This document shows positions 1 through 64,000 of a stretch of DNA of 64,000 nucleotides, piece by piece. The position numbers were made by a program, and so were the translations under genes. The stretch's first letter is position 1, and each line of letters opens with the position of its first letter. This stretch comes from Aquimarina sp. RZ0. GTDB lineage: Bacteria; Bacteroidota; Bacteroidia; Flavobacteriales; Flavobacteriaceae. The notes under the pieces are model-generated. The model saw only the letters and a program-made list of their open reading frames with translations, searched no databases and was not told the origin of the DNA. The stretch is taken from contig NZ_VTZU01000003.1 of assembly GCF_008370685.1 (NCBI RefSeq), forward strand, positions 167,667-231,666, in the 5' to 3' direction.

Positions 1-249
1 GAAATGTTTTTTCAATAAATGTCTCGTGGGAAAACCCCAGGGTAGTTTACTATAGAAAGTATTTCAATGATAACTGTATCAAAGTAATTACAAAAAAACA
101 GTAATAACAAGGTGGGTAAACCCAATTTAAAGAAAAAAGGGTTGTAAATACGAATTTAATATTCTGAAAATCAATATTTTGAAATATTGTCTGCATAGTA
201 TTTTTTAAGATTTTACTTTGCCCTGTTTTTATGAATTTAGGATTGTTTT

Positions 250-411
250 ATACGATTTACAACTAAAAATTTCGCATATTCATCGTTTCTTTTTCCTTTC
301 TACTTCGTTTAAAAAATAAACCGTAGCTATAGCTATGCTTGATTTTTTTGCCTTGCATAAAGAAAAAATAATTCAATGAATTTATACGAATTTTTTAATC
401 ACAAATCGTAT
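250..411 (+). repeat. 162-bp palindromic element, family A, copy 1
   Basis: This is a near-complete imperfect palindrome with terminal inverted repeats of about 34 bp, beginning ATACGATTTACAACTAAAAA and ending in the reverse complement of a close variant. Its centre is built on the self-complementary AGCTATAGCT. By eye it matches the reverse complement of 15429-15590 except for about one base, and its last 36 bases recur exactly at 63759-63794. Around this copy the inverted repeat continues outwards (TTTAGGATTGTT at 236-247, AACAATCCTAAA at 424-435), giving a palindrome of about 200 bp. No coding frame was seen. It could be a MITE-like non-autonomous mobile element or a structured RNA or terminator element. 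It occupies most of the 524-base non-coding stretch at the window start; nothing else was seen there. Confidence 0.85.
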
Positions 412-524
412 TATACCAAAATTAACAATCCTAAAGCAGATTTGCCTGGTATATTAATAGCAAAAAGCGTTTCAATTTTTAGCCAAAACTTAGAAGAGAT
501 ATACCATTTTGGATTTTAAAAAAA

Positions 525-2270
525 CTAGTGTTTTGATTTCAACTCTTTTATATAAAAAGAAGGTAATAAACCGGTATGGATTTTAAAGTACTTAGAAAAA
601 GAATCTGCACTCTTATAGCCTACTTCTTCTGCAATGGATTTAATTGAATAAGACCTAAATTTGGAATCGTTTTTTAATCTTACAATAGCATAGGCAATTC
701 TTAAATCATTAATATATGTATTAAAATTTTTTCCAAAATGTGAATTAATTACTTTGGATAAATACGAAGTATTGGTTGCTATTTTTTTTGCTACATTATA
801 GAGGTTACATTCCGTTTTAAGATAGTATTCTTGAGATTCTATTTTTTGTAATCCTTGTAGAATTTGTTCATATAGTTGATCACTTATATATAATTCTGAT
901 GATTGAGATTCTGATTTTTTATTTTTTATGTCAGTTAATGGTTGTTTTTGTGCAGGTGTAATCTTAGTATGTATGTTTTCTTGTTTTTCAATTTTGGTCA
1001 ATAGAATATCAAACTTTTTTTTATTCTTCTTTTTTGCTTTCTGAAAAAAGAATACTATAATCACTAAGCTTATACCAAACAGACTCAAACCAATTTGAGA
1101 ATATGTAAGTCTGTTTTTCTGTTTTTTCTTTTGATTTTCCAGAATATCAATTTCACTTTGATAATCTGCCATGGTGATATCCCGTATTTTTTTTGATGCA
1201 GAGGACTTTTTGGAATTCAATTTACTAAGACTAAGGATATGTTGTTCATAATAGTAATTAGAGTTTTCTAAATCTCCATTTTTTTTATGAGCTTGCCCCA
1301 ATAATTTATAGCACCTGCTTAATTCATCAGAGTTACTATATTTATTTGTAAGTATTTCTAATGATTCTGAGAGTACTTTGATACTTCCTTCGTATTCTTC
1401 CTGATTAAGTTTGCACTCACCAATTAAATTCAGAATTTTCCCTAAGAATACAATATCATTCGCTTTATAGCATAGACTTTTTGCTTGATTTAGAAATGTA
1501 AGTGCCTTTGTATATTTTTTTTTGTTTTTATAGATAATACCCCGGTGCAATAATAGGTCAATATGTATATTATCGATTTTTGTTTTTTTTGTAAACTTGA
1601 GTCCTCTGTCATTAGCATATAGTGCAGAGTCTAATAAATTTAGTTTTATATATGCTTCGGATATTCTGGCATTAAAAAGCATGAGTCCTGTGTGAACTCT
1701 TTTTTCTGTGCTTTTATGTGCATACATGAGTAGTTCTTTCTCACTGTTTTTTAGTTCCGTTAAGGCAGTCCGATAATCTCCGGTTCTTAATTTTATAAAA
1801 GCCAGATTTGTTTTAATGATAGATATGTACGATTGATTTTTGATTTTTTCTGCCTTGGATAATGCTTCAGAATATGCAGAACTTGCTTTATCATATTCTT
1901 CAATATCAAAATAATGATTTCCTTTGAGATTGATTATAAATATATTTTGATCGCGCAATTCTTCTTTTTCTGCTATAGAAGAAGCATTATCCAGATATTC
2001 AATAGCCAACTGATTATTCCCGGAATTGAGATTGGCAGTACTAAGATGTTGCAAAGCTTCTATCATATTCTGGGCGTCGTTAGTATCAAATGCTCTTTTG
2101 TATAATAAATTGCTTAGAGAAATGATTTCTTCTACTTTGCTATGATCCAATGCCTCGATTTGCAATCGTATGTCTTCCGTATTCTTGTCAATGAGAATTT
2201 CATCTACTTGAGCGATGCCTTTGTTTAAAGATATCACAAGAAAAAAAAGGAATAGATGTAATACATTCAT
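525..2270 (-). CDS. TPR-repeat membrane-anchored AraC-family transcriptional regulator
   Basis: The protein of 581 residues has a signal-like N-terminus (about 1-21), then a long run of tetratricopeptide-type helix pairs (about 40-350). A single transmembrane helix follows at about 387-410 (QIGLSLFGISLVIIVFFFQ). The C-terminal AraC/XylS DNA-binding domain covers about 470-580, with the family signature SIAEEVGYKSADSFSKYFK. This layout of extracytoplasmic TPRs, one membrane span and a cytoplasmic AraC domain is a known Bacteroidota one-protein sensor-regulator type. The ligand or partner is unknown. A TACTTTTG -7-like motif lies 20 bases upstream of the ATG. The gene stands alone, downstream of the radical SAM gene on the same strand, so its targets cannot be inferred from context. 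Confidence 0.85.
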   Translation of the reverse strand: MNVLHLFLFFLVISLNKGIAQVDEILIDKNTEDIRLQIEALDHSKVEEIISLSNLLYKRAFDTNDAQNMIEALQHLSTANLNSGNNQLAIEYLDNASSIAEKEELRDQNIFIINLKGNHYFDIEEYDKASSAYSEALSKAEKIKNQSYISIIKTNLAFIKLRTGDYRTALTELKNSEKELLMYAHKSTEKRVHTGLMLFNARISEAYIKLNLLDSALYANDRGLKFTKKTKIDNIHIDLLLHRGIIYKNKKKYTKALTFLNQAKSLCYKANDIVFLGKILNLIGECKLNQEEYEGSIKVLSESLEILTNKYSNSDELSRCYKLLGQAHKKNGDLENSNYYYEQHILSLSKLNSKKSSASKKIRDITMADYQSEIDILENQKKKQKNRLTYSQIGLSLFGISLVIIVFFFQKAKKKNKKKFDILLTKIEKQENIHTKITPAQKQPLTDIKNKKSESQSSELYISDQLYEQILQGLQKIESQEYYLKTECNLYNVAKKIATNTSYLSKVINSHFGKNFNTYINDLRIAYAIVRLKNDSKFRSYSIKSIAEEVGYKSADSFSKYFKIHTGLLPSFYIKELKSKH

Positions 2271-2289
2271 TAAAGAGAGGGTTGATATT

Positions 2290-2297
2290 CAAAAGTA
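2290..2297 (-). promoter_or_regulatory. candidate -7 promoter element for the TPR-AraC gene
   Basis: On the minus strand this reads TACTTTTG and matches the Bacteroidota -7 consensus TAnnTTTG about 20 bases upstream of the ATG. No clear TTG was found at the expected -33 spacing, so the call rests on the -7 box alone. Confidence 0.35.
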
Positions 2298-2310
2298 ACC
2301 AAAAAAACCT

Positions 2311-3384
2311 TTAAAATAAACGCAATTGTCCATCTTTATGGGACTCGTGCAATTCGCAATTTATATAAGTTTTATATGCTGTGGGGAAATATTTTTTTCT
2401 GGCTATGTCAAACATTTGATGTATTTGATCTGCTATATTACCTGTTCCTTTCATTCTTCTTCCGAATTGGCTATCGTTTAGACTACCTTCGTGACACTCC
2501 ATGATTTGATGTAGAATTTTGTCTTTTTTATCGGGTAACGTATTTTCTAGCCATTTTGTGAATATCTGGCCAATAGCGCCATTTAATCTTACTACAGTGT
2601 ATCCAATACTTTTTGCACCGCGTAAAGAAACTTCTTTGGATAATGATAATATTTCGTGACTGTTAATGGATGGAATGATTGGCGCCATCATAACATTTGT
2701 TGGTATTCCTAAAGCATTTAATTTTTCTAAGGTCTCCAGACGTTTTTTAATACTTGCCGTTCTGGGTTCCAGAATTCTTCTGGTTTCTTCCTTTAAGGAT
2801 GTAATGGATAAGAAAACAGATACCAGATTGTCTTTTGCCAAAGAAGAGAGAATATCAAGATCTCGTTGTATGAGAACATTTTTAGTAATAATCCCAACAG
2901 GATGTCTATATTTTAGAAAAACTTCCAGAAGCTGTCTGGTGATTTTGAGCTTTTTTTCTATAGGTTGGTAGCAATCTGTATTACCGGATAGTGCAATTGG
3001 GTATGCCTTCCATTTTTTGCTTTTCAATTTTTTTTCTAGTAATTCCGGAGCATTTTTTTTGACCAAAATTTTACTCTCAAAATCTATTCCGGCATCATAA
3101 CCCCAGTATTCGTGAGAATTACGTGCGTAGCAGTAAACACAGCCGTGCTCACACCCCTGATATGGATTAAGAGAATAAACCATGCCAACATCGGGGCTTG
3201 TCACCTTGTTTACAATAGTTTTAGGAAAAGTTTCTATGAAAGTAGTCTGATACTTATGTATAGGTTCTCCTTCCTTCTCGAGGTAGTTGAGAAAATCATC
3301 ACGCAATTCATGTTGATGTGCAGAAAATCGATTATGAATTTTTTCCTGAGCGCCTCTTCCTTTGATCACTTTTTTTGGTTCCAA
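2311..3384 (-). CDS. PA0069-type radical SAM protein (SPL-like)
   Basis: The radical SAM signature CxxxCxxC is present as CEHGCVYCYARNS, followed by SPL-like motifs (SGNTDCYQPIEKKLKITRQL). This matches the small PA0069/SplB-like family, whose function is not established although it resembles spore photoproduct lyase. The frame is open back to an ATG at 3501, but the first 39 residues are low-complexity and unlike the family. Family members start close to the KGRGAQ motif. A TTG codon at 3384, just before EPKKVIKGRGAQ, is therefore proposed as the start, giving 357 residues. The start is uncertain because no strong ribosome binding site is visible. The gene is probably monocistronic. Confidence 0.75.
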   Translation of the reverse strand: MEPKKVIKGRGAQEKIHNRFSAHQHELRDDFLNYLEKEGEPIHKYQTTFIETFPKTIVNKVTSPDVGMVYSLNPYQGCEHGCVYCYARNSHEYWGYDAGIDFESKILVKKNAPELLEKKLKSKKWKAYPIALSGNTDCYQPIEKKLKITRQLLEVFLKYRHPVGIITKNVLIQRDLDILSSLAKDNLVSVFLSITSLKEETRRILEPRTASIKKRLETLEKLNALGIPTNVMMAPIIPSINSHEILSLSKEVSLRGAKSIGYTVVRLNGAIGQIFTKWLENTLPDKKDKILHQIMECHEGSLNDSQFGRRMKGTGNIADQIHQMFDIARKKYFPTAYKTYINCELHESHKDGQLRLF

Positions 3385-3519
3385 ATGCTGTAGTATTTTA
3401 AAATGATAAAGATAAATAGTTACATTGGAATATTTCCTATTTATTATGGAAATATTCCAATTAATATAAAATTGTTTAACCTTTACTGTAATAAAAAGCA
3501 CAAATTTTATCAGGTAAGA

Positions 3520-4074
3520 TTACTCCTTTTTCCAGATTCTGTTTTTGAATACATCATCTACTGATGTGTTAAAAATGTGATTAAAGTAATTGCTCATAGT
3601 TTTAATTCCCACAGCAGCAATTACACCCAAAATATGGTTCTGAGTGTAACCGGCATTTATAAAATTATCAATATCCGTTTGCGTAAGTACTCCTCTTTTT
3701 GAGGTTACAGTTTTTGAAAATAGACTTAATGCTCTAAGCTTTTTATCTGGTATTTCAGAATTGTTTCTTATAGCATTTGTAACTTCGATAGGGACTTGTG
3801 TCATTGTATCACCAACAAAACTATGGGCCGCCATACAATACGCACACCCATTGTCAAAAGCGATTGATAAAAATATGACTTCTTGCTCTTGCGGATTAAA
3901 TCCTGAGTTGGCTCTAAAAGAAGTATAGGATGATACATACCCTTCCAGCAATGCTGTATTATTCGCCATACCACTATACATATTAGGAATAAACCCTAAT
4001 TTCTTTTGAGTGTTTTCCAAAATTTTAGTTGAAATCGTATCTGCTTTTTCAATTGGTTTAAGTTCTAAATTCAT
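3520..4074 (-). CDS. AhpD-like carboxymuconolactone decarboxylase family protein
   Basis: The protein of 184 residues belongs to the CMD/AhpD-like alkylhydroperoxidase superfamily. The redox motif appears as CAYCMAAHS at about residues 79-87, with the Cys-x-x-Cys pair and following His that characterise the peroxidase-type active site, and a preceding helix (EQEVIFLSIAFDNG) typical of the fold. A role in peroxide or electrophile detoxification is inferred from the family; the substrate is unknown. A palindrome identical but for one base to the one in front of the neighbouring TetR gene lies 36 bases upstream of the ATG. The gene is therefore probably repressed by that TetR protein. It is transcribed in the same direction, 70 bases downstream of the regulator. 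Confidence 0.85.
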   Translation of the reverse strand: MNLELKPIEKADTISTKILENTQKKLGFIPNMYSGMANNTALLEGYVSSYTSFRANSGFNPQEQEVIFLSIAFDNGCAYCMAAHSFVGDTMTQVPIEVTNAIRNNSEIPDKKLRALSLFSKTVTSKRGVLTQTDIDNFINAGYTQNHILGVIAAVGIKTMSNYFNHIFNTSVDDVFKNRIWKKE

Positions 4075-4109
4075 TGTTTTCTGTAGTTAAAAAATTAATT
4101 AATTTAATT

Positions 4110-4125
4110 CTAAGCAATCGCTTAG
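4110..4125. promoter_or_regulatory. TetR operator upstream of the AhpD-like gene
   Basis: CTAAGCAATCGCTTAG has perfect 6-bp arms (CTAAGC/GCTTAG) and a 4-base spacer. It lies between the TetR gene and the AhpD-like gene. Its reverse complement matches the site at 4737-4752 at 15 of 16 positions. Two copies in front of two genes, one of them a TetR gene, is the usual signature of a local TetR-family operator; binding is inferred. Confidence 0.65.
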
Positions 4126-4144
4126 TTATTGTGTAAAAAAAAGA

Positions 4145-4714
4145 TTATAAATTTTCGAATGTACTTTCTATAAAGTCATCTAATTGTTTTTGATCAAACA
4201 TTTTTGAAGCGACAGACAACCCTTGCAAAGAGACCATCAGGTAGTTTGCTTGTTTGGTAATCATTTCTGGAGTTTTTAACTTATTTGATTCTAATTTTTC
4301 TATAAATAGTGTTTTTACATTAGTAGCAAAACTAATAATATTGGACATTATTTCTGTATCAGCTTTCTCTCCTAACTCATTTACGGTATTGGTAATTAAA
4401 CAACCTTTTTTGGTACGTGTGCTATCTTTAGAGAAATTAATAAAATCGTAGAAATATTCCTTGATCGATTGTATACCGCCAGAAGAATTTTTGAGTTTAT
4501 CTATGAGTTCTACCTTAGCTTTAGCTCTATAACAGGCCAAACTTTTTAGGAACACTCCTTTTTTATTTCCAAAGCTAGAATAGATGGAAAATTGATTAAT
4601 TCCCATTTCCTTTTCTAACATACGAACAGAGGTAGCTTCGTATCCATTACGCCAGAACAATTCCATTGCTTTTTCTATAACTTCTTCTTCTATATATTCT
4701 TTTTTTCTAGCCAC
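4145..4714 (-). CDS. TetR/AcrR-family transcriptional repressor
   Basis: The protein has 189 residues. The N-terminal helix-turn-helix is recognisable (AMELFWRNGYEATSVRMLEK, then INQFSIYSSFGNKKGVF). The C-terminal ligand-binding domain matches the TetR_C subgroup with the KKGCLITNTVNELG motif seen in YxaF/LmrA-like and AcrR-like repressors. It probably represses itself and the downstream AhpD-like gene, since near-identical palindromes lie in front of both. The inducer is unknown; from the partner enzyme an electrophile or oxidant is a reasonable guess. Confidence 0.88.
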   Translation of the reverse strand: MARKKEYIEEEVIEKAMELFWRNGYEATSVRMLEKEMGINQFSIYSSFGNKKGVFLKSLACYRAKAKVELIDKLKNSSGGIQSIKEYFYDFINFSKDSTRTKKGCLITNTVNELGEKADTEIMSNIISFATNVKTLFIEKLESNKLKTPEMITKQANYLMVSLQGLSVASKMFDQKQLDDFIESTFENL

Positions 4715-4736
4715 ATTTTAATTCTTAAACACAAAA

Positions 4737-4752
4737 CTAATCGATTGCTTAG
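4737..4752. promoter_or_regulatory. TetR operator in the TetR gene's own promoter
   Basis: CTAATCGATTGCTTAG lies about 23 bases upstream of the TetR ATG. Its reverse complement differs from the site at 4110-4125 by one base, which points to autoregulation. The remaining 250 bases up to the end of mfd show no other convincing feature. Confidence 0.6.
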
Positions 4753-5003
4753 AAATAGCCAAATAATTAAGGAAGAAAAATAACAATCGGGTTTCAATTA
4801 ATCATAAGCGTGTCAATTTGAGTGAAATTCTGATAAGGATTTTGTGTCGTACACATGTGTTTTTGGTTTAAAAACCTATTATCAAGATACTTTTCCGTCG
4901 TTAAAATGCTACCATTGGTCGTATTTAATCTTTTACATTAAGAATCGAGAAACTCAGGTTAATATAGAATTTTGAATGAATTTCTATTGATCAAGTATAG
5001 ATC

Positions 5004-8000
5004 TTATGCGTTATTTTCTTCCATACTTGTAGCGGTTACATTAAAAGGATCTAAGGATTTTAAAGCTTTATTTACAGAATCAATATTGTCAAAAGTTAGT
5101 AATAATCTTAAGCCGTTTCTAGTGTTTTTTTCTTTCATTTTGCATTTGCCAGGATTTTGCTGTACAAATTTTAATACATTAGAAAACGAAGTGCTTTGAT
5201 AAAAGTCTGATTGCTGATTACTAATAAAATATCCAATTAATTTCTTTTGTTTTAATATAATTTTCTCTAATCCAATAGCTGTAGCAATCCACTTGATACG
5301 TACAGAGTTTAATAAATCAATTGCCTGATCTGGTAATTCTCCAAAACGATCAACCAACCGTTTTTCATAGGCTACTAATCCTTTTTCATCCTTAATAGTA
5401 TTAAGTTCTGTATACAAGTTTAGTCGCTCTGTAATATTGTTAATATAATCATCAGGGAATAATAATTCAAAATCAGTATCAATTTGAGTGTCTTTTAGAT
5501 ATACTTTTTTCTGAGCCACATCTTCATAGAGTTCTTTAAATTCATTTTCTTTTAATTCTTCAATAGCTTCATTCAGAATTTTTTGATATGTATCAAAGCC
5601 AATTTCATTAATAAAACCACTTTGTTCTCCGCCTAACAGATCACCCGCACCACGAATTTCTAAATCTTTCATAGCAATATTAAAACCACTGCCCAGTTCT
5701 GAAAACTGCTCTAATGCTGTGATACGTTTTCTGGCATCTTCTGTCATTGCAGATAATGGAGGTGTTATAAAATAACAGAAAGCTTTTTTATTACTTCTAC
5801 CTACACGACCGCGCATCTGATGCAGATCAGAAAGCCCAAAATTATTCGCATTATTGATAAAAATAGTATTTGCATTCGGGACATCCAGCCCACTTTCTAC
5901 AATCGTCGTAGAAATCAGAACATCAAACTCTCCATTCATAAAAGAAAGCATTAGACCTTCTAATTTTTTTCCTTCCATCTGTCCGTGGCCAATCGCTATT
6001 TTAGCATCGGGGACTAAACGCTGTACCATACCAGCTACTTCTTTAATATTCTCAATGCGGTTATGAATAAAGAATACCTGACCTCCTCGCTGGATTTCAT
6101 AACTGATAGCATCTCTAATGGTTTCTTCGCTGAATCGAATGACATTGGTTTCGATTGGATATCGATTGGGTGGGGGCGTAGTAATTGTGGATAAATCCCG
6201 TGCGGCCATCAGACTGAATTGTAAAGTTCTTGGGATGGGCGTTGCGGTAAGCGTCAAGGTATCTACATTCTCTTTAATTGTTTTTAATTTATCTTTTACA
6301 GAAACCCCAAATTTTTGTTCTTCATCAATAACTAATAAACCAAGATCCTTAAATTTCACATTTTTATTGACTAGCTGATGGGTACCAATAATAATATCTA
6401 CGCTGCCGTTTGCTAAATCTTCTAGTGTTTCTCTTTTTTGTTTTGCCGTGCGAAAACGGTTGACATAATCTACCACTACAGGAAAATCTTTTAATCGCTC
6501 TCTAAATGTTTTGGCATGTTGAAAAGCGAGTACTGTTGTAGGAACCAATATTGCCACCTGTTTCCCGTTATCTACCGCTTTAAATGCAGCTCTGATAGCA
6601 ACTTCGGTCTTACCAAAGCCTACATCTCCACAAATTAACCTATCCATAGGTCTTTCGCTTTCCATATCAGCCTTTACATCTGCAGTTGCTGTACTTTGAT
6701 CCGGTGTGTCTTCATAGATAAAAGATGCTTCTAATTCATGCTGTAAATAACTATCTGGATTATATTGAAAACCTTTCTGCAATCTTCGTTTTGCATATAA
6801 TTGAATTAAATTAAATGCAATGTGTTTTACGCGCGCTTTGGTTTTTTGTTTGAGTGTTTTCCAGGCTTTAGAACCTAGCTTATAGATCTGAGGTGGTTTT
6901 CCGTCTTTTCCATTAAATTTTGAGATTTTATGTAGCGAATGTATACTCAGGTATAAAATATCTCTTTCTCCATACACTAATTTAATAGCTTCCTGCTTTT
7001 TACCTTCTACTTCTATTTTTTGTAATCCGCCAAATTTTCCTATTCCGTGATCAATATGTGTTACATAATCACCTACCTCAAGATTGGTTAATTCTTTTAG
7101 GGTAATCGCTTGTTTTTTGACATATCCGCTTTTGAGATTAAATTTATGGTAACGCTCAAAAATCTGATGATCTGTATAGCACACATTTTTTCTTTGATCA
7201 TCAATAAACCCCTGAAAAGCAGCAAAAACAATAGTCTCATATTGCTTTATATCCAGATCAGAATCATCAAAAATATCGTGAAAACGTTTTGCTTGTTGCT
7301 CACTAGCACAAAAAATATAGTTTTTATATCCTTTTTGGTTATTTTCATTAAGGTTTTTAATTAATAAGTCGAATTGCTTATTAAAAGAAGGTTGAGGTGA
7401 TGTGTCAAACTTAATGGCATAATCTGCTTTTGTAAAGGGTTGATTACTCAATTCTACCAGAGAGAAATCCAGTAATTGTTTTCTAATTAATTCTGAAGAG
7501 GCAAAAAGTTCTTCTGGAGTTCCGTGTTTAATATCTTCAGAAAGGGTTTTGAAAGCTTCTTTGGCTTTTTCAAAATTTTTATCAATTCTCACAGAAAGCT
7601 GATCAATATCTTTAACAAAGATTACAGTTTTCTGGGCAATATATTTCAGGAAGCTTTCTCGTGTTTCCTGGAGTGCTTTATTCTCTACATTAGGAATAAT
7701 GTCTATTTTTTTTCTTTGATCAGTCGATAGTTGTGTTTCTGCATCAAAGGTTCGTATGCTATCTACTTCGTCTCCAAAAAATTCTATACGATATGGCTCA
7801 TCATTACTAAAAGAGAATACATCTACAATACCTCCCCGCACAGAAAATTCTCCAGGTTCTGTAACAAAATCAACTCGCTTAAACTGATACTCGAATAATA
7901 CTTCATTCACAAACTCTAATGACAAGATATCTCCTACTGAAATCTTCAAGGTATTTTTTTCCAGTTCTTTTCTTGTCACGACTTTTTCAAACAACGCATC

Positions 8001-8375
8001 GGGATATGTTATGATTAATGCCGGTTTTTTTCTGGAATTAATACGATTAAGTACCTCTGCACGCAACAAGACGTTTGCATTATCGGTTTCTTCAATTTGG
8101 TAAGGTCTCCTGTAACTACCGGGATAAAAAAGGACATTTTTATCACCTAATAACTGTTCAAGATCGTTTAGATAATATGCGGCTTCTTCTTTGTCATTAA
8201 AAATGCAAACAAAGGGTTTTTCGGTAGCGTTAAAACTACTTTCGATAGCAAAAGATAAAGATGATCCAACAAGTCCTTGGAGATGAATTTTACTTTCTGA
8301 CTGGGCAATAGCTTTCCCCAGTTTCTGCAATTGCGGAGACTGTGCAAAAGTTTGCGTGATTAAATTTTTACTCAC
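5004..8375 (-). CDS. mfd: transcription-repair coupling factor Mfd
   Basis: The protein has 1123 residues, normal for Mfd. It carries the UvrB-homology region at the N-terminus (about 1-330) and the RNA polymerase interaction (CarD-like) domain at about 440-520 (VGDYVTHIDHGIGKFGG). The SF2 translocase motor follows, with Walker A GDVGFGKTEVAIRA, the DEEQKFGV box and motif III LTATPIPRTL. The TRG segment (RDLSTITTPPPNRYPIET) and C-terminal D7 domain come next. Mfd displaces RNA polymerase stalled at DNA lesions and recruits UvrA. The start is GTG at 8375, 18 bases downstream of a TATATTTG -7 box. The gene appears monocistronic and complete. Confidence 0.98.
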   Translation of the reverse strand: MSKNLITQTFAQSPQLQKLGKAIAQSESKIHLQGLVGSSLSFAIESSFNATEKPFVCIFNDKEEAAYYLNDLEQLLGDKNVLFYPGSYRRPYQIEETDNANVLLRAEVLNRINSRKKPALIITYPDALFEKVVTRKELEKNTLKISVGDILSLEFVNEVLFEYQFKRVDFVTEPGEFSVRGGIVDVFSFSNDEPYRIEFFGDEVDSIRTFDAETQLSTDQRKKIDIIPNVENKALQETRESFLKYIAQKTVIFVKDIDQLSVRIDKNFEKAKEAFKTLSEDIKHGTPEELFASSELIRKQLLDFSLVELSNQPFTKADYAIKFDTSPQPSFNKQFDLLIKNLNENNQKGYKNYIFCASEQQAKRFHDIFDDSDLDIKQYETIVFAAFQGFIDDQRKNVCYTDHQIFERYHKFNLKSGYVKKQAITLKELTNLEVGDYVTHIDHGIGKFGGLQKIEVEGKKQEAIKLVYGERDILYLSIHSLHKISKFNGKDGKPPQIYKLGSKAWKTLKQKTKARVKHIAFNLIQLYAKRRLQKGFQYNPDSYLQHELEASFIYEDTPDQSTATADVKADMESERPMDRLICGDVGFGKTEVAIRAAFKAVDNGKQVAILVPTTVLAFQHAKTFRERLKDFPVVVDYVNRFRTAKQKRETLEDLANGSVDIIIGTHQLVNKNVKFKDLGLLVIDEEQKFGVSVKDKLKTIKENVDTLTLTATPIPRTLQFSLMAARDLSTITTPPPNRYPIETNVIRFSEETIRDAISYEIQRGGQVFFIHNRIENIKEVAGMVQRLVPDAKIAIGHGQMEGKKLEGLMLSFMNGEFDVLISTTIVESGLDVPNANTIFINNANNFGLSDLHQMRGRVGRSNKKAFCYFITPPLSAMTEDARKRITALEQFSELGSGFNIAMKDLEIRGAGDLLGGEQSGFINEIGFDTYQKILNEAIEELKENEFKELYEDVAQKKVYLKDTQIDTDFELLFPDDYINNITERLNLYTELNTIKDEKGLVAYEKRLVDRFGELPDQAIDLLNSVRIKWIATAIGLEKIILKQKKLIGYFISNQQSDFYQSTSFSNVLKFVQQNPGKCKMKEKNTRNGLRLLLTFDNIDSVNKALKSLDPFNVTATSMEENNA

Positions 8376-8393
8376 GTAGCAACAATTTTATAG

Positions 8394-8401
8394 CAAATAT
8401 A
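8394..8401 (-). promoter_or_regulatory. candidate -7 promoter element of mfd
   Basis: TATATTTG on the minus strand fits TAnnTTTG, 18 bases before the GTG start, which implies a very short leader. No -33 TTG is visible at the expected distance. Confidence 0.45.
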
Positions 8402-8460
8402 CTATTTTTAGGCATTGCGAGATGTGCAGAAAAATACAATAAAACAGATCATCCTTACTT

Positions 8461-8748
8461 TTACAGATGTATCTGCCAATTATCAAATTGTGAGGATACC
8501 ATTTCTAACCAAGCTTTAATTTCCTTGTCATTTCCAAAATACCGATTGATCTCAATACCAATTTCTTTCCAGATGTCACCATCATTAAGTAATTCCTGCA
8601 ACTCTTTTTTTGTTTTGGTTAAAACGGTTTCAGAATTTTCTTTTAGATACTTTTGCACCACTTCATAATCGGTTAATTGATCCAGATCGGACTCGGGGAA
8701 ATATCCCGTGAAAAATTGAAACAAATACGGATATTTTTCTTCTAGCAT
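8461..8748 (-). CDS. CdiI-like immunity protein for the upstream RNase toxin
   Basis: The small acidic helical protein has 95 residues. The pattern YPYLFQFFTGYFPESD at the N-terminus, the middle helix ETVLTKTKKELQELL and the C-terminal WLEMV resemble the CdiI_2-type contact-dependent inhibition immunity family, as recalled rather than searched. It lies 77 bases downstream of a secreted RNase A-like toxin gene on the same strand, the usual toxin-then-immunity order. It has no signal peptide, so it should act in the cytoplasm, as expected for an antidote that binds and blocks the toxin domain. The family call is less certain than that of the toxin. Confidence 0.65.
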   Translation of the reverse strand: MLEEKYPYLFQFFTGYFPESDLDQLTDYEVVQKYLKENSETVLTKTKKELQELLNDGDIWKEIGIEINRYFGNDKEIKAWLEMVSSQFDNWQIHL

Positions 8749-8825
8749 AAAAAGGGATTTATAAAAACCGGACCCTAAAAGTATAAAATCACATATAGAT
8801 CCGGTAGTGTTTCAGTAAAAAAGGA

Positions 8826-9350
8826 TTAATTAGGATAAGATGTTAATACATAATAACCGTTTGGGGCATTTGAGCGTTTTTGAAGGATTACTCTAAACTT
8901 TCTGGAAGGATTTGGATTATTTTGTCCACGGCGCAGTACAACCCCGACATTTTTTCTATGAGTGTAACTTAGTGTAAGACGGGAGCTTCCGTTAGTAATC
9001 CAATTATTTATTCTGCTTCTATTAGCATTGATGGTATTCACAATAAGTTGTCCTGCCTGATTTAATTCATAAAAAGTACTGGCGGCACTAATGGAGCTGG
9101 AGTTTAATCTATTGCGCAGGTATGTCGTTGATTTACCTACGTGGCGTTCTATGGTGTGACCTCCTAATCTTTCTTGTTGTCGTAAGAAACCAGCATTTTT
9201 TTGCTGAAGAGAAGTGTCTTCGAGATCAGAATATTGTTGCATCTCTTCAATGAAAGAAGCGTCTGGTTGTTCACAAGAGGTAAAGAATAAGGAAATAAAT
9301 AGACCTAAAAGAAAGGAAGAGGTAATGCGTTTTAGTTGTAAGAAATTCAT
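8826..9350 (-). CDS. lipoprotein with a CdiA-CT-type RNase A-like toxin domain
   Basis: The protein of 174 residues has a lipoprotein signal peptide (lipobox LFFTSC, cysteine near residue 26) and a short acidic linker. Its C-terminal domain of about 110 residues carries the hallmarks of bacterial RNase A-like CDI toxins: GGHTIERHVGKS, a conserved AASTF segment, a WITNG turn, and the ending GYYVLTSYPN. In the characterised CdiA-CT RNase A fold the active site uses a histidine, an arginine and a Thr/Tyr pair near the C-terminus. The H and R of GGHTIER and the T and Y of LTSYP would correspond. Such domains usually sit at the end of giant CdiA or polymorphic toxins. Here it stands alone as a lipoprotein, which is unusual. 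An immunity-like gene follows. Confidence 0.8.
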   Translation of the reverse strand: MNFLQLKRITSSFLLGLFISLFFTSCEQPDASFIEEMQQYSDLEDTSLQQKNAGFLRQQERLGGHTIERHVGKSTTYLRNRLNSSSISAASTFYELNQAGQLIVNTINANRSRINNWITNGSSRLTLSYTHRKNVGVVLRRGQNNPNPSRKFRVILQKRSNAPNGYYVLTSYPN

Positions 9351-9614
9351 GAGTTTGATTTTAAAAAAGGTTAAAAGAGACTCTGGCCAGAATCCAGCTA
9401 AATTTTCACGAATGTAAGTGATATAATTCAGGATATAATAATGTAAGTGTTAGCCTTTAGTTATGTATGAGTTAAGAGGGGTTTTTATGAAAAAATAAAT
9501 ACTTAATTACCTTGATATATTTTCTGTTCTAAAATTAGTTCCTTTTTTTATTATTCATTCACCAAGAAAATGATAAGGTTCACCAATTTTTTTTATCTGA
9601 GTAATTTACAATAA

Positions 9615-9622
9615 TAAATTTG
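9615..9622 (+). promoter_or_regulatory. candidate -7 element of the first DUF5018-like lipoprotein gene
   Basis: TAAATTTG matches TAnnTTTG 22 bases before the ATG at 9644. No -33 TTG was seen at the usual spacing. Confidence 0.4.
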
Positions 9623-9643
9623 TAGTGGATAAAACAAAAAAAG

Positions 9644-10846
9644 ATGAAAAACTTATTTAAAACAAGCACATTTTTATTAATTATTTTTTTTCTCGGCTGT
9701 AATTCTGATGATGACAATCAGAACTTTGATAGTAATAATCACTTAGGTTTAACAATGGGAAACCTAAGTGATTTTAAATTTAATGAGGTAACATATACAG
9801 ATATTCAAATACAGCAACCAGAAATTGTTAATGGAGTAGAAAAAACTAGGGGGCAGATAATCATTACAATTCCAGGATCAGCGGATGAGCTTAATTTGAG
9901 TCTGGCATCAGTTAATTTTGATGAATCCAAATTTACAATCTCTCCAAAAGTAGGATCAGTACAATCCTTTGAAGAAGGAAGTGTTATTGTGTATACGATA
10001 ACCTCTTTAGAAAACCCGGAGAAAAGCATGTGTTATCTTGTTTCTGTAGTCAAGACAGGTTCTTCTATAGAAGAGTTGAAAATTACAGGTTTTATATTTG
10101 AACAAAGTAAAAACTCAGGATTACCTATGGATATTGAAGCAGTAAAAATAGTAGAATATCCAGTTTTGGGCGTCAATGCAATATTTGTTCTTGTTCCTGT
10201 TGATACAGATTTGACTAATTTAGTTCCAACTATTTATTTTGAAGGAGAAACGCTAACATATAAGCAAGGAGATAGTGGTTTTGTTCCATATCCAATAACA
10301 GCACTTAAGGTTGATTTTACCAGTAACTATGATTTTATATCTTGGAAGGATAAGAATCAATTTTTCCTATCAGTTAATAGTTCAGGAAAACAAAAAAAAT
10401 ATCGTGTAATTGTAGATATTGAAAACCCAGTAGATTTACAACAAAATTCGGTGTCAACTATGGATGTAACTGAAGGTACTTCCAATATAAGTTTTATTTT
10501 TGAAAATTGGATACATAAAGGAAATCATCCAATATTGACTAATATTAAAGCAATTGATTTTATTGATAATACAACTAATAGTATAGGGAATATATTGAGC
10601 AAAGCATATTTAGAACCAGCAAACGGGATATCATCTTTCATTATGCCAGGACAAGAAGGAAGAGTACGAGTTATAGTTGATGCTAATGAAGCTGTAATAG
10701 GAGACTATGATGTGGATATTGTATTTTCTCCAAAATATGATGTAAATCGAGCGTTTATTTGGGATGAAGTTGATGACTTAAACCCAGTAGAAGATATCTT
10801 TACTAAAGTAGAATTAAATGTTAAAACAAAAGTTATAAGTAGATAG
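9644..10846 (+). CDS. surface-type lipoprotein, DUF5018-like beta-domain protein (paralog 1)
   Basis: The lipoprotein has 400 residues. Its signal ends in FFLGC, followed by NSDDDN, the acidic stretch after the cysteine that acts as a surface export signal in Bacteroidota. Two similar beta-rich domains follow (about 30-145 and 145-265), the second with the pattern ELKITGFIFEQSKNSGLPMD, resembling DUF5018-type domains found in Bacteroidota cell-surface proteins. A further C-terminal domain has no recognised family. It is clearly paralogous to the protein at 14134-15306, which shares the QPEIV, ITGF/ITSF and VFVPLGTD/VLVPVDTD blocks. No enzymatic motif is visible. The two copies bracket a two-component system, which suggests that they may be sensed or controlled by it; this is inference. 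Confidence 0.75.
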   Translation: MKNLFKTSTFLLIIFFLGCNSDDDNQNFDSNNHLGLTMGNLSDFKFNEVTYTDIQIQQPEIVNGVEKTRGQIIITIPGSADELNLSLASVNFDESKFTISPKVGSVQSFEEGSVIVYTITSLENPEKSMCYLVSVVKTGSSIEELKITGFIFEQSKNSGLPMDIEAVKIVEYPVLGVNAIFVLVPVDTDLTNLVPTIYFEGETLTYKQGDSGFVPYPITALKVDFTSNYDFISWKDKNQFFLSVNSSGKQKKYRVIVDIENPVDLQQNSVSTMDVTEGTSNISFIFENWIHKGNHPILTNIKAIDFIDNTTNSIGNILSKAYLEPANGISSFIMPGQEGRVRVIVDANEAVIGDYDVDIVFSPKYDVNRAFIWDEVDDLNPVEDIFTKVELNVKTKVISR

Positions 10847-10955
10847 TCTAATAATAGATGTTCTGCGAATACTGAAAACCTTAATAGTTTGGTAATACCA
10901 TCCCAATATGAAATAACCGAATAAGATTGCCTCTTTTGACTTGACACTTCGTTAT

Positions 10956-10992
10956 AAAACTGATTGATAACCATAGGCTATCAATCAGTTTT
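10956..10992 (+). terminator. rho-independent terminator after the lipoprotein gene
   Basis: The arms AAAACTGATTGATA and TATCAATCAGTTTT form a perfect 14-bp stem around a short loop, followed by a T-rich run (TTTTCTTCTTTG). It lies 110 bases after the stop of the lipoprotein gene. The rest of the 488-base gap up to 11335 shows only the -7 box at 11305. Confidence 0.75.
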
Positions 10993-11304
10993 CTTCTTTG
11001 TCTGAAATCAAAATAGTTTAATTGCGTATTTCAGTAATTTTATATAAGACAATCAGAACTGAAGGTGATATAAATAGAGTAGAGATTAAGCCTTTGCTAA
11101 GGCCTAATTTTTTAGATAGATTGCCCCATTATCCTAAATTTGATTACTTGCATTATGTATTTATACTATTGTTATTCGAATTTACTAGAAAGAAAGAGGA
11201 TGTTTTTGGAGACTAAAAATTAAGGTTTTCTCCCCATAAGTTTAAATGATATTATAGTTCTAAATTATTAGTATTTTTTTAATATCCTTGAGTTGATATT
11301 TAAA

Positions 11305-11312
11305 TAGATTTG
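11305..11312 (+). promoter_or_regulatory. candidate -7 element for the two-component operon
   Basis: TAGATTTG fits TAnnTTTG, 24 bases before the ATG at 11336. No -33 TTG was seen at the expected distance. Confidence 0.4.
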
Positions 11313-11335
11313 CAACTTAAAACTAATGTGTTTTT

Positions 11336-12064
11336 ATGATCAACAATGAAAAAGTATTAATAGTAGAGGATGAGTTTTCCATTGGATTGGATATTAAAAT
11401 TAGTTTAGAAAAACTAGGGTTTGTTGTAGTGGGAGTTGCTAGTAATTATGAAGAAGCTATCAAATATGCTACTGAAGCAATGCCCGATGTGGTTATTATG
11501 GATGTCAATATTTCAGGAGATAAAAATGGTATTGTTGCAGCAGAAGAGATTTATGGTAAATATAAAATTCCGATCGTTTTTCTCACTGCTTATGGAGATG
11601 ATAATACATTTAAAGAAGCATTAGAGTCTAAGCCTTTTGGATTTTTACTAAAGCCTTTTAATATAAAAGAGTTGTCTTTTACACTACAAATAGCATTACA
11701 AAAACATCTGGAAAATAAAACCTTTGTGCCCATACTGTCTGATAATAAAATATCTGATACTCTATTTGTCAAAGATAGATCACAGTTCATAAGTGTTAAA
11801 ATAAATAAAATTTTATGGGTAGAAGCTATGGATAATTATACACAGATTATCACCCGAGACAAAAAAGTTTTGGTAAATATGTTTTTGAAAGAATTTTATA
11901 AAAAAGTCCCACAAGATAAATTTTTGAGAATTCATAGATCCTATCTGGTGGCGCTGGATAAAATTGATAAAATAGAAAACAGATTTGTTTTTATTGGGGA
12001 TAAAAATATTCCAATAAGTAAAGCATATAAAAGCCAATTAATAGAGCGGTTAGATATTCTATAA
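11336..12064 (+). CDS. LytTR-family response regulator
   Basis: The protein has 242 residues. The N-terminal receiver domain (about 5-120) contains the acidic pair in VEDEFS, the phosphoacceptor aspartate in VVIMDVNISG near residue 55, and the conserved lysine in LLKPFN. The C-terminal LytTR DNA-binding domain (about 140-240) has the motifs ILWVEAMDNYTQI and FLRIHRSYLVAL. It is expected to bind direct repeats upstream of target genes when phosphorylated by the kinase encoded three bases downstream. This pair of a TPR HisKA_2 kinase and a LytTR regulator is common in Bacteroidota. The targets are unknown, but the bracketing lipoprotein genes are candidates. Confidence 0.93.
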   Translation: MINNEKVLIVEDEFSIGLDIKISLEKLGFVVVGVASNYEEAIKYATEAMPDVVIMDVNISGDKNGIVAAEEIYGKYKIPIVFLTAYGDDNTFKEALESKPFGFLLKPFNIKELSFTLQIALQKHLENKTFVPILSDNKISDTLFVKDRSQFISVKINKILWVEAMDNYTQIITRDKKVLVNMFLKEFYKKVPQDKFLRIHRSYLVALDKIDKIENRFVFIGDKNIPISKAYKSQLIERLDIL

Positions 12065-12066
12065 CT

Positions 12067-14004
12067 ATGAAAAGAGTAGTACTTTTTTTAGAGAAATACG
12101 TTTCTCTCTTTTTATTATTTTTCTGTATTTCATCAACTGCACAAATTGATAGTTTAGAACAAAAATTGCTAAAAGCTTCTAAAGAAGATAAAGTAGAAAT
12201 ATATATACAACTAGTTACTAAGTATGGTGAAATAAAAATAGATAAAGCTGTTAATTATGCCAAGCAAGGTTTAGAATTGCTAAAGGATAAAAACAGTAAA
12301 GATGCTGGTTATTTTTACATGAGACTTGGAAATTTCTATAATAAAAAATCTCAACATGCGCAGGCACTCTTATACCATAAAAAAGCATTAGAAGTCTCAA
12401 TAGAATTGAAATACGAATTAGGAATAGGGAAGTGCTACCAAAATATTGGAGTGACCCACATAAAAATGGGTCAGTTTGATCAAACACTTGATTATTATTT
12501 AAAAGCACTTAAAATATATAAAAAGTATAATGAACAAAGCCTAATTGTAGGTATTACAGGTAATATCGGTTCTCTATATTCTTGTAGATTAAAAGATGAT
12601 GAGAATGGGCTGGTATATTATAACAGGGCACTAGAATTGTCTGAAAAAGCTGGTAATGATAAATTTAGAGCTCATGTTTTGGGAGCTGTTGCGGAAATGT
12701 ATATGAGGCAAAAAGATTTTTTAAAAGCTAAAAAAAATCTAAAAGAATCCATTTCTACTGCTGAAAAAGCAAATTATTTTGAAATTAATATTTCTGGTTG
12801 GAGTAATCTGTCTATAATTAGCCTAGAAGAAAATAAACTTTATGAAGCATTGAACTATGCCAAAAAAGCATTAAAACTTAGATTGAAACTAGGTCATTCT
12901 GAGGATAGTACATTATCCTATTTAACATTGGCAGAAATCTATGAAAAACTGGGAGATAATGATGCTGTAACATCAAACTATAATGAAGCATTATCAGTAG
13001 CTATAAAATCACAAGCCTTACCACAATTATCAAAAGTATACCATGCCTTACATGAGTATTCTAATAGGAAAAAAGAACATAAGGAAAGCTATAAGTATTT
13101 ATTAGAATATAACGAAGTCAAAGATTCCCTATTTAACATAGAAAAAGACAAAAAACTAAAAGAAATACAAGCGCAGTTTGATTGGGAGAGTAAAGAAAAA
13201 GAAGTGCAATTATTAACCAATGAAAATAAAATAAAAAAGATAGAGAATAAGAATCAGCGAACTACTCAAATTATATTGATAATAGGATTAGTTGCGCTGA
13301 CTTTAGTTCTTTTAACGCTATTCTATGCTTATAAAAATAAAAAACTGGCCAATACAATTCTTGCAGAAAAGAATAAAGAAATCTCTCAAGCTCTGGAAGA
13401 CCGTGAAATATTATTAAAAGAAGTGCATCATAGAGTCAAAAATAATTTGCAGATTGTATCTAGTTTACTCAGACTTCAGCATAGTTTTAGCAATCATAAA
13501 AGTTCTACTGTGATTCTAAAGGAGATTCAGGATAAAATACAGGCAATGGCTATTATTCATGAAAGGTTATATAAATCCAGTAATTTGTCATTGATTAATT
13601 TACGAACTTACCTGGGTAACTTATTGACCTATTTTAATACCAGTTACAATCTTACAGAACAAAATATAACAATTAATACAGTTATGGATGATATTGATCT
13701 GGATATGGATTATCTGGTTCCTTGCGGTTTAATTGTCAATGAAATACTTGCTAATAGTATAAAATATGCATTTCTGGATGGTTCGAATGGGCAGATTAAT
13801 ATAAAAGCATCTAGAAATCAGGACGAATGTATACTTACAATAGAAGATACGGGAGTTGGTTTTCCTGAAAATTTTAGAATAGAAGATTGTCAAACTTTAG
13901 GGATGCAACTTATACAGGGACTGGTAAAACAGATTAAGGGTACGGTAGAGATTATCTCTAATCCAGGTGCTTGTTATATTATTACATTCAAGAAGAATAT
14001 ATAA
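12067..14004 (+). CDS. TPR-containing sensor histidine kinase (HisKA_2 type)
   Basis: The protein has 645 residues: a signal peptide (about 1-25), about six to seven tetratricopeptide repeats in the periplasm (about 40-350), a coiled coil, one membrane span (about 400-421) and a cytoplasmic kinase. The phosphoacceptor histidine lies in EVHHRVKNNLQIVSSLL near residue 454, the signature of the HisKA_2/HWE-like group. The ATPase domain shows an N box (NEILANSIKYAF), the G1 box DTGVGFP and LGMQLI. It is paired with the LytTR regulator and probably phosphorylates it. TPRs commonly bind peptides or partner proteins, so the sensed cue may be an envelope protein. It is complete, with no unusual residues. 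Confidence 0.93.
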   Translation: MKRVVLFLEKYVSLFLLFFCISSTAQIDSLEQKLLKASKEDKVEIYIQLVTKYGEIKIDKAVNYAKQGLELLKDKNSKDAGYFYMRLGNFYNKKSQHAQALLYHKKALEVSIELKYELGIGKCYQNIGVTHIKMGQFDQTLDYYLKALKIYKKYNEQSLIVGITGNIGSLYSCRLKDDENGLVYYNRALELSEKAGNDKFRAHVLGAVAEMYMRQKDFLKAKKNLKESISTAEKANYFEINISGWSNLSIISLEENKLYEALNYAKKALKLRLKLGHSEDSTLSYLTLAEIYEKLGDNDAVTSNYNEALSVAIKSQALPQLSKVYHALHEYSNRKKEHKESYKYLLEYNEVKDSLFNIEKDKKLKEIQAQFDWESKEKEVQLLTNENKIKKIENKNQRTTQIILIIGLVALTLVLLTLFYAYKNKKLANTILAEKNKEISQALEDREILLKEVHHRVKNNLQIVSSLLRLQHSFSNHKSSTVILKEIQDKIQAMAIIHERLYKSSNLSLINLRTYLGNLLTYFNTSYNLTEQNITINTVMDDIDLDMDYLVPCGLIVNEILANSIKYAFLDGSNGQINIKASRNQDECILTIEDTGVGFPENFRIEDCQTLGMQLIQGLVKQIKGTVEIISNPGACYIITFKKNI

Positions 14005-14133
14005 ATACAAAATAACCATAGTGTTTACCCCTTTTTTTGGAGTATTCACCATAAAAATAATACGGAATACCATATTAATTTAGAAATGCAATAATGACTT
14101 GATAGTTTTGTTACAAACTTTAAAAAAGAAGTA

Positions 14134-15306
14134 ATGAAAAATAGTATCAAAATAATTACTATAGTTACAATAATGGTATCTGTATTTTTTGTAATGAGTT
14201 GTGATTCTGATGATAATTCCGCAAGTATCATAGGGGTATCTGGGGTTAAGATAGAAGAAGCTAGACTTTTAGATTTCCCATTATTAGGAATTCAGCGTAC
14301 AGCAATAGATATTATACAACCAGAGATTGTAGACAATAAAGCAGTCACTTATGGAGAGATTAAAATTACTGTTCCTGGTACAATTATCTCTCTGAGCAAT
14401 ATACATGCGTCTATAACATCAGAAGAACTTAATTTGAGTAAGTTTAGTATCTCACCAGGTAATGATATAGAGTTGTCTTTTGAAGACGAAAAGATACAGA
14501 TATTTACTATCCATAATGCTATAGGTGATAAAGAAGAACTACTTCATTATAAGGTGAGTATTATAAAAGAAGCAGTTGTTGACCCTGAAACATTGAAGAT
14601 TACCAGTTTTAAGTTTGAGAAAAGTAAAAACCCTGGTTTGGCTGAGGATATTACGATTTCTAGAACTATAGAAGAACCAGGAGGAGATATTTTGTATGTT
14701 TTTGTCCCACTAGGAACTGATTTTACAAATTTAGTACCGACGGTTACATATGACGGAGCAAAATTATATTACACGCAAGACTCGTCAGTATCACCTGAAA
14801 ACATAAACGAAGAATTTCTAGATGTAGATATGAGTATTGATTTTAAATATCCCAAGTCCTTCATATTAATGGTTAGAGATAAAAATAATGATCAGTTTAG
14901 AACAACTAAAGTTATTGTAGATGTTATTAACCCAGTTAGAATAGAAACAATATCAGTTACGACTCCAGATGTTATAGGAGGCTATTTATCAGAAGTTTTT
15001 GGAGGTGTAACTAGGTGGGTTAATCAAGGTAATCAGAAATTAGGGTATCAAAAACCACCAACTTATAAAGATATGAGCCCGATTATTACTCCCACTTTTA
15101 ATGTAATTACTGCACGTAGAAATTTTCCTTCTCAAGGATTGAAACCTGGAGAAAGTGCGGATATAAATGTTATTGTAAATTCCAGTTTTCCCGAAGGGAC
15201 TTATACAACGACCGCAGTTTTTTATACCAGAATATATAGAGATAGTAATGTTGATGATTTATTAGAGCCAGTAAATCTTACAATAAGTTCAAGGATTATT
15301 AGATAA
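14134..15306 (+). CDS. surface-type lipoprotein, DUF5018-like beta-domain protein (paralog 2)
   Basis: The lipoprotein has 390 residues with lipobox FFVMSC, followed by DSDDNS, the acidic surface-export pattern. Its domain order parallels paralog 1: a first beta domain (about 35-150), a second starting LKITSFKFEKSKNPGLAEDI (about 150-270) and a distinct C-terminal domain. Similarity is clearest at IIQPEIVDNKAVTYGEIKI and at VFVPLGTDFTNLVPTVTY. No catalytic motif was found. It lies 129 bases after the kinase gene on the same strand, with no obvious terminator between, so read-through from the two-component operon is possible. The function is unknown; a surface adhesion or structural role is only a guess. 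Confidence 0.75.
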   Translation: MKNSIKIITIVTIMVSVFFVMSCDSDDNSASIIGVSGVKIEEARLLDFPLLGIQRTAIDIIQPEIVDNKAVTYGEIKITVPGTIISLSNIHASITSEELNLSKFSISPGNDIELSFEDEKIQIFTIHNAIGDKEELLHYKVSIIKEAVVDPETLKITSFKFEKSKNPGLAEDITISRTIEEPGGDILYVFVPLGTDFTNLVPTVTYDGAKLYYTQDSSVSPENINEEFLDVDMSIDFKYPKSFILMVRDKNNDQFRTTKVIVDVINPVRIETISVTTPDVIGGYLSEVFGGVTRWVNQGNQKLGYQKPPTYKDMSPIITPTFNVITARRNFPSQGLKPGESADINVIVNSSFPEGTYTTTAVFYTRIYRDSNVDDLLEPVNLTISSRIIR

Positions 15307-15428
15307 TAAATGGCTCTAGTTTAAATTAGCGAAATTAATCTTATGTATAAATTATTGATATTCAGTTTTTTGTAATTTAATGTCACTAAAAAATATCCTC
15401 CCCCAGCCCTTCCTTCGAAGGGAGGTTT

Positions 15429-15590
15429 ATACGATTTGTGATTAAAAAATTCGTATAAATTCATTGAATTATTTTTTCTTTATGCAAGGCAAAAAAATCA
15501 AGCATAGCTATAGCTACGGTTTATTTTTTAAACGAAGTAGAAAGGAAAAAGAAACGATGAATATGCGAAATTTTTAGTTATAAATCGTAT
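15429..15590 (-). repeat. 162-bp palindromic element, family A, copy 2 (inverted relative to copy 1)
   Basis: Read on the minus strand it matches 250-411 over all 162 bases with about one difference (TTTATAACT versus TTTACAACT). It begins and ends with ATACGATTT and its complement. It sits in the 488-base gap after the paralog-2 lipoprotein gene. A short separate hairpin (CTTCCTTCGAAGG) lies just to its left near 15409. The flanks differ completely from copy 1, so the element itself has moved or been copied. No target-site duplication could be assigned by eye. Confidence 0.88.
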
Positions 15591-15794
15591 TAGAGGGATG
15601 TTCAGCATTATTTAGATAACAACGCTAATTTAAACTAGAGCCATAATAAATATAAAAATAACCTCTGCATTATATAGCTGCAATACTATTTGATTTAAAA
15701 ATACTAAAATAAAAAACTAAGATACTTGAGGCTTTTTTACGTTTCTAAAATTACAGTAAGAAGCTAATCCCAAAAGAGGCGAAAACTTTCATTC

Positions 15795-16955
15795 TTATTT
15801 AAAACAGTTTAGTAATCTCATAAAATCATCTTTAGAATTATACACATTACAAGATATCCTCACTGCATTTCCACGAAAAGAAACAATGATTTTTGCCTCT
15901 TTTAAAGATGTTTTTAATTTTTCTGAATTGATATGCTTAGGAAGGTAAATCCCAAAAAGATGATGAGCTCTATACTGGCTATCTTCTATAAAATAGCCTA
16001 GATCTCTAAGTTTATTGATCATTTCTTTTGAAATTTGTTCACAATAGTTCTGAATATTTTTTGGCTGCCATTCTATTAGCTGTTCTATAGCTTTAATCAT
16101 CATTGGGGTTAGAACAAAATTACTGGATTCGCCCACAGAGTATCGAGCAGCTTTTTCCTGATACCTATTCTCATATTGGGTAAGACTCGCAAAATCTTCA
16201 CTGTTATAGCGATTCATCCAATTATGTTCGATAGGTGTACCATCATTAAACGCATCACTGTAATAAGCCATTCCTATAGAATAGGGGCCTAATAACCACT
16301 TATATCCTCCACAGATTAATGCATCTGGTTCAATTTCTTTTATAGAAAAAGGAAAGGCACCTACACTTTGGGTTCCATCAATAATCAGCATGGCCTGTAC
16401 TGTTTTTGTTTTTTCCCGAATCGCCTTTAAATCAAACAAAGTTCCATCTGCCCAATGTACATGTGGCATAGCAATTACTGCTGTTTTGTGGTTTATTGCC
16501 TCTATAATATTTTTATTCCATTTTTTACCTCTATTTTCGAATTCGGTAGGAGATTTGATGATTTTTAGAATAGCTTCGTTTTTTTTAGCAATTTCCTGCC
16601 AGATATACACATTACTTGGAAATTGTTCGTCCGCTAGTATTATCTCATCTCCTTTCTTTATAGGGATATTATTGGCAGCATTCGCAATACCATAAGATAC
16701 AGAAGGTATGATTGCTATGTTTTTATAATCAGAAGCTTCTATCAAAGAAGCAAAACGTTGTTTTAAGATTTCTTTTTGTATAAAAAAATCTTTAGGCAAT
16801 ATCTCATCAGGTCTTGCTTTTTTGGCAACAGATTGCAACCCTATCTCGGTAATTGATCTGAGTTGAGGTGACATATAGGCTCCATTGAGGTATGTAACAT
16901 CATCAGAAAGATCAAACAACTGTTTTTGGTTTTGCATAGAATTTGTTTTAAACAA
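15795..16955 (-). CDS. aminotransferase class V-fold PLP-dependent enzyme
   Basis: The fold-type I PLP enzyme has 386 residues. The Schiff-base lysine is in CGGYKWLLGPYSIG near residue 219, preceded by the cofactor-contact motif LIIDGTQSVGAFPF and by MPHVHWADG. The active-site loop GESSNFV lies near residue 275. It most resembles the kynureninase/cysteine-desulfurase-like branch (IscS/EgtE-like) without a clear catalytic cysteine loop, so the substrate cannot be assigned. Two ATGs are present; the one at residue 7 (MQNQKQLFDL) could equally be the start. The gene is isolated, between two palindromic elements, and therefore probably monocistronic. Confidence 0.85.
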   Translation of the reverse strand: MFKTNSMQNQKQLFDLSDDVTYLNGAYMSPQLRSITEIGLQSVAKKARPDEILPKDFFIQKEILKQRFASLIEASDYKNIAIIPSVSYGIANAANNIPIKKGDEIILADEQFPSNVYIWQEIAKKNEAILKIIKSPTEFENRGKKWNKNIIEAINHKTAVIAMPHVHWADGTLFDLKAIREKTKTVQAMLIIDGTQSVGAFPFSIKEIEPDALICGGYKWLLGPYSIGMAYYSDAFNDGTPIEHNWMNRYNSEDFASLTQYENRYQEKAARYSVGESSNFVLTPMMIKAIEQLIEWQPKNIQNYCEQISKEMINKLRDLGYFIEDSQYRAHHLFGIYLPKHINSEKLKTSLKEAKIIVSFRGNAVRISCNVYNSKDDFMRLLNCFK

Positions 16956-17009
16956 TAAAATTACTTTTTCCTAAGTGTATGAAAAAGGGTTTGTGAAAAT
17001 ATTAGGAAT

Positions 17010-17175
17010 TATACCAAACCTCAAATGAAATTACTTGCTAAAATCATTTCTTTTTGTTTCACATTTCGAAATAAATGGCATCAATAGCGTTGCTATCTGT
17101 GAATTTTATTTCTCGTCTGAATTAAAAAATAATTTGATTCAGTTTACGGTTATTTTATCTAATAACGGGTATTAC
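17010..17175. repeat. long imperfect palindrome with a TAGC-GTT-GCTA apex
   Basis: The arms run from ATTATACC to GGTATTAC, with a well-paired core (CGAAATAAA against TTTATTTCTCG) and a loop ATAGCGTTGCTAT. Its length and layout match the other roughly 160-bp palindromes in the window, but the sequence is only loosely related to family A. It occupies most of the 324 bases between the PLP enzyme and the TerB-like gene. Confidence 0.55.
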
Positions 17176-17248
17176 TTCGTTTTTAATCAGTAAAATAAGA
17201 GGAAATAAAAACGATAATTTTAAATTTTAAAAGGACTTTTAGTTTACT

Positions 17249-17256
17249 TATATTTG
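17249..17256 (+). promoter_or_regulatory. candidate -7 element of the TerB-like gene
   Basis: TATATTTG fits TAnnTTTG, 24 bases upstream of the ATG at 17280. Confidence 0.45.
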
Positions 17257-17279
17257 CGGCAAATTAAATAAAAGAATAC

Positions 17280-17711
17280 ATGTCAATATCTAATTTGTTT
17301 GATAGCGGTTTTAAGAAAAGAAACCAGGATCATTTTGCAGCTATCGTGAGAGTAGCTATGAGCGATGGTATAATAACTGATGAAGAAAAAGCTTTTTTAG
17401 ACAGGACAGCTCGTAATCTTAATATATCAGATAGTAACTATAGTGAGATTCTTGAAAATTATGAAAAGCATCCAATTAATCCACCAACTAGTTATGATAT
17501 TAGATTGGAGCGGTTATATGATTTATCCAAAATGGTCTATGCGGATTCTATCAAAGGAAATGATCAGGTAGTGCTTTTGGAGAAATTAAGCATTGGTTTA
17601 GGGTTTCAAGCAGATAATGCAAAGTATGTAGTGGATAAAGCACTTATTTTGATCAATGAAGGTGTGGACAGAGAGACATTTGCCGAGGAGATTAAAAATA
17701 TGAATAGATAA
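17280..17711 (+). CDS. TerB-like (tellurite-resistance B family) protein
   Basis: The all-helical protein has 143 residues and shows the TerB core pattern IVRVAMSDGIITDEEKAFLD, with acidic residues in the DG/DEE turn that bind metal in TerB domains. A second helix pair (LYDLSKMVYADSIKGNDQ) repeats the same acidic-turn layout. TerB-like domains occur in stress responses and in membrane-associated signalling complexes. No other ter genes lie nearby, so tellurite resistance should not be assumed. It is a single-gene unit with its own -7 box and a bidirectional terminator shared with the convergent kinase gene. Confidence 0.85.
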   Translation: MSISNLFDSGFKKRNQDHFAAIVRVAMSDGIITDEEKAFLDRTARNLNISDSNYSEILENYEKHPINPPTSYDIRLERLYDLSKMVYADSIKGNDQVVLLEKLSIGLGFQADNAKYVVDKALILINEGVDRETFAEEIKNMNR

Positions 17712-17742
17712 ATAAACAATAGGTCACTGGTATAAAAAAATC

Positions 17743-17772
17743 AAAAAAAGCCGCTTATACAGCGGCTTTTTT
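17743..17772. terminator. bidirectional terminator between the TerB-like gene and the hybrid kinase operon
   Basis: AGCCGCT and AGCGGCT pair around the loop TATAC, flanked by an A run on the left and a T run on the right, so the hairpin can end transcription from both sides. Its right half overlaps the last codons of the kinase gene (end of KKAAV). Confidence 0.8.
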
Positions 17773-19293
17773 AGCTATTTGTTTTGTTATTTTGTAGAGT
17801 AAATCTTCCTGTTCAAAAGGTTTGGCTATAAAATCATCCATTCCAGCTCTTAGACATTTATCTCTTTCTTTTTCTCCAATCTTTGCTGTAAAGCCTATAA
17901 TCGGGATTTCTGAAATAATTTTGTCGCCATAATTATTTCTAATCATGCGAGTTGCCTGATACCCATCGATTTTAGACATTTTTAGATCCATTAAGACTAA
18001 ATCGTAGTTTCTTCTTTCGAGATAGTTAATAGCTTGTTCTCCATTAAGGGCAACATCTATAAAAAAATTGCCTTGACTTATCAGTATTTTCATGACCAGA
18101 TATTGTGTGGCTTCTTCATCTTCGACCAAAAGAATTCTAAATTTCTTTTTAGTTTCTGGCAATGTATATTTTTTCTTTTTCTTTTGTGATGTTGTTTTTG
18201 TTACTTCGAATTTAAACGGCAGTTTTACTTCAAAAGTAGTTCCTTTTTCTGGTTGGCTGGTTACTTTTATTTCACCGTTCAGAAGATTCACCAGGTTTTT
18301 TGCAATCGCCAGTCCTAATCCAGTACCTGAAATCTGTTTGTCTTCATTAAATCGTGTAAAACGATCAAAAATACGCTCCAGGTTTTCTGCTTGTATCCCG
18401 AATCCGGTATCTTCAATTTTGAAATTGATACTTAATTTATTGGTTCGTTGATAGTTTTTTGTGACCGAAAGATGTATGCTTCCTTCTTCAGTAAATTTAA
18501 AAGCATTCCCCAGTAAATTATTTAATATTTGATATACTCGCGTTCTATCGCCAATCAGATATTCTTGTATATTGGGATCAATGTATGTACTGAATTCGAT
18601 TTCTTTTTTTTCTGCTAGTTTTGAGTAAGTTTCATCAAACCCTTTAATAAGATTTACAAATAAAAATCGCTGATCAACAATTTGTATTTTCCCAGATTCG
18701 ATTTTAGAAATATCGACCATATCGTCAATCAATGCATTAAGATGAATGCTTTGTCTCTTTATAATACGCGCTAATTCTTCTTGTTCAAAATTTAATTTAG
18801 TTTTTTCTAATATTTCTACAAAACCAAGAATACTGGTTAGAGGTGTTCTGACCTCATGATTTATATTGGTTATAAAATTGTTTTTAAATTCTTCTTTGTC
18901 AAGGAGATATTTGTTTTTAAGTTCTAATTCTTTTGCTTTTAGTACAGATTCATTTCTTTGTTGTGCTATTTTATTAAGCTCTCTATATTTTGAAGTGTAT
19001 TCAAAAAGGATAACGGTTATTTCCTGTGTATTAATAATTATAGTAATATCACATATTTTTTCAGTATTATTTTCTTCCAGATGGATACAGGGGAAATTAT
19101 AGGTAGTTTCTTCTTTTTCAAAAGAATCAATGAGGCTTTTTAGTATTTCGAAAAAAGGATGGCAGTCATATATAGAACCTCCAACTTTCCAATCAAATAA
19201 TTTGGCATCTGTTTTCTTAATAATCCCTTCTACGGTAACTAATATAAACTGAGTTTTCTCACTAAACAGTAATGTATCTTCTTGATATTCCAT
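17755..19293 (-). CDS. hybrid histidine kinase with C-terminal receiver
   Basis: The soluble protein has 512 residues. The N-terminal region (about 1-110) looks like a PAS-type sensor without membrane spans. A coiled coil leads to HisKA with the phosphoacceptor in INHEVRTPLTSILGF near residue 150. The HATPase domain has the N box (NLLGNAFKF), DTGFGI, the F box region and GTGLGLAIAKNL. The C-terminal receiver (about 388-505) has the aspartate in YDLVLMDLKMSKIDG and the lysine in FIAKPF. No DNA-binding output domain exists, so the signal must pass to a partner or phosphorelay. The gene starts four bases after the small GTPase gene, the last of a four-gene unit, which suggests the kinase works with the GTPase. 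Confidence 0.93.
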   Translation of the reverse strand: MEYQEDTLLFSEKTQFILVTVEGIIKKTDAKLFDWKVGGSIYDCHPFFEILKSLIDSFEKEETTYNFPCIHLEENNTEKICDITIIINTQEITVILFEYTSKYRELNKIAQQRNESVLKAKELELKNKYLLDKEEFKNNFITNINHEVRTPLTSILGFVEILEKTKLNFEQEELARIIKRQSIHLNALIDDMVDISKIESGKIQIVDQRFLFVNLIKGFDETYSKLAEKKEIEFSTYIDPNIQEYLIGDRTRVYQILNNLLGNAFKFTEEGSIHLSVTKNYQRTNKLSINFKIEDTGFGIQAENLERIFDRFTRFNEDKQISGTGLGLAIAKNLVNLLNGEIKVTSQPEKGTTFEVKLPFKFEVTKTTSQKKKKKYTLPETKKKFRILLVEDEEATQYLVMKILISQGNFFIDVALNGEQAINYLERRNYDLVLMDLKMSKIDGYQATRMIRNNYGDKIISEIPIIGFTAKIGEKERDKCLRAGMDDFIAKPFEQEDLLYKITKQIAKKAAV

Positions 19294-19297
19294 AGTA

Positions 19298-19795
19298 TCA
19301 GCTAGTTATTTCTTTAGCGAGATCTGAGAAAAAATTCTGCACATTTTTGTTGGTTTTGGCACTGGTGAGACAATCAAATTGTATCTGCTTGTCTTTGAAT
19401 AGTTGCAAAATGTCTTTTTCATTTACTAAATCCAGTTTATTACCTATGATTTTAGTCTTTACTTTGGGATAATTTTTTGTGAGATAGTCTATATCTTTGC
19501 TTAGATCCTGATATGTATCTGTACGGGTAAGATCAAATACATAGATAAAGGCGTGTGATCCTAAAAGGTAGGATTTTCGGGTATCTTCTATATTGGTATG
19601 ACCTTCGGTATCCCATATGATCATAGAGAGCTCTCTGCCATCCGGCATTTCTATAACTTTCTTTTTTATCTGAACACCTAGGGTAACTTTGTAGTCTTCA
19701 GAAAATTCGTTATCCATAAAACGTCTGAATAACGACGTTTTTCCTACACCGAAGTGTCCTAAAAGCACAACTTTTTTAGACAATTTCATCTTCAA
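19298..19795 (-). CDS. bacterial Ras/Rab-like small GTPase
   Basis: The protein has 165 residues, the size of a bare G domain. G1 is GHFGVGKTS (about 13-21), a G2 threonine lies in VTLGVQ, G3 is WDTEGH near residue 62, G4 is NKLD near residue 118 and G5 is TSAKT near residue 142. The G3 motif reads DTEGH instead of the Ras DTAGQ. The catalytic glutamine position is thus histidine, as in EF-Tu-like factors, which may alter intrinsic hydrolysis or dependence on an activating protein. No C-terminal lipidation motif is present. It overlaps the upstream longin/roadblock-like gene by 20 bases, and such domains are typical GTPase partners or regulators (compare MglA-MglB). Confidence 0.92.
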   Translation of the reverse strand: MKMKLSKKVVLLGHFGVGKTSLFRRFMDNEFSEDYKVTLGVQIKKKVIEMPDGRELSMIIWDTEGHTNIEDTRKSYLLGSHAFIYVFDLTRTDTYQDLSKDIDYLTKNYPKVKTKIIGNKLDLVNEKDILQLFKDKQIQFDCLTSAKTNKNVQNFFSDLAKEITS

Positions 19796-20600
19796 AATGT
19801 TTTTTTAATTTTTTAGTAAATAACTCACTATCTTCTAAATCTCTCTTGGAGATATGATGCTGAGCAAAATCAATAATTTGATCTTCTAATACTTCTTTAA
19901 ACATGATACTATATGCACCAGAGATTACGGCTGCAATATAATACGAATAAAAGTTTTGTATATGTATTGTATATAATTCATATTCTATCATTTGAAGATT
20001 TTGATCTCCTCCCTGGAAAGCATCTTCTACAAAACTTTTGATAGCCGTTAGCATTCCGGCTACCATATCTTTATCGACAGTGTTTTCTGATAACGGACTA
20101 TAATCTGCAATTAGTAATCCTGAGTTTTTCTCGATGACAAATAGCTGGATTAGCCTGGGTTTTGCGTAATCAGAGAGTGCGAGATCTCCTTCGCTAATTC
20201 CCTGAGCTCTGGCCTTGGTTTTTCTAAACCAGTTTTTAAAAGAAAAAGCACTTTTAGTTTTTCTGCTAATATTCTCACTCAATAATCTCATTTCATGAGC
20301 AATGTATTTCTTAATCATTTTACCAATGATAGGAAATAGTGCTTCTACAACGGCATCCTGAGAATTTTTGATTTCTTCTTTTAAAGCGGCAGTAATAGTA
20401 GGACCTAATGTTTTGGGTATTTCTTGTACAAATTCCTCTAATTTGTCTTCAATAATAGGGTCGACCTTATGCGAAAGCTCTTTTTTTTGATGAACAATTT
20501 TACTTAAATCCTCTAGTTTTTGAGCAATGGAATCAGTATATTCTTTCTCCTCTGTAAGAAGAAGTTCTTTAAGAATTTTGAGTTTATCCTGCGCTTCCAT
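19776..20600 (-). CDS. coiled-coil protein with longin/roadblock-like domain, probable GTPase partner
   Basis: The protein has 274 residues. A helical, charged N-terminus (about 1-70) and a middle helical segment (ALFPIIGKMIKKYIAHEMRL) precede a mixed alpha/beta C-terminal domain (about 148-255). There, IQLFVIEKNSGLLIADYSP followed by DKDMVAGMLTAIKSFVEDAF has the layout of longin/roadblock-type sensor domains. These domains bind small GTPases or regulate their cycle. The gene overlaps the small GTPase gene by 20 bases, supporting a direct partnership. Homologues in Bacteroidota are sometimes labelled OmpA-related, but no OmpA domain is seen here. The domain call is from pattern, not from a profile search. 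Confidence 0.65.
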   Translation of the reverse strand: MEAQDKLKILKELLLTEEKEYTDSIAQKLEDLSKIVHQKKELSHKVDPIIEDKLEEFVQEIPKTLGPTITAALKEEIKNSQDAVVEALFPIIGKMIKKYIAHEMRLLSENISRKTKSAFSFKNWFRKTKARAQGISEGDLALSDYAKPRLIQLFVIEKNSGLLIADYSPLSENTVDKDMVAGMLTAIKSFVEDAFQGGDQNLQMIEYELYTIHIQNFYSYYIAAVISGAYSIMFKEVLEDQIIDFAQHHISKRDLEDSELFTKKLKKHFEDEIV

Positions 20601-20620
20601 ACCCTTTGGTAGCTGGGTTA

Positions 20621-20971
20621 TTACTTGTTAATTTTCTCTCCCATGGCAATCAGCAGATCACCCAAGGTCTTTTTGTCAACTTTTTTGGTATCCAGCATCT
20701 CTACTTTATCAGCTAGATTGTCTTCTAATTCTGTAATTCGTATGTTTATATCTGTACTAAGGTTGTCTATTGCCTGATGTAATTCTTTACGTGTGTCATC
20801 AATAAAATCTTCAAGCTCTTTTTTCTTTAAAGAAATATCTTTTTTTACACTTTCGAATTCAGAATTATAGGCGGCTATGTTTTCTCCAAAAATCAGATTT
20901 TTTATAGCTTCTATTTTAGAAGAAGGATCATTTACTGTCTGTTCTTCAACAGCTTTTTTTTCTTTAGACAT
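20621..20971 (-). CDS. small coiled-coil protein, first gene of the GTPase module
   Basis: The highly charged protein has 116 residues and is almost entirely predicted coiled coil from about residue 20 to 95 (for example DTRKELHQAIDNLSTDINIR). A short C-terminal helix (LGDLLIAMGEKINK) follows. It has no signal peptide or membrane span. It lies 20 bases upstream of the longin-like gene, so it is presumably co-transcribed with the GTPase and kinase genes. The function is unknown. A scaffold or membrane-recruitment role would fit a coiled coil of this size next to a GTPase, but this is inference. A short palindrome (TTTTTGATAA/TTATCAAAAA, 21046-21073) lies upstream and might be an operator. Confidence 0.7.
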   Translation of the reverse strand: MSKEKKAVEEQTVNDPSSKIEAIKNLIFGENIAAYNSEFESVKKDISLKKKELEDFIDDTRKELHQAIDNLSTDINIRITELEDNLADKVEMLDTKKVDKKTLGDLLIAMGEKINK

Positions 20972-21221
20972 GTTGATCAGTTTATAAGTTTTCTATGTGA
21001 GCTTTACGTAAAATTAACATAAAAAATATTAAAAATGACTAGTAATTTTTGATAATGTTAATTTTATCAAAAAATATACAGTAGCCGTACAAAAATGCAA
21101 TAGAATTTATGCGGTTATAGGGTGTAAAAATGGGGGGAAAGAAAGATAGACTATACACGGTATAAATTTCTTTTACAAGAATACTAAAAAAAATAAGATT
21201 ATTTGGTTTAAATGATCACTC

Positions 21222-22229
21222 TTATTTTTTAGACTTCATAAATGACGCTACTTTTTCTACCATGTTTTTACTTCCACATATAAAAGGAGTACGTTCGTGT
21301 AATGCTGTGGGTTTAATATTCATAATTCGTTTATATCCATCACTAGCCATTCCTCCGGCTTGCTCAGTTATAAATGCCATTGGATTACACTCATATAATA
21401 AACGAAGTTTGCCATTAGGCGATTTATAGGTACTGGGGTACATATATATACCACCCTTGATCATATTGCGGTGTATATCACTTACGAGTGAACCAATATA
21501 CCTGGAGGTATAGGGTCTATCATCTTTTTCTTCCTGACAGTACTTTATATAATCCTTAATTCCTTGAGGGAAATGGATGTAGTTGCCTTCATTTACAGAG
21601 TAGATCGTCCCATTTTCTGGAAATTTCATATTCGGGTGTGACAGATAATAGGTGCCAAGTGCTGGGTTTAATGTAAAACCATTAACACCATGACCAGTAG
21701 TATATACCAACATGGTAGATGTGCCATAAATAATATAGCCTGCTGCAACTTGCAGATTTCCTGGTTGTAGAAAATCATCAATTGTAACTGGTGTGCCGGT
21801 AGGAGTAACTCTTCTATAAATGGAGAAGATAGTTCCTACTGAAACATTAACATCAATATTAGAACTACCATCTAATGGATCCATAAGAACAACATAATTA
21901 TTTCTATGATCATTATTCTGACCTTTTATAGTGATAAAATCATCATTTTCTTCAGAGGCAATCCCGCAAACTATTTCTCTGTTTGTGAGTGTGTTTATAA
22001 AAGTATTGTTAGCAAGAATATCTAGTTTTTGCTGATCTTCTCCTTGGATATTTGTTTCGCCTGCAGCTCCCGTGATATCGACCAAACCTGCCTTATTTAC
22101 TTCATGATTTACCATTTTTGCTGCTAAGCGGATTGAGTTAATCAATCGAGAAAGCTCTCCACTGGCATATGGAAAATCTTTTTGATTTTCAATTATAAAT
22201 TCTCCTAAGGTTTGATTTTTTCCTGTCAT
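21222..22229 (-). CDS. fbp: class I fructose-1,6-bisphosphatase
   Basis: The protein has 335 residues and removes phosphate from fructose 1,6-bisphosphate in gluconeogenesis. The metal-binding core [20 protein letters not shown] is intact, with the upstream acidic GIASEEND and the C-terminal substrate motif [19 protein letters not shown] typical of class I enzymes. The frame is open to an ATG at 22253, but a TACTTTTG -7 box occupies 22251-22258 and would overlap that codon. The ATG at 22229 ([11 protein letters not shown]) is therefore the better start and agrees with the usual family N-terminus. It is a single gene divergent from the GNAT gene. Confidence 0.96.
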
Positions 22230-22250
22230 TTCTGTTGTGTTGATGCTGTG

Positions 22251-22258
22251 CAAAAGTA
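22251..22258 (-). promoter_or_regulatory. candidate -7 element of fbp, decides the start
   Basis: TACTTTTG on the minus strand fits TAnnTTTG and overlaps the more upstream in-frame ATG. The leader would be about 15 bases if translation begins at 22229. Confidence 0.5.
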
Positions 22259-22384
22259 TTATTTTTTACATTACTATATCGTTTTCGTAAGTTTAAATGA
22301 ATAATCTTTTTTATGAGTTATGATAATTTATAATAAGAAAATAATAACATTAGGAAATTCTCTGGTTTCTATGGTATAATTTTA

Positions 22385-22392
22385 TAGTTTTG
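22385..22392 (+). promoter_or_regulatory. candidate -7 element of the GNAT-aspartokinase operon
   Basis: TAGTTTTG fits TAnnTTTG, 15 bases before the ATG at 22408. Confidence 0.4.
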
Positions 22393-22407
22393 ATAAATTT
22401 TTGATCT

Positions 22408-22887
22408 ATGGATTATTTAATTAGAGATGCGATGGCTGGTGATATGCCAGAAGTTCTTATGCTTATAGAAGAACTGGCAATTTTTGAAAAAGAACCAGAA
22501 GCAGTAGAAGTGACGGCAGAGGATCTTATTAGAGAAGGTTTTGGAGAACATCCTTTATTTCATTGTTTTGTTGCAGAAACGAATGAGGGAATTGTAGGAA
22601 TTGCATTGGTCTATTTCCGTTTCTCTACCTGGAAAGGTAGAACAGTACATCTGGAAGACTTAATTGTAAAAGAATCAATGAGAGGAACAGGTATTGGCAC
22701 AGCGTTGTATAAAAGAGTGTTGCAATATGGAAAAGAAAAAGGAGTAAAGAGAGTAGAATGGAATGTCCTTGATTGGAATAAACCAGCTGTAGATTTTTAC
22801 ATAAAAAGCGGAGCCAGAATTTTAGAAGGTTGGCAGGTTGTTCAAATGGATGCTAAGAGTCTGGAAGCGTTTATTTCTAAAATTTAA
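22408..22887 (+). CDS. GNAT family N-acetyltransferase (diamine acetyltransferase-like)
   Basis: The protein has 159 residues with the GNAT fold. The acetyl-CoA pyrophosphate loop is MRGTGIGTALYKRV near residue 92. The preceding VHLEDLIVKE strand and the WNVLDWNKPAVDFYIKSGA motif match the spermidine/diamine N-acetyltransferase-like (SSAT-like) branch. The substrate is therefore plausibly a polyamine, thialysine or similar primary amine; this is a family-level inference. The aspartokinase gene begins five bases after its stop, so the two are co-transcribed. A link to lysine or diaminopimelate-related amines is possible but unproven. Confidence 0.9.
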   Translation: MDYLIRDAMAGDMPEVLMLIEELAIFEKEPEAVEVTAEDLIREGFGEHPLFHCFVAETNEGIVGIALVYFRFSTWKGRTVHLEDLIVKESMRGTGIGTALYKRVLQYGKEKGVKRVEWNVLDWNKPAVDFYIKSGARILEGWQVVQMDAKSLEAFISKI

Positions 22888-22891
22888 ATTA

Positions 22892-24145
22892 GTGAAGGTT
22901 TTTAAGTTTGGTGGAGCCTCTGTAAAAGATGTAAAAGGAGTACAAAATGTAATCAATGTATTACAAAAAACAGATACTTCTAATGCAATAATTATCGTTT
23001 CTGCGATGGGAAAGATCACAAACGCTCTGGAACAGGTAGTTCATAATTATTTAAATCAAACAACTGAACTTAAAGATTCGTTGGATTATATTAAGAACTA
23101 TCATCAGGGAATTTTGCGAGAACTCTTTAAAAATGGACGGCACCCTGTTTTTGAGAAAATAGAAGTATTCATATCCGATCTGGAGACAACACTTGATAGA
23201 AATAAATCAACACAATATGATTATGTTTATGATCAGGTTGTATGCTACGGAGAGTTGATTTCTACCACTATTGTTAGTGAATATTTATTGGATCAGGGAT
23301 ATAAAAACCACTGGTTGGATGCAAGGGATCTTATTAAAACAGATAATAGTTATCGAGACGCCACTGTAAATTGGGATAAGACACAGCAAAATATAATTGA
23401 AAAAGTCAGTAAAATTGGGCTTACTGTATCTCAGGGTTTTATAGCTTCGGATCCTAATAATTTTACGACTACTTTAGGAAGAGAAGGTAGTGACTATTCT
23501 GCTGGTATTTTTGCCTATTGTATACAAGCAGCCAGTGTAAGTATCTGGAAAGATGTACCTGGAGTATTAAATGGAGATCCCAGAGTATTCAAAAATGTAA
23601 AATTACTTTCTCAGATTTCTTATGAAGAAGCCATAGAACTTGCTTTTTATGGAGCTTCTGTAATACATCCTAAAACACTACAACCTTTACAAAGAAAGGA
23701 AATCCCTTTATATGTCAAATCCTTTATTAATCCTGAAAATGAGGGAACCTCAGTTAAAAAAGGACAAAGATTAATACCTTTTATACCTTGTTATATAGTA
23801 AAGAAAAATCAAATATTATTATCCCTTTCTTCGTTAGATTTTTCTTTTATTGTTGAAGACAATATCAGTGAGCTTTTCAATCTTTTTTATAACTATCAAT
23901 TAAAAGTAGATCTGATCCAGAATTCTGCCATAAGCTTTTCTGTGTGTCTTGATGATAAGTTTAATACTTTTGATCAATTGCATACTAAATTAAAGGCAAA
24001 ATTTAGAGTTATTTGCGAAAAAAATGTTTCGTTATTTACCATAAGACATGCTACTGATGACGCTATCAGTTTATTAGAAAGAAATAAGAATATTTTACTT
24101 AAACAAAGCACTAAAGAAACCTATCAAATGGTTGTAAAGCAGTAA
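22892..24145 (+). CDS. aspartokinase (aspartate kinase)
   Basis: This enzyme phosphorylates aspartate, the first step towards lysine/diaminopimelate, threonine and methionine. The N-terminus KVFKFGGASVKD carries the kinase KFGG motif. GREGSDYSAGIFAYCI and IWKDVPGVLNGDPR form the nucleotide and aspartate site. The C-terminal region (about 290-417) looks like a divergent ACT-type regulatory domain. The frame extends upstream to 22838 inside the acetyltransferase gene, but the GTG at 22892 gives the family N-terminus exactly (417 residues) and avoids the overlap. It is probably the monofunctional enzyme of the phylum. Confidence 0.93.
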   Translation: MKVFKFGGASVKDVKGVQNVINVLQKTDTSNAIIIVSAMGKITNALEQVVHNYLNQTTELKDSLDYIKNYHQGILRELFKNGRHPVFEKIEVFISDLETTLDRNKSTQYDYVYDQVVCYGELISTTIVSEYLLDQGYKNHWLDARDLIKTDNSYRDATVNWDKTQQNIIEKVSKIGLTVSQGFIASDPNNFTTTLGREGSDYSAGIFAYCIQAASVSIWKDVPGVLNGDPRVFKNVKLLSQISYEEAIELAFYGASVIHPKTLQPLQRKEIPLYVKSFINPENEGTSVKKGQRLIPFIPCYIVKKNQILLSLSSLDFSFIVEDNISELFNLFYNYQLKVDLIQNSAISFSVCLDDKFNTFDQLHTKLKAKFRVICEKNVSLFTIRHATDDAISLLERNKNILLKQSTKETYQMVVKQ

Positions 24146-24168
24146 GATGCGGTATTCCATGATTTTGT

Positions 24169-24176
24169 TATATTTG
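24169..24176 (+). promoter_or_regulatory. candidate -7 element of the OlsF-like gene
   Basis: TATATTTG fits TAnnTTTG, 22 bases before the ATG at 24199. Confidence 0.45.
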
Positions 24177-24198
24177 TAGTTAGCACAAAACGTATTTA

Positions 24199-26007
24199 AT
24201 GGCGGTAGTAACCTCAAAAGAAGTGGCCAAAGGCCTAAAAATAGATAAACTTGGTTTTATTGGCACTTTTATTGGTTGGCTAATTCTGAAAATTACCAGA
24301 CTGTCCAAAGTTAATCGTCAGTATGATGATATTAGCCATTTATCCGGTACTGATTTTGTAAATGCTGCCTTGGATATGTACGGAGTAACATTCGAAATTC
24401 CTCCAGAAGATCTTAAAAGATTGCCTAAAAACGGGGCTTTTATTACCTTGTCCAATCACCCTCTCGGAGGATTGGATGGTATTTTATTACTAAAACTAAT
24501 GCTAGAGCATAGGTCTGACTATAAGGTTATTGCAAATTTTTTGTTGCATAATTTCACTCCGTTAAAACCTTATATTATGCCAGTGAATCCTTTCGAAGAT
24601 CGAAAAGAGGTCAAATCAAGTCTTGCCGGGATCAAAGAATCTGTAATTCATCTAGAAAAAGGGCATCCTTTAGGTATTTTTCCTGCAGGTGAAGTGTCTA
24701 CCGTAAAAGATGGTAAACACTATGTGGATAAATTTTGGGAGCCTGGTGCTATGAGATTAGTGAAAAAAGCAAAAGTACCGGTAATACCTATTTACTTCCA
24801 TGCCAGAAATAGCAGACTCTTTTACAAATTGGCATCTATTAATGATACCTTGAGAACGGCAAAATTGCCTAGTGAATTATTTTCTCAAGAAAATAAAATA
24901 ATAAAGGTCAGAATCGGGAATCCTATTTCGGTAAAAGATCAGGACGAATACGATAATTTGGTAGATTTCACGAATTTTTTGCGTAAGAAAACCTATATGT
25001 TGGCGAATCCTTATGAGAAGAAAACATTAAGAGAAACCATTCCTCAGAACTTAAAACTCCCTAAATTACCTAAACAAATTGCTGTCGAAGGTAGTATTAA
25101 TTCAATAGAAGTAGAATTAGAATGTTGCAGGGCAAAGGATATGAGGTTGCTGGCAAGTAAGAATTATGAAGTTTTTCTTGCAGGCAAAGAATGTATCCCA
25201 AATGTTTTACACGAAATAGGTAGGCTAAGAGAGATTACCTTTAGGGAGATAGGAGAAGGAACAAATCAATCTATAGATTTAGATCCTTTTGATGACTATT
25301 ATCATCATATGTTTCTTTGGGATAATAGTGCCAAGAAAATTGTGGGAGCATATCGCATGGGGATGGGTAATGAAATTTACGCTAAGTATGGTATTAATGG
25401 ATTCTATTTACAAGACCTCTTCAGGTTTGAGCCAGAATTGTATAAAATGATGAGCGAATCTATCGAGATGGGAAGAGCTTTTATAATTAAAGAATATCAA
25501 CAACGACCCATGCCATTATTTTTACTATGGAAAGGTATTGTACATTGTACATTGCGTTTCCCTAACCATAAATATTTGATCGGTGGTGTAAGTATAAGTA
25601 ATAAGTTTAGTAATTTCTCTAAATCATTGATGATCGAATTTATGAAATCTCATTACTATGACCCGTATGTAGCACAATATGTGCGTCCAAAAAAAGAGTT
25701 TAAAGTAAAACTTAAAGATGCAGATAAAGACTTTGTTTTTGATGCTAGTAGGAGTGATCTTAATAAGTTTGACAAAATTATTGATGAGATAGAACCAGGA
25801 AGTCTACGCATTCCTGTATTGATCAAAAAATATATCAAACAAAATGCAAAAGTTGTAGCATTTAATGTAGATCCTTTATTTAATAACGCTGTAGATGGTT
25901 TAATGTATATTAGAATTGCAGATTTACCTGATAGTACTGTAAAACCTGTAATGGAAGAGTTTCAAACTGAACTGGAGCAGAAATATTTTAAAAATGTAGA
26001 TAAATAG
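24199..26007 (+). CDS. OlsF-like bifunctional acyltransferase (PlsC + GNAT-like)
   Basis: The protein has 602 residues and two domains. The N-terminal PlsC/LPLAT part (about 70-260) has TLSNHPLGGLDG as the catalytic H/D block and FPAGEVST as the glycerolipid-acyltransferase EGxxS-like block. The C-terminal part (about 310-500) resembles the hemolysin/OlsB-type GNAT acyltransferases (IGRLREITFREIGEGT, then EMGRAFIIKEYQ). This fusion is that of OlsF in Flavobacteria, which makes ornithine lipid. The C-terminal half N-acylates the amino acid and the N-terminal half adds the second acyl chain. An amino-acid lipid role is therefore likely; glycine lipid is the alternative. It is a single gene with its own -7 box. 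Confidence 0.8.
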   Translation: MAVVTSKEVAKGLKIDKLGFIGTFIGWLILKITRLSKVNRQYDDISHLSGTDFVNAALDMYGVTFEIPPEDLKRLPKNGAFITLSNHPLGGLDGILLLKLMLEHRSDYKVIANFLLHNFTPLKPYIMPVNPFEDRKEVKSSLAGIKESVIHLEKGHPLGIFPAGEVSTVKDGKHYVDKFWEPGAMRLVKKAKVPVIPIYFHARNSRLFYKLASINDTLRTAKLPSELFSQENKIIKVRIGNPISVKDQDEYDNLVDFTNFLRKKTYMLANPYEKKTLRETIPQNLKLPKLPKQIAVEGSINSIEVELECCRAKDMRLLASKNYEVFLAGKECIPNVLHEIGRLREITFREIGEGTNQSIDLDPFDDYYHHMFLWDNSAKKIVGAYRMGMGNEIYAKYGINGFYLQDLFRFEPELYKMMSESIEMGRAFIIKEYQQRPMPLFLLWKGIVHCTLRFPNHKYLIGGVSISNKFSNFSKSLMIEFMKSHYYDPYVAQYVRPKKEFKVKLKDADKDFVFDASRSDLNKFDKIIDEIEPGSLRIPVLIKKYIKQNAKVVAFNVDPLFNNAVDGLMYIRIADLPDSTVKPVMEEFQTELEQKYFKNVDK

Positions 26008-26134
26008 CTCCGGTGATATGCTAATGAACACCCATAAGATTCGTTTGTTCATAATTTCTTTTTCCTTTTGATTGAATAGTGCAATAGTTTTTTTAAAAAT
26101 GTAGGATTGCTTTTCTTTTCTTTTCTTTCTATTG

Positions 26135-26142
26135 TATATTTG
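26135..26142 (+). promoter_or_regulatory. possible -7 element in the gap before the T9SS protein gene
   Basis: TATATTTG fits TAnnTTTG but lies 205 bases before the ATG at 26348, so it would leave a long leader. Nothing else was recognised in the 340-base gap. Confidence 0.25.
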
Positions 26143-26347
26143 TGTATTGATTATACGATAGGAGCTGCGTTTAGATTATTTTCTTAACCTAAATATCTTC
26201 CCACCCTTTTATTTACTCCTATATAGTTTTGATCAATATTTTACTAGACTTAACATAAAGCATCCATTTTTCTGGAATTAATATGCTATTTCATACAAAA
26301 TAGTATTTGAAGCTGATCAGTATTCCGGATAGACTTAAAACCCTACT

Positions 26348-29300
26348 ATGAGAAAAAAACTTATTTACTTGTTTATTTTAGTGTGCGTACACGTTCAAGC
26401 TCAGTTACCAAATCAAAGCTATACTGATAACGAGTTGTCAAAAATTATCAGCCCTCAAATGAGCAGGCGCCATTTTAATCAACCCTCGGTTATTAGTGGT
26501 CATGTGGTTTTCGCAGGAAATGCAAAACATGAAATTTGGAATATTAGCGACCCTTACAATCCTGTTTTTGTGAGCGAAATGATAAGCAGACATGCTTCTG
26601 GAGAAGCAGAGAGTCATCAGGTATCATATATGAAAGATAACAATGGAAAAATTTACCTTGTTACTATTTCAGGAAAAGGAATTGATATATGGGATGTTAA
26701 TGATATAAAAAATCCAAAATATCTGGCGGCATTAGAATTACCAGGAATTGATTACGGCGATGTGTCAAATGCAGTATGGGGAGTCTCCTGTCAGGGGAGT
26801 GTAATATATGTAGGTGCAACAAATAATGGTTTGTATGTGATCAATGCAAAAAATAAATCCAACCCCGTTTTGGTTAAGAAACTTTCAACCACAGAAATAG
26901 GAGGGATTTTTGCAGGACCATTATTTAACATCGGAAATTTATTAGTGATTACAACCCCAAAGAACAGAGCAGGGATTGCTACTTTGGATATAAGTGATTC
27001 CTTTAACCCTGTATTACTAGATAGTTATAAATCCAATAAAAAAAGTTATATAGGTGGTTTTTATGGTAAGCATGCTACATTAATTACACCGTTTAGAGCT
27101 ATAGACGTTACCACAGATCCTTCTAATATTAAGGTAGTAAATGAAAAATCCCTAAAAGTTTCAGAGTACGTATCGTATGATGATGGATATCTATTTCTTG
27201 GAGGAAAAAGAGGAGGTACAGAAGGTATCTGGAAATATGATATTTCTGATATTAGTAATCCTAGACTTGTTAGTAGAATTAAGGGGAGAGATAGACGCTG
27301 GGATGATCAATTTAGCTGCCCTATAGGTAATATAGTTGTTGTGGCTGATGATCAAAATGTAGGAGGTTATGTAGGAGGAATAATTGCAGTTCACGATACA
27401 AAACGTGATACCAAAGCGCCCGAAGTAATATATGTAAACCCGACAAATGAATCAATAAAGCAGTCTGTAAATTCTAAAATAGGAATCTCCTTTTCGAGTT
27501 GGATTAATTTTAATAAAATAAATAATTCTGCTTTTAAAGTTCGTAAAGTCGATGGTGCTGTTGTAGAAGGAACATTTGGATGGACCTATACTACCGTTAC
27601 TTTTGAACCATCAGAACCTTTGGAAGCGAATACTCAATATGAAGTTATTCTCGAAACTAATGGGATTGAAGACCTGGTAGGTAATAAGTTAACCAATAGA
27701 TATAGATCTACGTTTACTACCAAAGGTGCTGTTATCGATAATAATAATATTGCTGTAGAAAAGCCTAATGCCATTAGAACAGGAGAAAAAGTATCCTGGA
27801 AAATAGTAAACCCAAACCCGGCATATGAATACCGATGGGATGCAGGAAATGGAGAAGAGGTAACCGGAATTGATCCGGATTTTAGCTATGAGCAACCCGG
27901 GCGATACAATGTGGTTCTATCCGCATTTGGGAATGAAACTATAGTTATAGAGGTTGAAGATGGAGAAGGTAAAGGAGGTGTAAGAACAGGTTCTTCAAAT
28001 ACAGGTTACTCAGGATCTGGCTATCATGATTTTCCTTCGTCCACCGGTGCGAATGTTTTTAGTGAAGTAAAATTTAATGCTGCTACAAGAATTACCGGAG
28101 AGTTAAGAATCAGGTATGCTATGGGAGCTTCTGGAAACAGACCCCTGAATTTATCAATTAATGATGGGGTCAATAGGAAGGTTGATTTCCTTTCTACCGG
28201 ATCTTGGAGCACATACAAGGAAGTTATCGTGCCCAATGTGACGATTCCGGCAGGAGAGGTGTCTATAAAGTTGTCTGCAACAGCAGGAAGTCAAGGCGGT
28301 AATATTGATTCTTTTAAAATTACTCGAAATCAATCCGCTAACACACCAATTGGCACAGTTGCTTTTACACAGATTGTTAATAATTCTACAACTACCCAAA
28401 AGCCAAAATCTAGTAACCAACTGGTTAAAAAAGGGAATAAAATCTGGGTAACTAATGAAGATGCGAATACCATTACCTCTATTTCTGAAAGTACTTTAAA
28501 AAAAGTGGATGAAATCGCAGTAGGTAAGAAGCCGATAGCTATATCAGATATGGTTAATAATAGGCTTTGGGTTCTTAATAAAGAAGATGCTACTATTAGT
28601 ATTATTAATGCTAGCACGGCTAAAGTCGTTAACCAAATCAGATTAGCTCGCGGTTCAAAACCATCAGGATTGATTGTAGATAATAACTTTTCTAAAGCAT
28701 ATGTTAGCTCAGAGTCTTTAGGTAAAATATTCGAAATTAGCATTGCTACAATTTCAATATCCAATGAATTACAGATTGCTACAGATAAAAATGGCATTTT
28801 ACCCAAGTTAGGCGCCCTGGCCCTTGATGCAGAGGGTAATAATCTATATGTAACTAGGTTGGTATCAGAAAAGAGAGTATCCGAAATTTATAAAATACCT
28901 ACTACAACCTTTAATAGTTATAGTACCATTTCATTAAAAGAATCTACAGGGACTGATGGCGCTTTGTTTGCCAGAGGAATACCAAATTATCTTACACATA
29001 TGGCCATATCACCTGATGGAAAATCTATGAGGGTAGCTTCTAAAAAAGATAATATCAAGAGAGGGCTTTTACGAGATGGATTAGCCTTAGAACACGATAA
29101 CACTGTTAGAGCGATTACCTCTTTTGTCAACTTAGACAATGATACAGAGGTGTTGCCTAAACGACTGGATATTGATAATACAGATCGTTGTCATTCTGTT
29201 ACCTACAGTGATCAAGGCGATATTGTATTTATTGCAATGCCCGGCAATAATGAAATATTTGTGGCTGATGACCAAAATAACCTGGAGGTTGCCCGATTGA

Positions 29301-31663
29301 AAACTCAGGAAACACCCACATATACTTTATATGATCCTGATACCAAAAGGTTGTATGTGTATAATTTTTTAGGCAGATCAGTATCAGTATTTGATGTAGA
29401 AGGAATTATCAATGGTGGATCAACGTCTTCAAAACTCAGTGATATAAAAACAGTATCAAATGAATTACTTACAGCGCAAGTCTTAAAAGGAAAAAAATTG
29501 TTCTATGATGCTACTTCCAGCAGGTTGACTCAAGAAGGGTATATGGCATGCGCCAGTTGCCATCTTGATGGAGGCGGGGATGGACAAATCTGGGATATAT
29601 CTAATCTGGGAGAAGGTTTTCGTAATACGATAGATTTACGAGGAAAAGGAGGTACGGAACACGGGCGATTACATTGGACAGGGAATTTTGATGAAGTACA
29701 TGATTTTGAAAATCAAATTAGAACATTAAATAATGGAACTGGTTTATTATCGGATCAACAGTTTGCTAATAGCAAAGATCCTCTTGATACAAAAAAGGCT
29801 GGATTAAGTGCAGATTTGGATGCCCTGGCTGCATATATTACTTCACTAAACACCTTTTCTGAAAGTCCCTATAAAAAGTCAAACGGTGATTTAACAACAC
29901 AAGGGCAGAACGGGCAGCAGGTATTTAATAATTTAAAATGTTATGAATGTCACAGTGGTAAAACCTATACGAGAAGTAGTACAGAAAATTATTTGTATGA
30001 TGTAGGGACCATATCTCCCACAAGTGGTAAACGTATTGGCAAAAAACTATTAGGTATTGATGTGCCTACTTTAAAAGGGTTATGGGCGACAGCACCATAC
30101 TTACATGATGGTTCTGCCGCTACTATACGGGACGTATTGACGACTAAGAATCCTGATGGAAAACATGTGGATATTTCAGAGTTAAGTGCCAGTGATATGA
30201 ATGATTTGATAGCATATTTAAAACAATTAGATGATAGCACTCCAGCGGCATTAGATTCTTCTATTAGTATCGCAATTACAGCACCTACAGAAGGACAACA
30301 ATTTGATATAGGAGATGATATAACATTGACCATGTCATCTAACTTCACTAATGTAAAAAGTGTTGAGTATTATATCAATGATGAATTGGTAGCTACTAAA
30401 ACTACGACTCCATTTAATTACCTGTTAGAAAATGCTGCTGCTGGAAAAAAAGAAGTGATCATCAAAGTTTTTTATGGAAAAGGTACAGCTGTTATCAGTG
30501 AATGTGTTGAGTTTAATGTAGGTGACGTTTCTTCGGATATATCGAGCGGTACCTATTATATACAGTCTACTGCTTCTGGCCAATATGTGTTTGCCAATAC
30601 TAATGATATTTTAATGGTAGATCAGAATACTTCTGATCCGCATAGATGGAAAATAGAGGATATAGGAGGAGGAAAATTTACAGTTCAGAATGAAGGTACT
30701 GGAAGGTATCTTACTGTAAAAGAATCGCAATGTGAAAAAGGAGCTGATATTACACCTTCTGATCATGCTACTGATGAAAATACGCAATGGTTCATCACCA
30801 AAATAGGAGAAAATTACTTCTTTAGACCTGCGCATTGTACTTCTCAGGTATTAGATAAACGAAGTGGAAACGATAAGAGCGTACATACCTGGGACTATAA
30901 TATCAATAATGGGAATCAACAGTTTACACTTATTCCTGTACAAGTGGATGGAGATATTCAGATGTCTGGAATATACTATATACGTAGTTTGGCTAATAGT
31001 CAGCATGTAATCGCTCCTGGTTGGGATAATTTTAATGTTAGAATGAATGAAGCAAAGGAGTTTAATGATCAGAAATGGGAGTTTACACATATTGGAGGTA
31101 ATATTCATACCATTAAAAATATAGGGACTTCCAGGTATTTAGAGGTGCAAAGAGGGCTTTGTGAGAAAGGTGCAAATATTAATAGCTGGACAGATTCAAA
31201 TAGTAATCATAAAAAATGGTTTGTGACTAAAAAAGGCGACAATTATTATTTACGACCAGTACATTGCAAAAATTTTGCCTTGGATAAAAACTCCGGAAAC
31301 TCAGGTAATGTACATTTATGGGAGTATTCTACAGCTAATACTAATCAAGGATTTGAACTTGTACCTGTTAATAGTGTAAGAGCTACCGATCTGGGAACTG
31401 CGCAATCAGGTCTTGTTATTTCTCCAAACCCTGCTCGATATGAATTTAGACTCGATTTAAGTAATTATATGAATGAATCAATTATATATTCCATTATCAA
31501 TATAACAGGACATACTGTAGCTCAAGGTTATTTTGACCTAAAACATAATGATTCTGAATTGATTAATGTGCAGAAACTGCAGTATGGTATGTATATCCTA
31601 AAGGTAAGACCAGAAAACGCTAAAGGAATTGAATTAAATACAAAATTTATAAAAATTAAATAG
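26348..31663 (+). CDS. giant T9SS-exported protein: beta-propellers, di-haem cytochrome, ricin-type lectin domains
   Basis: The protein has 1771 residues. After the signal peptide (about 1-18) comes an LVIVD-type propeller (about 50-350; repeats such as IDIWDVNDIKNPKYL). An Ig-like domain (about 360-470), a PKD-like segment and a CBM6-like domain (about 550-660) follow. A YVTN-type second propeller (about 680-1030) leads to a cytochrome c peroxidase-like region with haem motifs CASCH near residue 1068 and CYECH near residue 1198. Another Ig-like domain, two ricin-type beta-trefoils (about 1400-1675) and a C-terminal T9SS sorting domain (GLVISPNPARYEFRLDLSNY) complete it. It should be surface-attached or secreted. 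The lectin and carbohydrate-binding parts suggest glycan binding and the haem part redox activity; the substrate is unknown. Confidence 0.88.
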   Translation: MRKKLIYLFILVCVHVQAQLPNQSYTDNELSKIISPQMSRRHFNQPSVISGHVVFAGNAKHEIWNISDPYNPVFVSEMISRHASGEAESHQVSYMKDNNGKIYLVTISGKGIDIWDVNDIKNPKYLAALELPGIDYGDVSNAVWGVSCQGSVIYVGATNNGLYVINAKNKSNPVLVKKLSTTEIGGIFAGPLFNIGNLLVITTPKNRAGIATLDISDSFNPVLLDSYKSNKKSYIGGFYGKHATLITPFRAIDVTTDPSNIKVVNEKSLKVSEYVSYDDGYLFLGGKRGGTEGIWKYDISDISNPRLVSRIKGRDRRWDDQFSCPIGNIVVVADDQNVGGYVGGIIAVHDTKRDTKAPEVIYVNPTNESIKQSVNSKIGISFSSWINFNKINNSAFKVRKVDGAVVEGTFGWTYTTVTFEPSEPLEANTQYEVILETNGIEDLVGNKLTNRYRSTFTTKGAVIDNNNIAVEKPNAIRTGEKVSWKIVNPNPAYEYRWDAGNGEEVTGIDPDFSYEQPGRYNVVLSAFGNETIVIEVEDGEGKGGVRTGSSNTGYSGSGYHDFPSSTGANVFSEVKFNAATRITGELRIRYAMGASGNRPLNLSINDGVNRKVDFLSTGSWSTYKEVIVPNVTIPAGEVSIKLSATAGSQGGNIDSFKITRNQSANTPIGTVAFTQIVNNSTTTQKPKSSNQLVKKGNKIWVTNEDANTITSISESTLKKVDEIAVGKKPIAISDMVNNRLWVLNKEDATISIINASTAKVVNQIRLARGSKPSGLIVDNNFSKAYVSSESLGKIFEISIATISISNELQIATDKNGILPKLGALALDAEGNNLYVTRLVSEKRVSEIYKIPTTTFNSYSTISLKESTGTDGALFARGIPNYLTHMAISPDGKSMRVASKKDNIKRGLLRDGLALEHDNTVRAITSFVNLDNDTEVLPKRLDIDNTDRCHSVTYSDQGDIVFIAMPGNNEIFVADDQNNLEVARLKTQETPTYTLYDPDTKRLYVYNFLGRSVSVFDVEGIINGGSTSSKLSDIKTVSNELLTAQVLKGKKLFYDATSSRLTQEGYMACASCHLDGGGDGQIWDISNLGEGFRNTIDLRGKGGTEHGRLHWTGNFDEVHDFENQIRTLNNGTGLLSDQQFANSKDPLDTKKAGLSADLDALAAYITSLNTFSESPYKKSNGDLTTQGQNGQQVFNNLKCYECHSGKTYTRSSTENYLYDVGTISPTSGKRIGKKLLGIDVPTLKGLWATAPYLHDGSAATIRDVLTTKNPDGKHVDISELSASDMNDLIAYLKQLDDSTPAALDSSISIAITAPTEGQQFDIGDDITLTMSSNFTNVKSVEYYINDELVATKTTTPFNYLLENAAAGKKEVIIKVFYGKGTAVISECVEFNVGDVSSDISSGTYYIQSTASGQYVFANTNDILMVDQNTSDPHRWKIEDIGGGKFTVQNEGTGRYLTVKESQCEKGADITPSDHATDENTQWFITKIGENYFFRPAHCTSQVLDKRSGNDKSVHTWDYNINNGNQQFTLIPVQVDGDIQMSGIYYIRSLANSQHVIAPGWDNFNVRMNEAKEFNDQKWEFTHIGGNIHTIKNIGTSRYLEVQRGLCEKGANINSWTDSNSNHKKWFVTKKGDNYYLRPVHCKNFALDKNSGNSGNVHLWEYSTANTNQGFELVPVNSVRATDLGTAQSGLVISPNPARYEFRLDLSNYMNESIIYSIINITGHTVAQGYFDLKHNDSELINVQKLQYGMYILKVRPENAKGIELNTKFIKIK

Positions 31664-31726
31664 TACGTATTCGGTATATATAATTCGAATTTATAGACGC
31701 TAGAAGTAGAGAATATGATAATTGAT

Positions 31727-31762
31727 AATAAGGGAGTTGCATTGAATAGTAACTCCCTTATT
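31727..31762. terminator. bidirectional terminator between convergent genes
   Basis: AATAAGGGAGTT pairs perfectly with AACTCCCTTATT over 12 bp around a 12-base loop. It lies between the T9SS protein gene (plus) and the arsenate reductase gene (minus), which converge here. Confidence 0.75.
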
Positions 31763-31776
31763 ATATTATGTATGTT

Positions 31777-32205
31777 TTAATTAGAAAGGTTGAGAACCGT
31801 TTTTTCTACAAAGTTTTTGCAATACGTTTTAATCTCATTTCTAGTTTTGGTAAAAGCCGCGTGAATTTCTTCCTCGGTACCATCTATTTTGGAAGGGTCA
31901 AAAAAGTTATAATGCAATCTTTCTGCTTTACCAGGAAAGAAAGGACATTTTTCTTTCGCATGATCACAGACCGTCAGGATATAATCGAAGTTTATGTCTA
32001 AATATTCTTCCAGATTATTAGAAGTATGATTAGAAATATCGATATCATCTTCTTTCATAATAGCAATGGCTCTGGGATTTACCCCATGAGTTTCTACTCC
32101 TGCACTATATATAGTAGCAGTATCTTGTGCAAAATGTTTAAGGTATCCTTCTGCCATTTGACTTCTGCAAGAGTTACCTGTACAAAGTACTAAAATATTT
32201 GTCAT
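31777..32205 (-). CDS. ArsC-type arsenate reductase / low-molecular-weight tyrosine phosphatase family
   Basis: The protein has 142 residues with the P-loop LCTGNSCRSQMAEG (C-x5-R-S) near its N-terminus and an aspartate-containing loop DYILTVCDHAKEKCPFFPG. The extra cysteines in the CDHAKEKC segment are those used in the thioredoxin-coupled ArsC relay, which favours arsenate reductase over plain phosphatase. It reduces arsenate to arsenite in the cytoplasm. It is the last gene of a leftward cluster headed by an ArsR regulator, but a palindromic element separates it from the acetyltransferase upstream. No arsenite pump gene is present in the window. Confidence 0.9.
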   Translation of the reverse strand: MTNILVLCTGNSCRSQMAEGYLKHFAQDTATIYSAGVETHGVNPRAIAIMKEDDIDISNHTSNNLEEYLDINFDYILTVCDHAKEKCPFFPGKAERLHYNFFDPSKIDGTEEEIHAAFTKTRNEIKTYCKNFVEKTVLNLSN

Positions 32206-32230
32206 TCCTTTTGTTTTTAGTATTTCCTAA

Positions 32231-32391
32231 TAAGAGCTTGTTTAAAAACCTTACTTCCTGAAAACAAATATTTTAAGAACCGTGAGCTTACTTCAAATAA
32301 TTAAAATATCTCGATATTCTCATCATTTGAAGTGTCCTAGAACCTCAAACTATTGATTTTCAATTTGTATTCTTTTTAAACATACTCTAAG
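32231..32391. repeat. imperfect palindromic intergenic element
   Basis: The outer arms resemble each other (GCTTGTTTAAAAA against TTTTTAAACATAC) and the inner arms ACTTCAAAT/ATTTGAAGT close on a core AATATCTCGATATT. The total length of about 160 bp matches the other palindromes here, but the sequence family differs. It fills the gap between the arsenate reductase and acetyltransferase genes. Confidence 0.5.
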
Positions 32392-32414
32392 GGAAATTTG
32401 TGGTGTTTATGTGA

Positions 32415-32906
32415 TTATATTATTATGTTACTTCTTCTTTCAAGAATGGTGTTATCATACCAGGTGTTATTTAGTTTTCCTATTTTTTCTCTAAAACCAA
32501 TTTCTCTAAAACCTACGGATTTGTGCAAGTTAATACTGGCAATATTAGTACTAAAAATTCCTGCCTGCAATGTCCACAACCCTTCTTTTTCGCTTTCTTC
32601 AATAAGTTTTGTTAAAAGTAGTTTTCCAATTCCTGAATTTCTATATTTTGATGTTATATAAATACTAACTTCTGCTACACCGCGATATACATCCCGTGTG
32701 GATACAGGAGCTAGGGCTGCCCAACCTATAAGTGTCTTTTTGACTGTCGCTTTTAATCTGCAAGAAATAAGGTGAGACCGATTCCATTGATCCCAGGTTG
32801 GTATGCGTGTTTCAAATGTTGCCATTCCTGTTTCAATACCTTCCTGATAGATTTGGCGAATTGCTGCCCAGTCTGATGGATCAAAATTTTGTATTTCAAT
32901 ATTCAT
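32415..32906 (-). CDS. GNAT acetyltransferase, phosphinothricin N-acetyltransferase (PAT/ArsN)-like
   Basis: The protein has 163 residues. The start IQNFDPSDWAAIRQIYQEGI, the block GMATFETRIPTWDQW and the CoA loop KYRNSGIGKLLLTKL match the phosphinothricin acetyltransferase-like branch. Members of this branch within arsenic clusters (ArsN) can acetylate and detoxify arsenical amino acid analogues. The position between ArsR and ArsC supports an arsenic-linked role. It is probably co-transcribed with the VOC, RidA and DUF6428-like genes upstream. Confidence 0.85.
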   Translation of the reverse strand: MNIEIQNFDPSDWAAIRQIYQEGIETGMATFETRIPTWDQWNRSHLISCRLKATVKKTLIGWAALAPVSTRDVYRGVAEVSIYITSKYRNSGIGKLLLTKLIEESEKEGLWTLQAGIFSTNIASINLHKSVGFREIGFREKIGKLNNTWYDNTILERRSNIII

Positions 32907-32999
32907 AGTATCAAATTGAGAAATAGATCATTTTTGTATGATACATTTGTATCTTATGGGTGTAGAAATGAACTATAGAAAAGGTTGTTACAGCGCGTT

Positions 33000-33347
33000 T
33001 CATTTATTTTTTAATTCAATTTTTCGTCCGTCTAAGTCCTTAACCAATGCAGTCAAACCCCATTCAGTGTGTTTAGGTTTTGATAGTATTTTCCAGTCAG
33101 AGTTCTCTAATTCAATAATTTTGGCCGCTATATTTTCTATATCAAATCCAAGCCTTATTGAATTATCAGCCTTTTTCATAGATTTAGTTAAAGGATAAAT
33201 CTCAAAAACAAACTCATTTTGTTCAGATGCATAATGAAAAGGTCCATTTCCGTGTTGGTGATAATTAAACTCAAATCCTAATAACTCATATTGCTTTTTT
33301 AGAATTTCGGGAGTAACTGTTCTTATGACTAATAAATTTATCTTCAT
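33000..33347 (-). CDS. VOC-fold (glyoxalase/bleomycin resistance-like) protein
   Basis: The protein has 115 residues with two beta-alpha-beta-beta-beta units (starting LLVIRTVTPEILKKQYELLG and NSIRLGFDIENIAAKIIELE) and a C-terminal KDLDGRKIELKN strand with the usual terminal glutamate. VOC proteins bind metals and small ligands; some in arsenic loci act on organoarsenicals. The exact substrate is unknown. It is placed 31 bases after the RidA-like gene in the same leftward series. Confidence 0.8.
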   Translation of the reverse strand: MKINLLVIRTVTPEILKKQYELLGFEFNYHQHGNGPFHYASEQNEFVFEIYPLTKSMKKADNSIRLGFDIENIAAKIIELENSDWKILSKPKHTEWGLTALVKDLDGRKIELKNK

Positions 33348-33378
33348 ATTTTAAAATTACGTTCTCAAAAAACTCAAT

Positions 33379-33774
33379 TTAAAATAATTCTTTAACGGCA
33401 GTTCCCGTAATTTTAATTTTTCCTCCAAATGGTAGTGCTTCTGCTTGATATATTGTTCTTGCTGGTCGTTTATCCTTGGGAAATAATTGCATATATAATG
33501 TATTGATTTCAGGAAGGTCTTTTAAGTTGTCAAAAGCAATATCAATAAAAACAACATCATCTTTCTCAAATTCAGCGTTACTTAGCGCAGAAAAAAAGTT
33601 AGAGAATGCGAGTTTTCCTTCTTCCAGGATTGTTCCAGAAATATATTTTCCATCAATATTTACAGATAATTGGCCACTCACAAAACACATATTATTGACG
33701 ACTACCGCATGGCTGATAGGATTTGACCAGTTAGGAAGACCTTTTCCTTTTGTGATATATTTTTTGTTATTCAT
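33379..33774 (-). CDS. RidA family (YjgF/UK114) protein
   Basis: The protein has 131 residues. The family pattern is present: NPISHAVVVNNMCFVSGQL near the start, DVVFIDIAFDNLKDLPEIN in the middle, and RPARTIYQAEALPFGGKIKI at the end, with the arginine (RPART) that binds the imine/enamine carboxylate in RidA enzymes. Such proteins hydrolyse reactive enamine/imine intermediates of PLP enzymes, or are RidA subfamily members of unknown role. It lies 53 bases after the DUF6428-like gene; why it is placed in an ArsR-headed cluster is unclear. Confidence 0.88.
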   Translation of the reverse strand: MNNKKYITKGKGLPNWSNPISHAVVVNNMCFVSGQLSVNIDGKYISGTILEEGKLAFSNFFSALSNAEFEKDDVVFIDIAFDNLKDLPEINTLYMQLFPKDKRPARTIYQAEALPFGGKIKITGTAVKELF

Positions 33775-33827
33775 AAATTCATTTAAAGTTTGTTCTACCT
33801 ACATATGCGGAATAGGGTTGAGATAGA

Positions 33828-34313
33828 TTAACAACAGCCACTTCCGGGAGCACAGGCATTGGCTTCAACTGTATTTGTTTCAGAAACCCCACAAGCTTCT
33901 TTGGCTTTGCAATCAGTAGGCTGAATAGCAAGTTTCATAAGTAACTGGCCTTGTTTAATTTCAAAATCGGTAATATGTAAATGGGCAGTATGAAACATAG
34001 CGTTACTGTATTCTATTTTCACAATGGCATCCATCTCATAGGTTTTCATCGTACCTACCTTTTTTAGTATTGCCAGCGCTTTATAAGTGCTTAGGTATTC
34101 TTTTTTGCCTAATTCTGAGGGACTTTCCCATAACTGGATAATAGTCTCTTTCCAGGAATCTGTTCCCGAACCGCAATCTACAGCGTCTATGGCTACATGC
34201 TTAACTTCTGTAATATGATAATTAGTGCCTACCAACATTCCGGGGGCGTACTCAAAAACTAAAGACTTGTCTTGATGTTCACCCAATAATGATATAAATT
34301 CTGTTGTATTCAT
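33828..34313 (-). CDS. DUF6428-like protein with cysteine-rich tail, ArsR-linked
   Basis: The protein has 161 residues. It starts MNTTEFISLLGEHQDKSLVF and resembles the family (recalled as DUF6428) found directly after arsR in Bacteroidota arsenic operons. Its most notable feature is the C-terminus: CKAKEACGV followed at the very end by NACAPGSGCC, which gives six cysteines in the last 30 residues. Clustered thiols suggest arsenite or soft-metal binding, but this is inference. A further CGSG lies in the middle. It has no signal peptide or membrane helices. The gene starts 31 bases after the arsR stop. Confidence 0.7.
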   Translation of the reverse strand: MNTTEFISLLGEHQDKSLVFEYAPGMLVGTNYHITEVKHVAIDAVDCGSGTDSWKETIIQLWESPSELGKKEYLSTYKALAILKKVGTMKTYEMDAIVKIEYSNAMFHTAHLHITDFEIKQGQLLMKLAIQPTDCKAKEACGVSETNTVEANACAPGSGCC

Positions 34314-34343
34314 GTTTCTGTTTTTATTAGTTTATGTATTTGT

Positions 34344-34667
34344 TTAACAACAATTTTGTTTAGTGGTATTAAAAAACGAATTTAACGATTGCTGTAGCTC
34401 ATTCCAGCGCTCAATATCGATACAATAACACATGCTCTTGCCTTCTACCTCACCTTTTAATAATCCAATGCTTTTTAATTCTTTGAGATGTTGCGAAATT
34501 GTAGGCTGAGCGAGCCCTATTTCTTCTACCAGGTCATTACATATGCAAGAGTCTTGTGTACTGATATGCTGTAAAATGGCAATGCGTGCCGGATGACCTA
34601 AAATTTTAAAAAATTGTGCCAGATCATTTTGCTGCTGGTCAAATATTTGTGTTTTGGTTATACCCAT
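34344..34667 (-). CDS. ArsR-family metalloregulator
   Basis: The protein has 107 residues with a winged helix (QPTISQHLKELKSIGLLKGE). The metal-sensing site is at QDSCICNDL, matching the CxC of the arsenite-sensing ELCVCDL-type motif, and further cysteines occur in KSMCYCID and at the C-terminal NCC. It should repress the cluster in the absence of arsenite or antimonite. A perfect 12-bp inverted repeat directly upstream of the ATG is the probable operator. Confidence 0.93.
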   Translation of the reverse strand: MGITKTQIFDQQQNDLAQFFKILGHPARIAILQHISTQDSCICNDLVEEIGLAQPTISQHLKELKSIGLLKGEVEGKSMCYCIDIERWNELQQSLNSFFNTTKQNCC

Positions 34668-34673
34668 ATTGAT

Positions 34674-34705
34674 ATTTTAATATCGCAATATTACGATATT
34701 AAAAT
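34674..34705. promoter_or_regulatory. ArsR operator
   Basis: ATTTTAATATCG and CGATATTAAAAT form a perfect 12-bp inverted repeat with an 8-base spacer, ending 7 bases before the arsR ATG. Its position and symmetry fit an autoregulatory ArsR site. Confidence 0.75.
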
Positions 34706-34710
34706 GAAAT

Positions 34711-34742
34711 AAAAAAGCCGAATACTATTTTTTTCGGCTTTT
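34711..34742 (-). terminator. terminator upstream of the arsR promoter
   Basis: AAAAGCCGAA pairs with TTCGGCTTTT, with T runs on both sides. It would stop leftward transcription from the TM2 gene before the arsR operator. Between it and the TM2 gene lies a degenerate relative of the family A palindrome core (about 34802-34860). Confidence 0.65.
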
Positions 34743-34985
34743 ATTCCATTTCTACCTTAAAATTACCGACTAAAATTTGTTCTTTTCCCCTTATGCTTCA
34801 AAATAAAATTAACCGATTAGGCTATGCTTAACTTTTCTTTTGCCTAAAGAAAAAGCAACTGTATTTTATTTGGGTAATTTTAAAACAAAAATGGTATTAT
34901 ATATATTGAAATCATTTGAAGTTGTGGTTTTTAAACTGAAAATGTAAATTTTACAAGCAAAAAACATTCCTCCAGATACGTTTAT

Positions 34986-35432
34986 TTAAAACCAGGGTTT
35001 TTTACCAGCCTGATAGGTTTGAAAAAACTCCTCATCTGATTTGGTGAGATATATGATTCCTTCTATGAGTCCAATAATTGCAGGAATATATATGGTGAAC
35101 GCTCCAACTACAATACAAAACATAGGGATTGAAATTAAGGTAATACCTAACAGTATAAAACCTTCTTTTTGATATCCTAAAATAAACTTGTGTATTCCCA
35201 GACCACCAAATAAAATCCCCAGAATTCCGGCAAGTACTTTTTTGTTTTCGCCACTATTGGAAGCAAATGTTTCTTTTACTTCGTCCACAAACTCACTGGC
35301 AGTTTCTTTTGCTTCTTCTGCAAAATCTTCTGCTTTATCGCCAATGTTTTTTGTAGCTTCTTTTGCATTGTCCATAGCGTCTTCAGCTCCTTTTTTTAGA
35401 TCATCCCCTAAATTTTTGTTTTCTTCACTCAT
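34986..35432 (-). CDS. TM2-domain membrane protein with a charged helical N-terminus
   Basis: The protein has 148 residues. The N-terminal 65 residues are a long charged helix rich in A, K, D and E (for example DNAKEATKNIGDKAEDFAEE), similar to LEA/YtxH-type stress helices. The TM2 domain follows (about 68-135) with ILGILFGGLGIHKFILGYQ and a second hydrophobic segment, ending YLTKSDEEFFQTYQAG. TM2 proteins are inner-membrane proteins of unknown biochemical role. It appears monocistronic. Confidence 0.88.
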   Translation of the reverse strand: MSEENKNLGDDLKKGAEDAMDNAKEATKNIGDKAEDFAEEAKETASEFVDEVKETFASNSGENKKVLAGILGILFGGLGIHKFILGYQKEGFILLGITLISIPMFCIVVGAFTIYIPAIIGLIEGIIYLTKSDEEFFQTYQAGKKPWF

Positions 35433-35500
35433 AAAAATTATAATTTATAGTAATTGATTATAGTGTAGAAAGTTACAAAAAAAAACGTTCTGTAGGGTTT

Positions 35501-35887
35501 TTATGTAAAAGCTTTATCGAAGGGCTCCCAAAGTTCAATTTTATTTCCTTCTGGATCTATGATCCAACCAAATTTACCGTATTCATATTCTTCTATTTCC
35601 CCAATAACCGTTACACCTTCTTCTTTTAGCACCTTTAGTAATGTTACCAGGTTTTCTACTCTGAAATTCATCATAAACTCCTTTTTACTAGGCTGAAAAT
35701 AGGAAGTATCTTCTTTAAAAGGACTCCATTGTGTAGAGCAATCATTCCCTTTTTTGTCTTTCCACCAGAAGGTACATCCATAATCATCTACGGGTAACCC
35801 GAGGTGTTTACCATACCATTCTTTTGTTGTTTTAGGATCTTTGGTTTTAAAGAAAAACCCACCTAATCCTGTGACTCTATTTTTCAT
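35501..35887 (-). CDS. VOC-fold protein
   Basis: The protein has 128 residues. VTGLGGFFFKTKDPKTTKEW starts the first half, and the second half ends in DPEGNKIELWEP, the typical metal-site glutamate of the glyoxalase/bleomycin-resistance fold. The substrate is unknown. It begins 16 bases after the DUF1801 gene, and the DUF4199 gene lies upstream in the same direction, so the three probably form one transcript. Confidence 0.85.
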   Translation of the reverse strand: MKNRVTGLGGFFFKTKDPKTTKEWYGKHLGLPVDDYGCTFWWKDKKGNDCSTQWSPFKEDTSYFQPSKKEFMMNFRVENLVTLLKVLKEEGVTVIGEIEEYEYGKFGWIIDPEGNKIELWEPFDKAFT

Positions 35888-35903
35888 TGATACTGCTGTT
35901 TTT

Positions 35904-36362
35904 TTATTTTTTGTTGATATTGCTTTTATAGATATTGATCCATTGATTCACAGTCATTTTAGAAGCTAATTCTCCGATAAGTTGCATAGGGATTTGATCA
36001 ATTTTTTTAAATCGAATACAGCTTTTTCCCATATCAAGTTTTGTCTTTACATATTTTGGATACTCAGCCACAAACCAATCCATTAATTCCTGACTAGCAT
36101 AGATTCCGCTATGATATACTGCAATAAAGTTCTTTTGTGACGCAATATTCATAAAAGGTAATGGTAATTTGGGATCGCAATGGTATCCTTCTGGGAAAAT
36201 TGTATGAGGTACTATGTATCCTATCATACCGTAACTTATTTTTTCAGAAAAACCCTCTGGAAGGTTTTCTTTAATTACCTTTCTTAAGGTATTCATCGCA
36301 TCTTTTCTTTCTTCTGGAATGGCATTAATATATTCATCCGGTGTTTTTGCTTCGTATTGCAT
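35904..36362 (-). CDS. DUF1801 (YdhG/YjhX-type) protein
   Basis: The protein has 152 residues. The pattern YINAIPEERKDAMNTLRKVI, KISYGMIGYI and GKSCIRFKKIDQIPMQLIGE matches DUF1801, a small alpha/beta family related to frataxin-like folds with no settled function; some members are linked to iron. No catalytic motif is evident. It lies downstream of the DUF4199 gene by 13 bases. Confidence 0.85.
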   Translation of the reverse strand: MQYEAKTPDEYINAIPEERKDAMNTLRKVIKENLPEGFSEKISYGMIGYIVPHTIFPEGYHCDPKLPLPFMNIASQKNFIAVYHSGIYASQELMDWFVAEYPKYVKTKLDMGKSCIRFKKIDQIPMQLIGELASKMTVNQWINIYKSNINKK

Positions 36363-36375
36363 AGTATTTTATCGA

Positions 36376-36897
36376 TTAATCTGTAATTATTGGTTTGCGT
36401 TGTAAAATTAAACCTGAAATTAATGAAATTATAAATCCAATAATAAAAACGGTAGCAGACATTAATAAAAAGTTCATCACAGGACTGGAAAACAATTCTT
36501 TTTGTGCTTCTATTTCTGCTAGTTTAGCTTTAAACTCAGCTTCGGGAAGTGAATTTTCCATTTCTTCAACGATATGTGTGTAGTATTCTGTTGCAAAATT
36601 AGGATTGATGTATTTTATATAAATAACATCAATCAACCCAAAAGCCAGCGAGGCAAATAGAGAAATTAGCATTCCTATAATTAATGCTTTTCCAAAAGAA
36701 ACAGCACCATTATTTTCTTTATCTCTGTACTGCTTAATCCCAAAAAAGACAAACATCAAAGAAACAATCATAGTGGTGTAGCCAATAATTTCCTGGGTGG
36801 CATAGGATAGGTTTTTACCGATTAACCAACCTAATAAAAATAATATAGATATGGTGATGGCGCTATATATTCCATATCGTAATACTGTGTTTTTCAT
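36376..36897 (-). CDS. DUF4199 membrane protein
   Basis: Four transmembrane helices are visible (about 10-30, 38-55, 70-95 and 140-165), together with the family motif GKALIIGMLISLFASLAFG and the extracytoplasmic loop IDVIYIKYINPNFATEYYTH. DUF4199 is a Bacteroidota inner-membrane family of unknown function. The frame extends to 36939, but the ATG at 36897 (MKNTVLRYGIYSAI) is the conserved family start, giving 173 residues; the extra residues would run towards the palindromic element. It is first in a three-gene leftward unit. Confidence 0.85.
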   Translation of the reverse strand: MKNTVLRYGIYSAITISILFLLGWLIGKNLSYATQEIIGYTTMIVSLMFVFFGIKQYRDKENNGAVSFGKALIIGMLISLFASLAFGLIDVIYIKYINPNFATEYYTHIVEEMENSLPEAEFKAKLAEIEAQKELFSSPVMNFLLMSATVFIIGFIISLISGLILQRKPIITD

Positions 36898-36923
36898 ATG
36901 TATATAAGTTTTTGAATGAATGA

Positions 36924-37089
36924 TTATACCATTTGCCATTTGAATTTACTGGAATAGAATGTTCCTTTTTCACCTCAGTTTCAGAATAAAAATAAACCGT
37001 AGCGCTGCTATGCTTGATTTTTATTCTTCACCGAGATAAAAAAAATCTTAATTTTCTTTTACAGTAAATTCAAACAACAACTGGTATTA
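36924..37089. repeat. palindromic element with family A-like core
   Basis: The ends pair imperfectly (TTATACCATTTG with CAACTGGTATTA) and share TGAATTTACTG/CAGTAAATTCA. The core AAAATAAACCGTAGCGCTGCTATGCTTGATTTTT is, in its ATAAACCGTAGC and GCTATGCTTG parts, the same as the family A centre. This links the two families and suggests a common apex. A second palindrome (GACCAAAAGT...ACTTTTGGAC, 37090-37158) directly abuts it. Confidence 0.65.
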
Positions 37090-37166
37090 GACCAAAAGTA
37101 TGTTCGAAAAGTAAAAAACAACTCATACTAAAGTATGAATTGTATAACACTTTTGGACTAAATCGC

Positions 37167-37589
37167 TTAAAATGGTATTATCCGGAGCTCTTTGGCAATT
37201 TGGATTGCCTGTGTTCTACGTTTTGCATCTAATTTTAGGAGGATTTTTGAAACGTGGGTTTTTATGGTGCTTTCTGAAACAAAAAGCTTATCGGCAATCT
37301 CCTTATTAGATAATCCGGATGCTATTTCACATAACACTTCGTATTCTCGCTTACTTAACCCTAAAGATTCGATTTTTTTATGATCTATTTCTATACGAGG
37401 AGTTTTACTATTATGAAGTTGAAGTACTTTCTTATTAATAATAACTCCTATGATAAAGAAAATAATTGCAATGCCTGATATTATAAGTTCTATAGAAGTA
37501 TCACCAGTAATAAAACTATACTTACTTATCTGAAAAAGCATAAGTAATGCTACGGCTAAGGCCCCAAAAATGAACACAGTTTTTCTCAC
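37167..37589 (-). CDS. membrane-anchored LuxR-type HTH regulator
   Basis: The protein has 140 residues: two predicted transmembrane helices (about 5-22 and 32-52), a short linker, and a C-terminal LuxR/NarL helix-turn-helix (about 72-138) with [20 protein letters not shown] and [20 protein letters not shown]. There is no receiver domain. A DNA-binding domain tethered to the inner membrane with almost no periplasmic part suggests control by a membrane partner. The DUF4199 membrane protein encoded just downstream is a candidate, as the two genes are neighbours, but a palindrome cluster separates them. Confidence 0.85.
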
Positions 37590-37623
37590 GGTATAAAAGT
37601 AATAAAACTGTAAGTTACCTATT

Positions 37624-37710
37624 TAGTCTGGTCGGTAATACAGCGAAATCAAATTTGTATCTTTTTTCGCAATTTAGAATTATGAAAATCATCTATTTCT
37701 GACCAGACTA
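37624..37710 (-). repeat. family B palindromic element, short copy with internal deletion
   Basis: The inverted ends TAGTCTGGTCGGTAATACAGC and the complement of TAGTCTGGTCAGAAATA enclose a core shared with 40360-40524 (CATAATT, CTAAATT and GCGAAAAA blocks). Compared with that copy the central roughly 80 bp are missing. The right end supplies the TAG stop codon of the HD-type gene (37708-37710). Confidence 0.75.
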
Positions 37711-38325
37711 TTTAAGTACATTAATCTCTTTTTGGAGATTGTTTTTTGCCTGATGTTCGAATTTATGATAGAAATAATCAGTTTTAAAAATTCTGGGCAT
37801 ATCAATAAAATGTTTTAATACTTTGATCCGGCCTTTGTTATAGGCAAAATCCGGATAATACTTATATTCTTTTCTTACATTTTTAAAATAAGATTCATAC
37901 ACTTTCCAACTACTACCTAAAATAGAAAGATCTGCATCTGTAAAATAATTGACATCGCTGTTTTCTGATATATGATGACCTTTGGTAGCGAGAATTATTT
38001 GATTACAAAGTTCAATTCTTTTTGTTTCTATATGCAATGATGACAGGACATCAATAGCTTTTAGCGCACTTTTTTCTTCATTATTTTGTTTCAAAATATT
38101 GTACACATAGTCGTGATAGAACAATGAAAACACTATCATATCCCAATCGGTACTATCTTTTCTAACCAGAAGTAGGTTTTGATATACATGCTCCAGATGG
38201 TCCAGTGTATGATAAAACTTTCCCTTTTTGCTATGGTTTTTGACGATCTCATCCCAAAGCAATGCGATGTATTTACTATCTTCAGAATAGTTAGAAATCA
38301 ATGAAAAGAAAACTTCTTCTAGCAA
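37708..38325 (-). CDS. HD-domain-like predicted metal-dependent phosphohydrolase
   Basis: The protein has 205 residues. Conserved pieces are YHTLDHLEHVYQNL near residue 38, the HD pair in FSLFYHDYVYN near residue 70, ATKGHHISEN and FTDADLSILGS. This is the COG4339-type predicted HD superfamily hydrolase; metal ligands are visible as His, His-Asp and Asp. The substrate is unknown, and nucleotide or phosphate ester cleavage is a family expectation. Its start overlaps the dehydrogenase gene by 7 bases, so the two are translationally coupled. The stop codon coincides with the end of a family B repeat. Confidence 0.85.
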   Translation of the reverse strand: MLEEVFFSLISNYSEDSKYIALLWDEIVKNHSKKGKFYHTLDHLEHVYQNLLLVRKDSTDWDMIVFSLFYHDYVYNILKQNNEEKSALKAIDVLSSLHIETKRIELCNQIILATKGHHISENSDVNYFTDADLSILGSSWKVYESYFKNVRKEYKYYPDFAYNKGRIKVLKHFIDMPRIFKTDYFYHKFEHQAKNNLQKEINVLK

Positions 38326-39272
38326 AACTCGGTTTTTATTTTATTTATGACGGTCTGAGCCAATTTTTCCTTAGACTCCATAGTCCAGCCGGCAATATGA
38401 GGACTTAATATCACATTCTCTAACTGAAGTAATTCTTTTAGCGGTAGCGGCATTTCTTTCTCTGAGGTGAATAAATCTTCAAAAGAAGATTTTTCATATT
38501 CCAGTACATCTAATCCAGCCCCCAGAATCTTTTTTGTTTTGAGAGCTTCTACCAGATCTTTGGTTACAACACTTTTTCCTCGGGCAGTATTAATAAACCA
38601 GAATGGTTTCTTAAACTTATTGATGAATTGTGTATTAATCATTTTATCAGTTTGAGGTGTCCAGGGAGTATGAAGGCTTAGGACATCTGTTTTTTCAAAA
38701 AGCTCTTCTAATGCTACCTGAGTAGCATCGCTATTTTCTACATCTTCTTTGATATCATAACAGATTACTTCTACATCAAAACCTCTTAATTTTCTTGCAA
38801 AAGCACGTCCCATATTTCCGTAACCAATGATGCCAACAGTTTTTAGATCAAGTTCAATGCCTCGATTTTTTTCTCGATGCCATTTTCCTATTCTTACCTC
38901 TTGATCTGCGGTGTTAAGTTTGTTGAATAGTGACAAAACCATTCCTAAAGCGTGTTCTCCTACAGCATTGCGATTCCCTTCTGGAGCAGAGAAAAGCTTG
39001 ATTTCTTTTTTTAAAGCATATGCAACATCAATATTTTCTAAGCCCGCCCCTACGCGACCAATAAATTTTAGTTTTTCAGCCTTGTCGAGAAATGTTTTAT
39101 CTATCTCAAAACGACTTCGGATTATAATGCCGTCATAATCGCTTATAATCGTTTCTATTTCTTGTTTGGTATCGGTATAGTTTTCCAGGTTTTCGAATTT
39201 TAAATTTCTTAGCTGTGTAAGCAATAAAGGATGGTTTTTATCTAAGTGCAGTATTTTCATTGAAGAATTCAT
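38319..39272 (-). CDS. D-2-hydroxyacid dehydrogenase (SerA-like)
   Basis: The protein has 317 residues. The NAD-binding motif is VGIIGYGNMGRAFARKLRG near residue 149. The catalytic Arg lies in INTARGKSVVTKDLVEAL, the Glu in GAGLDVLEYE and the His in LSPHIAGWT. The length fits a short phosphoglycerate-type dehydrogenase without an ACT domain, so a role in serine synthesis is possible but other 2-hydroxyacids are equally likely. The ATG at 39260 (MKILHLDKNH) is an alternative start. It is the first gene of a two-gene leftward unit. The 296-base gap upstream shows nothing clear. Confidence 0.9.
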   Translation of the reverse strand: MNSSMKILHLDKNHPLLLTQLRNLKFENLENYTDTKQEIETIISDYDGIIIRSRFEIDKTFLDKAEKLKFIGRVGAGLENIDVAYALKKEIKLFSAPEGNRNAVGEHALGMVLSLFNKLNTADQEVRIGKWHREKNRGIELDLKTVGIIGYGNMGRAFARKLRGFDVEVICYDIKEDVENSDATQVALEELFEKTDVLSLHTPWTPQTDKMINTQFINKFKKPFWFINTARGKSVVTKDLVEALKTKKILGAGLDVLEYEKSSFEDLFTSEKEMPLPLKELLQLENVILSPHIAGWTMESKEKLAQTVINKIKTEFC

Positions 39273-39568
39273 TGATATTTTAAAAGTGAAGTGATGTAAG
39301 TTTTTTTTTATTCTGACGAAAAATAGTTGTTTTTTGACTTCACAACAGTGCTACGAAGTAAGAAAAATACAAAAACTGAGTGAAAAGGAACATTTTTATG
39401 GGTATAAAGAATTGAAAAAAATGTAGATCACCTCAGTACGTAGTAAATGTAAAAAAGTTCTTGTTACAAAAATATGATTGTAATCAGAGAATCTCAAAAA
39501 ATATTCAAATAACTGATCAAAATGATTTGTTATAAGGTGTGATTAACCTGATACATATGCTAATTCGA

Positions 39569-40342
39569 CTAACTTGCAGGAATAAAAATAGTTTTTATTC
39601 TGTCGATAATACCTTGTAAAATACTAAAAATTGCATCAGAAGAAAAACCGCCGATAAGTGCCAATATACTTTTATTAAATAAGTTGATTCCTTGGGGATC
39701 GATTTTGTAGAAAGAAATTATTTCAGAACTAATGAGTCCTGCGATAACACCTAATATAATAACGGCGATATAGTATACAGTATCTTCTGGCACGAGTGTG
39801 CTGTTTTTTACAGAAGTGCTTACATTTTTTAGTAAATAAAACAATACACCTAATCCTGCTACAGATGATAGATATCCCATATTAAGTAATAGCGGCATTC
39901 CATTATTATCCATGACGCCTTTATCAAGAGAATCATTATTTACATCTGGCGAGATCCCTGTAAGAACAAATGTAATCAGAAATAAAAGGGTGAGCAGTAT
40001 TAGATTTCTAATTAAGGGAAGTTTACCAAAAAGTGACTTATTTTTTTCTTTTTGATTCAATTCCCTGGTGTATGCTATCGATTTTGGAGTAGCTGGAGCG
40101 ATATTTTTGCAAAGTAGGTTATGAGCATTGATCAAATCATCTACAGAACTGTTCTGTACAAGGGCATTTATTTCTGTATTAATAAGGATACCATTATATA
40201 CCGCAAAGGATAACATATTATTAATTTCATGACTTAATTCATCAATTATTTTCTTAGAAATACCAGGTGATGTTTCTGTTTTTATAATTGTTTTTTTTGA
40301 AATTTTTTCGGGCTGTACGTCTGTATTACTTGGAGTTGTCAT
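39569..40342 (-). CDS. four-helix membrane protein of unknown function, divergent from the CIS operon
   Basis: The protein has 257 residues from the ATG at 40342 (MTTPSNTDVQ). The longer frame starts at 40360, the first base of a family B repeat, so the internal ATG is preferred. The N-terminal half is soluble and helical (INNMLSFAVYNGILINTEIN). Four membrane segments follow at about 120-140, 160-180, 195-215 and 225-250. No family is recognised. It resembles neither holins nor known CIS parts, but it lies next to the CIS operon in opposite orientation, separated by a repeat and a 343-base gap. A functional link is possible but not shown. Confidence 0.65.
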   Translation of the reverse strand: MTTPSNTDVQPEKISKKTIIKTETSPGISKKIIDELSHEINNMLSFAVYNGILINTEINALVQNSSVDDLINAHNLLCKNIAPATPKSIAYTRELNQKEKNKSLFGKLPLIRNLILLTLLFLITFVLTGISPDVNNDSLDKGVMDNNGMPLLLNMGYLSSVAGLGVLFYLLKNVSTSVKNSTLVPEDTVYYIAVIILGVIAGLISSEIISFYKIDPQGINLFNKSILALIGGFSSDAIFSILQGIIDRIKTIFIPAS

Positions 40343-40359
40343 TATATAGTTTTTATACA

Positions 40360-40524
40360 TAGTGTCTGGTCAGAAATAGACGATTTTCATAATTTGAAAG
40401 ATTTTTGATGAAATTTAGAATTTATTTTTTGAAGTAGATGCTATGCATCAAACAAGTAAAAATAAATTCTAAATTTCGCAAAAAGACACACATTTGATGT
40501 TGCTGTATTTCTGACCAGATACTA
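40360..40524 (+). repeat. family B palindromic element, full copy
   Basis: The element of 165 bp runs from TAGTGTCTGGTCAGAAATAG to the complement of TAGTATCTGGTCAGAAATACAGC. It contains a strong inner palindrome (AAATTTAGAATTTATTTTT with its complement) and a central GTAGATGCTATGCATC. It matches 37624-37710 in the opposite orientation, which lacks the centre. The rest of the gap to 40867 holds only the candidate promoter at 40790. Confidence 0.8.
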
Positions 40525-40789
40525 AATAGTATTGATTTGCTAAAGCTATAAAATTAGAAGCACAATTAATTAAGTGGTTACACTTGTTTTTTTGTATAAA
40601 CAAAGTATAAATACTGTGGTTATACCGTATAAAATTGTCAGAAATTTTCACTCAATTTGTAATAAGTGAATTTATTCTATTTATATACACAGCCTATAAG
40701 ATAAAAAATTACGTGATTAGTTGGTAAATTCATAATATTCCCTTCATAAACAGGTGTTTTTACTTATTTAGGATTTTAAGTGATATAAG

Positions 40790-40797
40790 TAGTTTTG
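40790..40797 (+). promoter_or_regulatory. candidate -7 element of the CIS operon
   Basis: TAGTTTTG fits TAnnTTTG, 71 bases before the first ATG of the operon. The expected -33 position reads TTA instead of TTG. It is the only match seen in the 343-base gap. Confidence 0.35.
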
Positions 40798-40867
40798 ACT
40801 ATAGACAAGTAAAGGTATACATAACATAGTATGCGAACCCTATTAATATAGATCACACAAGTCTTAA

Positions 40868-42616
40868 ATGAGTAGTAAAAGGGCTTTTATTGCAATGTTT
40901 TTTTTTCTTTTATTTCAGAGTAGCGTGTATTCGTTGACTTTGATAGAAGCGTATTCTTTTGTGCAAGATACTTCTGAGGTTACAAAGAAAACCAAAGGAG
41001 CTTTGGGATTTATTAAGAAGCTATTTCATCACAATGATTCGTCTAAATTAGCTAAGAAATTTATACATCAGCATCATAAATTATTAAAAGATACTAAGAA
41101 ATCTACTTTTGCTACAGGTATTAAAAAGATACTTCATAAAGATTCTGTTTTTAAAACCAGAAAAGATTTTGAATTAGGATACGAAGTATTTGGCTGGTAT
41201 CCTTATTGGGAAAAGGATTACTACAAATATCTTAACTTTTCATTATTGTCTACAGTAGCATATTTTTCATATGAGGTGAACCCTAAAACAGGAAATGCTA
41301 TAACTACGCACGATTGGTCAACAACACCTCTGATTGATTCTATTCAACAATATTCTGATAAAAAAATATTACTTACTGTAAGTAATTTTGGACAGAAGAA
41401 TAATAGAAGCTTTCTTAATAATACCAAGGCAGTTGATCAATTGGTAAAAAATCTGATAAAGTTATTAGCTGATCGAAAGGGAAATGGAATCTGTATTGAT
41501 TTTGAAGGAGTTGCCAAGAAAGAAAAAGAAGAATATACCTCTTTTTTGCTCACACTATCTAATGAACTAAAAAAAGCAAATAAAGACTATCTGGTATACA
41601 TAACATTACCTAGTGTCAATTGGAGTGAAGCATTAGAATTTGCATCAATAAATCAATCGGTAGATAAGTTTGTGATCATGGGGTACGATTATTATGGAAA
41701 AACCAGTACTGTAGCTGGTCCTGTATCTCCTTTAGAAAGTGGTAAGGAATGGGAGCCCTATAATCTTACAACTTCTGTAGATTATTATTTAGAAAACAAA
41801 ATACCAGGTGAAAAACTTCTTTTGGCATTACCTACTTACGGGAGCATCTGGGAAACTAAAACTCAGAGTTTACAGTCTAAAGCAAAGGCATTTATAGGAA
41901 ATCGAACATTTAGTTATATCAAAACTGAAATAGAAAAAAATGAACAAATTTATATAGAACCTCTTAGTAAAAGTGCCTATAGTACCTATAGCATTAAAGG
42001 CAATAAAAAACAATATAGGCAATGTTGGTTCGAGAATGACTCCAGTTTTGTATATAAAACGAAGCTTATCAAAGATAAAAAGTTAGCAGGAATAGGCTTA
42101 TGGGCTTTAGGGTATGACAAAGGCTATAACGATATATGGAAAGTTATCAGTGCAGAAATGTCTAAACCTGCTAAAAAATCAATAGATGAAGAAACGGCAG
42201 TTGCTACTAATGACTCCATTGGTAACAATGATAGTAATTCTATTTTTTCAGGCATTACCAAAAAATTAGGACTTACAGATCCTGATAGCAAAATTAATAC
42301 TGTAGAGAAGAAACTGATATCTATAACGAATTATAAAAATATTCTACTATATACCATGTCATTCATATTATTTTTTGCCTGTGTAGGTTTTTTGGGAGCG
42401 ATGTGTACACCTAATACCCGGGCGAGTTTTTTCAATGACGCTTCTTTAAAAGGATATTATATAGGTCTGATGTTACTGTTGGCTATTGTTGTTTTTAGAA
42501 TGATAGGATGGATAGAAGATAATACTGTGATGCTTACAGTAGGTTTTTTACTAGGGATATTGGCTTTTTATCTGGCTAATAAGATTATTGAAAGAAAGAA
42601 AAAAGAATTACCATGA
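40868..42616 (+). CDS. GH18-like glycosidase with three C-terminal membrane helices, first gene of the CIS operon
   Basis: The protein has 582 residues: a signal peptide (about 1-24), a basic region, a GH18 TIM barrel (about 108-430) and three membrane spans at about 491-511, 528-546 and 553-572. The active-site strand reads GNGICIDFEGV. Compared with the chitinase DGxDxDxE motif, the last Asp and the catalytic Glu (near 211 and 213) are kept, but the first two acidic positions are Asn and Cys, closer to the YaaH/CFLE-type peptidoglycan branch. The barrel should face the periplasm. Cleavage of peptidoglycan or another glycan would help the injection device cross or leave the cell wall. It overlaps the next gene by ATGA, tying it to the CIS operon. 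Confidence 0.85.
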   Translation: MSSKRAFIAMFFFLLFQSSVYSLTLIEAYSFVQDTSEVTKKTKGALGFIKKLFHHNDSSKLAKKFIHQHHKLLKDTKKSTFATGIKKILHKDSVFKTRKDFELGYEVFGWYPYWEKDYYKYLNFSLLSTVAYFSYEVNPKTGNAITTHDWSTTPLIDSIQQYSDKKILLTVSNFGQKNNRSFLNNTKAVDQLVKNLIKLLADRKGNGICIDFEGVAKKEKEEYTSFLLTLSNELKKANKDYLVYITLPSVNWSEALEFASINQSVDKFVIMGYDYYGKTSTVAGPVSPLESGKEWEPYNLTTSVDYYLENKIPGEKLLLALPTYGSIWETKTQSLQSKAKAFIGNRTFSYIKTEIEKNEQIYIEPLSKSAYSTYSIKGNKKQYRQCWFENDSSFVYKTKLIKDKKLAGIGLWALGYDKGYNDIWKVISAEMSKPAKKSIDEETAVATNDSIGNNDSNSIFSGITKKLGLTDPDSKINTVEKKLISITNYKNILLYTMSFILFFACVGFLGAMCTPNTRASFFNDASLKGYYIGLMLLLAIVVFRMIGWIEDNTVMLTVGFLLGILAFYLANKIIERKKKELP

Positions 42617-42939
42617 GTAGTACAATAACGGTAAGTGAAAAAAAGCTGAAAGCTGAAGAAGGCAAGTTTAAAAAAATACTTGCTACAGTTAAGAAATTAG
42701 TATCCAAAGAATTGCTTTGGTTTCTGCTGGTTGCTATTGTATCTATTCCGATTGCCTTGATAATTTCATATGTAATTCATACCTACGGGTCTGATGAGGT
42801 GCTAGAAATATTTGCAATTGTAGCCGGTGATCAACCAACATTTATGGTGATTTATGCAATCTGTGCTATTGGGATTTATATATCAAGAATTATTGCCAAT
42901 GCCATTAAGACGCAATTAGAAACTTTAAAAAAAGGGTAA
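42613..42939 (+). CDS. small two-helix membrane protein of the CIS operon
   Basis: The protein has 108 residues. A charged amphipathic N-terminus (about 1-32) precedes membrane spans at about 34-56 and 75-95, with a short loop and a basic C-terminus (IKTQLETLKKG). It overlaps the GH18 gene by four bases, and the DUF4255 gene starts immediately after its stop, so all three are translationally linked. No family is recognised. It may complex with the membrane-bound GH18 protein as an anchor or pore for the device; a holin-like role is an alternative. This assignment is from context only. Confidence 0.75.
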   Translation: MSSTITVSEKKLKAEEGKFKKILATVKKLVSKELLWFLLVAIVSIPIALIISYVIHTYGSDEVLEIFAIVAGDQPTFMVIYAICAIGIYISRIIANAIKTQLETLKKG

Positions 42940-43515
42940 ATGTTAGATAAGGCTTTAACATTCATAGCATCCTATCTCAACCAAAATCTAAAAATGACTT
43001 TTGGGTTGAATGAGGATGTAGCAGTTTTAGGAAGCCTAGTAAATCTAGATGGTAGCATTACTAAAAATATCGAAAATAAAGTCATACTCTCCATTATTAA
43101 TTTAGAACACGAGAAGACCGTAAAAAATATGGGAGGGTATATACCGAATCAACAAGGTTCTTTTGGTAAAGTAGATCCTCCGGTATATCTTAATTTATAT
43201 TTATTGGTTTCGGCAAATTATAATTCTGAAAATTATCTGGAATCTCTAAAAATGTTATCCGCTGTTATAGGTCTTTTTCAATCCTCGATCATTTTTACGC
43301 CAAAAACGCATCCCGAACTTGATCCTTTAATCGAGCGATTGACTTTTGAAATTTATAATATTCCTATCCAGGAATTAAGCCACATATGGAGTGGTATTGG
43401 TGCCAAGTATGTACCATCAATGGTATATAAGATAAGAATGATCTGTTTCCAGAAAGGAATAATAAAAGAAGAAGTATCGGCGGTAAGCGGGCTGGGAACC
43501 AATATTAAAAAATAA
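42940..43515 (+). CDS. DUF4255 (Pvc16/Afp16-like) tail-cap or terminator protein
   Basis: The protein has 191 residues. The family opening MLDKALTFIASYLNQNLKMT and the block VYLNLYLLVSANYNSENYLE are typical of DUF4255 (Pvc16_N), found in nearly all Afp/PVC-type systems. In that family the protein caps the distal end of the tube-sheath and ends polymerisation. Here it comes directly after two membrane-protein genes, so the capped end may be the one that meets the membrane assembly; that is inference. The C-terminus (GLGTNIKK) is short compared with Afp16, suggesting a minimal cap. Confidence 0.9.
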   Translation: MLDKALTFIASYLNQNLKMTFGLNEDVAVLGSLVNLDGSITKNIENKVILSIINLEHEKTVKNMGGYIPNQQGSFGKVDPPVYLNLYLLVSANYNSENYLESLKMLSAVIGLFQSSIIFTPKTHPELDPLIERLTFEIYNIPIQELSHIWSGIGAKYVPSMVYKIRMICFQKGIIKEEVSAVSGLGTNIKK

Positions 43516-43521
43516 CACTAG

Positions 43522-44550
43522 ATGAATAAAGATCTTCAAGAATGGTTTCAACTGGAAATACTACACGAGTATTTTGAGATGCACTTGTGTCCTGTTTTTA
43601 AGGTAAAGCCTTTTGCATCAACTCAGCAATTGATGAAGAATTATACTATTCATATACAACAACTGGGTAATGTTTATAAAGGATATGTGGGAGTCTCAGA
43701 TACCAAAGCTACGTGGCAAGAATTAAAAGGCGTAGAGGATTTATATTTTCAATTGATTCATACGGATTCTAATTTTGCTAATTATACCGATGTTTCTACT
43801 ACTAAAAAAGAAGATACCTTACTTTATATCACAAATTCTATAGTTGCCAATAGAGTACAGGAGCAAGAATCCATTGTTCCAGATACTTATTTACCTGCAC
43901 AACCTTTACGATTTAATGTTTCAGTACCATCAGACAAACTCGTTACCGTACGTATTAAAAATAGTAAAGGAGAGCGTATACAAACACAGGTTTCTAAAGA
44001 AAAAAAATCCCGTGTTTTTGTAGATATTGAGGTTTTTGGGACAGGTATCTATGAGATTTGGATTGATGATAAACTCATAAAAACATTTTTTGGTACCTCT
44101 GAGAGAATGGATGAGAACTGTTACGGGATTTTGCATACACAGATGAGATCTGTTATAGAATCTTTAAAAGAAAACAGAGTGCCGTCATTAAAAATTAATT
44201 TCCCTGCAAGAGCTACCTATTGGCAATATGCTGTGGTAGTTCCTGATGATAAAAAGATAACCATTCGGGAACTATTACTTGAGGGGTCGGATAAAGTACA
44301 GTATACCGGTCCGGAAGAAAAAGAAATCGCTGGAGGAGTAGCATCAAAAATATTTACTTCATTAAAAATGATAAAGTTTCAGCAAAAAGTAAAAGAACAT
44401 CCTTTGTTAAAAATAAAATATAATAATGATTTTTCTGATACTGTATTAGAATTAGATCTAAAAATGCCCGTACCGAATGCATCAAAGGTTGTTTCCAAAA
44501 AGCAGAATAACGAGAATTTATTTTATTCTCAAACTATAATCTATGTATAA
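43522..44550 (+). CDS. unknown CIS-operon protein between cap and sheath genes
   Basis: The protein has 342 residues, begins 6 bases after the cap gene and has no signal peptide or membrane span. An N-terminal part (about 1-125) resembles small beta-rich structural modules (NYTIHIQQLGNVYKGYVGVS). A middle part (about 140-190) looks like an Ig-type beta fold (FNVSVPSDKLVTVRIKNS). The C-terminal part (about 205-342) contains ARATYWQYAVVVPDDKKITI and ends YSQTIIYV. I do not recognise the family. Its place suggests a collar, cap accessory or terminator component. Confidence 0.7.
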   Translation: MNKDLQEWFQLEILHEYFEMHLCPVFKVKPFASTQQLMKNYTIHIQQLGNVYKGYVGVSDTKATWQELKGVEDLYFQLIHTDSNFANYTDVSTTKKEDTLLYITNSIVANRVQEQESIVPDTYLPAQPLRFNVSVPSDKLVTVRIKNSKGERIQTQVSKEKKSRVFVDIEVFGTGIYEIWIDDKLIKTFFGTSERMDENCYGILHTQMRSVIESLKENRVPSLKINFPARATYWQYAVVVPDDKKITIRELLLEGSDKVQYTGPEEKEIAGGVASKIFTSLKMIKFQQKVKEHPLLKIKYNNDFSDTVLELDLKMPVPNASKVVSKKQNNENLFYSQTIIYV

Positions 44551-44567
44551 CTCTTAAATTAAAAAGA

Positions 44568-46235
44568 ATGTCAGTAACAGCAATGAAAACCCCAGGGGTC
44601 TATATCCAGGAGCTGGATGCCTTTGGAAATGCAGTTGTACCTGTGCCTACGGCAATTCCGGCTTTTATCGGATTTACGGCGCAGACCAACTATAATGGTA
44701 AAGACCTGGTCAATAAAGCGGTTAAAGTAACCTCTTTGGCAGAGTTTAATGCAATTTTTGGGAGCAAACCTCCTCTAATTCAATTTAGTGTCACTGCAAT
44801 TTCTGCCAAACCACCGAAACCCGCTACTCCGGCAGCAACAGATCCAAAAAAGAAACCAGCTGATGCAGCTTCAAAACCAGCTGGAGATACGAGTACAGCC
44901 TCTGCGGTTCCTGATTTTCTAATGGGAACTAATGGATATTCATTAGCAACATCTACTGTAAATTATCGATTGTATAGTGCTGTTCGATTCTTTTATGAAA
45001 ATGGAGGAGGAACCTGTTATATTGTATCTACGGGAGGATACGATTATTCGTTGACAGGATTATCATCTACAAAACCCTTTGAAGATGCATTAACCGTGCT
45101 GACAAAAGAAACAGAGCCAACGATGATTGTAATTCCGGATGCAGTGGAATTAATGGATCCAACAGAGGCTGAACTGGCTAATAAGTATGCTTTGTGTTAT
45201 ACATTACAGGGAGAGATGATCAATCATTGTGGAGAATTGGCAAGTAGAGTGGCGCTTATAGACATTCCAGGGGGATATAGTGAGCCATTAGTAGGAACCA
45301 CTAGTATAGAAGGATTCAGAAATGCAGTAGAACCTACACTTCCTAAGTTTAATAGTTATGCTGCTGCATATTATCCGTGGCTACACACTACAGTGAATCA
45401 ATTAGGAGATGTATCTTATAAAAATATTGCACCAGGAAGTTATGCTGCTGTAAAAACATTATTAACATCAGAATTTCCGGCAGTAACAGATCCTAAGACT
45501 AAAAGTGCTGTACCTAATCCCATTACTAAGTATATAACAGCATTATTTGCAGCAAAACCTGCTGCAGATGGTATTACTCAAGATAAAGCAGATGGAGTAC
45601 TTAAAAATTTAAGTGCGTCTTATAAGTTATTGTTAAAACACATGCTTGAGAAACTTAATTTAATGCCTCCCAGTGCTGCCATGGCAGGAATATATACCAC
45701 AGTAGATAATAATGAAGGTGTATGGATTGCACCAGCCAATGTAGGAGTACAAGGAGTAATCACGCCGGCTGTAAAAGTAGATCATCAGGCGCAGGAAGAT
45801 CTTAATATGCCATTAGATGGTAAATCAATTTGTGCCATCAGGGCTTTTCCCGGTAAAGGAGTTTTAGTATGGGGAGCAAGAACATTGGATGGTAATTCTA
45901 ATGATTGGCGATATATCAATGTGAGAAGAACACTCATATATATAGAACAATCTGTAAAAGAAGCAGCAAGTGCTTATGTTTTTGCGCCTAATGATGCCGT
46001 AACCTGGGTAGCTGTAAAAAGTATGATCAGTAACTTTCTTATAGGATTATGGAATCAGGGAGGCCTGGTCGGACCTAAACCTGCAGATGCATTTTCTGTA
46101 ACGGTTGGATTAGGAAGCACTATGACAGGTGATGATGTTCTTAATGGAAGAATGATTGTAGCAGTAAAAGTTGCAGTATCACATCCTGCAGAATTTATTG
46201 AGATTACTTTTCAGCAGGAAATGCAGAAAGGGTAA
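44568..46235 (+). CDS. contractile tail sheath protein
   Basis: The protein has 555 residues. The N-terminal KTPGVYIQELDAFGNAVVPV matches the phage/CIS sheath opening, and the C-terminal domain holds the classic GKGVLVWGARTLDGNSNDWR and RRTLIYIEQSVKEA motifs. The sheath polymerises around the inner tube and contracts to drive it out. An insert at about residues 83-115 is rich in Ala, Pro, Lys and Thr (PATPAATDPKKKPADAASKP) and probably forms a flexible surface loop. The window holds only one sheath gene, whereas Afp has three. The gene starts 17 bases after the unknown protein gene. Confidence 0.97.
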   Translation: MSVTAMKTPGVYIQELDAFGNAVVPVPTAIPAFIGFTAQTNYNGKDLVNKAVKVTSLAEFNAIFGSKPPLIQFSVTAISAKPPKPATPAATDPKKKPADAASKPAGDTSTASAVPDFLMGTNGYSLATSTVNYRLYSAVRFFYENGGGTCYIVSTGGYDYSLTGLSSTKPFEDALTVLTKETEPTMIVIPDAVELMDPTEAELANKYALCYTLQGEMINHCGELASRVALIDIPGGYSEPLVGTTSIEGFRNAVEPTLPKFNSYAAAYYPWLHTTVNQLGDVSYKNIAPGSYAAVKTLLTSEFPAVTDPKTKSAVPNPITKYITALFAAKPAADGITQDKADGVLKNLSASYKLLLKHMLEKLNLMPPSAAMAGIYTTVDNNEGVWIAPANVGVQGVITPAVKVDHQAQEDLNMPLDGKSICAIRAFPGKGVLVWGARTLDGNSNDWRYINVRRTLIYIEQSVKEAASAYVFAPNDAVTWVAVKSMISNFLIGLWNQGGLVGPKPADAFSVTVGLGSTMTGDDVLNGRMIVAVKVAVSHPAEFIEITFQQEMQKG

Positions 46236-46288
46236 GGAGGTATATTAAAGAAAATAAAAAATAAACTAATATTTAAAAACATACAATT

Positions 46289-46750
46289 ATGGCAGATGAT
46301 GGATCAGCACAAGGTGCAATTTGGCCGTTGACTAAGTTTTATTTTACAGTAAGTTTAGGTTCACAAGATAGCACGGCTTCTTTTCAGGAAGTTTCTGGAT
46401 TAGAAACAGAAACACAGATTGTAGAATACAGACATGGAGATAGCAAAACATTTAGCACCATAAAAATGCCTGGAATTGCTAAAACAGGTAATGTGACGCT
46501 TAAAAAAGGAGTGTTTGTAAAAGATAATAATTTCTGGAAATGGTATGATGCTATAAAAATGAATACGATCAAAAGAGAAACAGTAGTCATTCAATTATTA
46601 GATCAGACTGGAGCTCCTACTATGACCTGGACATTAACCAATGCCTGGCCAACAAAAATTACGGCGACAGATTTAAAATCAGAAGCAAATGAGGTAGCAG
46701 TGGAGACGCTAGAATTAGCGCATGAAGGCTTAACAATTGCGAATGAGTAA
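46289..46750 (+). CDS. inner tube protein, Afp1-like (T4 gp19 family)
   Basis: The protein has 153 residues. FYFTVSLGSQDSTASFQEVSGLETETQ and the KTGNVTLKKGVF block fit the gp19/Hcp-related tube family of CIS, with the C-terminal ANEVAVETLELAHEGLTI. It should form the main hexameric tube inside the sheath. It lies 53 bases after the sheath gene, the largest gap among the early structural genes; a strong independent ribosome binding site would be expected for such an abundant part. It is paralogous to the next gene. Confidence 0.95.
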   Translation: MADDGSAQGAIWPLTKFYFTVSLGSQDSTASFQEVSGLETETQIVEYRHGDSKTFSTIKMPGIAKTGNVTLKKGVFVKDNNFWKWYDAIKMNTIKRETVVIQLLDQTGAPTMTWTLTNAWPTKITATDLKSEANEVAVETLELAHEGLTIANE

Positions 46751-46752
46751 CT

Positions 46753-47202
46753 ATGAGTAGTGATTATCCCATTACAGGTTTTTATTTTAGACTAACTTTT
46801 CCTTTGGAATTAGGATTACTGGATACTTCATTTAAAGAGGTGTCGGGGATGGCGATGGAAATGGGAATCGAAGAAATTGCAGAAGGTGGGGAGAACCGGT
46901 TTAAGCACCGGGTTCCTACTGGAGCAAAATACCAAAACCTGGTTCTTAAACGAGGATTGACCACCAGTGTATCGGCACTTTCATTATGGTGCGAGGCTAC
47001 CTTAGCAGGTGGTTTATCCTCTACGATTATAAAGCAAACCGTTATTGTGAGTCTTATGGACGAAAATTCTTTACCTATTAAAAACTGGAGCTTTGTAAAC
47101 GCCTGGCCTGTAAAATGGGAGTTTTCGCCATTAAATTCCATGAATAATGAGATTGTTATAGAAACACTTGAGTTAACCTATGATTATTCCTTAGTACTAT
47201 AA
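46753..47202 (+). CDS. second tube protein, Afp5-like
   Basis: The protein has 149 residues in the gp19 family. FYFRLTFPLELGLLDTSFKE and KYQNLVLKRGLTTS align with the neighbouring tube protein, and the end is NNEIVIETLELTYDYSLVL. In Afp/PVC systems the second tube protein (Afp5) forms the tube initiator ring on top of the spike. It starts two bases after the first tube gene stop. Confidence 0.92.
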   Translation: MSSDYPITGFYFRLTFPLELGLLDTSFKEVSGMAMEMGIEEIAEGGENRFKHRVPTGAKYQNLVLKRGLTTSVSALSLWCEATLAGGLSSTIIKQTVIVSLMDENSLPIKNWSFVNAWPVKWEFSPLNSMNNEIVIETLELTYDYSLVL

Positions 47203-47203
47203 T

Positions 47204-47362
47204 ATGCCAATAGAAATAAGAGAACTTGTTATCAAAGTTAAAGTAGAAGAGAAAATGAATACTTCTCAAGAGCTTTTGGATATGGATGAGGTGCGAAAAT
47301 CGATCACTTCTATTTGTAAAAAAGAAGTAAAGAAACAATTGGAGAAACATAAAGAACGATAG
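47204..47362 (+). CDS. small DUF5908-like CIS protein
   Basis: The protein has only 52 residues, starting MPIEIRELVIKVKVEEKMN and ending in a basic helix (KKEVKKQLEKHKER). Very small proteins with this opening (DUF5908) sit between the second tube gene and the LysM gene in Bacteroidota injection-system operons; this is recalled, not searched. Its frame is tightly spaced: it begins two bases after the tube gene, and its TAG is immediately followed by the ATG of the next gene. The role is unknown; a baseplate assembly factor is plausible. Confidence 0.8.
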   Translation: MPIEIRELVIKVKVEEKMNTSQELLDMDEVRKSITSICKKEVKKQLEKHKER

Positions 47363-48034
47363 ATGTCAAAAGATTTGATGGAGATTATAGCATATTCAGA
47401 TAATGAATATTCTGGATCGGGCACCTCAAGCTGTACGGTTCAAATCAATCCTGCATCCTACTCTCATGAACATAGGACATCGTATAATAACACAGTGTCT
47501 CAGGGAGCACCTGGTGCAACCTTAAAATTCAAAGGAATCTCGCCGGAAAAAATATCTTTTGATATTTATTTTGATGCTACAGGAGCGGTGAGTACCGCAA
47601 GTATTCTAGATTCGCAAGTAGCTGTGGATGATCAGATACAAACTTTTAAAGACGTATGCTTCACTTATAATGGAGATATCCATGAACCTAATTATCTAAT
47701 TGTGTCCTGGGGGACATTAGTTTTTAAATGCAAGCTAACCTCTCTAAACATATCTTATACATTATTTCAGAGTGATGGTACTCCATTAAGAGCTAAATTA
47801 TCAGTGTCTTTTGAAGAAGCTATCGATGCTGATTTGATCGCTAAAGATGCGGGTAATTTATCTCCTGATCTTACACATTTGGTAGAAGTAAAAGATGGAG
47901 ACACCTTGCCTCTTATCTGTTATAGAATGTATGGTGATACCAGTTATTATATGGAAGTTGCAAAATATAATAATTTACTCAATTTTAGAGATATCCCTCC
48001 AGGGACAAAAATATATTTACCACCAATTAAATAA
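47363..48034 (+). CDS. LysM-containing baseplate protein, Afp7-like
   Basis: The protein has 223 residues. The N-terminal beta domain (about 10-160) shows SCTVQINPASYSHEHRTSYN and SPEKISFDIYFDATGAV. A C-terminal LysM domain (about 168-220) has VEVKDGDTLPLICYRMYGDT and ends IPPGTKIYLPPIK. It corresponds to Afp7/T4 gp53, which links the tube initiator and the spike. In CIS proteins the LysM fold usually binds neighbouring baseplate parts rather than peptidoglycan. Confidence 0.92.
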   Translation: MSKDLMEIIAYSDNEYSGSGTSSCTVQINPASYSHEHRTSYNNTVSQGAPGATLKFKGISPEKISFDIYFDATGAVSTASILDSQVAVDDQIQTFKDVCFTYNGDIHEPNYLIVSWGTLVFKCKLTSLNISYTLFQSDGTPLRAKLSVSFEEAIDADLIAKDAGNLSPDLTHLVEVKDGDTLPLICYRMYGDTSYYMEVAKYNNLLNFRDIPPGTKIYLPPIK

Positions 48035-48042
48035 ATTATCTC

Positions 48043-49824
48043 ATGGCGAGTTCACCAATAGTTGAAGGGAATCACTTAGTAACTTTTACCATTACCTCCG
48101 GCGGTTCGGATATTCCAGATACATACCAGGTACTGGACATAAAAGTAATACAAGAAATCAATAAAATAGCAGAAGCCGAAATTACAATCAGAGATGGCAG
48201 TGCATCAGAACAAACTTTTGAAATTACTGATGCAGATACTTTTGTGCCTGGAGCAGAAATAGAGATAAAACTAGGTTATGAAAATCAAAATGATAGCGTG
48301 TTTACAGGGATTGTGACCAAGCAATCTATAAAAATAGATGCTTCTGGGTCTATATTATTGATCACTTGTAAAGATACAGTGGTGCAGTCTACTATTGCCA
48401 GAAAAAATGCTGTGTTTTTATCAGCTACAGATAGTGATATTATAGAACAAATTGCAGGAAATTATAGTTTTGAAAATGCTGTTGACGCTACCACTGTTAC
48501 ACACGAAGAAGTAGTTCAGTTTTATGCTACAGATTGGGATTTTATTGTAAATAGGGCAGAGGTAAACGGGATGGTGGTTTTTACGGATAGCGGTACATTG
48601 ACAGTTGCAACTCCCGGAGTTAGTGAAACAGCTGATTTAACGGTACAATACGGATATGATATTATAGAATTGGATGCAGAGATTGATGCAACAAGTCAAT
48701 ACAGTAGTGTAGAAGGTAACTCCTGGGACATGGCGAATCAGGCATTGACCAATGCTACAGCAAGTGAACCTACGGTTAACGATCAGGGTAATTTATCAGG
48801 GTCAACATTAGGCGAAGTATTATCAGCTACCAATGTATTGAATGCCTCGGTACCTATTACATCCGATGCTGTTCAGGCCTGGGCAGATGCTGTATTGTTA
48901 AAATCCAGAATGTCCAGATACAGAGGAAGTATTACTTTCCAGGGTTCAGCTTTGGCTAAGGTAAATGGAACAATTACATTAAATGGTCTGGGAGATCGTT
49001 TTAATGGAGATGCATACATCTCTGGTGTTACACACTCTATAGATGATGGACAATGGCATACAGAAGTAAAAATAGGAATGTCTCCAGAATGGTTTAGTGA
49101 GAAAGCAAATACCTCTGGCCCCATAGCCTCTGGCTTATTACAGGGAGTAAAAGGATTACAAACCGGAACAGTAAAACAAATTTATGAAGATACTGGTGGA
49201 GAATATAGGGTAGAGGTACAGATTCCTGTATTAGACGATGATACAGCTACTGTCTGGGCGAGAATGTCTACTTTTTATGCCAGTAGTAGTGTTGGAGCAT
49301 TTTTTTATCCCGAAGTAGGAGACGAAGTTATACTGGGGTTTATGAATGAAGATCCCAGATTTCCAATAATTTTGGGAAGTGTATATAGTAGTGCATTGAC
49401 ACCTCCCGTAGATATTGCAGATGCCAATAATTATATAAAAACGTTGATGACCAAGAGTCAGTTGCAACTACAGTTTGACGATGAGAATATTGTGATGACC
49501 ATAGTAACACCAAACAATAATACGATTGTTATTAGTGATCAGGATCAGGGGATTACAATTACAGATGAGAATAGTAATCAAATCCAGATGAATGCAGATG
49601 GGATTACTATCCAAAGTCAATCCAGTATGACTATTCAGGCTGCTGATGATCTTACCATACAAGGATCATCGGTAACGATTACAGCAGATAATGATTTGAC
49701 AGTGAGTGGTAGTTCGGTATCAGCATCAGCAGATCAATCAATGACCATTAGCGGTAGTAGCGGATGTGATATTAGTAGTAGCGGAGAAACAAATATTAGC
49801 GGATCTATGGTAAACCTTAATTAA
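48043..49824 (+). CDS. VgrG/Afp8-like central spike protein
   Basis: The protein has 593 residues. The N-terminal gp27-like region (about 1-370) starts with VTFTITSGGSDIPDTYQVLD and includes FYATDWDFIVNRAEVNGM. An OB-fold segment of gp5 type follows (about 375-465; VWARMSTFYASSSVGAFFYP and PRFPIILGSVYSS). The C-terminal 120 residues are short repeats rich in T, S, I and Q (SVTITADNDLTVSGSSVSAS), the signature of a triple-stranded beta-helix needle. The trimer forms the piercing spike. There is no C-terminal effector extension. The PAAR-like tip is encoded separately at 62871. Confidence 0.96.
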   Translation: MASSPIVEGNHLVTFTITSGGSDIPDTYQVLDIKVIQEINKIAEAEITIRDGSASEQTFEITDADTFVPGAEIEIKLGYENQNDSVFTGIVTKQSIKIDASGSILLITCKDTVVQSTIARKNAVFLSATDSDIIEQIAGNYSFENAVDATTVTHEEVVQFYATDWDFIVNRAEVNGMVVFTDSGTLTVATPGVSETADLTVQYGYDIIELDAEIDATSQYSSVEGNSWDMANQALTNATASEPTVNDQGNLSGSTLGEVLSATNVLNASVPITSDAVQAWADAVLLKSRMSRYRGSITFQGSALAKVNGTITLNGLGDRFNGDAYISGVTHSIDDGQWHTEVKIGMSPEWFSEKANTSGPIASGLLQGVKGLQTGTVKQIYEDTGGEYRVEVQIPVLDDDTATVWARMSTFYASSSVGAFFYPEVGDEVILGFMNEDPRFPIILGSVYSSALTPPVDIADANNYIKTLMTKSQLQLQFDDENIVMTIVTPNNNTIVISDQDQGITITDENSNQIQMNADGITIQSQSSMTIQAADDLTIQGSSVTITADNDLTVSGSSVSASADQSMTISGSSGCDISSSGETNISGSMVNLN

Positions 49825-49825
49825 T

Positions 49826-50305
49826 ATGAAGTATAAAACATCATTTTTAGGAACCGGATGGGGATTTCCTCCAACATTTCATAAAGAAAAAGAATTAGGT
49901 GTCGTTATGGTATCTGATGAGAAGGATATAGAGCAATCTCTTGAGATTCTATTAAATACGACCATAGGAGAACGTATAATGTTACCTAAATATGGGACTG
50001 ATTTATATAGTTATTTGTTTGAATCTATTTCTAACTCCAGAGTACATCTTATTAAGGAAATGCTCAGAACTGCTATTGTAAAATTCGAACCTAGGATTAA
50101 ATTAATAAAAATAGCATTAGACGAGTCTGATTATCTGGACGGAATTATAAGAATAAATTTAGATTATATAATTCCTTTGACGAATACAAGATTTAATCTA
50201 GTGTTTCCATACTATAAAGTAGAGGGAACAGATATACCTTTATTATATAAAAAGCAATTACAAAAATCAGAAGTTTTGCCTAAAACATTAGAAGATATTA
50301 CCTAA
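49826..50305 (+). CDS. gp25-like baseplate protein, Afp9
   Basis: The protein has 159 residues. LGTGWGFPPTFHKEKELGVV and the conserved SLEILLNTTIGERIMLPKYG (the gp25/GPW signature with EPR-like FEPRIKLI) mark the wedge protein gp25. It joins sheath initiation to the baseplate wedges. It begins one base after the spike gene stop. Confidence 0.96.
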   Translation: MKYKTSFLGTGWGFPPTFHKEKELGVVMVSDEKDIEQSLEILLNTTIGERIMLPKYGTDLYSYLFESISNSRVHLIKEMLRTAIVKFEPRIKLIKIALDESDYLDGIIRINLDYIIPLTNTRFNLVFPYYKVEGTDIPLLYKKQLQKSEVLPKTLEDIT

Positions 50306-50340
50306 TCGATAAGTACATTTTTTTTAAAGTAACAACAGTA

Positions 50341-53300
50341 ATGATCGAAAGACGGAAGGGAACCATACAGCATCAGAGAAAAAATGAAAACCTGATTAGG
50401 CAGGATTTTAAAATAGATGATAGATCTTTTGAGGATTTGTTGGGGTATCTTATATCATATGCAGAATACATTAATTTTTATAATATAGACAATCATATTG
50501 ATGGTAACTGGAAGGTTCTTTTAGAACATGATCCAATCTTGTATATGGTAACAATTATACAGGAACCCGTTGTTAATCTCACAAGTATTGACGATAACAA
50601 GAAAACAGTTCAGGATATATTAAAGTGGTATGATAAAATAGAAAAATGGAAAAAAGATTTGATAGGTTTTCATGAAGATATTTTAGCAAACAAAATCGGA
50701 AACATTGTATCTGATGTATTACAATATCAGAGAGAAAACTTGTCAGAATACCTCAATAGTATTGAAGAAAAAGAAAAGCCAGAGCCCAAATCATTTTCTG
50801 AGGCAATTCAGCGATATTCTAAACCACCACCAAAGAAAAGGGAGGTAGATCTACCCGAGGTAGTAGAGACATTAAAGAAGATTATCCTCCATATTCAGGA
50901 TTTTACAAAAAAATATCTAAGGACGTATATTTTTAAAAGAGATGACCACTTGCCTAATAATGCCATGTATATCACTTTTGTAATGCTTTATGAAAAATTG
51001 CAAGGTCATATCAACCAGTTATCAAAAAAGCACCTTGATTTTTATTACAAAGAGATACTGCAACAGACAATAAGTAGAGCGATTCCCACTACTGCGATTG
51101 TATGTTTTGAGGCAACCCCAAAATCAAAAAGTACTCCAATCCCTGAAGGGACAGAGCTTTCTGCGGGTAAATTATTTGGCAGTAAAAAAGAAATTCTTTT
51201 TAAAACCAATAAAGCCATATTAATAAATCCTATTAGTATACAATCTATAGAAACATTATTTTTTAATAAAAGTTCCTTTATAAAAGTAGGCACAGATCTT
51301 CCAATTATATCCAGTATTCTAAAAAATCAATTAATACTCAATGCTAAAAAGAATCCCGAAACTAATAATTGGGCATTATTTGGAGCAGATCAAAATACAT
51401 TAATTAATTCTGAAATAGCCCCCATAATTACTACAGATGTTGGATTTATGATAGGATCTCCCGTGTTATTTCTGGAAGAAGGAAAGAGAGAAGTTACCCT
51501 AAGCTGTACATTAGAAGAAAATTCTGCAAGTCATATATTTTGGAAATTATTGGAGCAAATGACAATCAATGAAAAATTACCATTTGATGTCGTATGTGCC
51601 AGAGTTTTTGAAGAAGCATTTATAATATCATATACATCCATAAAGAGTTGGGAGACAGTTTCTTCTTATGAGGTATCGTTTAACAAAGAAGAAAATACAT
51701 TTATAATACACTTTGTTCTTCAGAATACAGAAGCCCCAGTTACTGCATTAGCCTCAGAAAAAGAGCATTCTGTTTGGCCAATGATCAGGGTGATATTTGA
51801 TGAGTATGCTCCAGTGTATGTCTATTCCTTCTTTAAAGGAGTCATTCTCGAAGATATAACTATTGATATTGAGGTCACAGAAATCAAAAACCTGGCTGTA
51901 TATAATAACATAGGTAAAATGCCATTAACTAAAGCATTTGACCTTTTTGGGCCACTACCGGCAAAAGGAGGATACCTCATGATAGGCAAAAGTGAATTAT
52001 TTAAAAAAGAAATAACCCATATAGATATCGATATTGATTGGGAAGCAGTACCGGCAGAATACGGAGGTTTTGATACTTATTACCAGGAATATACAGAAGC
52101 ATTTGCAAATGATTTTTTTAAGGTAAAAATACAGACACTATGCAATGGATATTGGTTTCCCAGAGAAGAAGCATTAGTAGAAGAACATAATCTTTTTGAA
52201 ACAGAGGATTGTCTTACTCCAGAAGGGTATGATAGCACCTTGGTGTCGTCCAAAAAATCTTTTTCATTAAATAACCTAGGGAAGTATGAGTTTTCCAGAG
52301 ATTACAGGCTTCAGGATCCTCTGAAATATACAATACATACCCAAAGCGGATTTATAAAACTTACACTGGATTCTCCGGTATATGCTTTTGGGAAAGATCT
52401 ATATCAGAAGAATTATACAGAAATAGCCACATATAATGCTAAGAATGAAGAAGAATTACCATTACCTAATAAACCCTTTATACCCAAGGTAAAGGGAGTA
52501 ACCCTGGCGTATAAGGCAAAAGATGTACTTTATTTTAATAATTCTTTTTCTAATGATGATAGTACCGGTGTAATAGCAGGCGATTATCTGCATATAACAC
52601 CTTTTAGCATCCAGAAAATAATAAGTGATAGTAAAGTGTATAAAAATACAATAGTCACGGATTATGATGGAGAAGGATATTTTTATATAAGATTAGATGG
52701 GCTTAGTACAGGTGTTGGGTTTTCTTTGTTTTTTGATTTGCAAAACCAAACAACAGCTTATAATTCAATAAAAAATAATATTGTATTTCAATTCAAAACA
52801 TCAGATAGTTGGACAGTACTTACAGAAAAATATATGATCTCTGATAGCACCAATCAACTGACAAAATCAGGTATTATAGAATTCAGATTACCAAGCCATA
52901 TTACAATCAACAAAGAAGATATATTCGAGATACGATGCATAGCAAAAAAACAAGCCTATACATATCCCACTATAAGAGGAATCTATGTAAATGCTGTAAC
53001 CGCCTCTTGTACAACCGAAAATATTGATATTGTTGGTAAGCAGATAGCCGCTAATAGGATTACTAAAATAGTAAAGAAAATACCTGGAATAAAACAGGTG
53101 CTACAACCAGCACCTTCTTATGGAGGAAAGCTTCCGGGAACACCAGATATGCTGTACACAGAAGTAAGTGAACGAATACGGCATAAAGATAGGGCAGTTA
53201 CTCTTTGGGATTATGAGCGATTAACATTGCAGTACTTTCACGAAGTAATTGCGGCAAAATGCACCAATCTTAACGATAATTTTAAACCGCAGGCAGGCTA

Positions 53301-54006
53301 TGTACGATTGATCGTATTAAGTGCCAAATGGGAAAATGAACATCATCATTACTTTAATGGAAACGAATTATCACAAATAGCAGAATTCATCCAGAAAAAA
53401 TCAAACTCATTTATAAAGGTAAAAGTCCAGAACCCAGAAGTAGAATGGTTATTGGTAAATTGTATAGTAACCTTTTATGAAGAAGATGATGGTGGATATT
53501 ATATCAATGAATTAAATAAGGTAATTAGTGAATACTTATGCCCAATGCCATTAGGTAATACTAATATTGAGGGTATTGGAGCTACCGTAGAGCCGCGGAT
53601 GTTAGTGAGCTATATAGAAGACCTGCCTTATATACAGGGAGTTGAAAAATTAAATATAGAACATATTGTCAAAAAAGAGATGAATGATTTTACATTGAAG
53701 GTATATGAAGAAAGTGAAATGATACGCCCTACAAAACCTTTTTCAATTTTAGCCCCGATGCATAAACATCATATCAATTCTCACGCTGCAATAGAAGAAA
53801 CTCATGGAGAAGCCACAGAAGAAGAAATGCTAAACTTACAGGTAGGCATAGATTATATTATCGAAGCAGATGAAAAAGAAAGCAAACAGGAACTAGAGAA
53901 ATCTGAGTCCTCAGTACTAGATACAACAACAGAAGTAAAACCCAAAAAAGAAATAGTGCCTTATGACAAATATAATACGGTACTGACATTTACAATTGAG
54001 AAATAG
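50341..54006 (+). CDS. large baseplate wedge protein, Afp11-like (gpJ/gp6 type)
   Basis: The protein has 1221 residues. The C-terminal half contains the Afp11/baseplate J pattern: YTEVSERIRHKDRAVTLWDY, then FKPQAGYVRLIVLSAKWE and VKVQNPEVEWLLVNCIVTFY. The N-terminal half is helical (about 1-240) and then beta-rich. The last 90 residues are acidic and low in complexity (EKESKQELEKSESSVLDTTT), probably disordered. The homologue forms the wedge ring around the spike together with the Afp12-like protein. It begins 35 bases after the gp25 gene. Confidence 0.9.
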   Translation: MIERRKGTIQHQRKNENLIRQDFKIDDRSFEDLLGYLISYAEYINFYNIDNHIDGNWKVLLEHDPILYMVTIIQEPVVNLTSIDDNKKTVQDILKWYDKIEKWKKDLIGFHEDILANKIGNIVSDVLQYQRENLSEYLNSIEEKEKPEPKSFSEAIQRYSKPPPKKREVDLPEVVETLKKIILHIQDFTKKYLRTYIFKRDDHLPNNAMYITFVMLYEKLQGHINQLSKKHLDFYYKEILQQTISRAIPTTAIVCFEATPKSKSTPIPEGTELSAGKLFGSKKEILFKTNKAILINPISIQSIETLFFNKSSFIKVGTDLPIISSILKNQLILNAKKNPETNNWALFGADQNTLINSEIAPIITTDVGFMIGSPVLFLEEGKREVTLSCTLEENSASHIFWKLLEQMTINEKLPFDVVCARVFEEAFIISYTSIKSWETVSSYEVSFNKEENTFIIHFVLQNTEAPVTALASEKEHSVWPMIRVIFDEYAPVYVYSFFKGVILEDITIDIEVTEIKNLAVYNNIGKMPLTKAFDLFGPLPAKGGYLMIGKSELFKKEITHIDIDIDWEAVPAEYGGFDTYYQEYTEAFANDFFKVKIQTLCNGYWFPREEALVEEHNLFETEDCLTPEGYDSTLVSSKKSFSLNNLGKYEFSRDYRLQDPLKYTIHTQSGFIKLTLDSPVYAFGKDLYQKNYTEIATYNAKNEEELPLPNKPFIPKVKGVTLAYKAKDVLYFNNSFSNDDSTGVIAGDYLHITPFSIQKIISDSKVYKNTIVTDYDGEGYFYIRLDGLSTGVGFSLFFDLQNQTTAYNSIKNNIVFQFKTSDSWTVLTEKYMISDSTNQLTKSGIIEFRLPSHITINKEDIFEIRCIAKKQAYTYPTIRGIYVNAVTASCTTENIDIVGKQIAANRITKIVKKIPGIKQVLQPAPSYGGKLPGTPDMLYTEVSERIRHKDRAVTLWDYERLTLQYFHEVIAAKCTNLNDNFKPQAGYVRLIVLSAKWENEHHHYFNGNELSQIAEFIQKKSNSFIKVKVQNPEVEWLLVNCIVTFYEEDDGGYYINELNKVISEYLCPMPLGNTNIEGIGATVEPRMLVSYIEDLPYIQGVEKLNIEHIVKKEMNDFTLKVYEESEMIRPTKPFSILAPMHKHHINSHAAIEETHGEATEEEMLNLQVGIDYIIEADEKESKQELEKSESSVLDTTTEVKPKKEIVPYDKYNTVLTFTIEK

Positions 54007-54086
54007 TAATTAGAAACTATACAATATCATATCCCCAAAGACTTCAAAAATAACGAACGGATACTCATTACCTAAATAAGATCAAA

Positions 54087-54839
54087 GTGAAAATAAAGCT
54101 ATTAAACAGACAGAGTCTTAAAGCACTTTTTAGTGCAGGAGCTCGACCCAAAGAAAGTAATTTCTCTAGTCTTATTGATTCTATGATAAATAAGATCGAT
54201 GATGGTATTTCTAAAAATACAGAAGATGGATTAGTATTGGCTCCACAAGGAAAAGAATCCGATAAGGTGATTAGCTTTTATGAAAACGTAGAAGATGAAT
54301 TACCCCATTGGAGCATAGAACTTAATCAAGAAGATGACAAGGGCTTGTCTATCGTTTCTCCTGTATCTGATAAGGAAGTCACGCAAGTAATGCATTTACA
54401 GAAAACAGGAGCGATTGGTATCGGAACCAGTAAACCAAGAACGGCCCTGGAGGTTGATGGAATTTTGGGAACGACAGCACGCGTAGGAACTTATATCCTG
54501 GATACAGTTCCTGCAGACGGCGAGTGGCATGATATCATTACAGGATTGGATGGATGTGTCGCCTTTGAGATAGTCGCGCAGGTAGGAAAAGAAAAAACAG
54601 GTAAATATGCTTTGCTGCACGCGCATGCAATAAGTACTTTTGGTAAATCTCACCATAAAATCAGAAAGACGCAGGCACATTACGGCTGGTTTTGGAATAA
54701 AATAGCCATACGATTTACAGGTAGTACCTATAATTATAAACTACAGCTTAAGACCCGATCAAACTATGGGTCGGGTAAAAAAATTAATTTTCACGTTTCA
54801 AAAATGTGGGATACAAAGATCATGGAACTTTTTAAATAA
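54087..54839 (+). CDS. tail-fibre-like protein of the CIS operon
   Basis: The protein has 250 residues and starts at GTG 54087. The N-terminal part (about 1-80) includes LKALFSAGARPKESNFSSLI, a module seen at the base of fibre-like proteins. A short motif GAIGIGTSKPRTALEVDG (about 112-129) is the kind of beta linker found before phage fibre and S74-type domains. The C-terminal domain (about 135-250; GKYALLHAHAISTFGK and WNKIAIRFTGSTYNYKLQLK) is beta-rich and could be the receptor-binding head. Its placement between the two large baseplate genes is unusual. It could set target specificity. Confidence 0.65.
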   Translation: MKIKLLNRQSLKALFSAGARPKESNFSSLIDSMINKIDDGISKNTEDGLVLAPQGKESDKVISFYENVEDELPHWSIELNQEDDKGLSIVSPVSDKEVTQVMHLQKTGAIGIGTSKPRTALEVDGILGTTARVGTYILDTVPADGEWHDIITGLDGCVAFEIVAQVGKEKTGKYALLHAHAISTFGKSHHKIRKTQAHYGWFWNKIAIRFTGSTYNYKLQLKTRSNYGSGKKINFHVSKMWDTKIMELFK

Positions 54840-54859
54840 GCAGTAAGCTTTTTACACGA

Positions 54860-57736
54860 GTGGATAGAAAAGGATATATAAAGAAAAAGAAGAAAGGGAC
54901 AGGTCTATACGAAGATCTTCATCTGGAGGGATTAGAAGTTCTTCAGAAGTTGAGTGGTGCCGTATGGACAGACTATAATGAACATGATCCCGGGGTTACC
55001 TTATTAGAAAATATATCCTACGCACTTACAGAATTAATACATAAAACAGAGCTGCCCATACAAGATCTTCTTATACAAAAAGAAGGAGAAGAATTACGTT
55101 CTGGGGATAATGGGCTATTTGTAGCATCAGATATTCTAACGACAGATCCTATTACCTTTAATGATTACAGAAAAATATGGATTGATCAAATAACAAATGT
55201 AAAAAATGTATGGATACATCCTGTGGATGTTGAATCATCATCAGTTAATAATGCTAAAGGATTCATGTATGTCTATGTAGAGAAATATGTATATGCACAG
55301 GAGCCTGAGGAAGAACTCATAGAGAATCAACGCATTATTAAAGAAGTAATAGCCTTATATAATGATCATAGAAATTTATGTGAAGATATTTATAAAGTAG
55401 AAATATATGAACCTTTATTCCTCACGCTTGAATTAGAAGTATCTTTATCAGAGAAAGTCGATGGAGAAGAAATATTGGCAACAATACTGAACAAAATAAA
55501 TAATTATCTGACTCCAGAAGTCAACTACTATCCATTATGGAAATTGCAGGAAAAAGGAATGTCTGCCAATGAAATTTTTAATGGTCCGCGATTATCCAAT
55601 GGATTTATTCTGGATGAAGATCTAAAAGACCCTTTAAAAGAGATTATTATTTCGGATATCATAAAAATTATAGCTAGAATTGATGGAATCCTGAGCATTG
55701 CTAATTTTTGTCTAAAGTATACCGATAAAAAAAGCGGAAAAGAAGTATCTATAAGAAATCGTCTGAATATCCCGGTAAATACTGCACCAGTAGTTAGTTT
55801 TCCAGCGGCAAACGAAAAATTGATTTTTGAGAATTCCGGGATTTTTTTTCAGCCTGATTTAGCAGAAACAAAAAAACAATTGTCATTCATTCAGGCATTG
55901 GATTATGGAAATTACAGAGCAGCTTCTACTTCTTTAAATAGAATACCTATACCACAAGGAACTTATAAAGATATAAACTATCATTACCCAATCAGGAAAC
56001 AGTTTCCAGAACTATACGGAATAGGAGATGTTGGTATTAGTGCAAATGCTACCCCATTACGAAAAGCACAGGTAAAACAATTACAAGCATATCTGATGCC
56101 AATCGATCAGCTGATGGTTAATTTTTTAAGTCAATTAAGCAATCTATACACATTATATGATGTTCATAATACAATAGAACGGTCATATTTTACAAAAGAA
56201 TTACCAGATTTAGACGATTTGATAGAACTGATTAGACCTCCAGAAAATTACGACGATATCTCTGTTGTAAAATCCTATTGGGATACCCTGGTAAAAGCAC
56301 TTAATACACATTTTGATGTAGGTGTTTTAGAACGTTTTGATGCCATTGCAGATCAATTATTAGCTAGATATAATGAAGAATTTAGAACCTACGCATTACG
56401 CAAAATTAATAGTAATAGTTATGGAGAAGCTCTTACATCTGATCGATTCGAGAAAGAAGCGTTAGCAATGAAAAGGGCTTTTATAGCATCATATGATTCA
56501 ATAAGTTATACCCGGGCACGTGCTTTTAATTATCATGCCTTATCAGAAACAGGTGTACAGAAAAATCAGAAACAATTAATTCCAGGATTGTTTAGAAAAA
56601 TTGCAATTCTTACAGGGATGAATGATTTTAGAATACAGTCGCTCACTAAAATTCTGGAAGATTCTGGAGTTATAGTGCATCCCAAGGCTGTAGAAATAGA
56701 ACTTAAGGTTAGAGAAATAGATATCCATACACCAGAAGAAGATATTGCAATTGTCACTATAGAAGATGTAGTTGTTAATGAAGTGATAGAAGAAGACTTG
56801 TATAAGGCAATGCACTACGTAGGGACAGAAGATAGTATTCTAAGTGAAATATTAAAAAATGGAGTGTTATCACAAAATTATACCATTAAAAAAGATCCTA
56901 ATACTGATGATAAGTATTATATTTTATATAAAAGAGGAATTACGACTTCCAATATAGCACACATCTGTGACAGCAGGGAACACGCGGTTGCATCTATTAA
57001 GAAAGCGATTAATTATTTGGTAGCGCTTAGTCATAAAAGCGAAGGATTTTTTGTATTAGAACACCTATTATTACTACCTCCATATCACGGAGATTATTTT
57101 GGCTTTTATCTTGATTTTTCTTTACTCATGACAAAAGTGAATTTACGAATACAGCATCATGAGCAAACTTCATGTAACTACCGAAATCGAAAAATAAATA
57201 CACTATTAGAACAACTATATCTGGATGAATTGCAGTATAAAGGAATCTTGAGGAATGACTGTTATACAATAGAAATTGTCAGTTCAGAAGGAGAAATACT
57301 GGCTATATCAAAAGACAGGTACGATTCTGAAAAAGAATGGCAGGATGTGATCAAAGAATTACAAAATGAATTATCTCTTGTGGATAAAGAACAATTGTCA
57401 GATATCGTTCAGTGCTATGTATATTATGGGGCACATGCGGTAAAAGAAGATTTTTTTTCCTTCAGGATGAGTTTTATTTTACCATCCTGGCCGGTACGTT
57501 TTCAGAATGAGAGTTTCAGAATGATGTTTGAAAATATTGTATATGAACACCTGCCAATCCATTTAGTAGCCAAGGTATATTGGCTGGACTATAAAGTAGT
57601 TCATTTATTTGAAGCCTATTATTTTAGATGGCAGGAACTAATGATAGATGATCAGGGTCATGAAGACCGCGTGTATCAGGCATATCAGTTGATAACTATG
57701 TTACAGGAATTAGAGCAACAATATGATGAATTTTGA
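54860..57736 (+). CDS. baseplate wedge protein, Afp12-like
   Basis: The protein has 958 residues and starts at GTG 54860. LEVLQKLSGAVWTDYNEHDP followed by GVTLLENISYALTELI is the Afp12-type opening. The middle includes PLWKLQEKGMSANEIFNGPR and a long helical part, and the C-terminal region (about 730-958) is mixed beta/helical (FFVLEHLLLLPPYHGDYFGF). It should pair with the Afp11-like protein in the wedge. It overlaps the tape measure gene by four bases. Confidence 0.88.
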   Translation: MDRKGYIKKKKKGTGLYEDLHLEGLEVLQKLSGAVWTDYNEHDPGVTLLENISYALTELIHKTELPIQDLLIQKEGEELRSGDNGLFVASDILTTDPITFNDYRKIWIDQITNVKNVWIHPVDVESSSVNNAKGFMYVYVEKYVYAQEPEEELIENQRIIKEVIALYNDHRNLCEDIYKVEIYEPLFLTLELEVSLSEKVDGEEILATILNKINNYLTPEVNYYPLWKLQEKGMSANEIFNGPRLSNGFILDEDLKDPLKEIIISDIIKIIARIDGILSIANFCLKYTDKKSGKEVSIRNRLNIPVNTAPVVSFPAANEKLIFENSGIFFQPDLAETKKQLSFIQALDYGNYRAASTSLNRIPIPQGTYKDINYHYPIRKQFPELYGIGDVGISANATPLRKAQVKQLQAYLMPIDQLMVNFLSQLSNLYTLYDVHNTIERSYFTKELPDLDDLIELIRPPENYDDISVVKSYWDTLVKALNTHFDVGVLERFDAIADQLLARYNEEFRTYALRKINSNSYGEALTSDRFEKEALAMKRAFIASYDSISYTRARAFNYHALSETGVQKNQKQLIPGLFRKIAILTGMNDFRIQSLTKILEDSGVIVHPKAVEIELKVREIDIHTPEEDIAIVTIEDVVVNEVIEEDLYKAMHYVGTEDSILSEILKNGVLSQNYTIKKDPNTDDKYYILYKRGITTSNIAHICDSREHAVASIKKAINYLVALSHKSEGFFVLEHLLLLPPYHGDYFGFYLDFSLLMTKVNLRIQHHEQTSCNYRNRKINTLLEQLYLDELQYKGILRNDCYTIEIVSSEGEILAISKDRYDSEKEWQDVIKELQNELSLVDKEQLSDIVQCYVYYGAHAVKEDFFSFRMSFILPSWPVRFQNESFRMMFENIVYEHLPIHLVAKVYWLDYKVVHLFEAYYFRWQELMIDDQGHEDRVYQAYQLITMLQELEQQYDEF

Positions 57737-60700
57737 AAAATGAGCAAACACATATTATTAAGAGTCAGCGCTATGAAGTAGTATTGGAGCAATCATCTGA
57801 GGCCTATAGCTATCAATCTAAAATAAGCTACCTGCAAACCTATCAGATACAGTCATTGTTGCAAAAAATAATGGATAAATATAGCTCAGAAGAATTTCTG
57901 GATCAATTTGAAGAAATTGTCTTGGATTTAGGAACAGTTTCGCCTTCAAATTTTGAAAAAGAAATATTTTATAGGGTAGAAGAAGCACTAACTACTTTTT
58001 TAGAAAACAATTCTTTTGATAACGGAACCTTAAAAACAGGAAAACGAGTACAGATCTATAACAAAAAGATAGATCAGTTTGCATTTTTTCTAAAAAATGG
58101 GTATGTAAATTGGCAGGTTGTCACTACAGAAAGACCAGAACAATTATTTCTGGAGCTGATAGCGAATAATAAAGAGGCACTTATTAAACTAGTAAAAGAG
58201 CAAGGTCAAAAAGAGGTCATACGCACACGTATGATTGCACAATTAAAAGACTCTTTTTTAGAACAAATAGTAGAAGGAGTTGCGGGTAATGAAGGGATTT
58301 ATATCAATCAATACCGACAGGATATTATCAGGAAGCAAAAGAGTGAAAAACTAATAGAAACGGCAACAGCTGATTTTAGAAAAGCTACCTGGGAAATAGT
58401 ACTGACATATATTTTTGTAGAAGCCAATGGATATTATAATAGAAAGAGCTTTCTAAAACTTTTGATCTATAAAATTGCACAAAAATATAGATTGACCTAT
58501 AAGAGCCTTCTCAGAACAATTATATTGGGGATAAAAGATAGACATGACAAGGGAAGAAAGGTTTTGGATTTTGAAAAACTGCTGATCACCCTTCAGGAAG
58601 AGGCAGAAAAAGAAGGAAAAACAAGAAATGATTATCAGAAAAAGGGACTAAAAAAAGAAGAACAGGATTTTATAAAAACCCTTCAATATTTTATGAACTA
58701 CGGTTCATTACCTGTGGGAATTGATATTTCTTCTTTTCAAGAGTTTTATAAAAAAGTAGTGTCTTATATCGATAATCATCCCAGAATATTTACAGACTTT
58801 ATTGATGGTTGGATACAACAATCATCAAAAATAGATCGGTTAATTAAGCAATTTCCGGATGCAATACTCTATAAAATACTCAGTCGTTCAAAAAATACCA
58901 TAATACTAAAACTTACAGCTTTTATGTCCTTAGTACATAAAATAGCTGAACAAAGACTGATAGAAGCAAATTCTCTGAAAAAAATACAGGGAATGATTCT
59001 TCTCAAAACCTATAAAAAAATACTCCATGCATCAGGTAGTGAGTGGAGAGAATTCTTATTTCAGATCATACTTCATATAACTATCGATACAGAACTTCTT
59101 GAGGTATTAAAAAAAACAGAAAGCCTACTTCCATCTCAAGAAAATGAGATTGAGATGCTGTACTCAGAATTAATAATTAATAGGATAGAAGTAACAGGAA
59201 TAGAGGAGGTTCAGGTTTCAGAGAAGGTTCTCTCTCAGGTTGGGGTTTCAGAAAGATTATATCATGTTTATAATCAGAGAGAAAGAAGTAGTGTAGAAGA
59301 ATTTAAGGTATTTTTAGAAAAAGAAATACATATTGAGAAAACCATAAAAATAGTATACACTTTATTAGAGCTTTGTGCTAAGAGCAAGACGTATACTACT
59401 ACAGAAATTAGCGAATGGGTAGTAAAAAGAGTTGAAGAATTAAAAACTCAAGGAAAATATGCTAATCATACTTCTGTGATAAGAGAAATCCTTAAGTTAT
59501 TAAGGCAATTAGGAATACCCGAAACCATAGTTATGGGTGTAGAAGGAGCATTAACGATTCTGCAGAAAAGAAAAAACAAACAGCTGCCAGCGATAAAATC
59601 TTCTGATGAAATATCCCGAAATATTCCGGATACTATCTATAAAATACTCATAGAACAGATCTATGATCAATTTTATAAACAAACAGAGCAGAACCTACAT
59701 GAGCGCATTACTACGCTGTTTCTTGAATTTTCAAATACATATAAAGTATCAGTTACTTACCTAAAAGAAGGATTAAAGAAACAAATTGCTAATCGGAAAG
59801 ATGTACAATTGATAAAAAGAATTATAGAAGATATTTCATCCGAGAGTACAATAACAGTACAACAAAAGGTGATAAATATCCAATATAAGCTGGATGTTAT
59901 ACAGTATTTCTCTGATACGGCTACATTACCCTGGTGGGCAAAAGACACACAGCGATCAGTAGTACAAGAATACTTGGCAGAGGTAATAACCGAGTTTCCA
60001 GAACGCTTCTTGCACTGGTATAGAATGGCAAAAAACCAATACCTGTTGATTGGTATCATGAAAGAACATACTTATGATACTTTTCTAGGGCAAATAAATT
60101 CATCTGTTAGTCGTCAGGTATTTCAGATTAAAGAATATATAGAACAGCTACTGACAAAAAAAATTAAGCAGATCAGACAAGTTACACAGGATCATATTCA
60201 TCACATACGGCATATGATAGTTAGCTATGCTTTCAAAAACGGGAGCATACATACGTTGGATTTTACTAGATATCTGATCAATGCGATTGCAAGAGTATTT
60301 ACTATTGAAGAAGATAGCATCAACATATTATTAAATGAACAAATAAAAGATAACAAAACAACCGAGTTTTGTGACGAAGTTTTTTCGTGGCTGGATTCCC
60401 AGGTAAAAAGAATAGCATCTCAGGATGAGGTAATAGAAGTAAAAAAACTTATTGAGGAGCAAAAGGATTGGGAAAGTGTCATCAGATTCACTCCCAGAAA
60501 AGAGGTATTGTTCATTCTCAAAACCATTCAAAAAACGAAGCCGGCAGGATTGCTTTTTAATCTAAAACGGATGGCTTTCAGAAAGCAGTTAATAAGCACA
60601 TTAAGTCATAAAGAACAGCTAGTATTGGTACAATTATTTATGGATATACCAAATCAATCTAAGTTTACAGATATGATGACTGTTTTCGAGAAATTACGCA

Positions 60701-61515
60701 GGCACATCACAGGATCTCAATATCAAAAAATTTGGGCATATTTTATAGAAACAGTATTATTGACCATCGCAATAGACAAACCTGCAGATTGGTCTGTAAA
60801 AAGATGGTGTATGCTACTGACACAATCAGTCTGGATGCTAAAAGATGCGATAGATCCAGAAACTATTCTTTTGACAATAGCAGCGGAGACTGCGGGAGCG
60901 ATACAGAATGTGCTGTTGCAAACACGGGAAGGAATAGTACAAAAGAAAGAAGAAGTTTTTCTAATAGAAGAGGAGGTAGTGTTTCAGGAAACACCAGAAG
61001 AAATCATTGGCGATGCCATATATATCAAAAATGCAGGAATGGTCATTTTGGGACCGTATATTCCCATGTTATTTGATCGGTTGAAATTTACAGAAAACGG
61101 GAAATTCAAAAATGAAGATTGTATACAAAAAGGAATACACATACTGCAATATGCGGTTACAGGCAGGGCATATGAAGAAGAGCAACAATTGGCATTAAAT
61201 AAAATTATATGTGGGATAGATATCCATACCCCAGTTCAAAAATATGTAGATATCGCCCCGGAAGAAAAAGAATTGGTAAAAGGATTACTACAAGCTATTA
61301 TTACGAATTGGAGTATTCTTAAGAATACGTCAATTGAAGGGCTTAGAGAATCATTTTTGCGTAGAGATGCGCGAATTGTGATTGAAGAAGATAGTTATAT
61401 ACTTACAGTCGAGCAAAAATCATTTGATATGTTGCTGGATCAAATCCCATGGAGTATTGCTAAATTAAAATTGAGTTGGATGCAAAAATTATTAGAAGTA
61501 CTATGGAGACAATAA
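57733..61515 (+). CDS. contractile injection system tape measure protein
   Basis: The very long helical protein has 1260 residues and starts at TTG 57733, overlapping the Afp12-like stop. The N-terminal block SYLQTYQIQSLLQKIMDKYS with IVLDLGTVSPSNFEKEIF, and the C-terminal SFDMLLDQIPWSIAKLKLSW, match both conserved ends of the CIS tape-measure family. The centre is variable and helical. Its length sets the tube length. Central repeats were not evident by eye. The TTG start with coupling to the upstream stop may keep its level low. Confidence 0.92.
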   Translation: MKNEQTHIIKSQRYEVVLEQSSEAYSYQSKISYLQTYQIQSLLQKIMDKYSSEEFLDQFEEIVLDLGTVSPSNFEKEIFYRVEEALTTFLENNSFDNGTLKTGKRVQIYNKKIDQFAFFLKNGYVNWQVVTTERPEQLFLELIANNKEALIKLVKEQGQKEVIRTRMIAQLKDSFLEQIVEGVAGNEGIYINQYRQDIIRKQKSEKLIETATADFRKATWEIVLTYIFVEANGYYNRKSFLKLLIYKIAQKYRLTYKSLLRTIILGIKDRHDKGRKVLDFEKLLITLQEEAEKEGKTRNDYQKKGLKKEEQDFIKTLQYFMNYGSLPVGIDISSFQEFYKKVVSYIDNHPRIFTDFIDGWIQQSSKIDRLIKQFPDAILYKILSRSKNTIILKLTAFMSLVHKIAEQRLIEANSLKKIQGMILLKTYKKILHASGSEWREFLFQIILHITIDTELLEVLKKTESLLPSQENEIEMLYSELIINRIEVTGIEEVQVSEKVLSQVGVSERLYHVYNQRERSSVEEFKVFLEKEIHIEKTIKIVYTLLELCAKSKTYTTTEISEWVVKRVEELKTQGKYANHTSVIREILKLLRQLGIPETIVMGVEGALTILQKRKNKQLPAIKSSDEISRNIPDTIYKILIEQIYDQFYKQTEQNLHERITTLFLEFSNTYKVSVTYLKEGLKKQIANRKDVQLIKRIIEDISSESTITVQQKVINIQYKLDVIQYFSDTATLPWWAKDTQRSVVQEYLAEVITEFPERFLHWYRMAKNQYLLIGIMKEHTYDTFLGQINSSVSRQVFQIKEYIEQLLTKKIKQIRQVTQDHIHHIRHMIVSYAFKNGSIHTLDFTRYLINAIARVFTIEEDSINILLNEQIKDNKTTEFCDEVFSWLDSQVKRIASQDEVIEVKKLIEEQKDWESVIRFTPRKEVLFILKTIQKTKPAGLLFNLKRMAFRKQLISTLSHKEQLVLVQLFMDIPNQSKFTDMMTVFEKLRRHITGSQYQKIWAYFIETVLLTIAIDKPADWSVKRWCMLLTQSVWMLKDAIDPETILLTIAAETAGAIQNVLLQTREGIVQKKEEVFLIEEEVVFQETPEEIIGDAIYIKNAGMVILGPYIPMLFDRLKFTENGKFKNEDCIQKGIHILQYAVTGRAYEEEQQLALNKIICGIDIHTPVQKYVDIAPEEKELVKGLLQAIITNWSILKNTSIEGLRESFLRRDARIVIEEDSYILTVEQKSFDMLLDQIPWSIAKLKLSWMQKLLEVLWRQ

Positions 61516-62855
61516 CAGAGAAGAATATAACAATACAGTTGTTACAAGAGATTGCCTGGCTCGAAACTATTATCGATACTTCAGTAACATTGTATTTTAA
61601 AAATGAAAGTCCATATGGTTCTGTACAAGAAATAAAACCTCCTCCTATAGAAAATGAAGAGGCTGGGTATGCCCAGTTATTAAGAAAATATGATCTTAGT
61701 TTTGAAGAACGCGTAATACTCATTTTGGCACTAATTCCACATATAAAACCACAGTGTCTGGATGTATTTCTTATAAAAAATAAAAATATAGATACAGAAT
61801 TTTCAGAATTTGGAGGGCTAAAGGACTCAAAACACGTTGGTTTTATACCAACTATCGAAACAGCATGTTTTATTGTGGGAGGAGCTGATGATATGGCTAT
61901 TAGACTAAGATTTATGAAAAAGATTCATAAAGATCATTTCCTGTATCGCGACCGTATTTTACAAGCAGAAAAATATCCGATCAGATTACAGGAAAAATTA
62001 GAACTCTCTGAAGAATCATTACATACGATTATTACCGGAAAAGAATATGTACCTACATATAGTTCGCGATTTCCTGCGCAATCAATCACCACAAAGTTAA
62101 GTTGGGAAGATCTTATCGTAGCTCCAAGTGTTAGGGAACAATTAGATGAAATCCAGCAGTGGTTGCAACATAGTGATCTTATATTGAGACAATGGGGGCT
62201 CAATAGAAGTCTGAAACCCGGATTTCGGGTATTGTTTTATGGATCTCCGGGAACCGGAAAAACATTAGCAGCTACATTATTGGGAAAAACAACTAACACT
62301 CCTGTTTTTAGAATAGATCTCTCGATGATTGTGTCTAAATATATTGGAGAGACAGAAAAAAACCTGGGACATTTATTCGATGAAGCTGCATCAAAAGATT
62401 GGATTTTGTTTTTTGATGAAGCCGATGCTTTGTTTAGTAAACGTACACAAACCAACAGCTCTAATGACCGTCATGCCAATCAGGAAGTAGCATATTTGTT
62501 ACAACGGATAGAGGATTTTGATGGGTTGGTAATATTGGCTACTAATTTACAAAGTAATATAGACGAAGCTTTTTTAAGACGTTTTCAGATTACAATTGAT
62601 TTCCCAAAACCAACATATAAAGAACGAAAGCTATTATGGCAAAATATGGTAGGAAGCATTTTTGAAATAGAAGAAGGAGCTGATGTGCTTGATACCATAG
62701 CAAAAGAATATGAGCTATCTGGAGGGGAAATGATTAATGTGGTAAGATACTGCGCTATAAAGGCAGCGAGTCGCGGAGAAAAAAGAATAATGTTAAATAC
62801 GATTATGAAAGGTATTAAAAGAGAATATAGTAAAAGCAATAAAACGTTTAATTAA
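61503..62855 (+). CDS. AAA+ ATPase, Afp15-like
   Basis: The protein has 450 residues from the ATG at 61503, which overlaps the tape-measure stop by 13 bases; a TTG at 61476 extends the frame but adds only residues lying inside the upstream gene. An N-terminal domain (about 1-200) precedes an AAA+ core with Walker A GSPGTGKTLAATL, Walker B ILFFDEADALFSK, the sensor LATNLQSNIDEAFLRR and the arginine-finger region. Afp15-type ATPases help assemble the baseplate or load tape measure and cargo. Confidence 0.95.
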   Translation: METITEKNITIQLLQEIAWLETIIDTSVTLYFKNESPYGSVQEIKPPPIENEEAGYAQLLRKYDLSFEERVILILALIPHIKPQCLDVFLIKNKNIDTEFSEFGGLKDSKHVGFIPTIETACFIVGGADDMAIRLRFMKKIHKDHFLYRDRILQAEKYPIRLQEKLELSEESLHTIITGKEYVPTYSSRFPAQSITTKLSWEDLIVAPSVREQLDEIQQWLQHSDLILRQWGLNRSLKPGFRVLFYGSPGTGKTLAATLLGKTTNTPVFRIDLSMIVSKYIGETEKNLGHLFDEAASKDWILFFDEADALFSKRTQTNSSNDRHANQEVAYLLQRIEDFDGLVILATNLQSNIDEAFLRRFQITIDFPKPTYKERKLLWQNMVGSIFEIEEGADVLDTIAKEYELSGGEMINVVRYCAIKAASRGEKRIMLNTIMKGIKREYSKSNKTFN

Positions 62856-62870
62856 AAAAAATAGAAGAAT

Positions 62871-63260
62871 ATGGCAAATCAAGTATGCAGTGGAGCGATT
62901 ATATCCTGCTCTTTTGGGTCTGCACCTTCCACATTGACAATATTACCAGTTAATATGGTAAATACAAGTAGTATGCCTGCAGCTACTATTATGGATTATA
63001 CTCCACTGGTCAATATTATGAGTTTTGGCACCTGTTCATCACCGACAAACCCTACTGTAGCGGCAGCAACCAGTGCAGCACTTGGAGTTTTGACGCCCAT
63101 GCCCTGCATTCCAGCCACTGCTTCACCCTGGACACCTGGTATTTCTGATGTGGCGATTGGTAGTCTATCTGCATTGGATGATAGTAGTACGTGCACGTGC
63201 AGCTATGCAGGGACCATATCAATTACATCCGCGGGTCAGGTACAAACTACGGTTTCATGA
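62871..63260 (+). CDS. DUF4280 PAAR-like tip protein, Afp10-like
   Basis: The protein has 129 residues, starting VCSGAIISCSFGSAPSTLTI, with paired CxC/CSC elements and VNIMSFGTCSSPTNPTVAAA and PMPCIPATASPWTPGI. The glycine- and proline-rich beta structure with scattered cysteines matches DUF4280, the PAAR-like cone that sharpens the spike tip and may carry effectors. In Afp the tip gene (Afp10) sits after gp25, whereas here it is displaced to the operon end after the ATPase. Its last codons overlap the next gene (ATGA). Confidence 0.9.
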   Translation: MANQVCSGAIISCSFGSAPSTLTILPVNMVNTSSMPAATIMDYTPLVNIMSFGTCSSPTNPTVAAATSAALGVLTPMPCIPATASPWTPGISDVAIGSLSALDDSSTCTCSYAGTISITSAGQVQTTVS

Positions 63261-63505
63261 ATACAATTGGGATGTTAATTTCTAAAATAGTAGAGAATCC
63301 TTATGTGAATGTTATAATATCTATAGGATTAATTTTTATAGGGATTGAAGAGCTATATAAAGATGATGTTTTTAATCTAAAATTTCATTGGAAACATATA
63401 ATGAGTTTTTATGGATTGTTTATGTTATTTCACTCGATGTTTAAAATTTTGAAAGGAGGTATTGGAATCTATAATACACATAAAAAACTAAAAAAGAAGA
63501 GCTGA
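63257..63505 (+). CDS. small membrane protein at the end of the CIS operon
   Basis: The protein has 82 residues from the ATG at 63257, which overlaps the tip gene stop; the frame is open further upstream to 63191 but that would run inside the tip gene. Two hydrophobic segments (about 15-33 and 46-64) are separated by a charged loop (EELYKDDVFNLKFHWKH), and the tail is very basic (KKLKKKS). No family is recognised. Like the 108-residue protein at 42613 it is membrane-bound within a CIS operon, so it may help anchoring or release; the basic C-terminus is holin-like, which is suggestive only. Confidence 0.7.
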   Translation: MNTIGMLISKIVENPYVNVIISIGLIFIGIEELYKDDVFNLKFHWKHIMSFYGLFMLFHSMFKILKGGIGIYNTHKKLKKKS

Positions 63506-63518
63506 GGTTGTTTTATTT

Positions 63519-63866
63519 TTGAGGGAATTTTTAAGTTTGCCAACAAAACCAACTAATAGTTTATTTAATGTCAATCTTTGTCTTGCATTAAGAGGAGTTT
63601 CATTATGTTTTTCCCAAAACTTAGCTTTTTCTAATATCATCTCTAAAGTGTTTCCAGTAGTTAAGAGAGAACGATATAAAGTGGAATGTCTACTTTTAAT
63701 AGGACAGAAAAATATAGCCCGTAATCTTATATTTGAATTATGGCAAAAAAGTATGAAGATGAATTTATACGAATTTTTTAATCACAAATCGTATCATACC
63801 ATAATGAAGGACTTCCAGCCAAATAATAATCAAATAAATCAGATGTTGTTACAAGCATATAACTAG
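63519..63866 (+). CDS. doubtful short frame ending in repeat sequence
   Basis: The frame of 115 residues starts with TTG and has no recognised domain. Its C-terminal 35 residues are encoded by the half copy of the family A element (63759-63794) and the following bases, so at most the first 80 residues could be real. It may be a gene remnant interrupted by the element, or not coding at all. Confidence 0.2.
   Translation: MREFLSLPTKPTNSLFNVNLCLALRGVSLCFSQNLAFSNIISKVFPVVKRERYKVECLLLIGQKNIARNLIFELWQKSMKMNLYEFFNHKSYHTIMKDFQPNNNQINQMLLQAYN
63759..63794 (+). repeat. 36-bp half copy of the family A element
   Basis: This stretch is identical over 36 bases to 376-411, the right terminal inverted repeat of copy 1. 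The other half is missing. It lies just downstream of the CIS operon, so it could mark a past rearrangement or insertion next to the operon. Confidence 0.8.
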
Positions 63867-63956
63867 CGAGTAAACCACCAAAAGAATGATCAGCGAGAGT
63901 GTAAATATAACCTTGTCTGAATACTAAATTTTTAATTTACACATTATTCAGATAAG

Positions 63957-64000
63957 ATGACAAATACAGAACAACAAGAACTAGAGAAGAAAGCTCTTGA
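63957..64000 (+). CDS. start of a gene cut off by the window end
   Basis: An ATG at 63957 opens a frame beginning MTNTEQQELEKKALE, hydrophilic and helical, which runs off the window. It follows the CIS operon in the same direction after about 90 bases, the place where cargo or effector genes often lie in such loci. Only 14 complete codons are visible, so no function can be assigned. Confidence 0.45.
   Translation, partial: MTNTEQQELEKKAL

What the first reader, a model, noticed from the sequence alone, without database searches (positions are those of the whole stretch)
40868..63505. Complete Afp/PVC-type contractile injection system operon that starts with membrane-anchored proteins
Eighteen genes on one strand, most spaced by less than 60 bases or overlapping, cover cap, sheath, two tube proteins, spike, tip, gp25, two large wedge proteins, tape measure and ATPase. 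Unlike secreted Afp/PVC clusters, the first two genes encode membrane proteins, one with a GH18 barrel, and a third membrane protein closes the operon. This suggests a cell-anchored device or one with its own wall-passage and release parts.
Basis: partly seen in the sequence, partly recalled or inferred. Interest (0 to 1): 0.85.

Follow-up and report, generated by a model that had tools for sequence, protein, structure and literature searches.

The report
Wall-enzyme anchor for contractile injector
A marine, likely Aquimarina, bacterium carries an 18-gene cluster for a phage-tail-like syringe that opens with a membrane protein bearing a chitinase-type domain; the same kind of protein accompanies many such syringes across the phylum Bacteroidota, so it likely ties the syringe to the cell's own inner membrane and wall instead of letting it float free.

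Summary
The operon is real: 18 same-strand genes (40868-63505) encode a full contractile injection system (CIS). Gene 1 has a GH18 barrel and three C-terminal membrane helices ("GH18-TM"); gene 2 is a small two-helix membrane protein (TM2).

GH18-TM marks a large Bacteroidota CIS clade. Among the best 79 GH18 loci kept from named genomes, TM-bearing ones held CIS genes in 47 of 56, TM-less ones in 0 of 23; nine genomes with GH18-TM apart from a full cluster all had a sheath elsewhere. Gene order varies. At 90% redundancy, 147 of 149 end in proline and 146 of 149 keep the catalytic Glu; Aureibacter, G332 and a Saprospirales-type branch (20 of 21) lost it.

The short tail fibre has a constant head, top of the conservation list (tubes left out). 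All 20 examined clusters with this fibre carry GH18-TM; 0 of 9 examined complete clusters without it do, including this genome's two other CISs.

Best reading (0.6): GH18-TM, usually with TM2, is the inner-membrane/wall anchor of a cell-attached, T6SSiv-like CIS. Anchoring is inferred, not shown. The third membrane protein is lineage-specific. Aureispira and Amoebophilus, the known T6SSiv cases, could not be tested.

The parts
40868..42616 (+). GH18-TM: likely signal peptide, GH18 barrel (109-417, likely periplasmic), linker, three C-terminal membrane helices, tail ending KKELP
   Evidence: Pfam PF00704 5.6e-36; AF2 model, barrel pLDDT about 90; alignments; residues 206-213 NGICIDFE keep Asp211 and Glu213; signal peptide read by eye
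42613..42939 (+). TM2: 108-aa protein, basic N-terminal stretch and two membrane helices; overlaps gene 1 by 4 bases
   Evidence: Sequence; orthologues in the same place in relatives
42940..43515 (+). Cap (Pvc16 N-terminal domain, Alg16A-like, 191 aa)
   Evidence: PF14065 1e-31
43522..44550 (+). Cap adaptor, Alg16B-like by place and size (342 aa)
   Evidence: No Pfam family over its cut-off; place and size as in AlgoCIS; found in relatives
44568..46235 (+). Contractile sheath (555 aa)
   Evidence: PF17482, PF04984; PDB relatives
46289..46750 (+). Inner tube protein 1
   Evidence: PF06841 9.5e-48; AlgoCIS tube 1e-46
46753..47202 (+). Inner tube protein 2
   Evidence: PF06841 6.6e-38
47204..47362 (+). 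52-aa ORF; likely DUF5908/plug-like (family name recalled, not tested)
   Evidence: an ORF of about this size in this place in many relatives
47363..48034 (+). CIS_tube tube initiator with LysM-like end
   Evidence: PF19266 3.1e-51, PF05489 8.4e-5
48043..49824 (+). VgrG-like spike
   Evidence: PF04717, PF05954
49826..50305 (+). gp25 baseplate wedge
   Evidence: PF04965 3.1e-21
50341..54006 (+). Large wedge 1 (Alg11/Cis11-like, 1221 aa)
   Evidence: PDB 7aeb_G 2.2e-57, 7b5h_AH 4.5e-51
54087..54839 (+). Tail fibre with constant head (250 aa): baseplate-type N-terminus, beta-rich C-terminal domain, no membrane helix in the sequence
   Evidence: N-terminus to All3316 3.5e-5; AF2 model, weak; residues 135-250 head the conservation list, 67.6% mean pair identity
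54860..57736 (+). Large wedge 2 (Alg12-like by place, 958 aa)
   Evidence: Conserved in relatives; no Pfam
57733..61515 (+). Tape measure protein (1260 aa)
   Evidence: PF19268 1.2e-105
61476..62855 (+). AAA+ ATPase (Afp15-like)
   Evidence: PF00004 8.1e-30
62871..63260 (+). DUF4280 protein, likely PAAR-like spike tip (role inferred)
   Evidence: PF14107 1.2e-32; several clusters without it carry a 96-103 aa ORF between spike and gp25, annotated as PAAR in Aureibacter and Persicobacter
63191..63505 (+). TM3: two-helix membrane protein; likely start ATG 63257; lineage-specific

Best explanation
The operon encodes a contractile injection system of the eCIS lineage that likely works while fastened to the cell's own inner membrane, with GH18-TM and usually TM2 predicted to be the anchor. 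Shown: the 18 genes, the domain layout, the co-occurrence across Bacteroidota and the constant fibre head. Inferred: GH18-TM enters the membrane with its barrel in the periplasm and its basic, proline-ended tail in the cytoplasm; the barrel would hold and, where its catalytic Glu is kept, open peptidoglycan; the membrane part would dock the baseplate, probably through the constant head of the (likely trimeric) fibres; firing would drive the tube out through the cell's own envelope into a neighbour, as in a T6SS.
For: Of the nine without, eight were searched, with L207, and all nine genomes have a sheath elsewhere; L189 was not searched and has one cap gene on its short contig. 2) Linkage survives gene shuffling: first gene before the cap; before a two-helix ORF and DUF4280 (G176, G092); before wedge 2 (G008b); between wedge 1 and spike (Flammeovirga); after the ATPase (L185); after the tubes (Aureibacter). 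3) The two other clusters of the same genome, C177 and C113, lack it. 4) 20 of 20 examined clusters with the full-length fibre have GH18-TM; all 20 are also hit by tube, sheath or fibre searches that do not use GH18; 0 of 9 examined complete clusters without it do. G730's member has no Pfam or profile hit and is placed only by its likeness to G813's. 5) The fibre head tops the conservation list (67.6%; tube initiator 66.5%, sheath 65.9%, wedges 42-43%, tape measure 26.5%; tubes left out), whereas the two fibres of C177 share 75.5% in the first 140 residues and 37% after: a constant partner is expected. 6) In the Saprospirales-type branch 20 of 21 proteins lost the catalytic Glu while WEVRN next to the membrane helices is the same in 21 of 21; the three with known context (G730, G813, G1162) stay just before a two-helix ORF and the cap (G1162 reads WQVRN). 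G332 and Aureibacter (by eye) lost the Glu too. 7) C-terminal Pro in 147 of 149. 8) One GH18-TM, in the CIS operon of L213/G1065, carries an OmpA domain (2.5e-18; 1 of 30 scanned). 9) Precedents for membrane-tied CISs in print: PMC11566945, PMC8894136, PMC12237407, PMC10781749 (passages).
Against: No imaging, localisation or interaction data. Fibre and GH18-TM co-occurrence is not phylogenetically independent: on the sheath tree GH18-TM needs 4 changes. G008b has GH18-TM but no fibre in its partial locus. L182, with GH18-TM, falls on the AlgoCIS side of the tree on a long branch. In Portibacter's order 37 of 198 genomes have a sheath, 18 match the Saprospirales-type GH18 profile, 10 both, and 27 sheath genomes show no match. 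In the window's genus 42 of 52 genomes have a sheath but the GH18-TM operon was seen in five; most other sheath loci there were not examined. TM2 is unlike in sequence between distant clades and absent beside GH18-TM in seven. Catalytic Glu is kept in 146 of 149, so hydrolysis, hence a lytic role, may matter in most. Topology rests on sequence and on a model with pLDDT about 60 in that part. eCIS_core genes beside five relatives are typical of eCISs.
Confidence: 0.6

Rival explanations
1. Release cassette: particles are free eCISs and GH18-TM with TM2 (and TM3) would act like an endolysin-holin pair that opens the producer cell.
For: Nearest solved GH18 relatives include the spore proteins YdhD and YaaH/SleL; catalytic Glu kept in 146 of 149; TM2 and TM3 have holin-like size and two helices; eCISs are released by lysis (PMC8894135, passages).
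Against: Catalytic Glu lost in G332, Aureibacter and 20 of 21 Saprospirales-type proteins while the membrane part stays; the enzyme is held by three helices rather than free; this genome's other two CISs lack it; the constant fibre head is unexplained.
Confidence: 0.17
2. Firing adaptor of a cytoplasmic CIS, as CisA in Streptomyces: particles float inside and GH18-TM would make them fire at the own membrane on stress, killing the cell.
For: CisA is a membrane protein needed for firing and conserved in its clusters (PMC12237407, passages); the same membrane link is expected.
Against: CisA is described as bitopic with a different C-terminal fold; a wall-directed domain and a constant fibre point to standing docking; no evidence either way on cell death.
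Confidence: 0.13
3. Mainly a wall opener: GH18-TM makes holes in the own peptidoglycan at assembly sites, while another part anchors the machine.
For: Glu and the neighbouring Asp kept in most; OmpA-type domain fused in one protein.
Against: The branch without catalytic Glu keeps the gene, in three clusters at its usual place.
Confidence: 0.08
4. GH18-TM is an unrelated glycan-degrading gene that happens to lie beside the operon.
For: TM-less GH18 paralogs are common in Aquimarina and Tenacibaculum.
Against: 47 of 56 versus 0 of 23 linkage, shuffled gene orders, C-terminal Pro.
Confidence: 0.02

Closest known systems
AlgoCIS of Algoriphagus machipongonensis (eCIS, subtype Ib)
   Same: Short cap plus cap adaptor, sheath, tubes, large cage-type wedge; strong sequence matches of sheath, tube and wedge.
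   Different: On the midpoint-rooted sheath tree AlgoCIS lies outside the main GH18-TM clade (100/99); it is free in the cytoplasm and medium (PMC8894135); the words transmembrane, membrane protein and chitinase do not occur in that text.
T6SS subtype iv (Amoebophilus, Aureispira)
   Same: Described as of the same CIS group (subtype Ib, with AlgoCIS and MACs) and membrane attached; Aureispira is reported to have a trans-envelope complex (PMC11566945). Portibacter, of the same order Saprospirales, has a GH18-TM-type gene and a two-helix protein before the cap (species named).
Thylakoid CIS of Anabaena
   Same: Fibre N-terminus related; an eCIS-lineage machine fixed to a membrane.
   Different: There the fibre itself carries the membrane helix (PMC8894136); here the fibre has none and separate membrane proteins are encoded.
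Haloarchaeal T6SS anchor Hbor_38620 and Streptomyces CisA
   Same: Clade-specific membrane protein tied to an eCIS-lineage cluster.
   Different: As described: six helices with a cytoplasmic domain, and one helix with a substrate-binding-like domain; no GH18 barrel mentioned in the passages.
Bacteroidota T6SSiii membrane complex TssNQOPR
   Same: A phylum-specific replacement for TssJLM (PMC10781749).
   Different: Different proteins and a T6SS baseplate as described; none of the 17 genes scanned hit a T6SS membrane-complex family in Pfam.
YdhD and YaaH/SleL GH18 proteins of spore formers
   Same: Among the nearest solved relatives of the barrel by sequence.
   Different: Linked to spores, not to CIS (from their names and general knowledge; membrane part not checked).

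Membership tests
eCIS-lineage CIS (Afp/PVC/AlgoCIS) | Cap, sheath, tubes, tube initiator, spike, gp25, two wedges, tape measure, AAA ATPase in one cluster | tested here: met
   wedge 2 by place and conservation only
Secreted eCIS | Fibre with variable receptor-binding end | tested here: not met
   Fibre head tops the conservation list across 10 clusters; print describes variable ends (PMC12923769, passages)
Secreted eCIS | Free particles released by lysis | not testable with these tools
   Needs imaging
T6SS subtype iv | Sheath groups with Amoebophilus/Aureispira | not tested
   Their sequences not held by name; tree lacks them
T6SS subtype iv | Baseplate bound to own inner membrane | not testable with these tools
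   Inferred only
T6SS i-iii | TssJLM or TssNQOPR membrane complex | tested here: inconclusive
   No such Pfam family among the 17 genes scanned; whether Pfam holds all of these families was not checked, and the 52-aa gene was not scanned
Thylakoid CIS | C-terminal membrane helix in the fibre | tested here: not met
   Fibre sequence has no hydrophobic helix (read); beta-rich model
Glycoside hydrolase family 18 | GH18 barrel | tested here: met
   PF00704 5.6e-36; Foldseek to GH18-fold structures, best 4.6e-22
Glycoside hydrolase family 18 | Catalytic DxxDxDxE (motif recalled) | tested here: inconclusive
   Window has NxxCxDxE: last Asp and Glu kept, first two positions changed
Holin-endolysin cassette | Active lytic enzyme in all members | tested here: not met
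   Glu lost in G332, Aureibacter and the Saprospirales-type branch; kept in the window

The most novel reading that the evidence does not exclude
GH18-TM is the founding subunit of an unrecognised anchor and wall-passage complex for Bacteroidota T6SSiv-type injectors: a chitinase-fold enzyme turned into a machine mount, read by a constant fibre head that became an inward-facing clamp, with its hydrolase shut off in the Saprospirales-type branch once the mount no longer needed to cut.
Probability: 0.42. Interest if true: 0.87.

Novelty: new variant of a known kind. Interest (0 to 1): 0.74.

Why it matters
How eCIS-type tails became cell-anchored weapons, and what holds T6SSiv machines in the envelope, is open in the passages read. 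A single gene that marks a clade, with a tail motif, a point-testable active site and a constant fibre head, makes that question directly testable in cultured genera such as Aquimarina, Flavivirga or Flammeovirga. It would also give surveys a marker to sort Bacteroidota clusters that may not all be extracellular.

Tried and rejected
Rejected: GH18-TM as a chance neighbour. Rejected: TM3 as core part. Considered: GH18 as injected cargo (a predicted chitinase-type eCIS toxin is in print, PMC8213781, passages); rejected because of the likely signal peptide and three membrane helices. PDB chain 9r9h, the nearest solved sheath, falls inside the GH18-TM clade beside G332 (100/97), but its best named homologues are mostly gammaproteobacterial; its organism, and whether such clusters have GH18-TM, were not found. 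The fibre model is poor (pLDDT 65) and Foldseek gave no match below 0.001. Rfam found nothing in 38-64 kb.

Rows dropped: of 19 genomes with a family-scan match to the GH18-TM tail, 8 strong ones (window included) and G176 were followed and found in CIS clusters, G141 was checked and is false (no sheath), and 9 weak ones were not followed. That profile missed G092, G332 and G187, found later by tube protein, so absence in that scan is weak evidence. In the tube search (74 of 397 genomes matched) the 26 best loci besides the window's were examined: 9 with GH18-TM, 4 with both wedges and sheath but no GH18-TM, 13 stripped; lower hits were not examined. The full-length fibre was found in 3 of 246 order genomes and 6 of 395 phylum genomes, the window and G393 in both; many partial fibre hits there were not followed except G989. 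In some searches five loci with GH18 and sheath within about 5 kb on one contig were read (three, two); the others were not followed. In the gene-order tables short overlapping ORFs can be hidden (TM2 of G061/L149, DUF4280 of G551); one search checked this for the counts used.
Full report
What is there. The window lies at the end of a 231,666-base contig of a 7.0-Mb genome (contig length). From 40868 to 63505 eighteen + strand genes form one operon-like run. Pfam and PDB comparisons identify the CIS. By sheath, tube and large wedge the nearest solved relatives are 9r9h/9rce, then AlgoCIS, then the thylakoid CIS, with PVC and Afp further off.

Gene 1. GH18-TM has an N-terminal hydrophobic segment (likely signal peptide, read by eye), a GH18 barrel with model confidence about 90, a variable linker and three helices of membrane type, then a basic tail. 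The odd helix number and basic tail fit a periplasmic barrel and a cytoplasmic end; this is inference. The barrel's best solved relatives by sequence include the spore proteins YdhD and YaaH/SleL. In the window the last Asp and the Glu of the catalytic motif are kept.

How far it goes. Five Aquimarina genomes, the window's included, have this operon with sheath identity of 80% or more, and all five open with GH18-TM. In that genus sample 42 of 52 genomes have some sheath, so most CISs there are of other types; few of those were examined. A scan of 397 family genomes with the membrane part found seven other strong hits, all in CIS clusters with the order GH18-TM, TM2, cap (three are cut by contig ends). 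A scan of named genomes kept its best 79 loci: 56 with a membrane-type C-terminus, 47 of them with two or more CIS components; 23 without, none with a counted CIS component. Some of the 56 come from one genome twice or repeat genomes already seen under G handles. Nine genomes whose GH18-TM is not beside a full cluster all encode a sheath elsewhere. The range covers Flavobacteriales, Cytophagales, Bacteroidales MAGs, Saprospirales (Portibacter) and Balneolaceae. In annotated plasmid records, Aureibacter pAT3 and Persicobacter pPP2 carry it inside the CIS cluster, labelled only as a GH18 protein; the other sheath-bearing plasmids opened, of Parabacteroides and Iodobacter, list none (plasmid gene tables are incomplete).

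Sequence marks. After removal of redundancy at 90%, 149 proteins with two or more tail helices were compared with 24 without: final residue Pro in 147 versus 2, catalytic Glu in 146 versus 24. These rows came from GH18-TM searches and are not an independent sample. A divergent branch around Portibacter has lost the Glu in 20 of 21 proteins, while WEVRN next to the membrane helices is the same in all 21. G1162 (with WQVRN) and both Portibacter clusters keep the gene, followed by a 92-96 aa two-helix protein, before the cap; the two Portibacter proteins have no Pfam hit and are tied to GH18 by profile and by relatives that do. One protein adds an OmpA domain, 1 of 30 scanned.

The fibre. The 250-aa gene at 54087 has an N-terminus like the thylakoid CIS fibre and a C-terminal domain that across ten clusters heads the conservation list, 67.6% mean pair identity, narrowly before tube initiator and sheath (tubes were left out). 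Counting clusters that are also hit by searches not using GH18 (tube: G393, G146, G271, G357, G332, G092, G176, G187; fibre: G551, G921, G755, G730, G813; sheath: G000, G060, G061, G063, G008a; plasmids: Aureibacter, Persicobacter psychrovividus), 20 of 20 with the full fibre have GH18-TM. The nine examined clusters with both wedges and sheath but without the full fibre (G425, G252, G179, G435, G057, G000-C177, G000-C113, G001, G989) have none, with G057 and G179 cut near the cap; C177 and G989 share only the fibre's N-terminus. The two features are tied by descent as well, so the count is not a significance test.

Phylogeny. On a midpoint-rooted sheath tree of 68 rows AlgoCIS and the thylakoid CIS fall with GH18-TM-lacking clusters and L182 (100/99), while GH18-TM clusters fill the other side except for one subclade of clusters without GH18-TM, some of them stripped, and the stripped G438. 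Rows with an L name were recovered by GH18, so their label is by construction. GH18-TM was probably early in this clade and lost at least once. In Portibacter's order 27 of 37 sheath-bearing genomes show no match to the Saprospirales-type profile, so GH18-TM is not general there.

Mechanism. The simplest reading is a mount: a constant fibre needs a constant partner, and the one membrane protein found with it every time is GH18-TM. Loss of catalysis in some branches, with the membrane part kept, argues that holding rather than cutting is the shared task; cutting may help to open the wall in most. Release by lysis and a CisA-like firing role remain possible.

Literature. Seen: PMC8894135 (outline, section 5 part 1, passages); passages only of PMC11566945, PMC12237407, PMC8894136, PMC10781749, PMC8213781, PMC12998442, PMC12923769, PMC13314943, PMC7394362, PMC3486910, PMC12342168, PMC6147030. 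In ten searches of the held library no listed paper showed by title, abstract start or term count a GH18 membrane protein in CIS clusters; only the listed part of longer hit lists was seen, and the two Science papers on T6SSiv are not held, so prior mention is possible.

Noticed in passing
L104-L105 (G438), L132-L133 (G410), L134-L135 (G306), L124-L125 (G242), L140-L141 (G279): Stripped CIS loci: differing subsets of cap, cap adaptor, sheath, tube, spike and a 167-172 aa tape-measure end, closely packed where coordinates were read, without gp25, wedges or fibre; 13 of 26 examined tube-bearing loci lack both wedge genes. Possibly baseplate-less contractile devices or remnants; the rest of those genomes was not searched.
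   Followed up: partly
L050:2198-3577, L052:1409-2986, L054:1709-3217, L089:4193-5695, L091:3246-5615, L091:5631-6926: eCIS_core (PF13699) genes, likely cargo, lie in opposite direction behind TM3 in five relatives; the window ends before this place. TM3 is absent in G008a, where no such gene was noticed, so TM3 may belong to the cargo (immunity or loading) rather than the machine; G271 has TM3 and no such gene noticed.
   Followed up: partly
L059:3554-4246 and 4702-5391: Two LuxR-type response regulators between the two divergent halves of the G008b cluster; similar-sized genes at the same place in G176 and G092 were not identified.
   Followed up: no
G000:C177:52000-73000 and C113:55000-82000 (L062-L065): The same genome holds two more CIS clusters of other types; C177 has two fibres much alike only in their N-terminal part.
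   Followed up: partly
L094:6173-11129: Cluster G271 carries a repeated sheath-tube unit with unlike sheaths (764 and 538 aa).
   Followed up: no
window:26348-31663: 1771-aa protein with a T9SS sorting tail, ricin-type lectin, Ig, PKD and RoxA-like cytochrome c domains.
   Followed up: no
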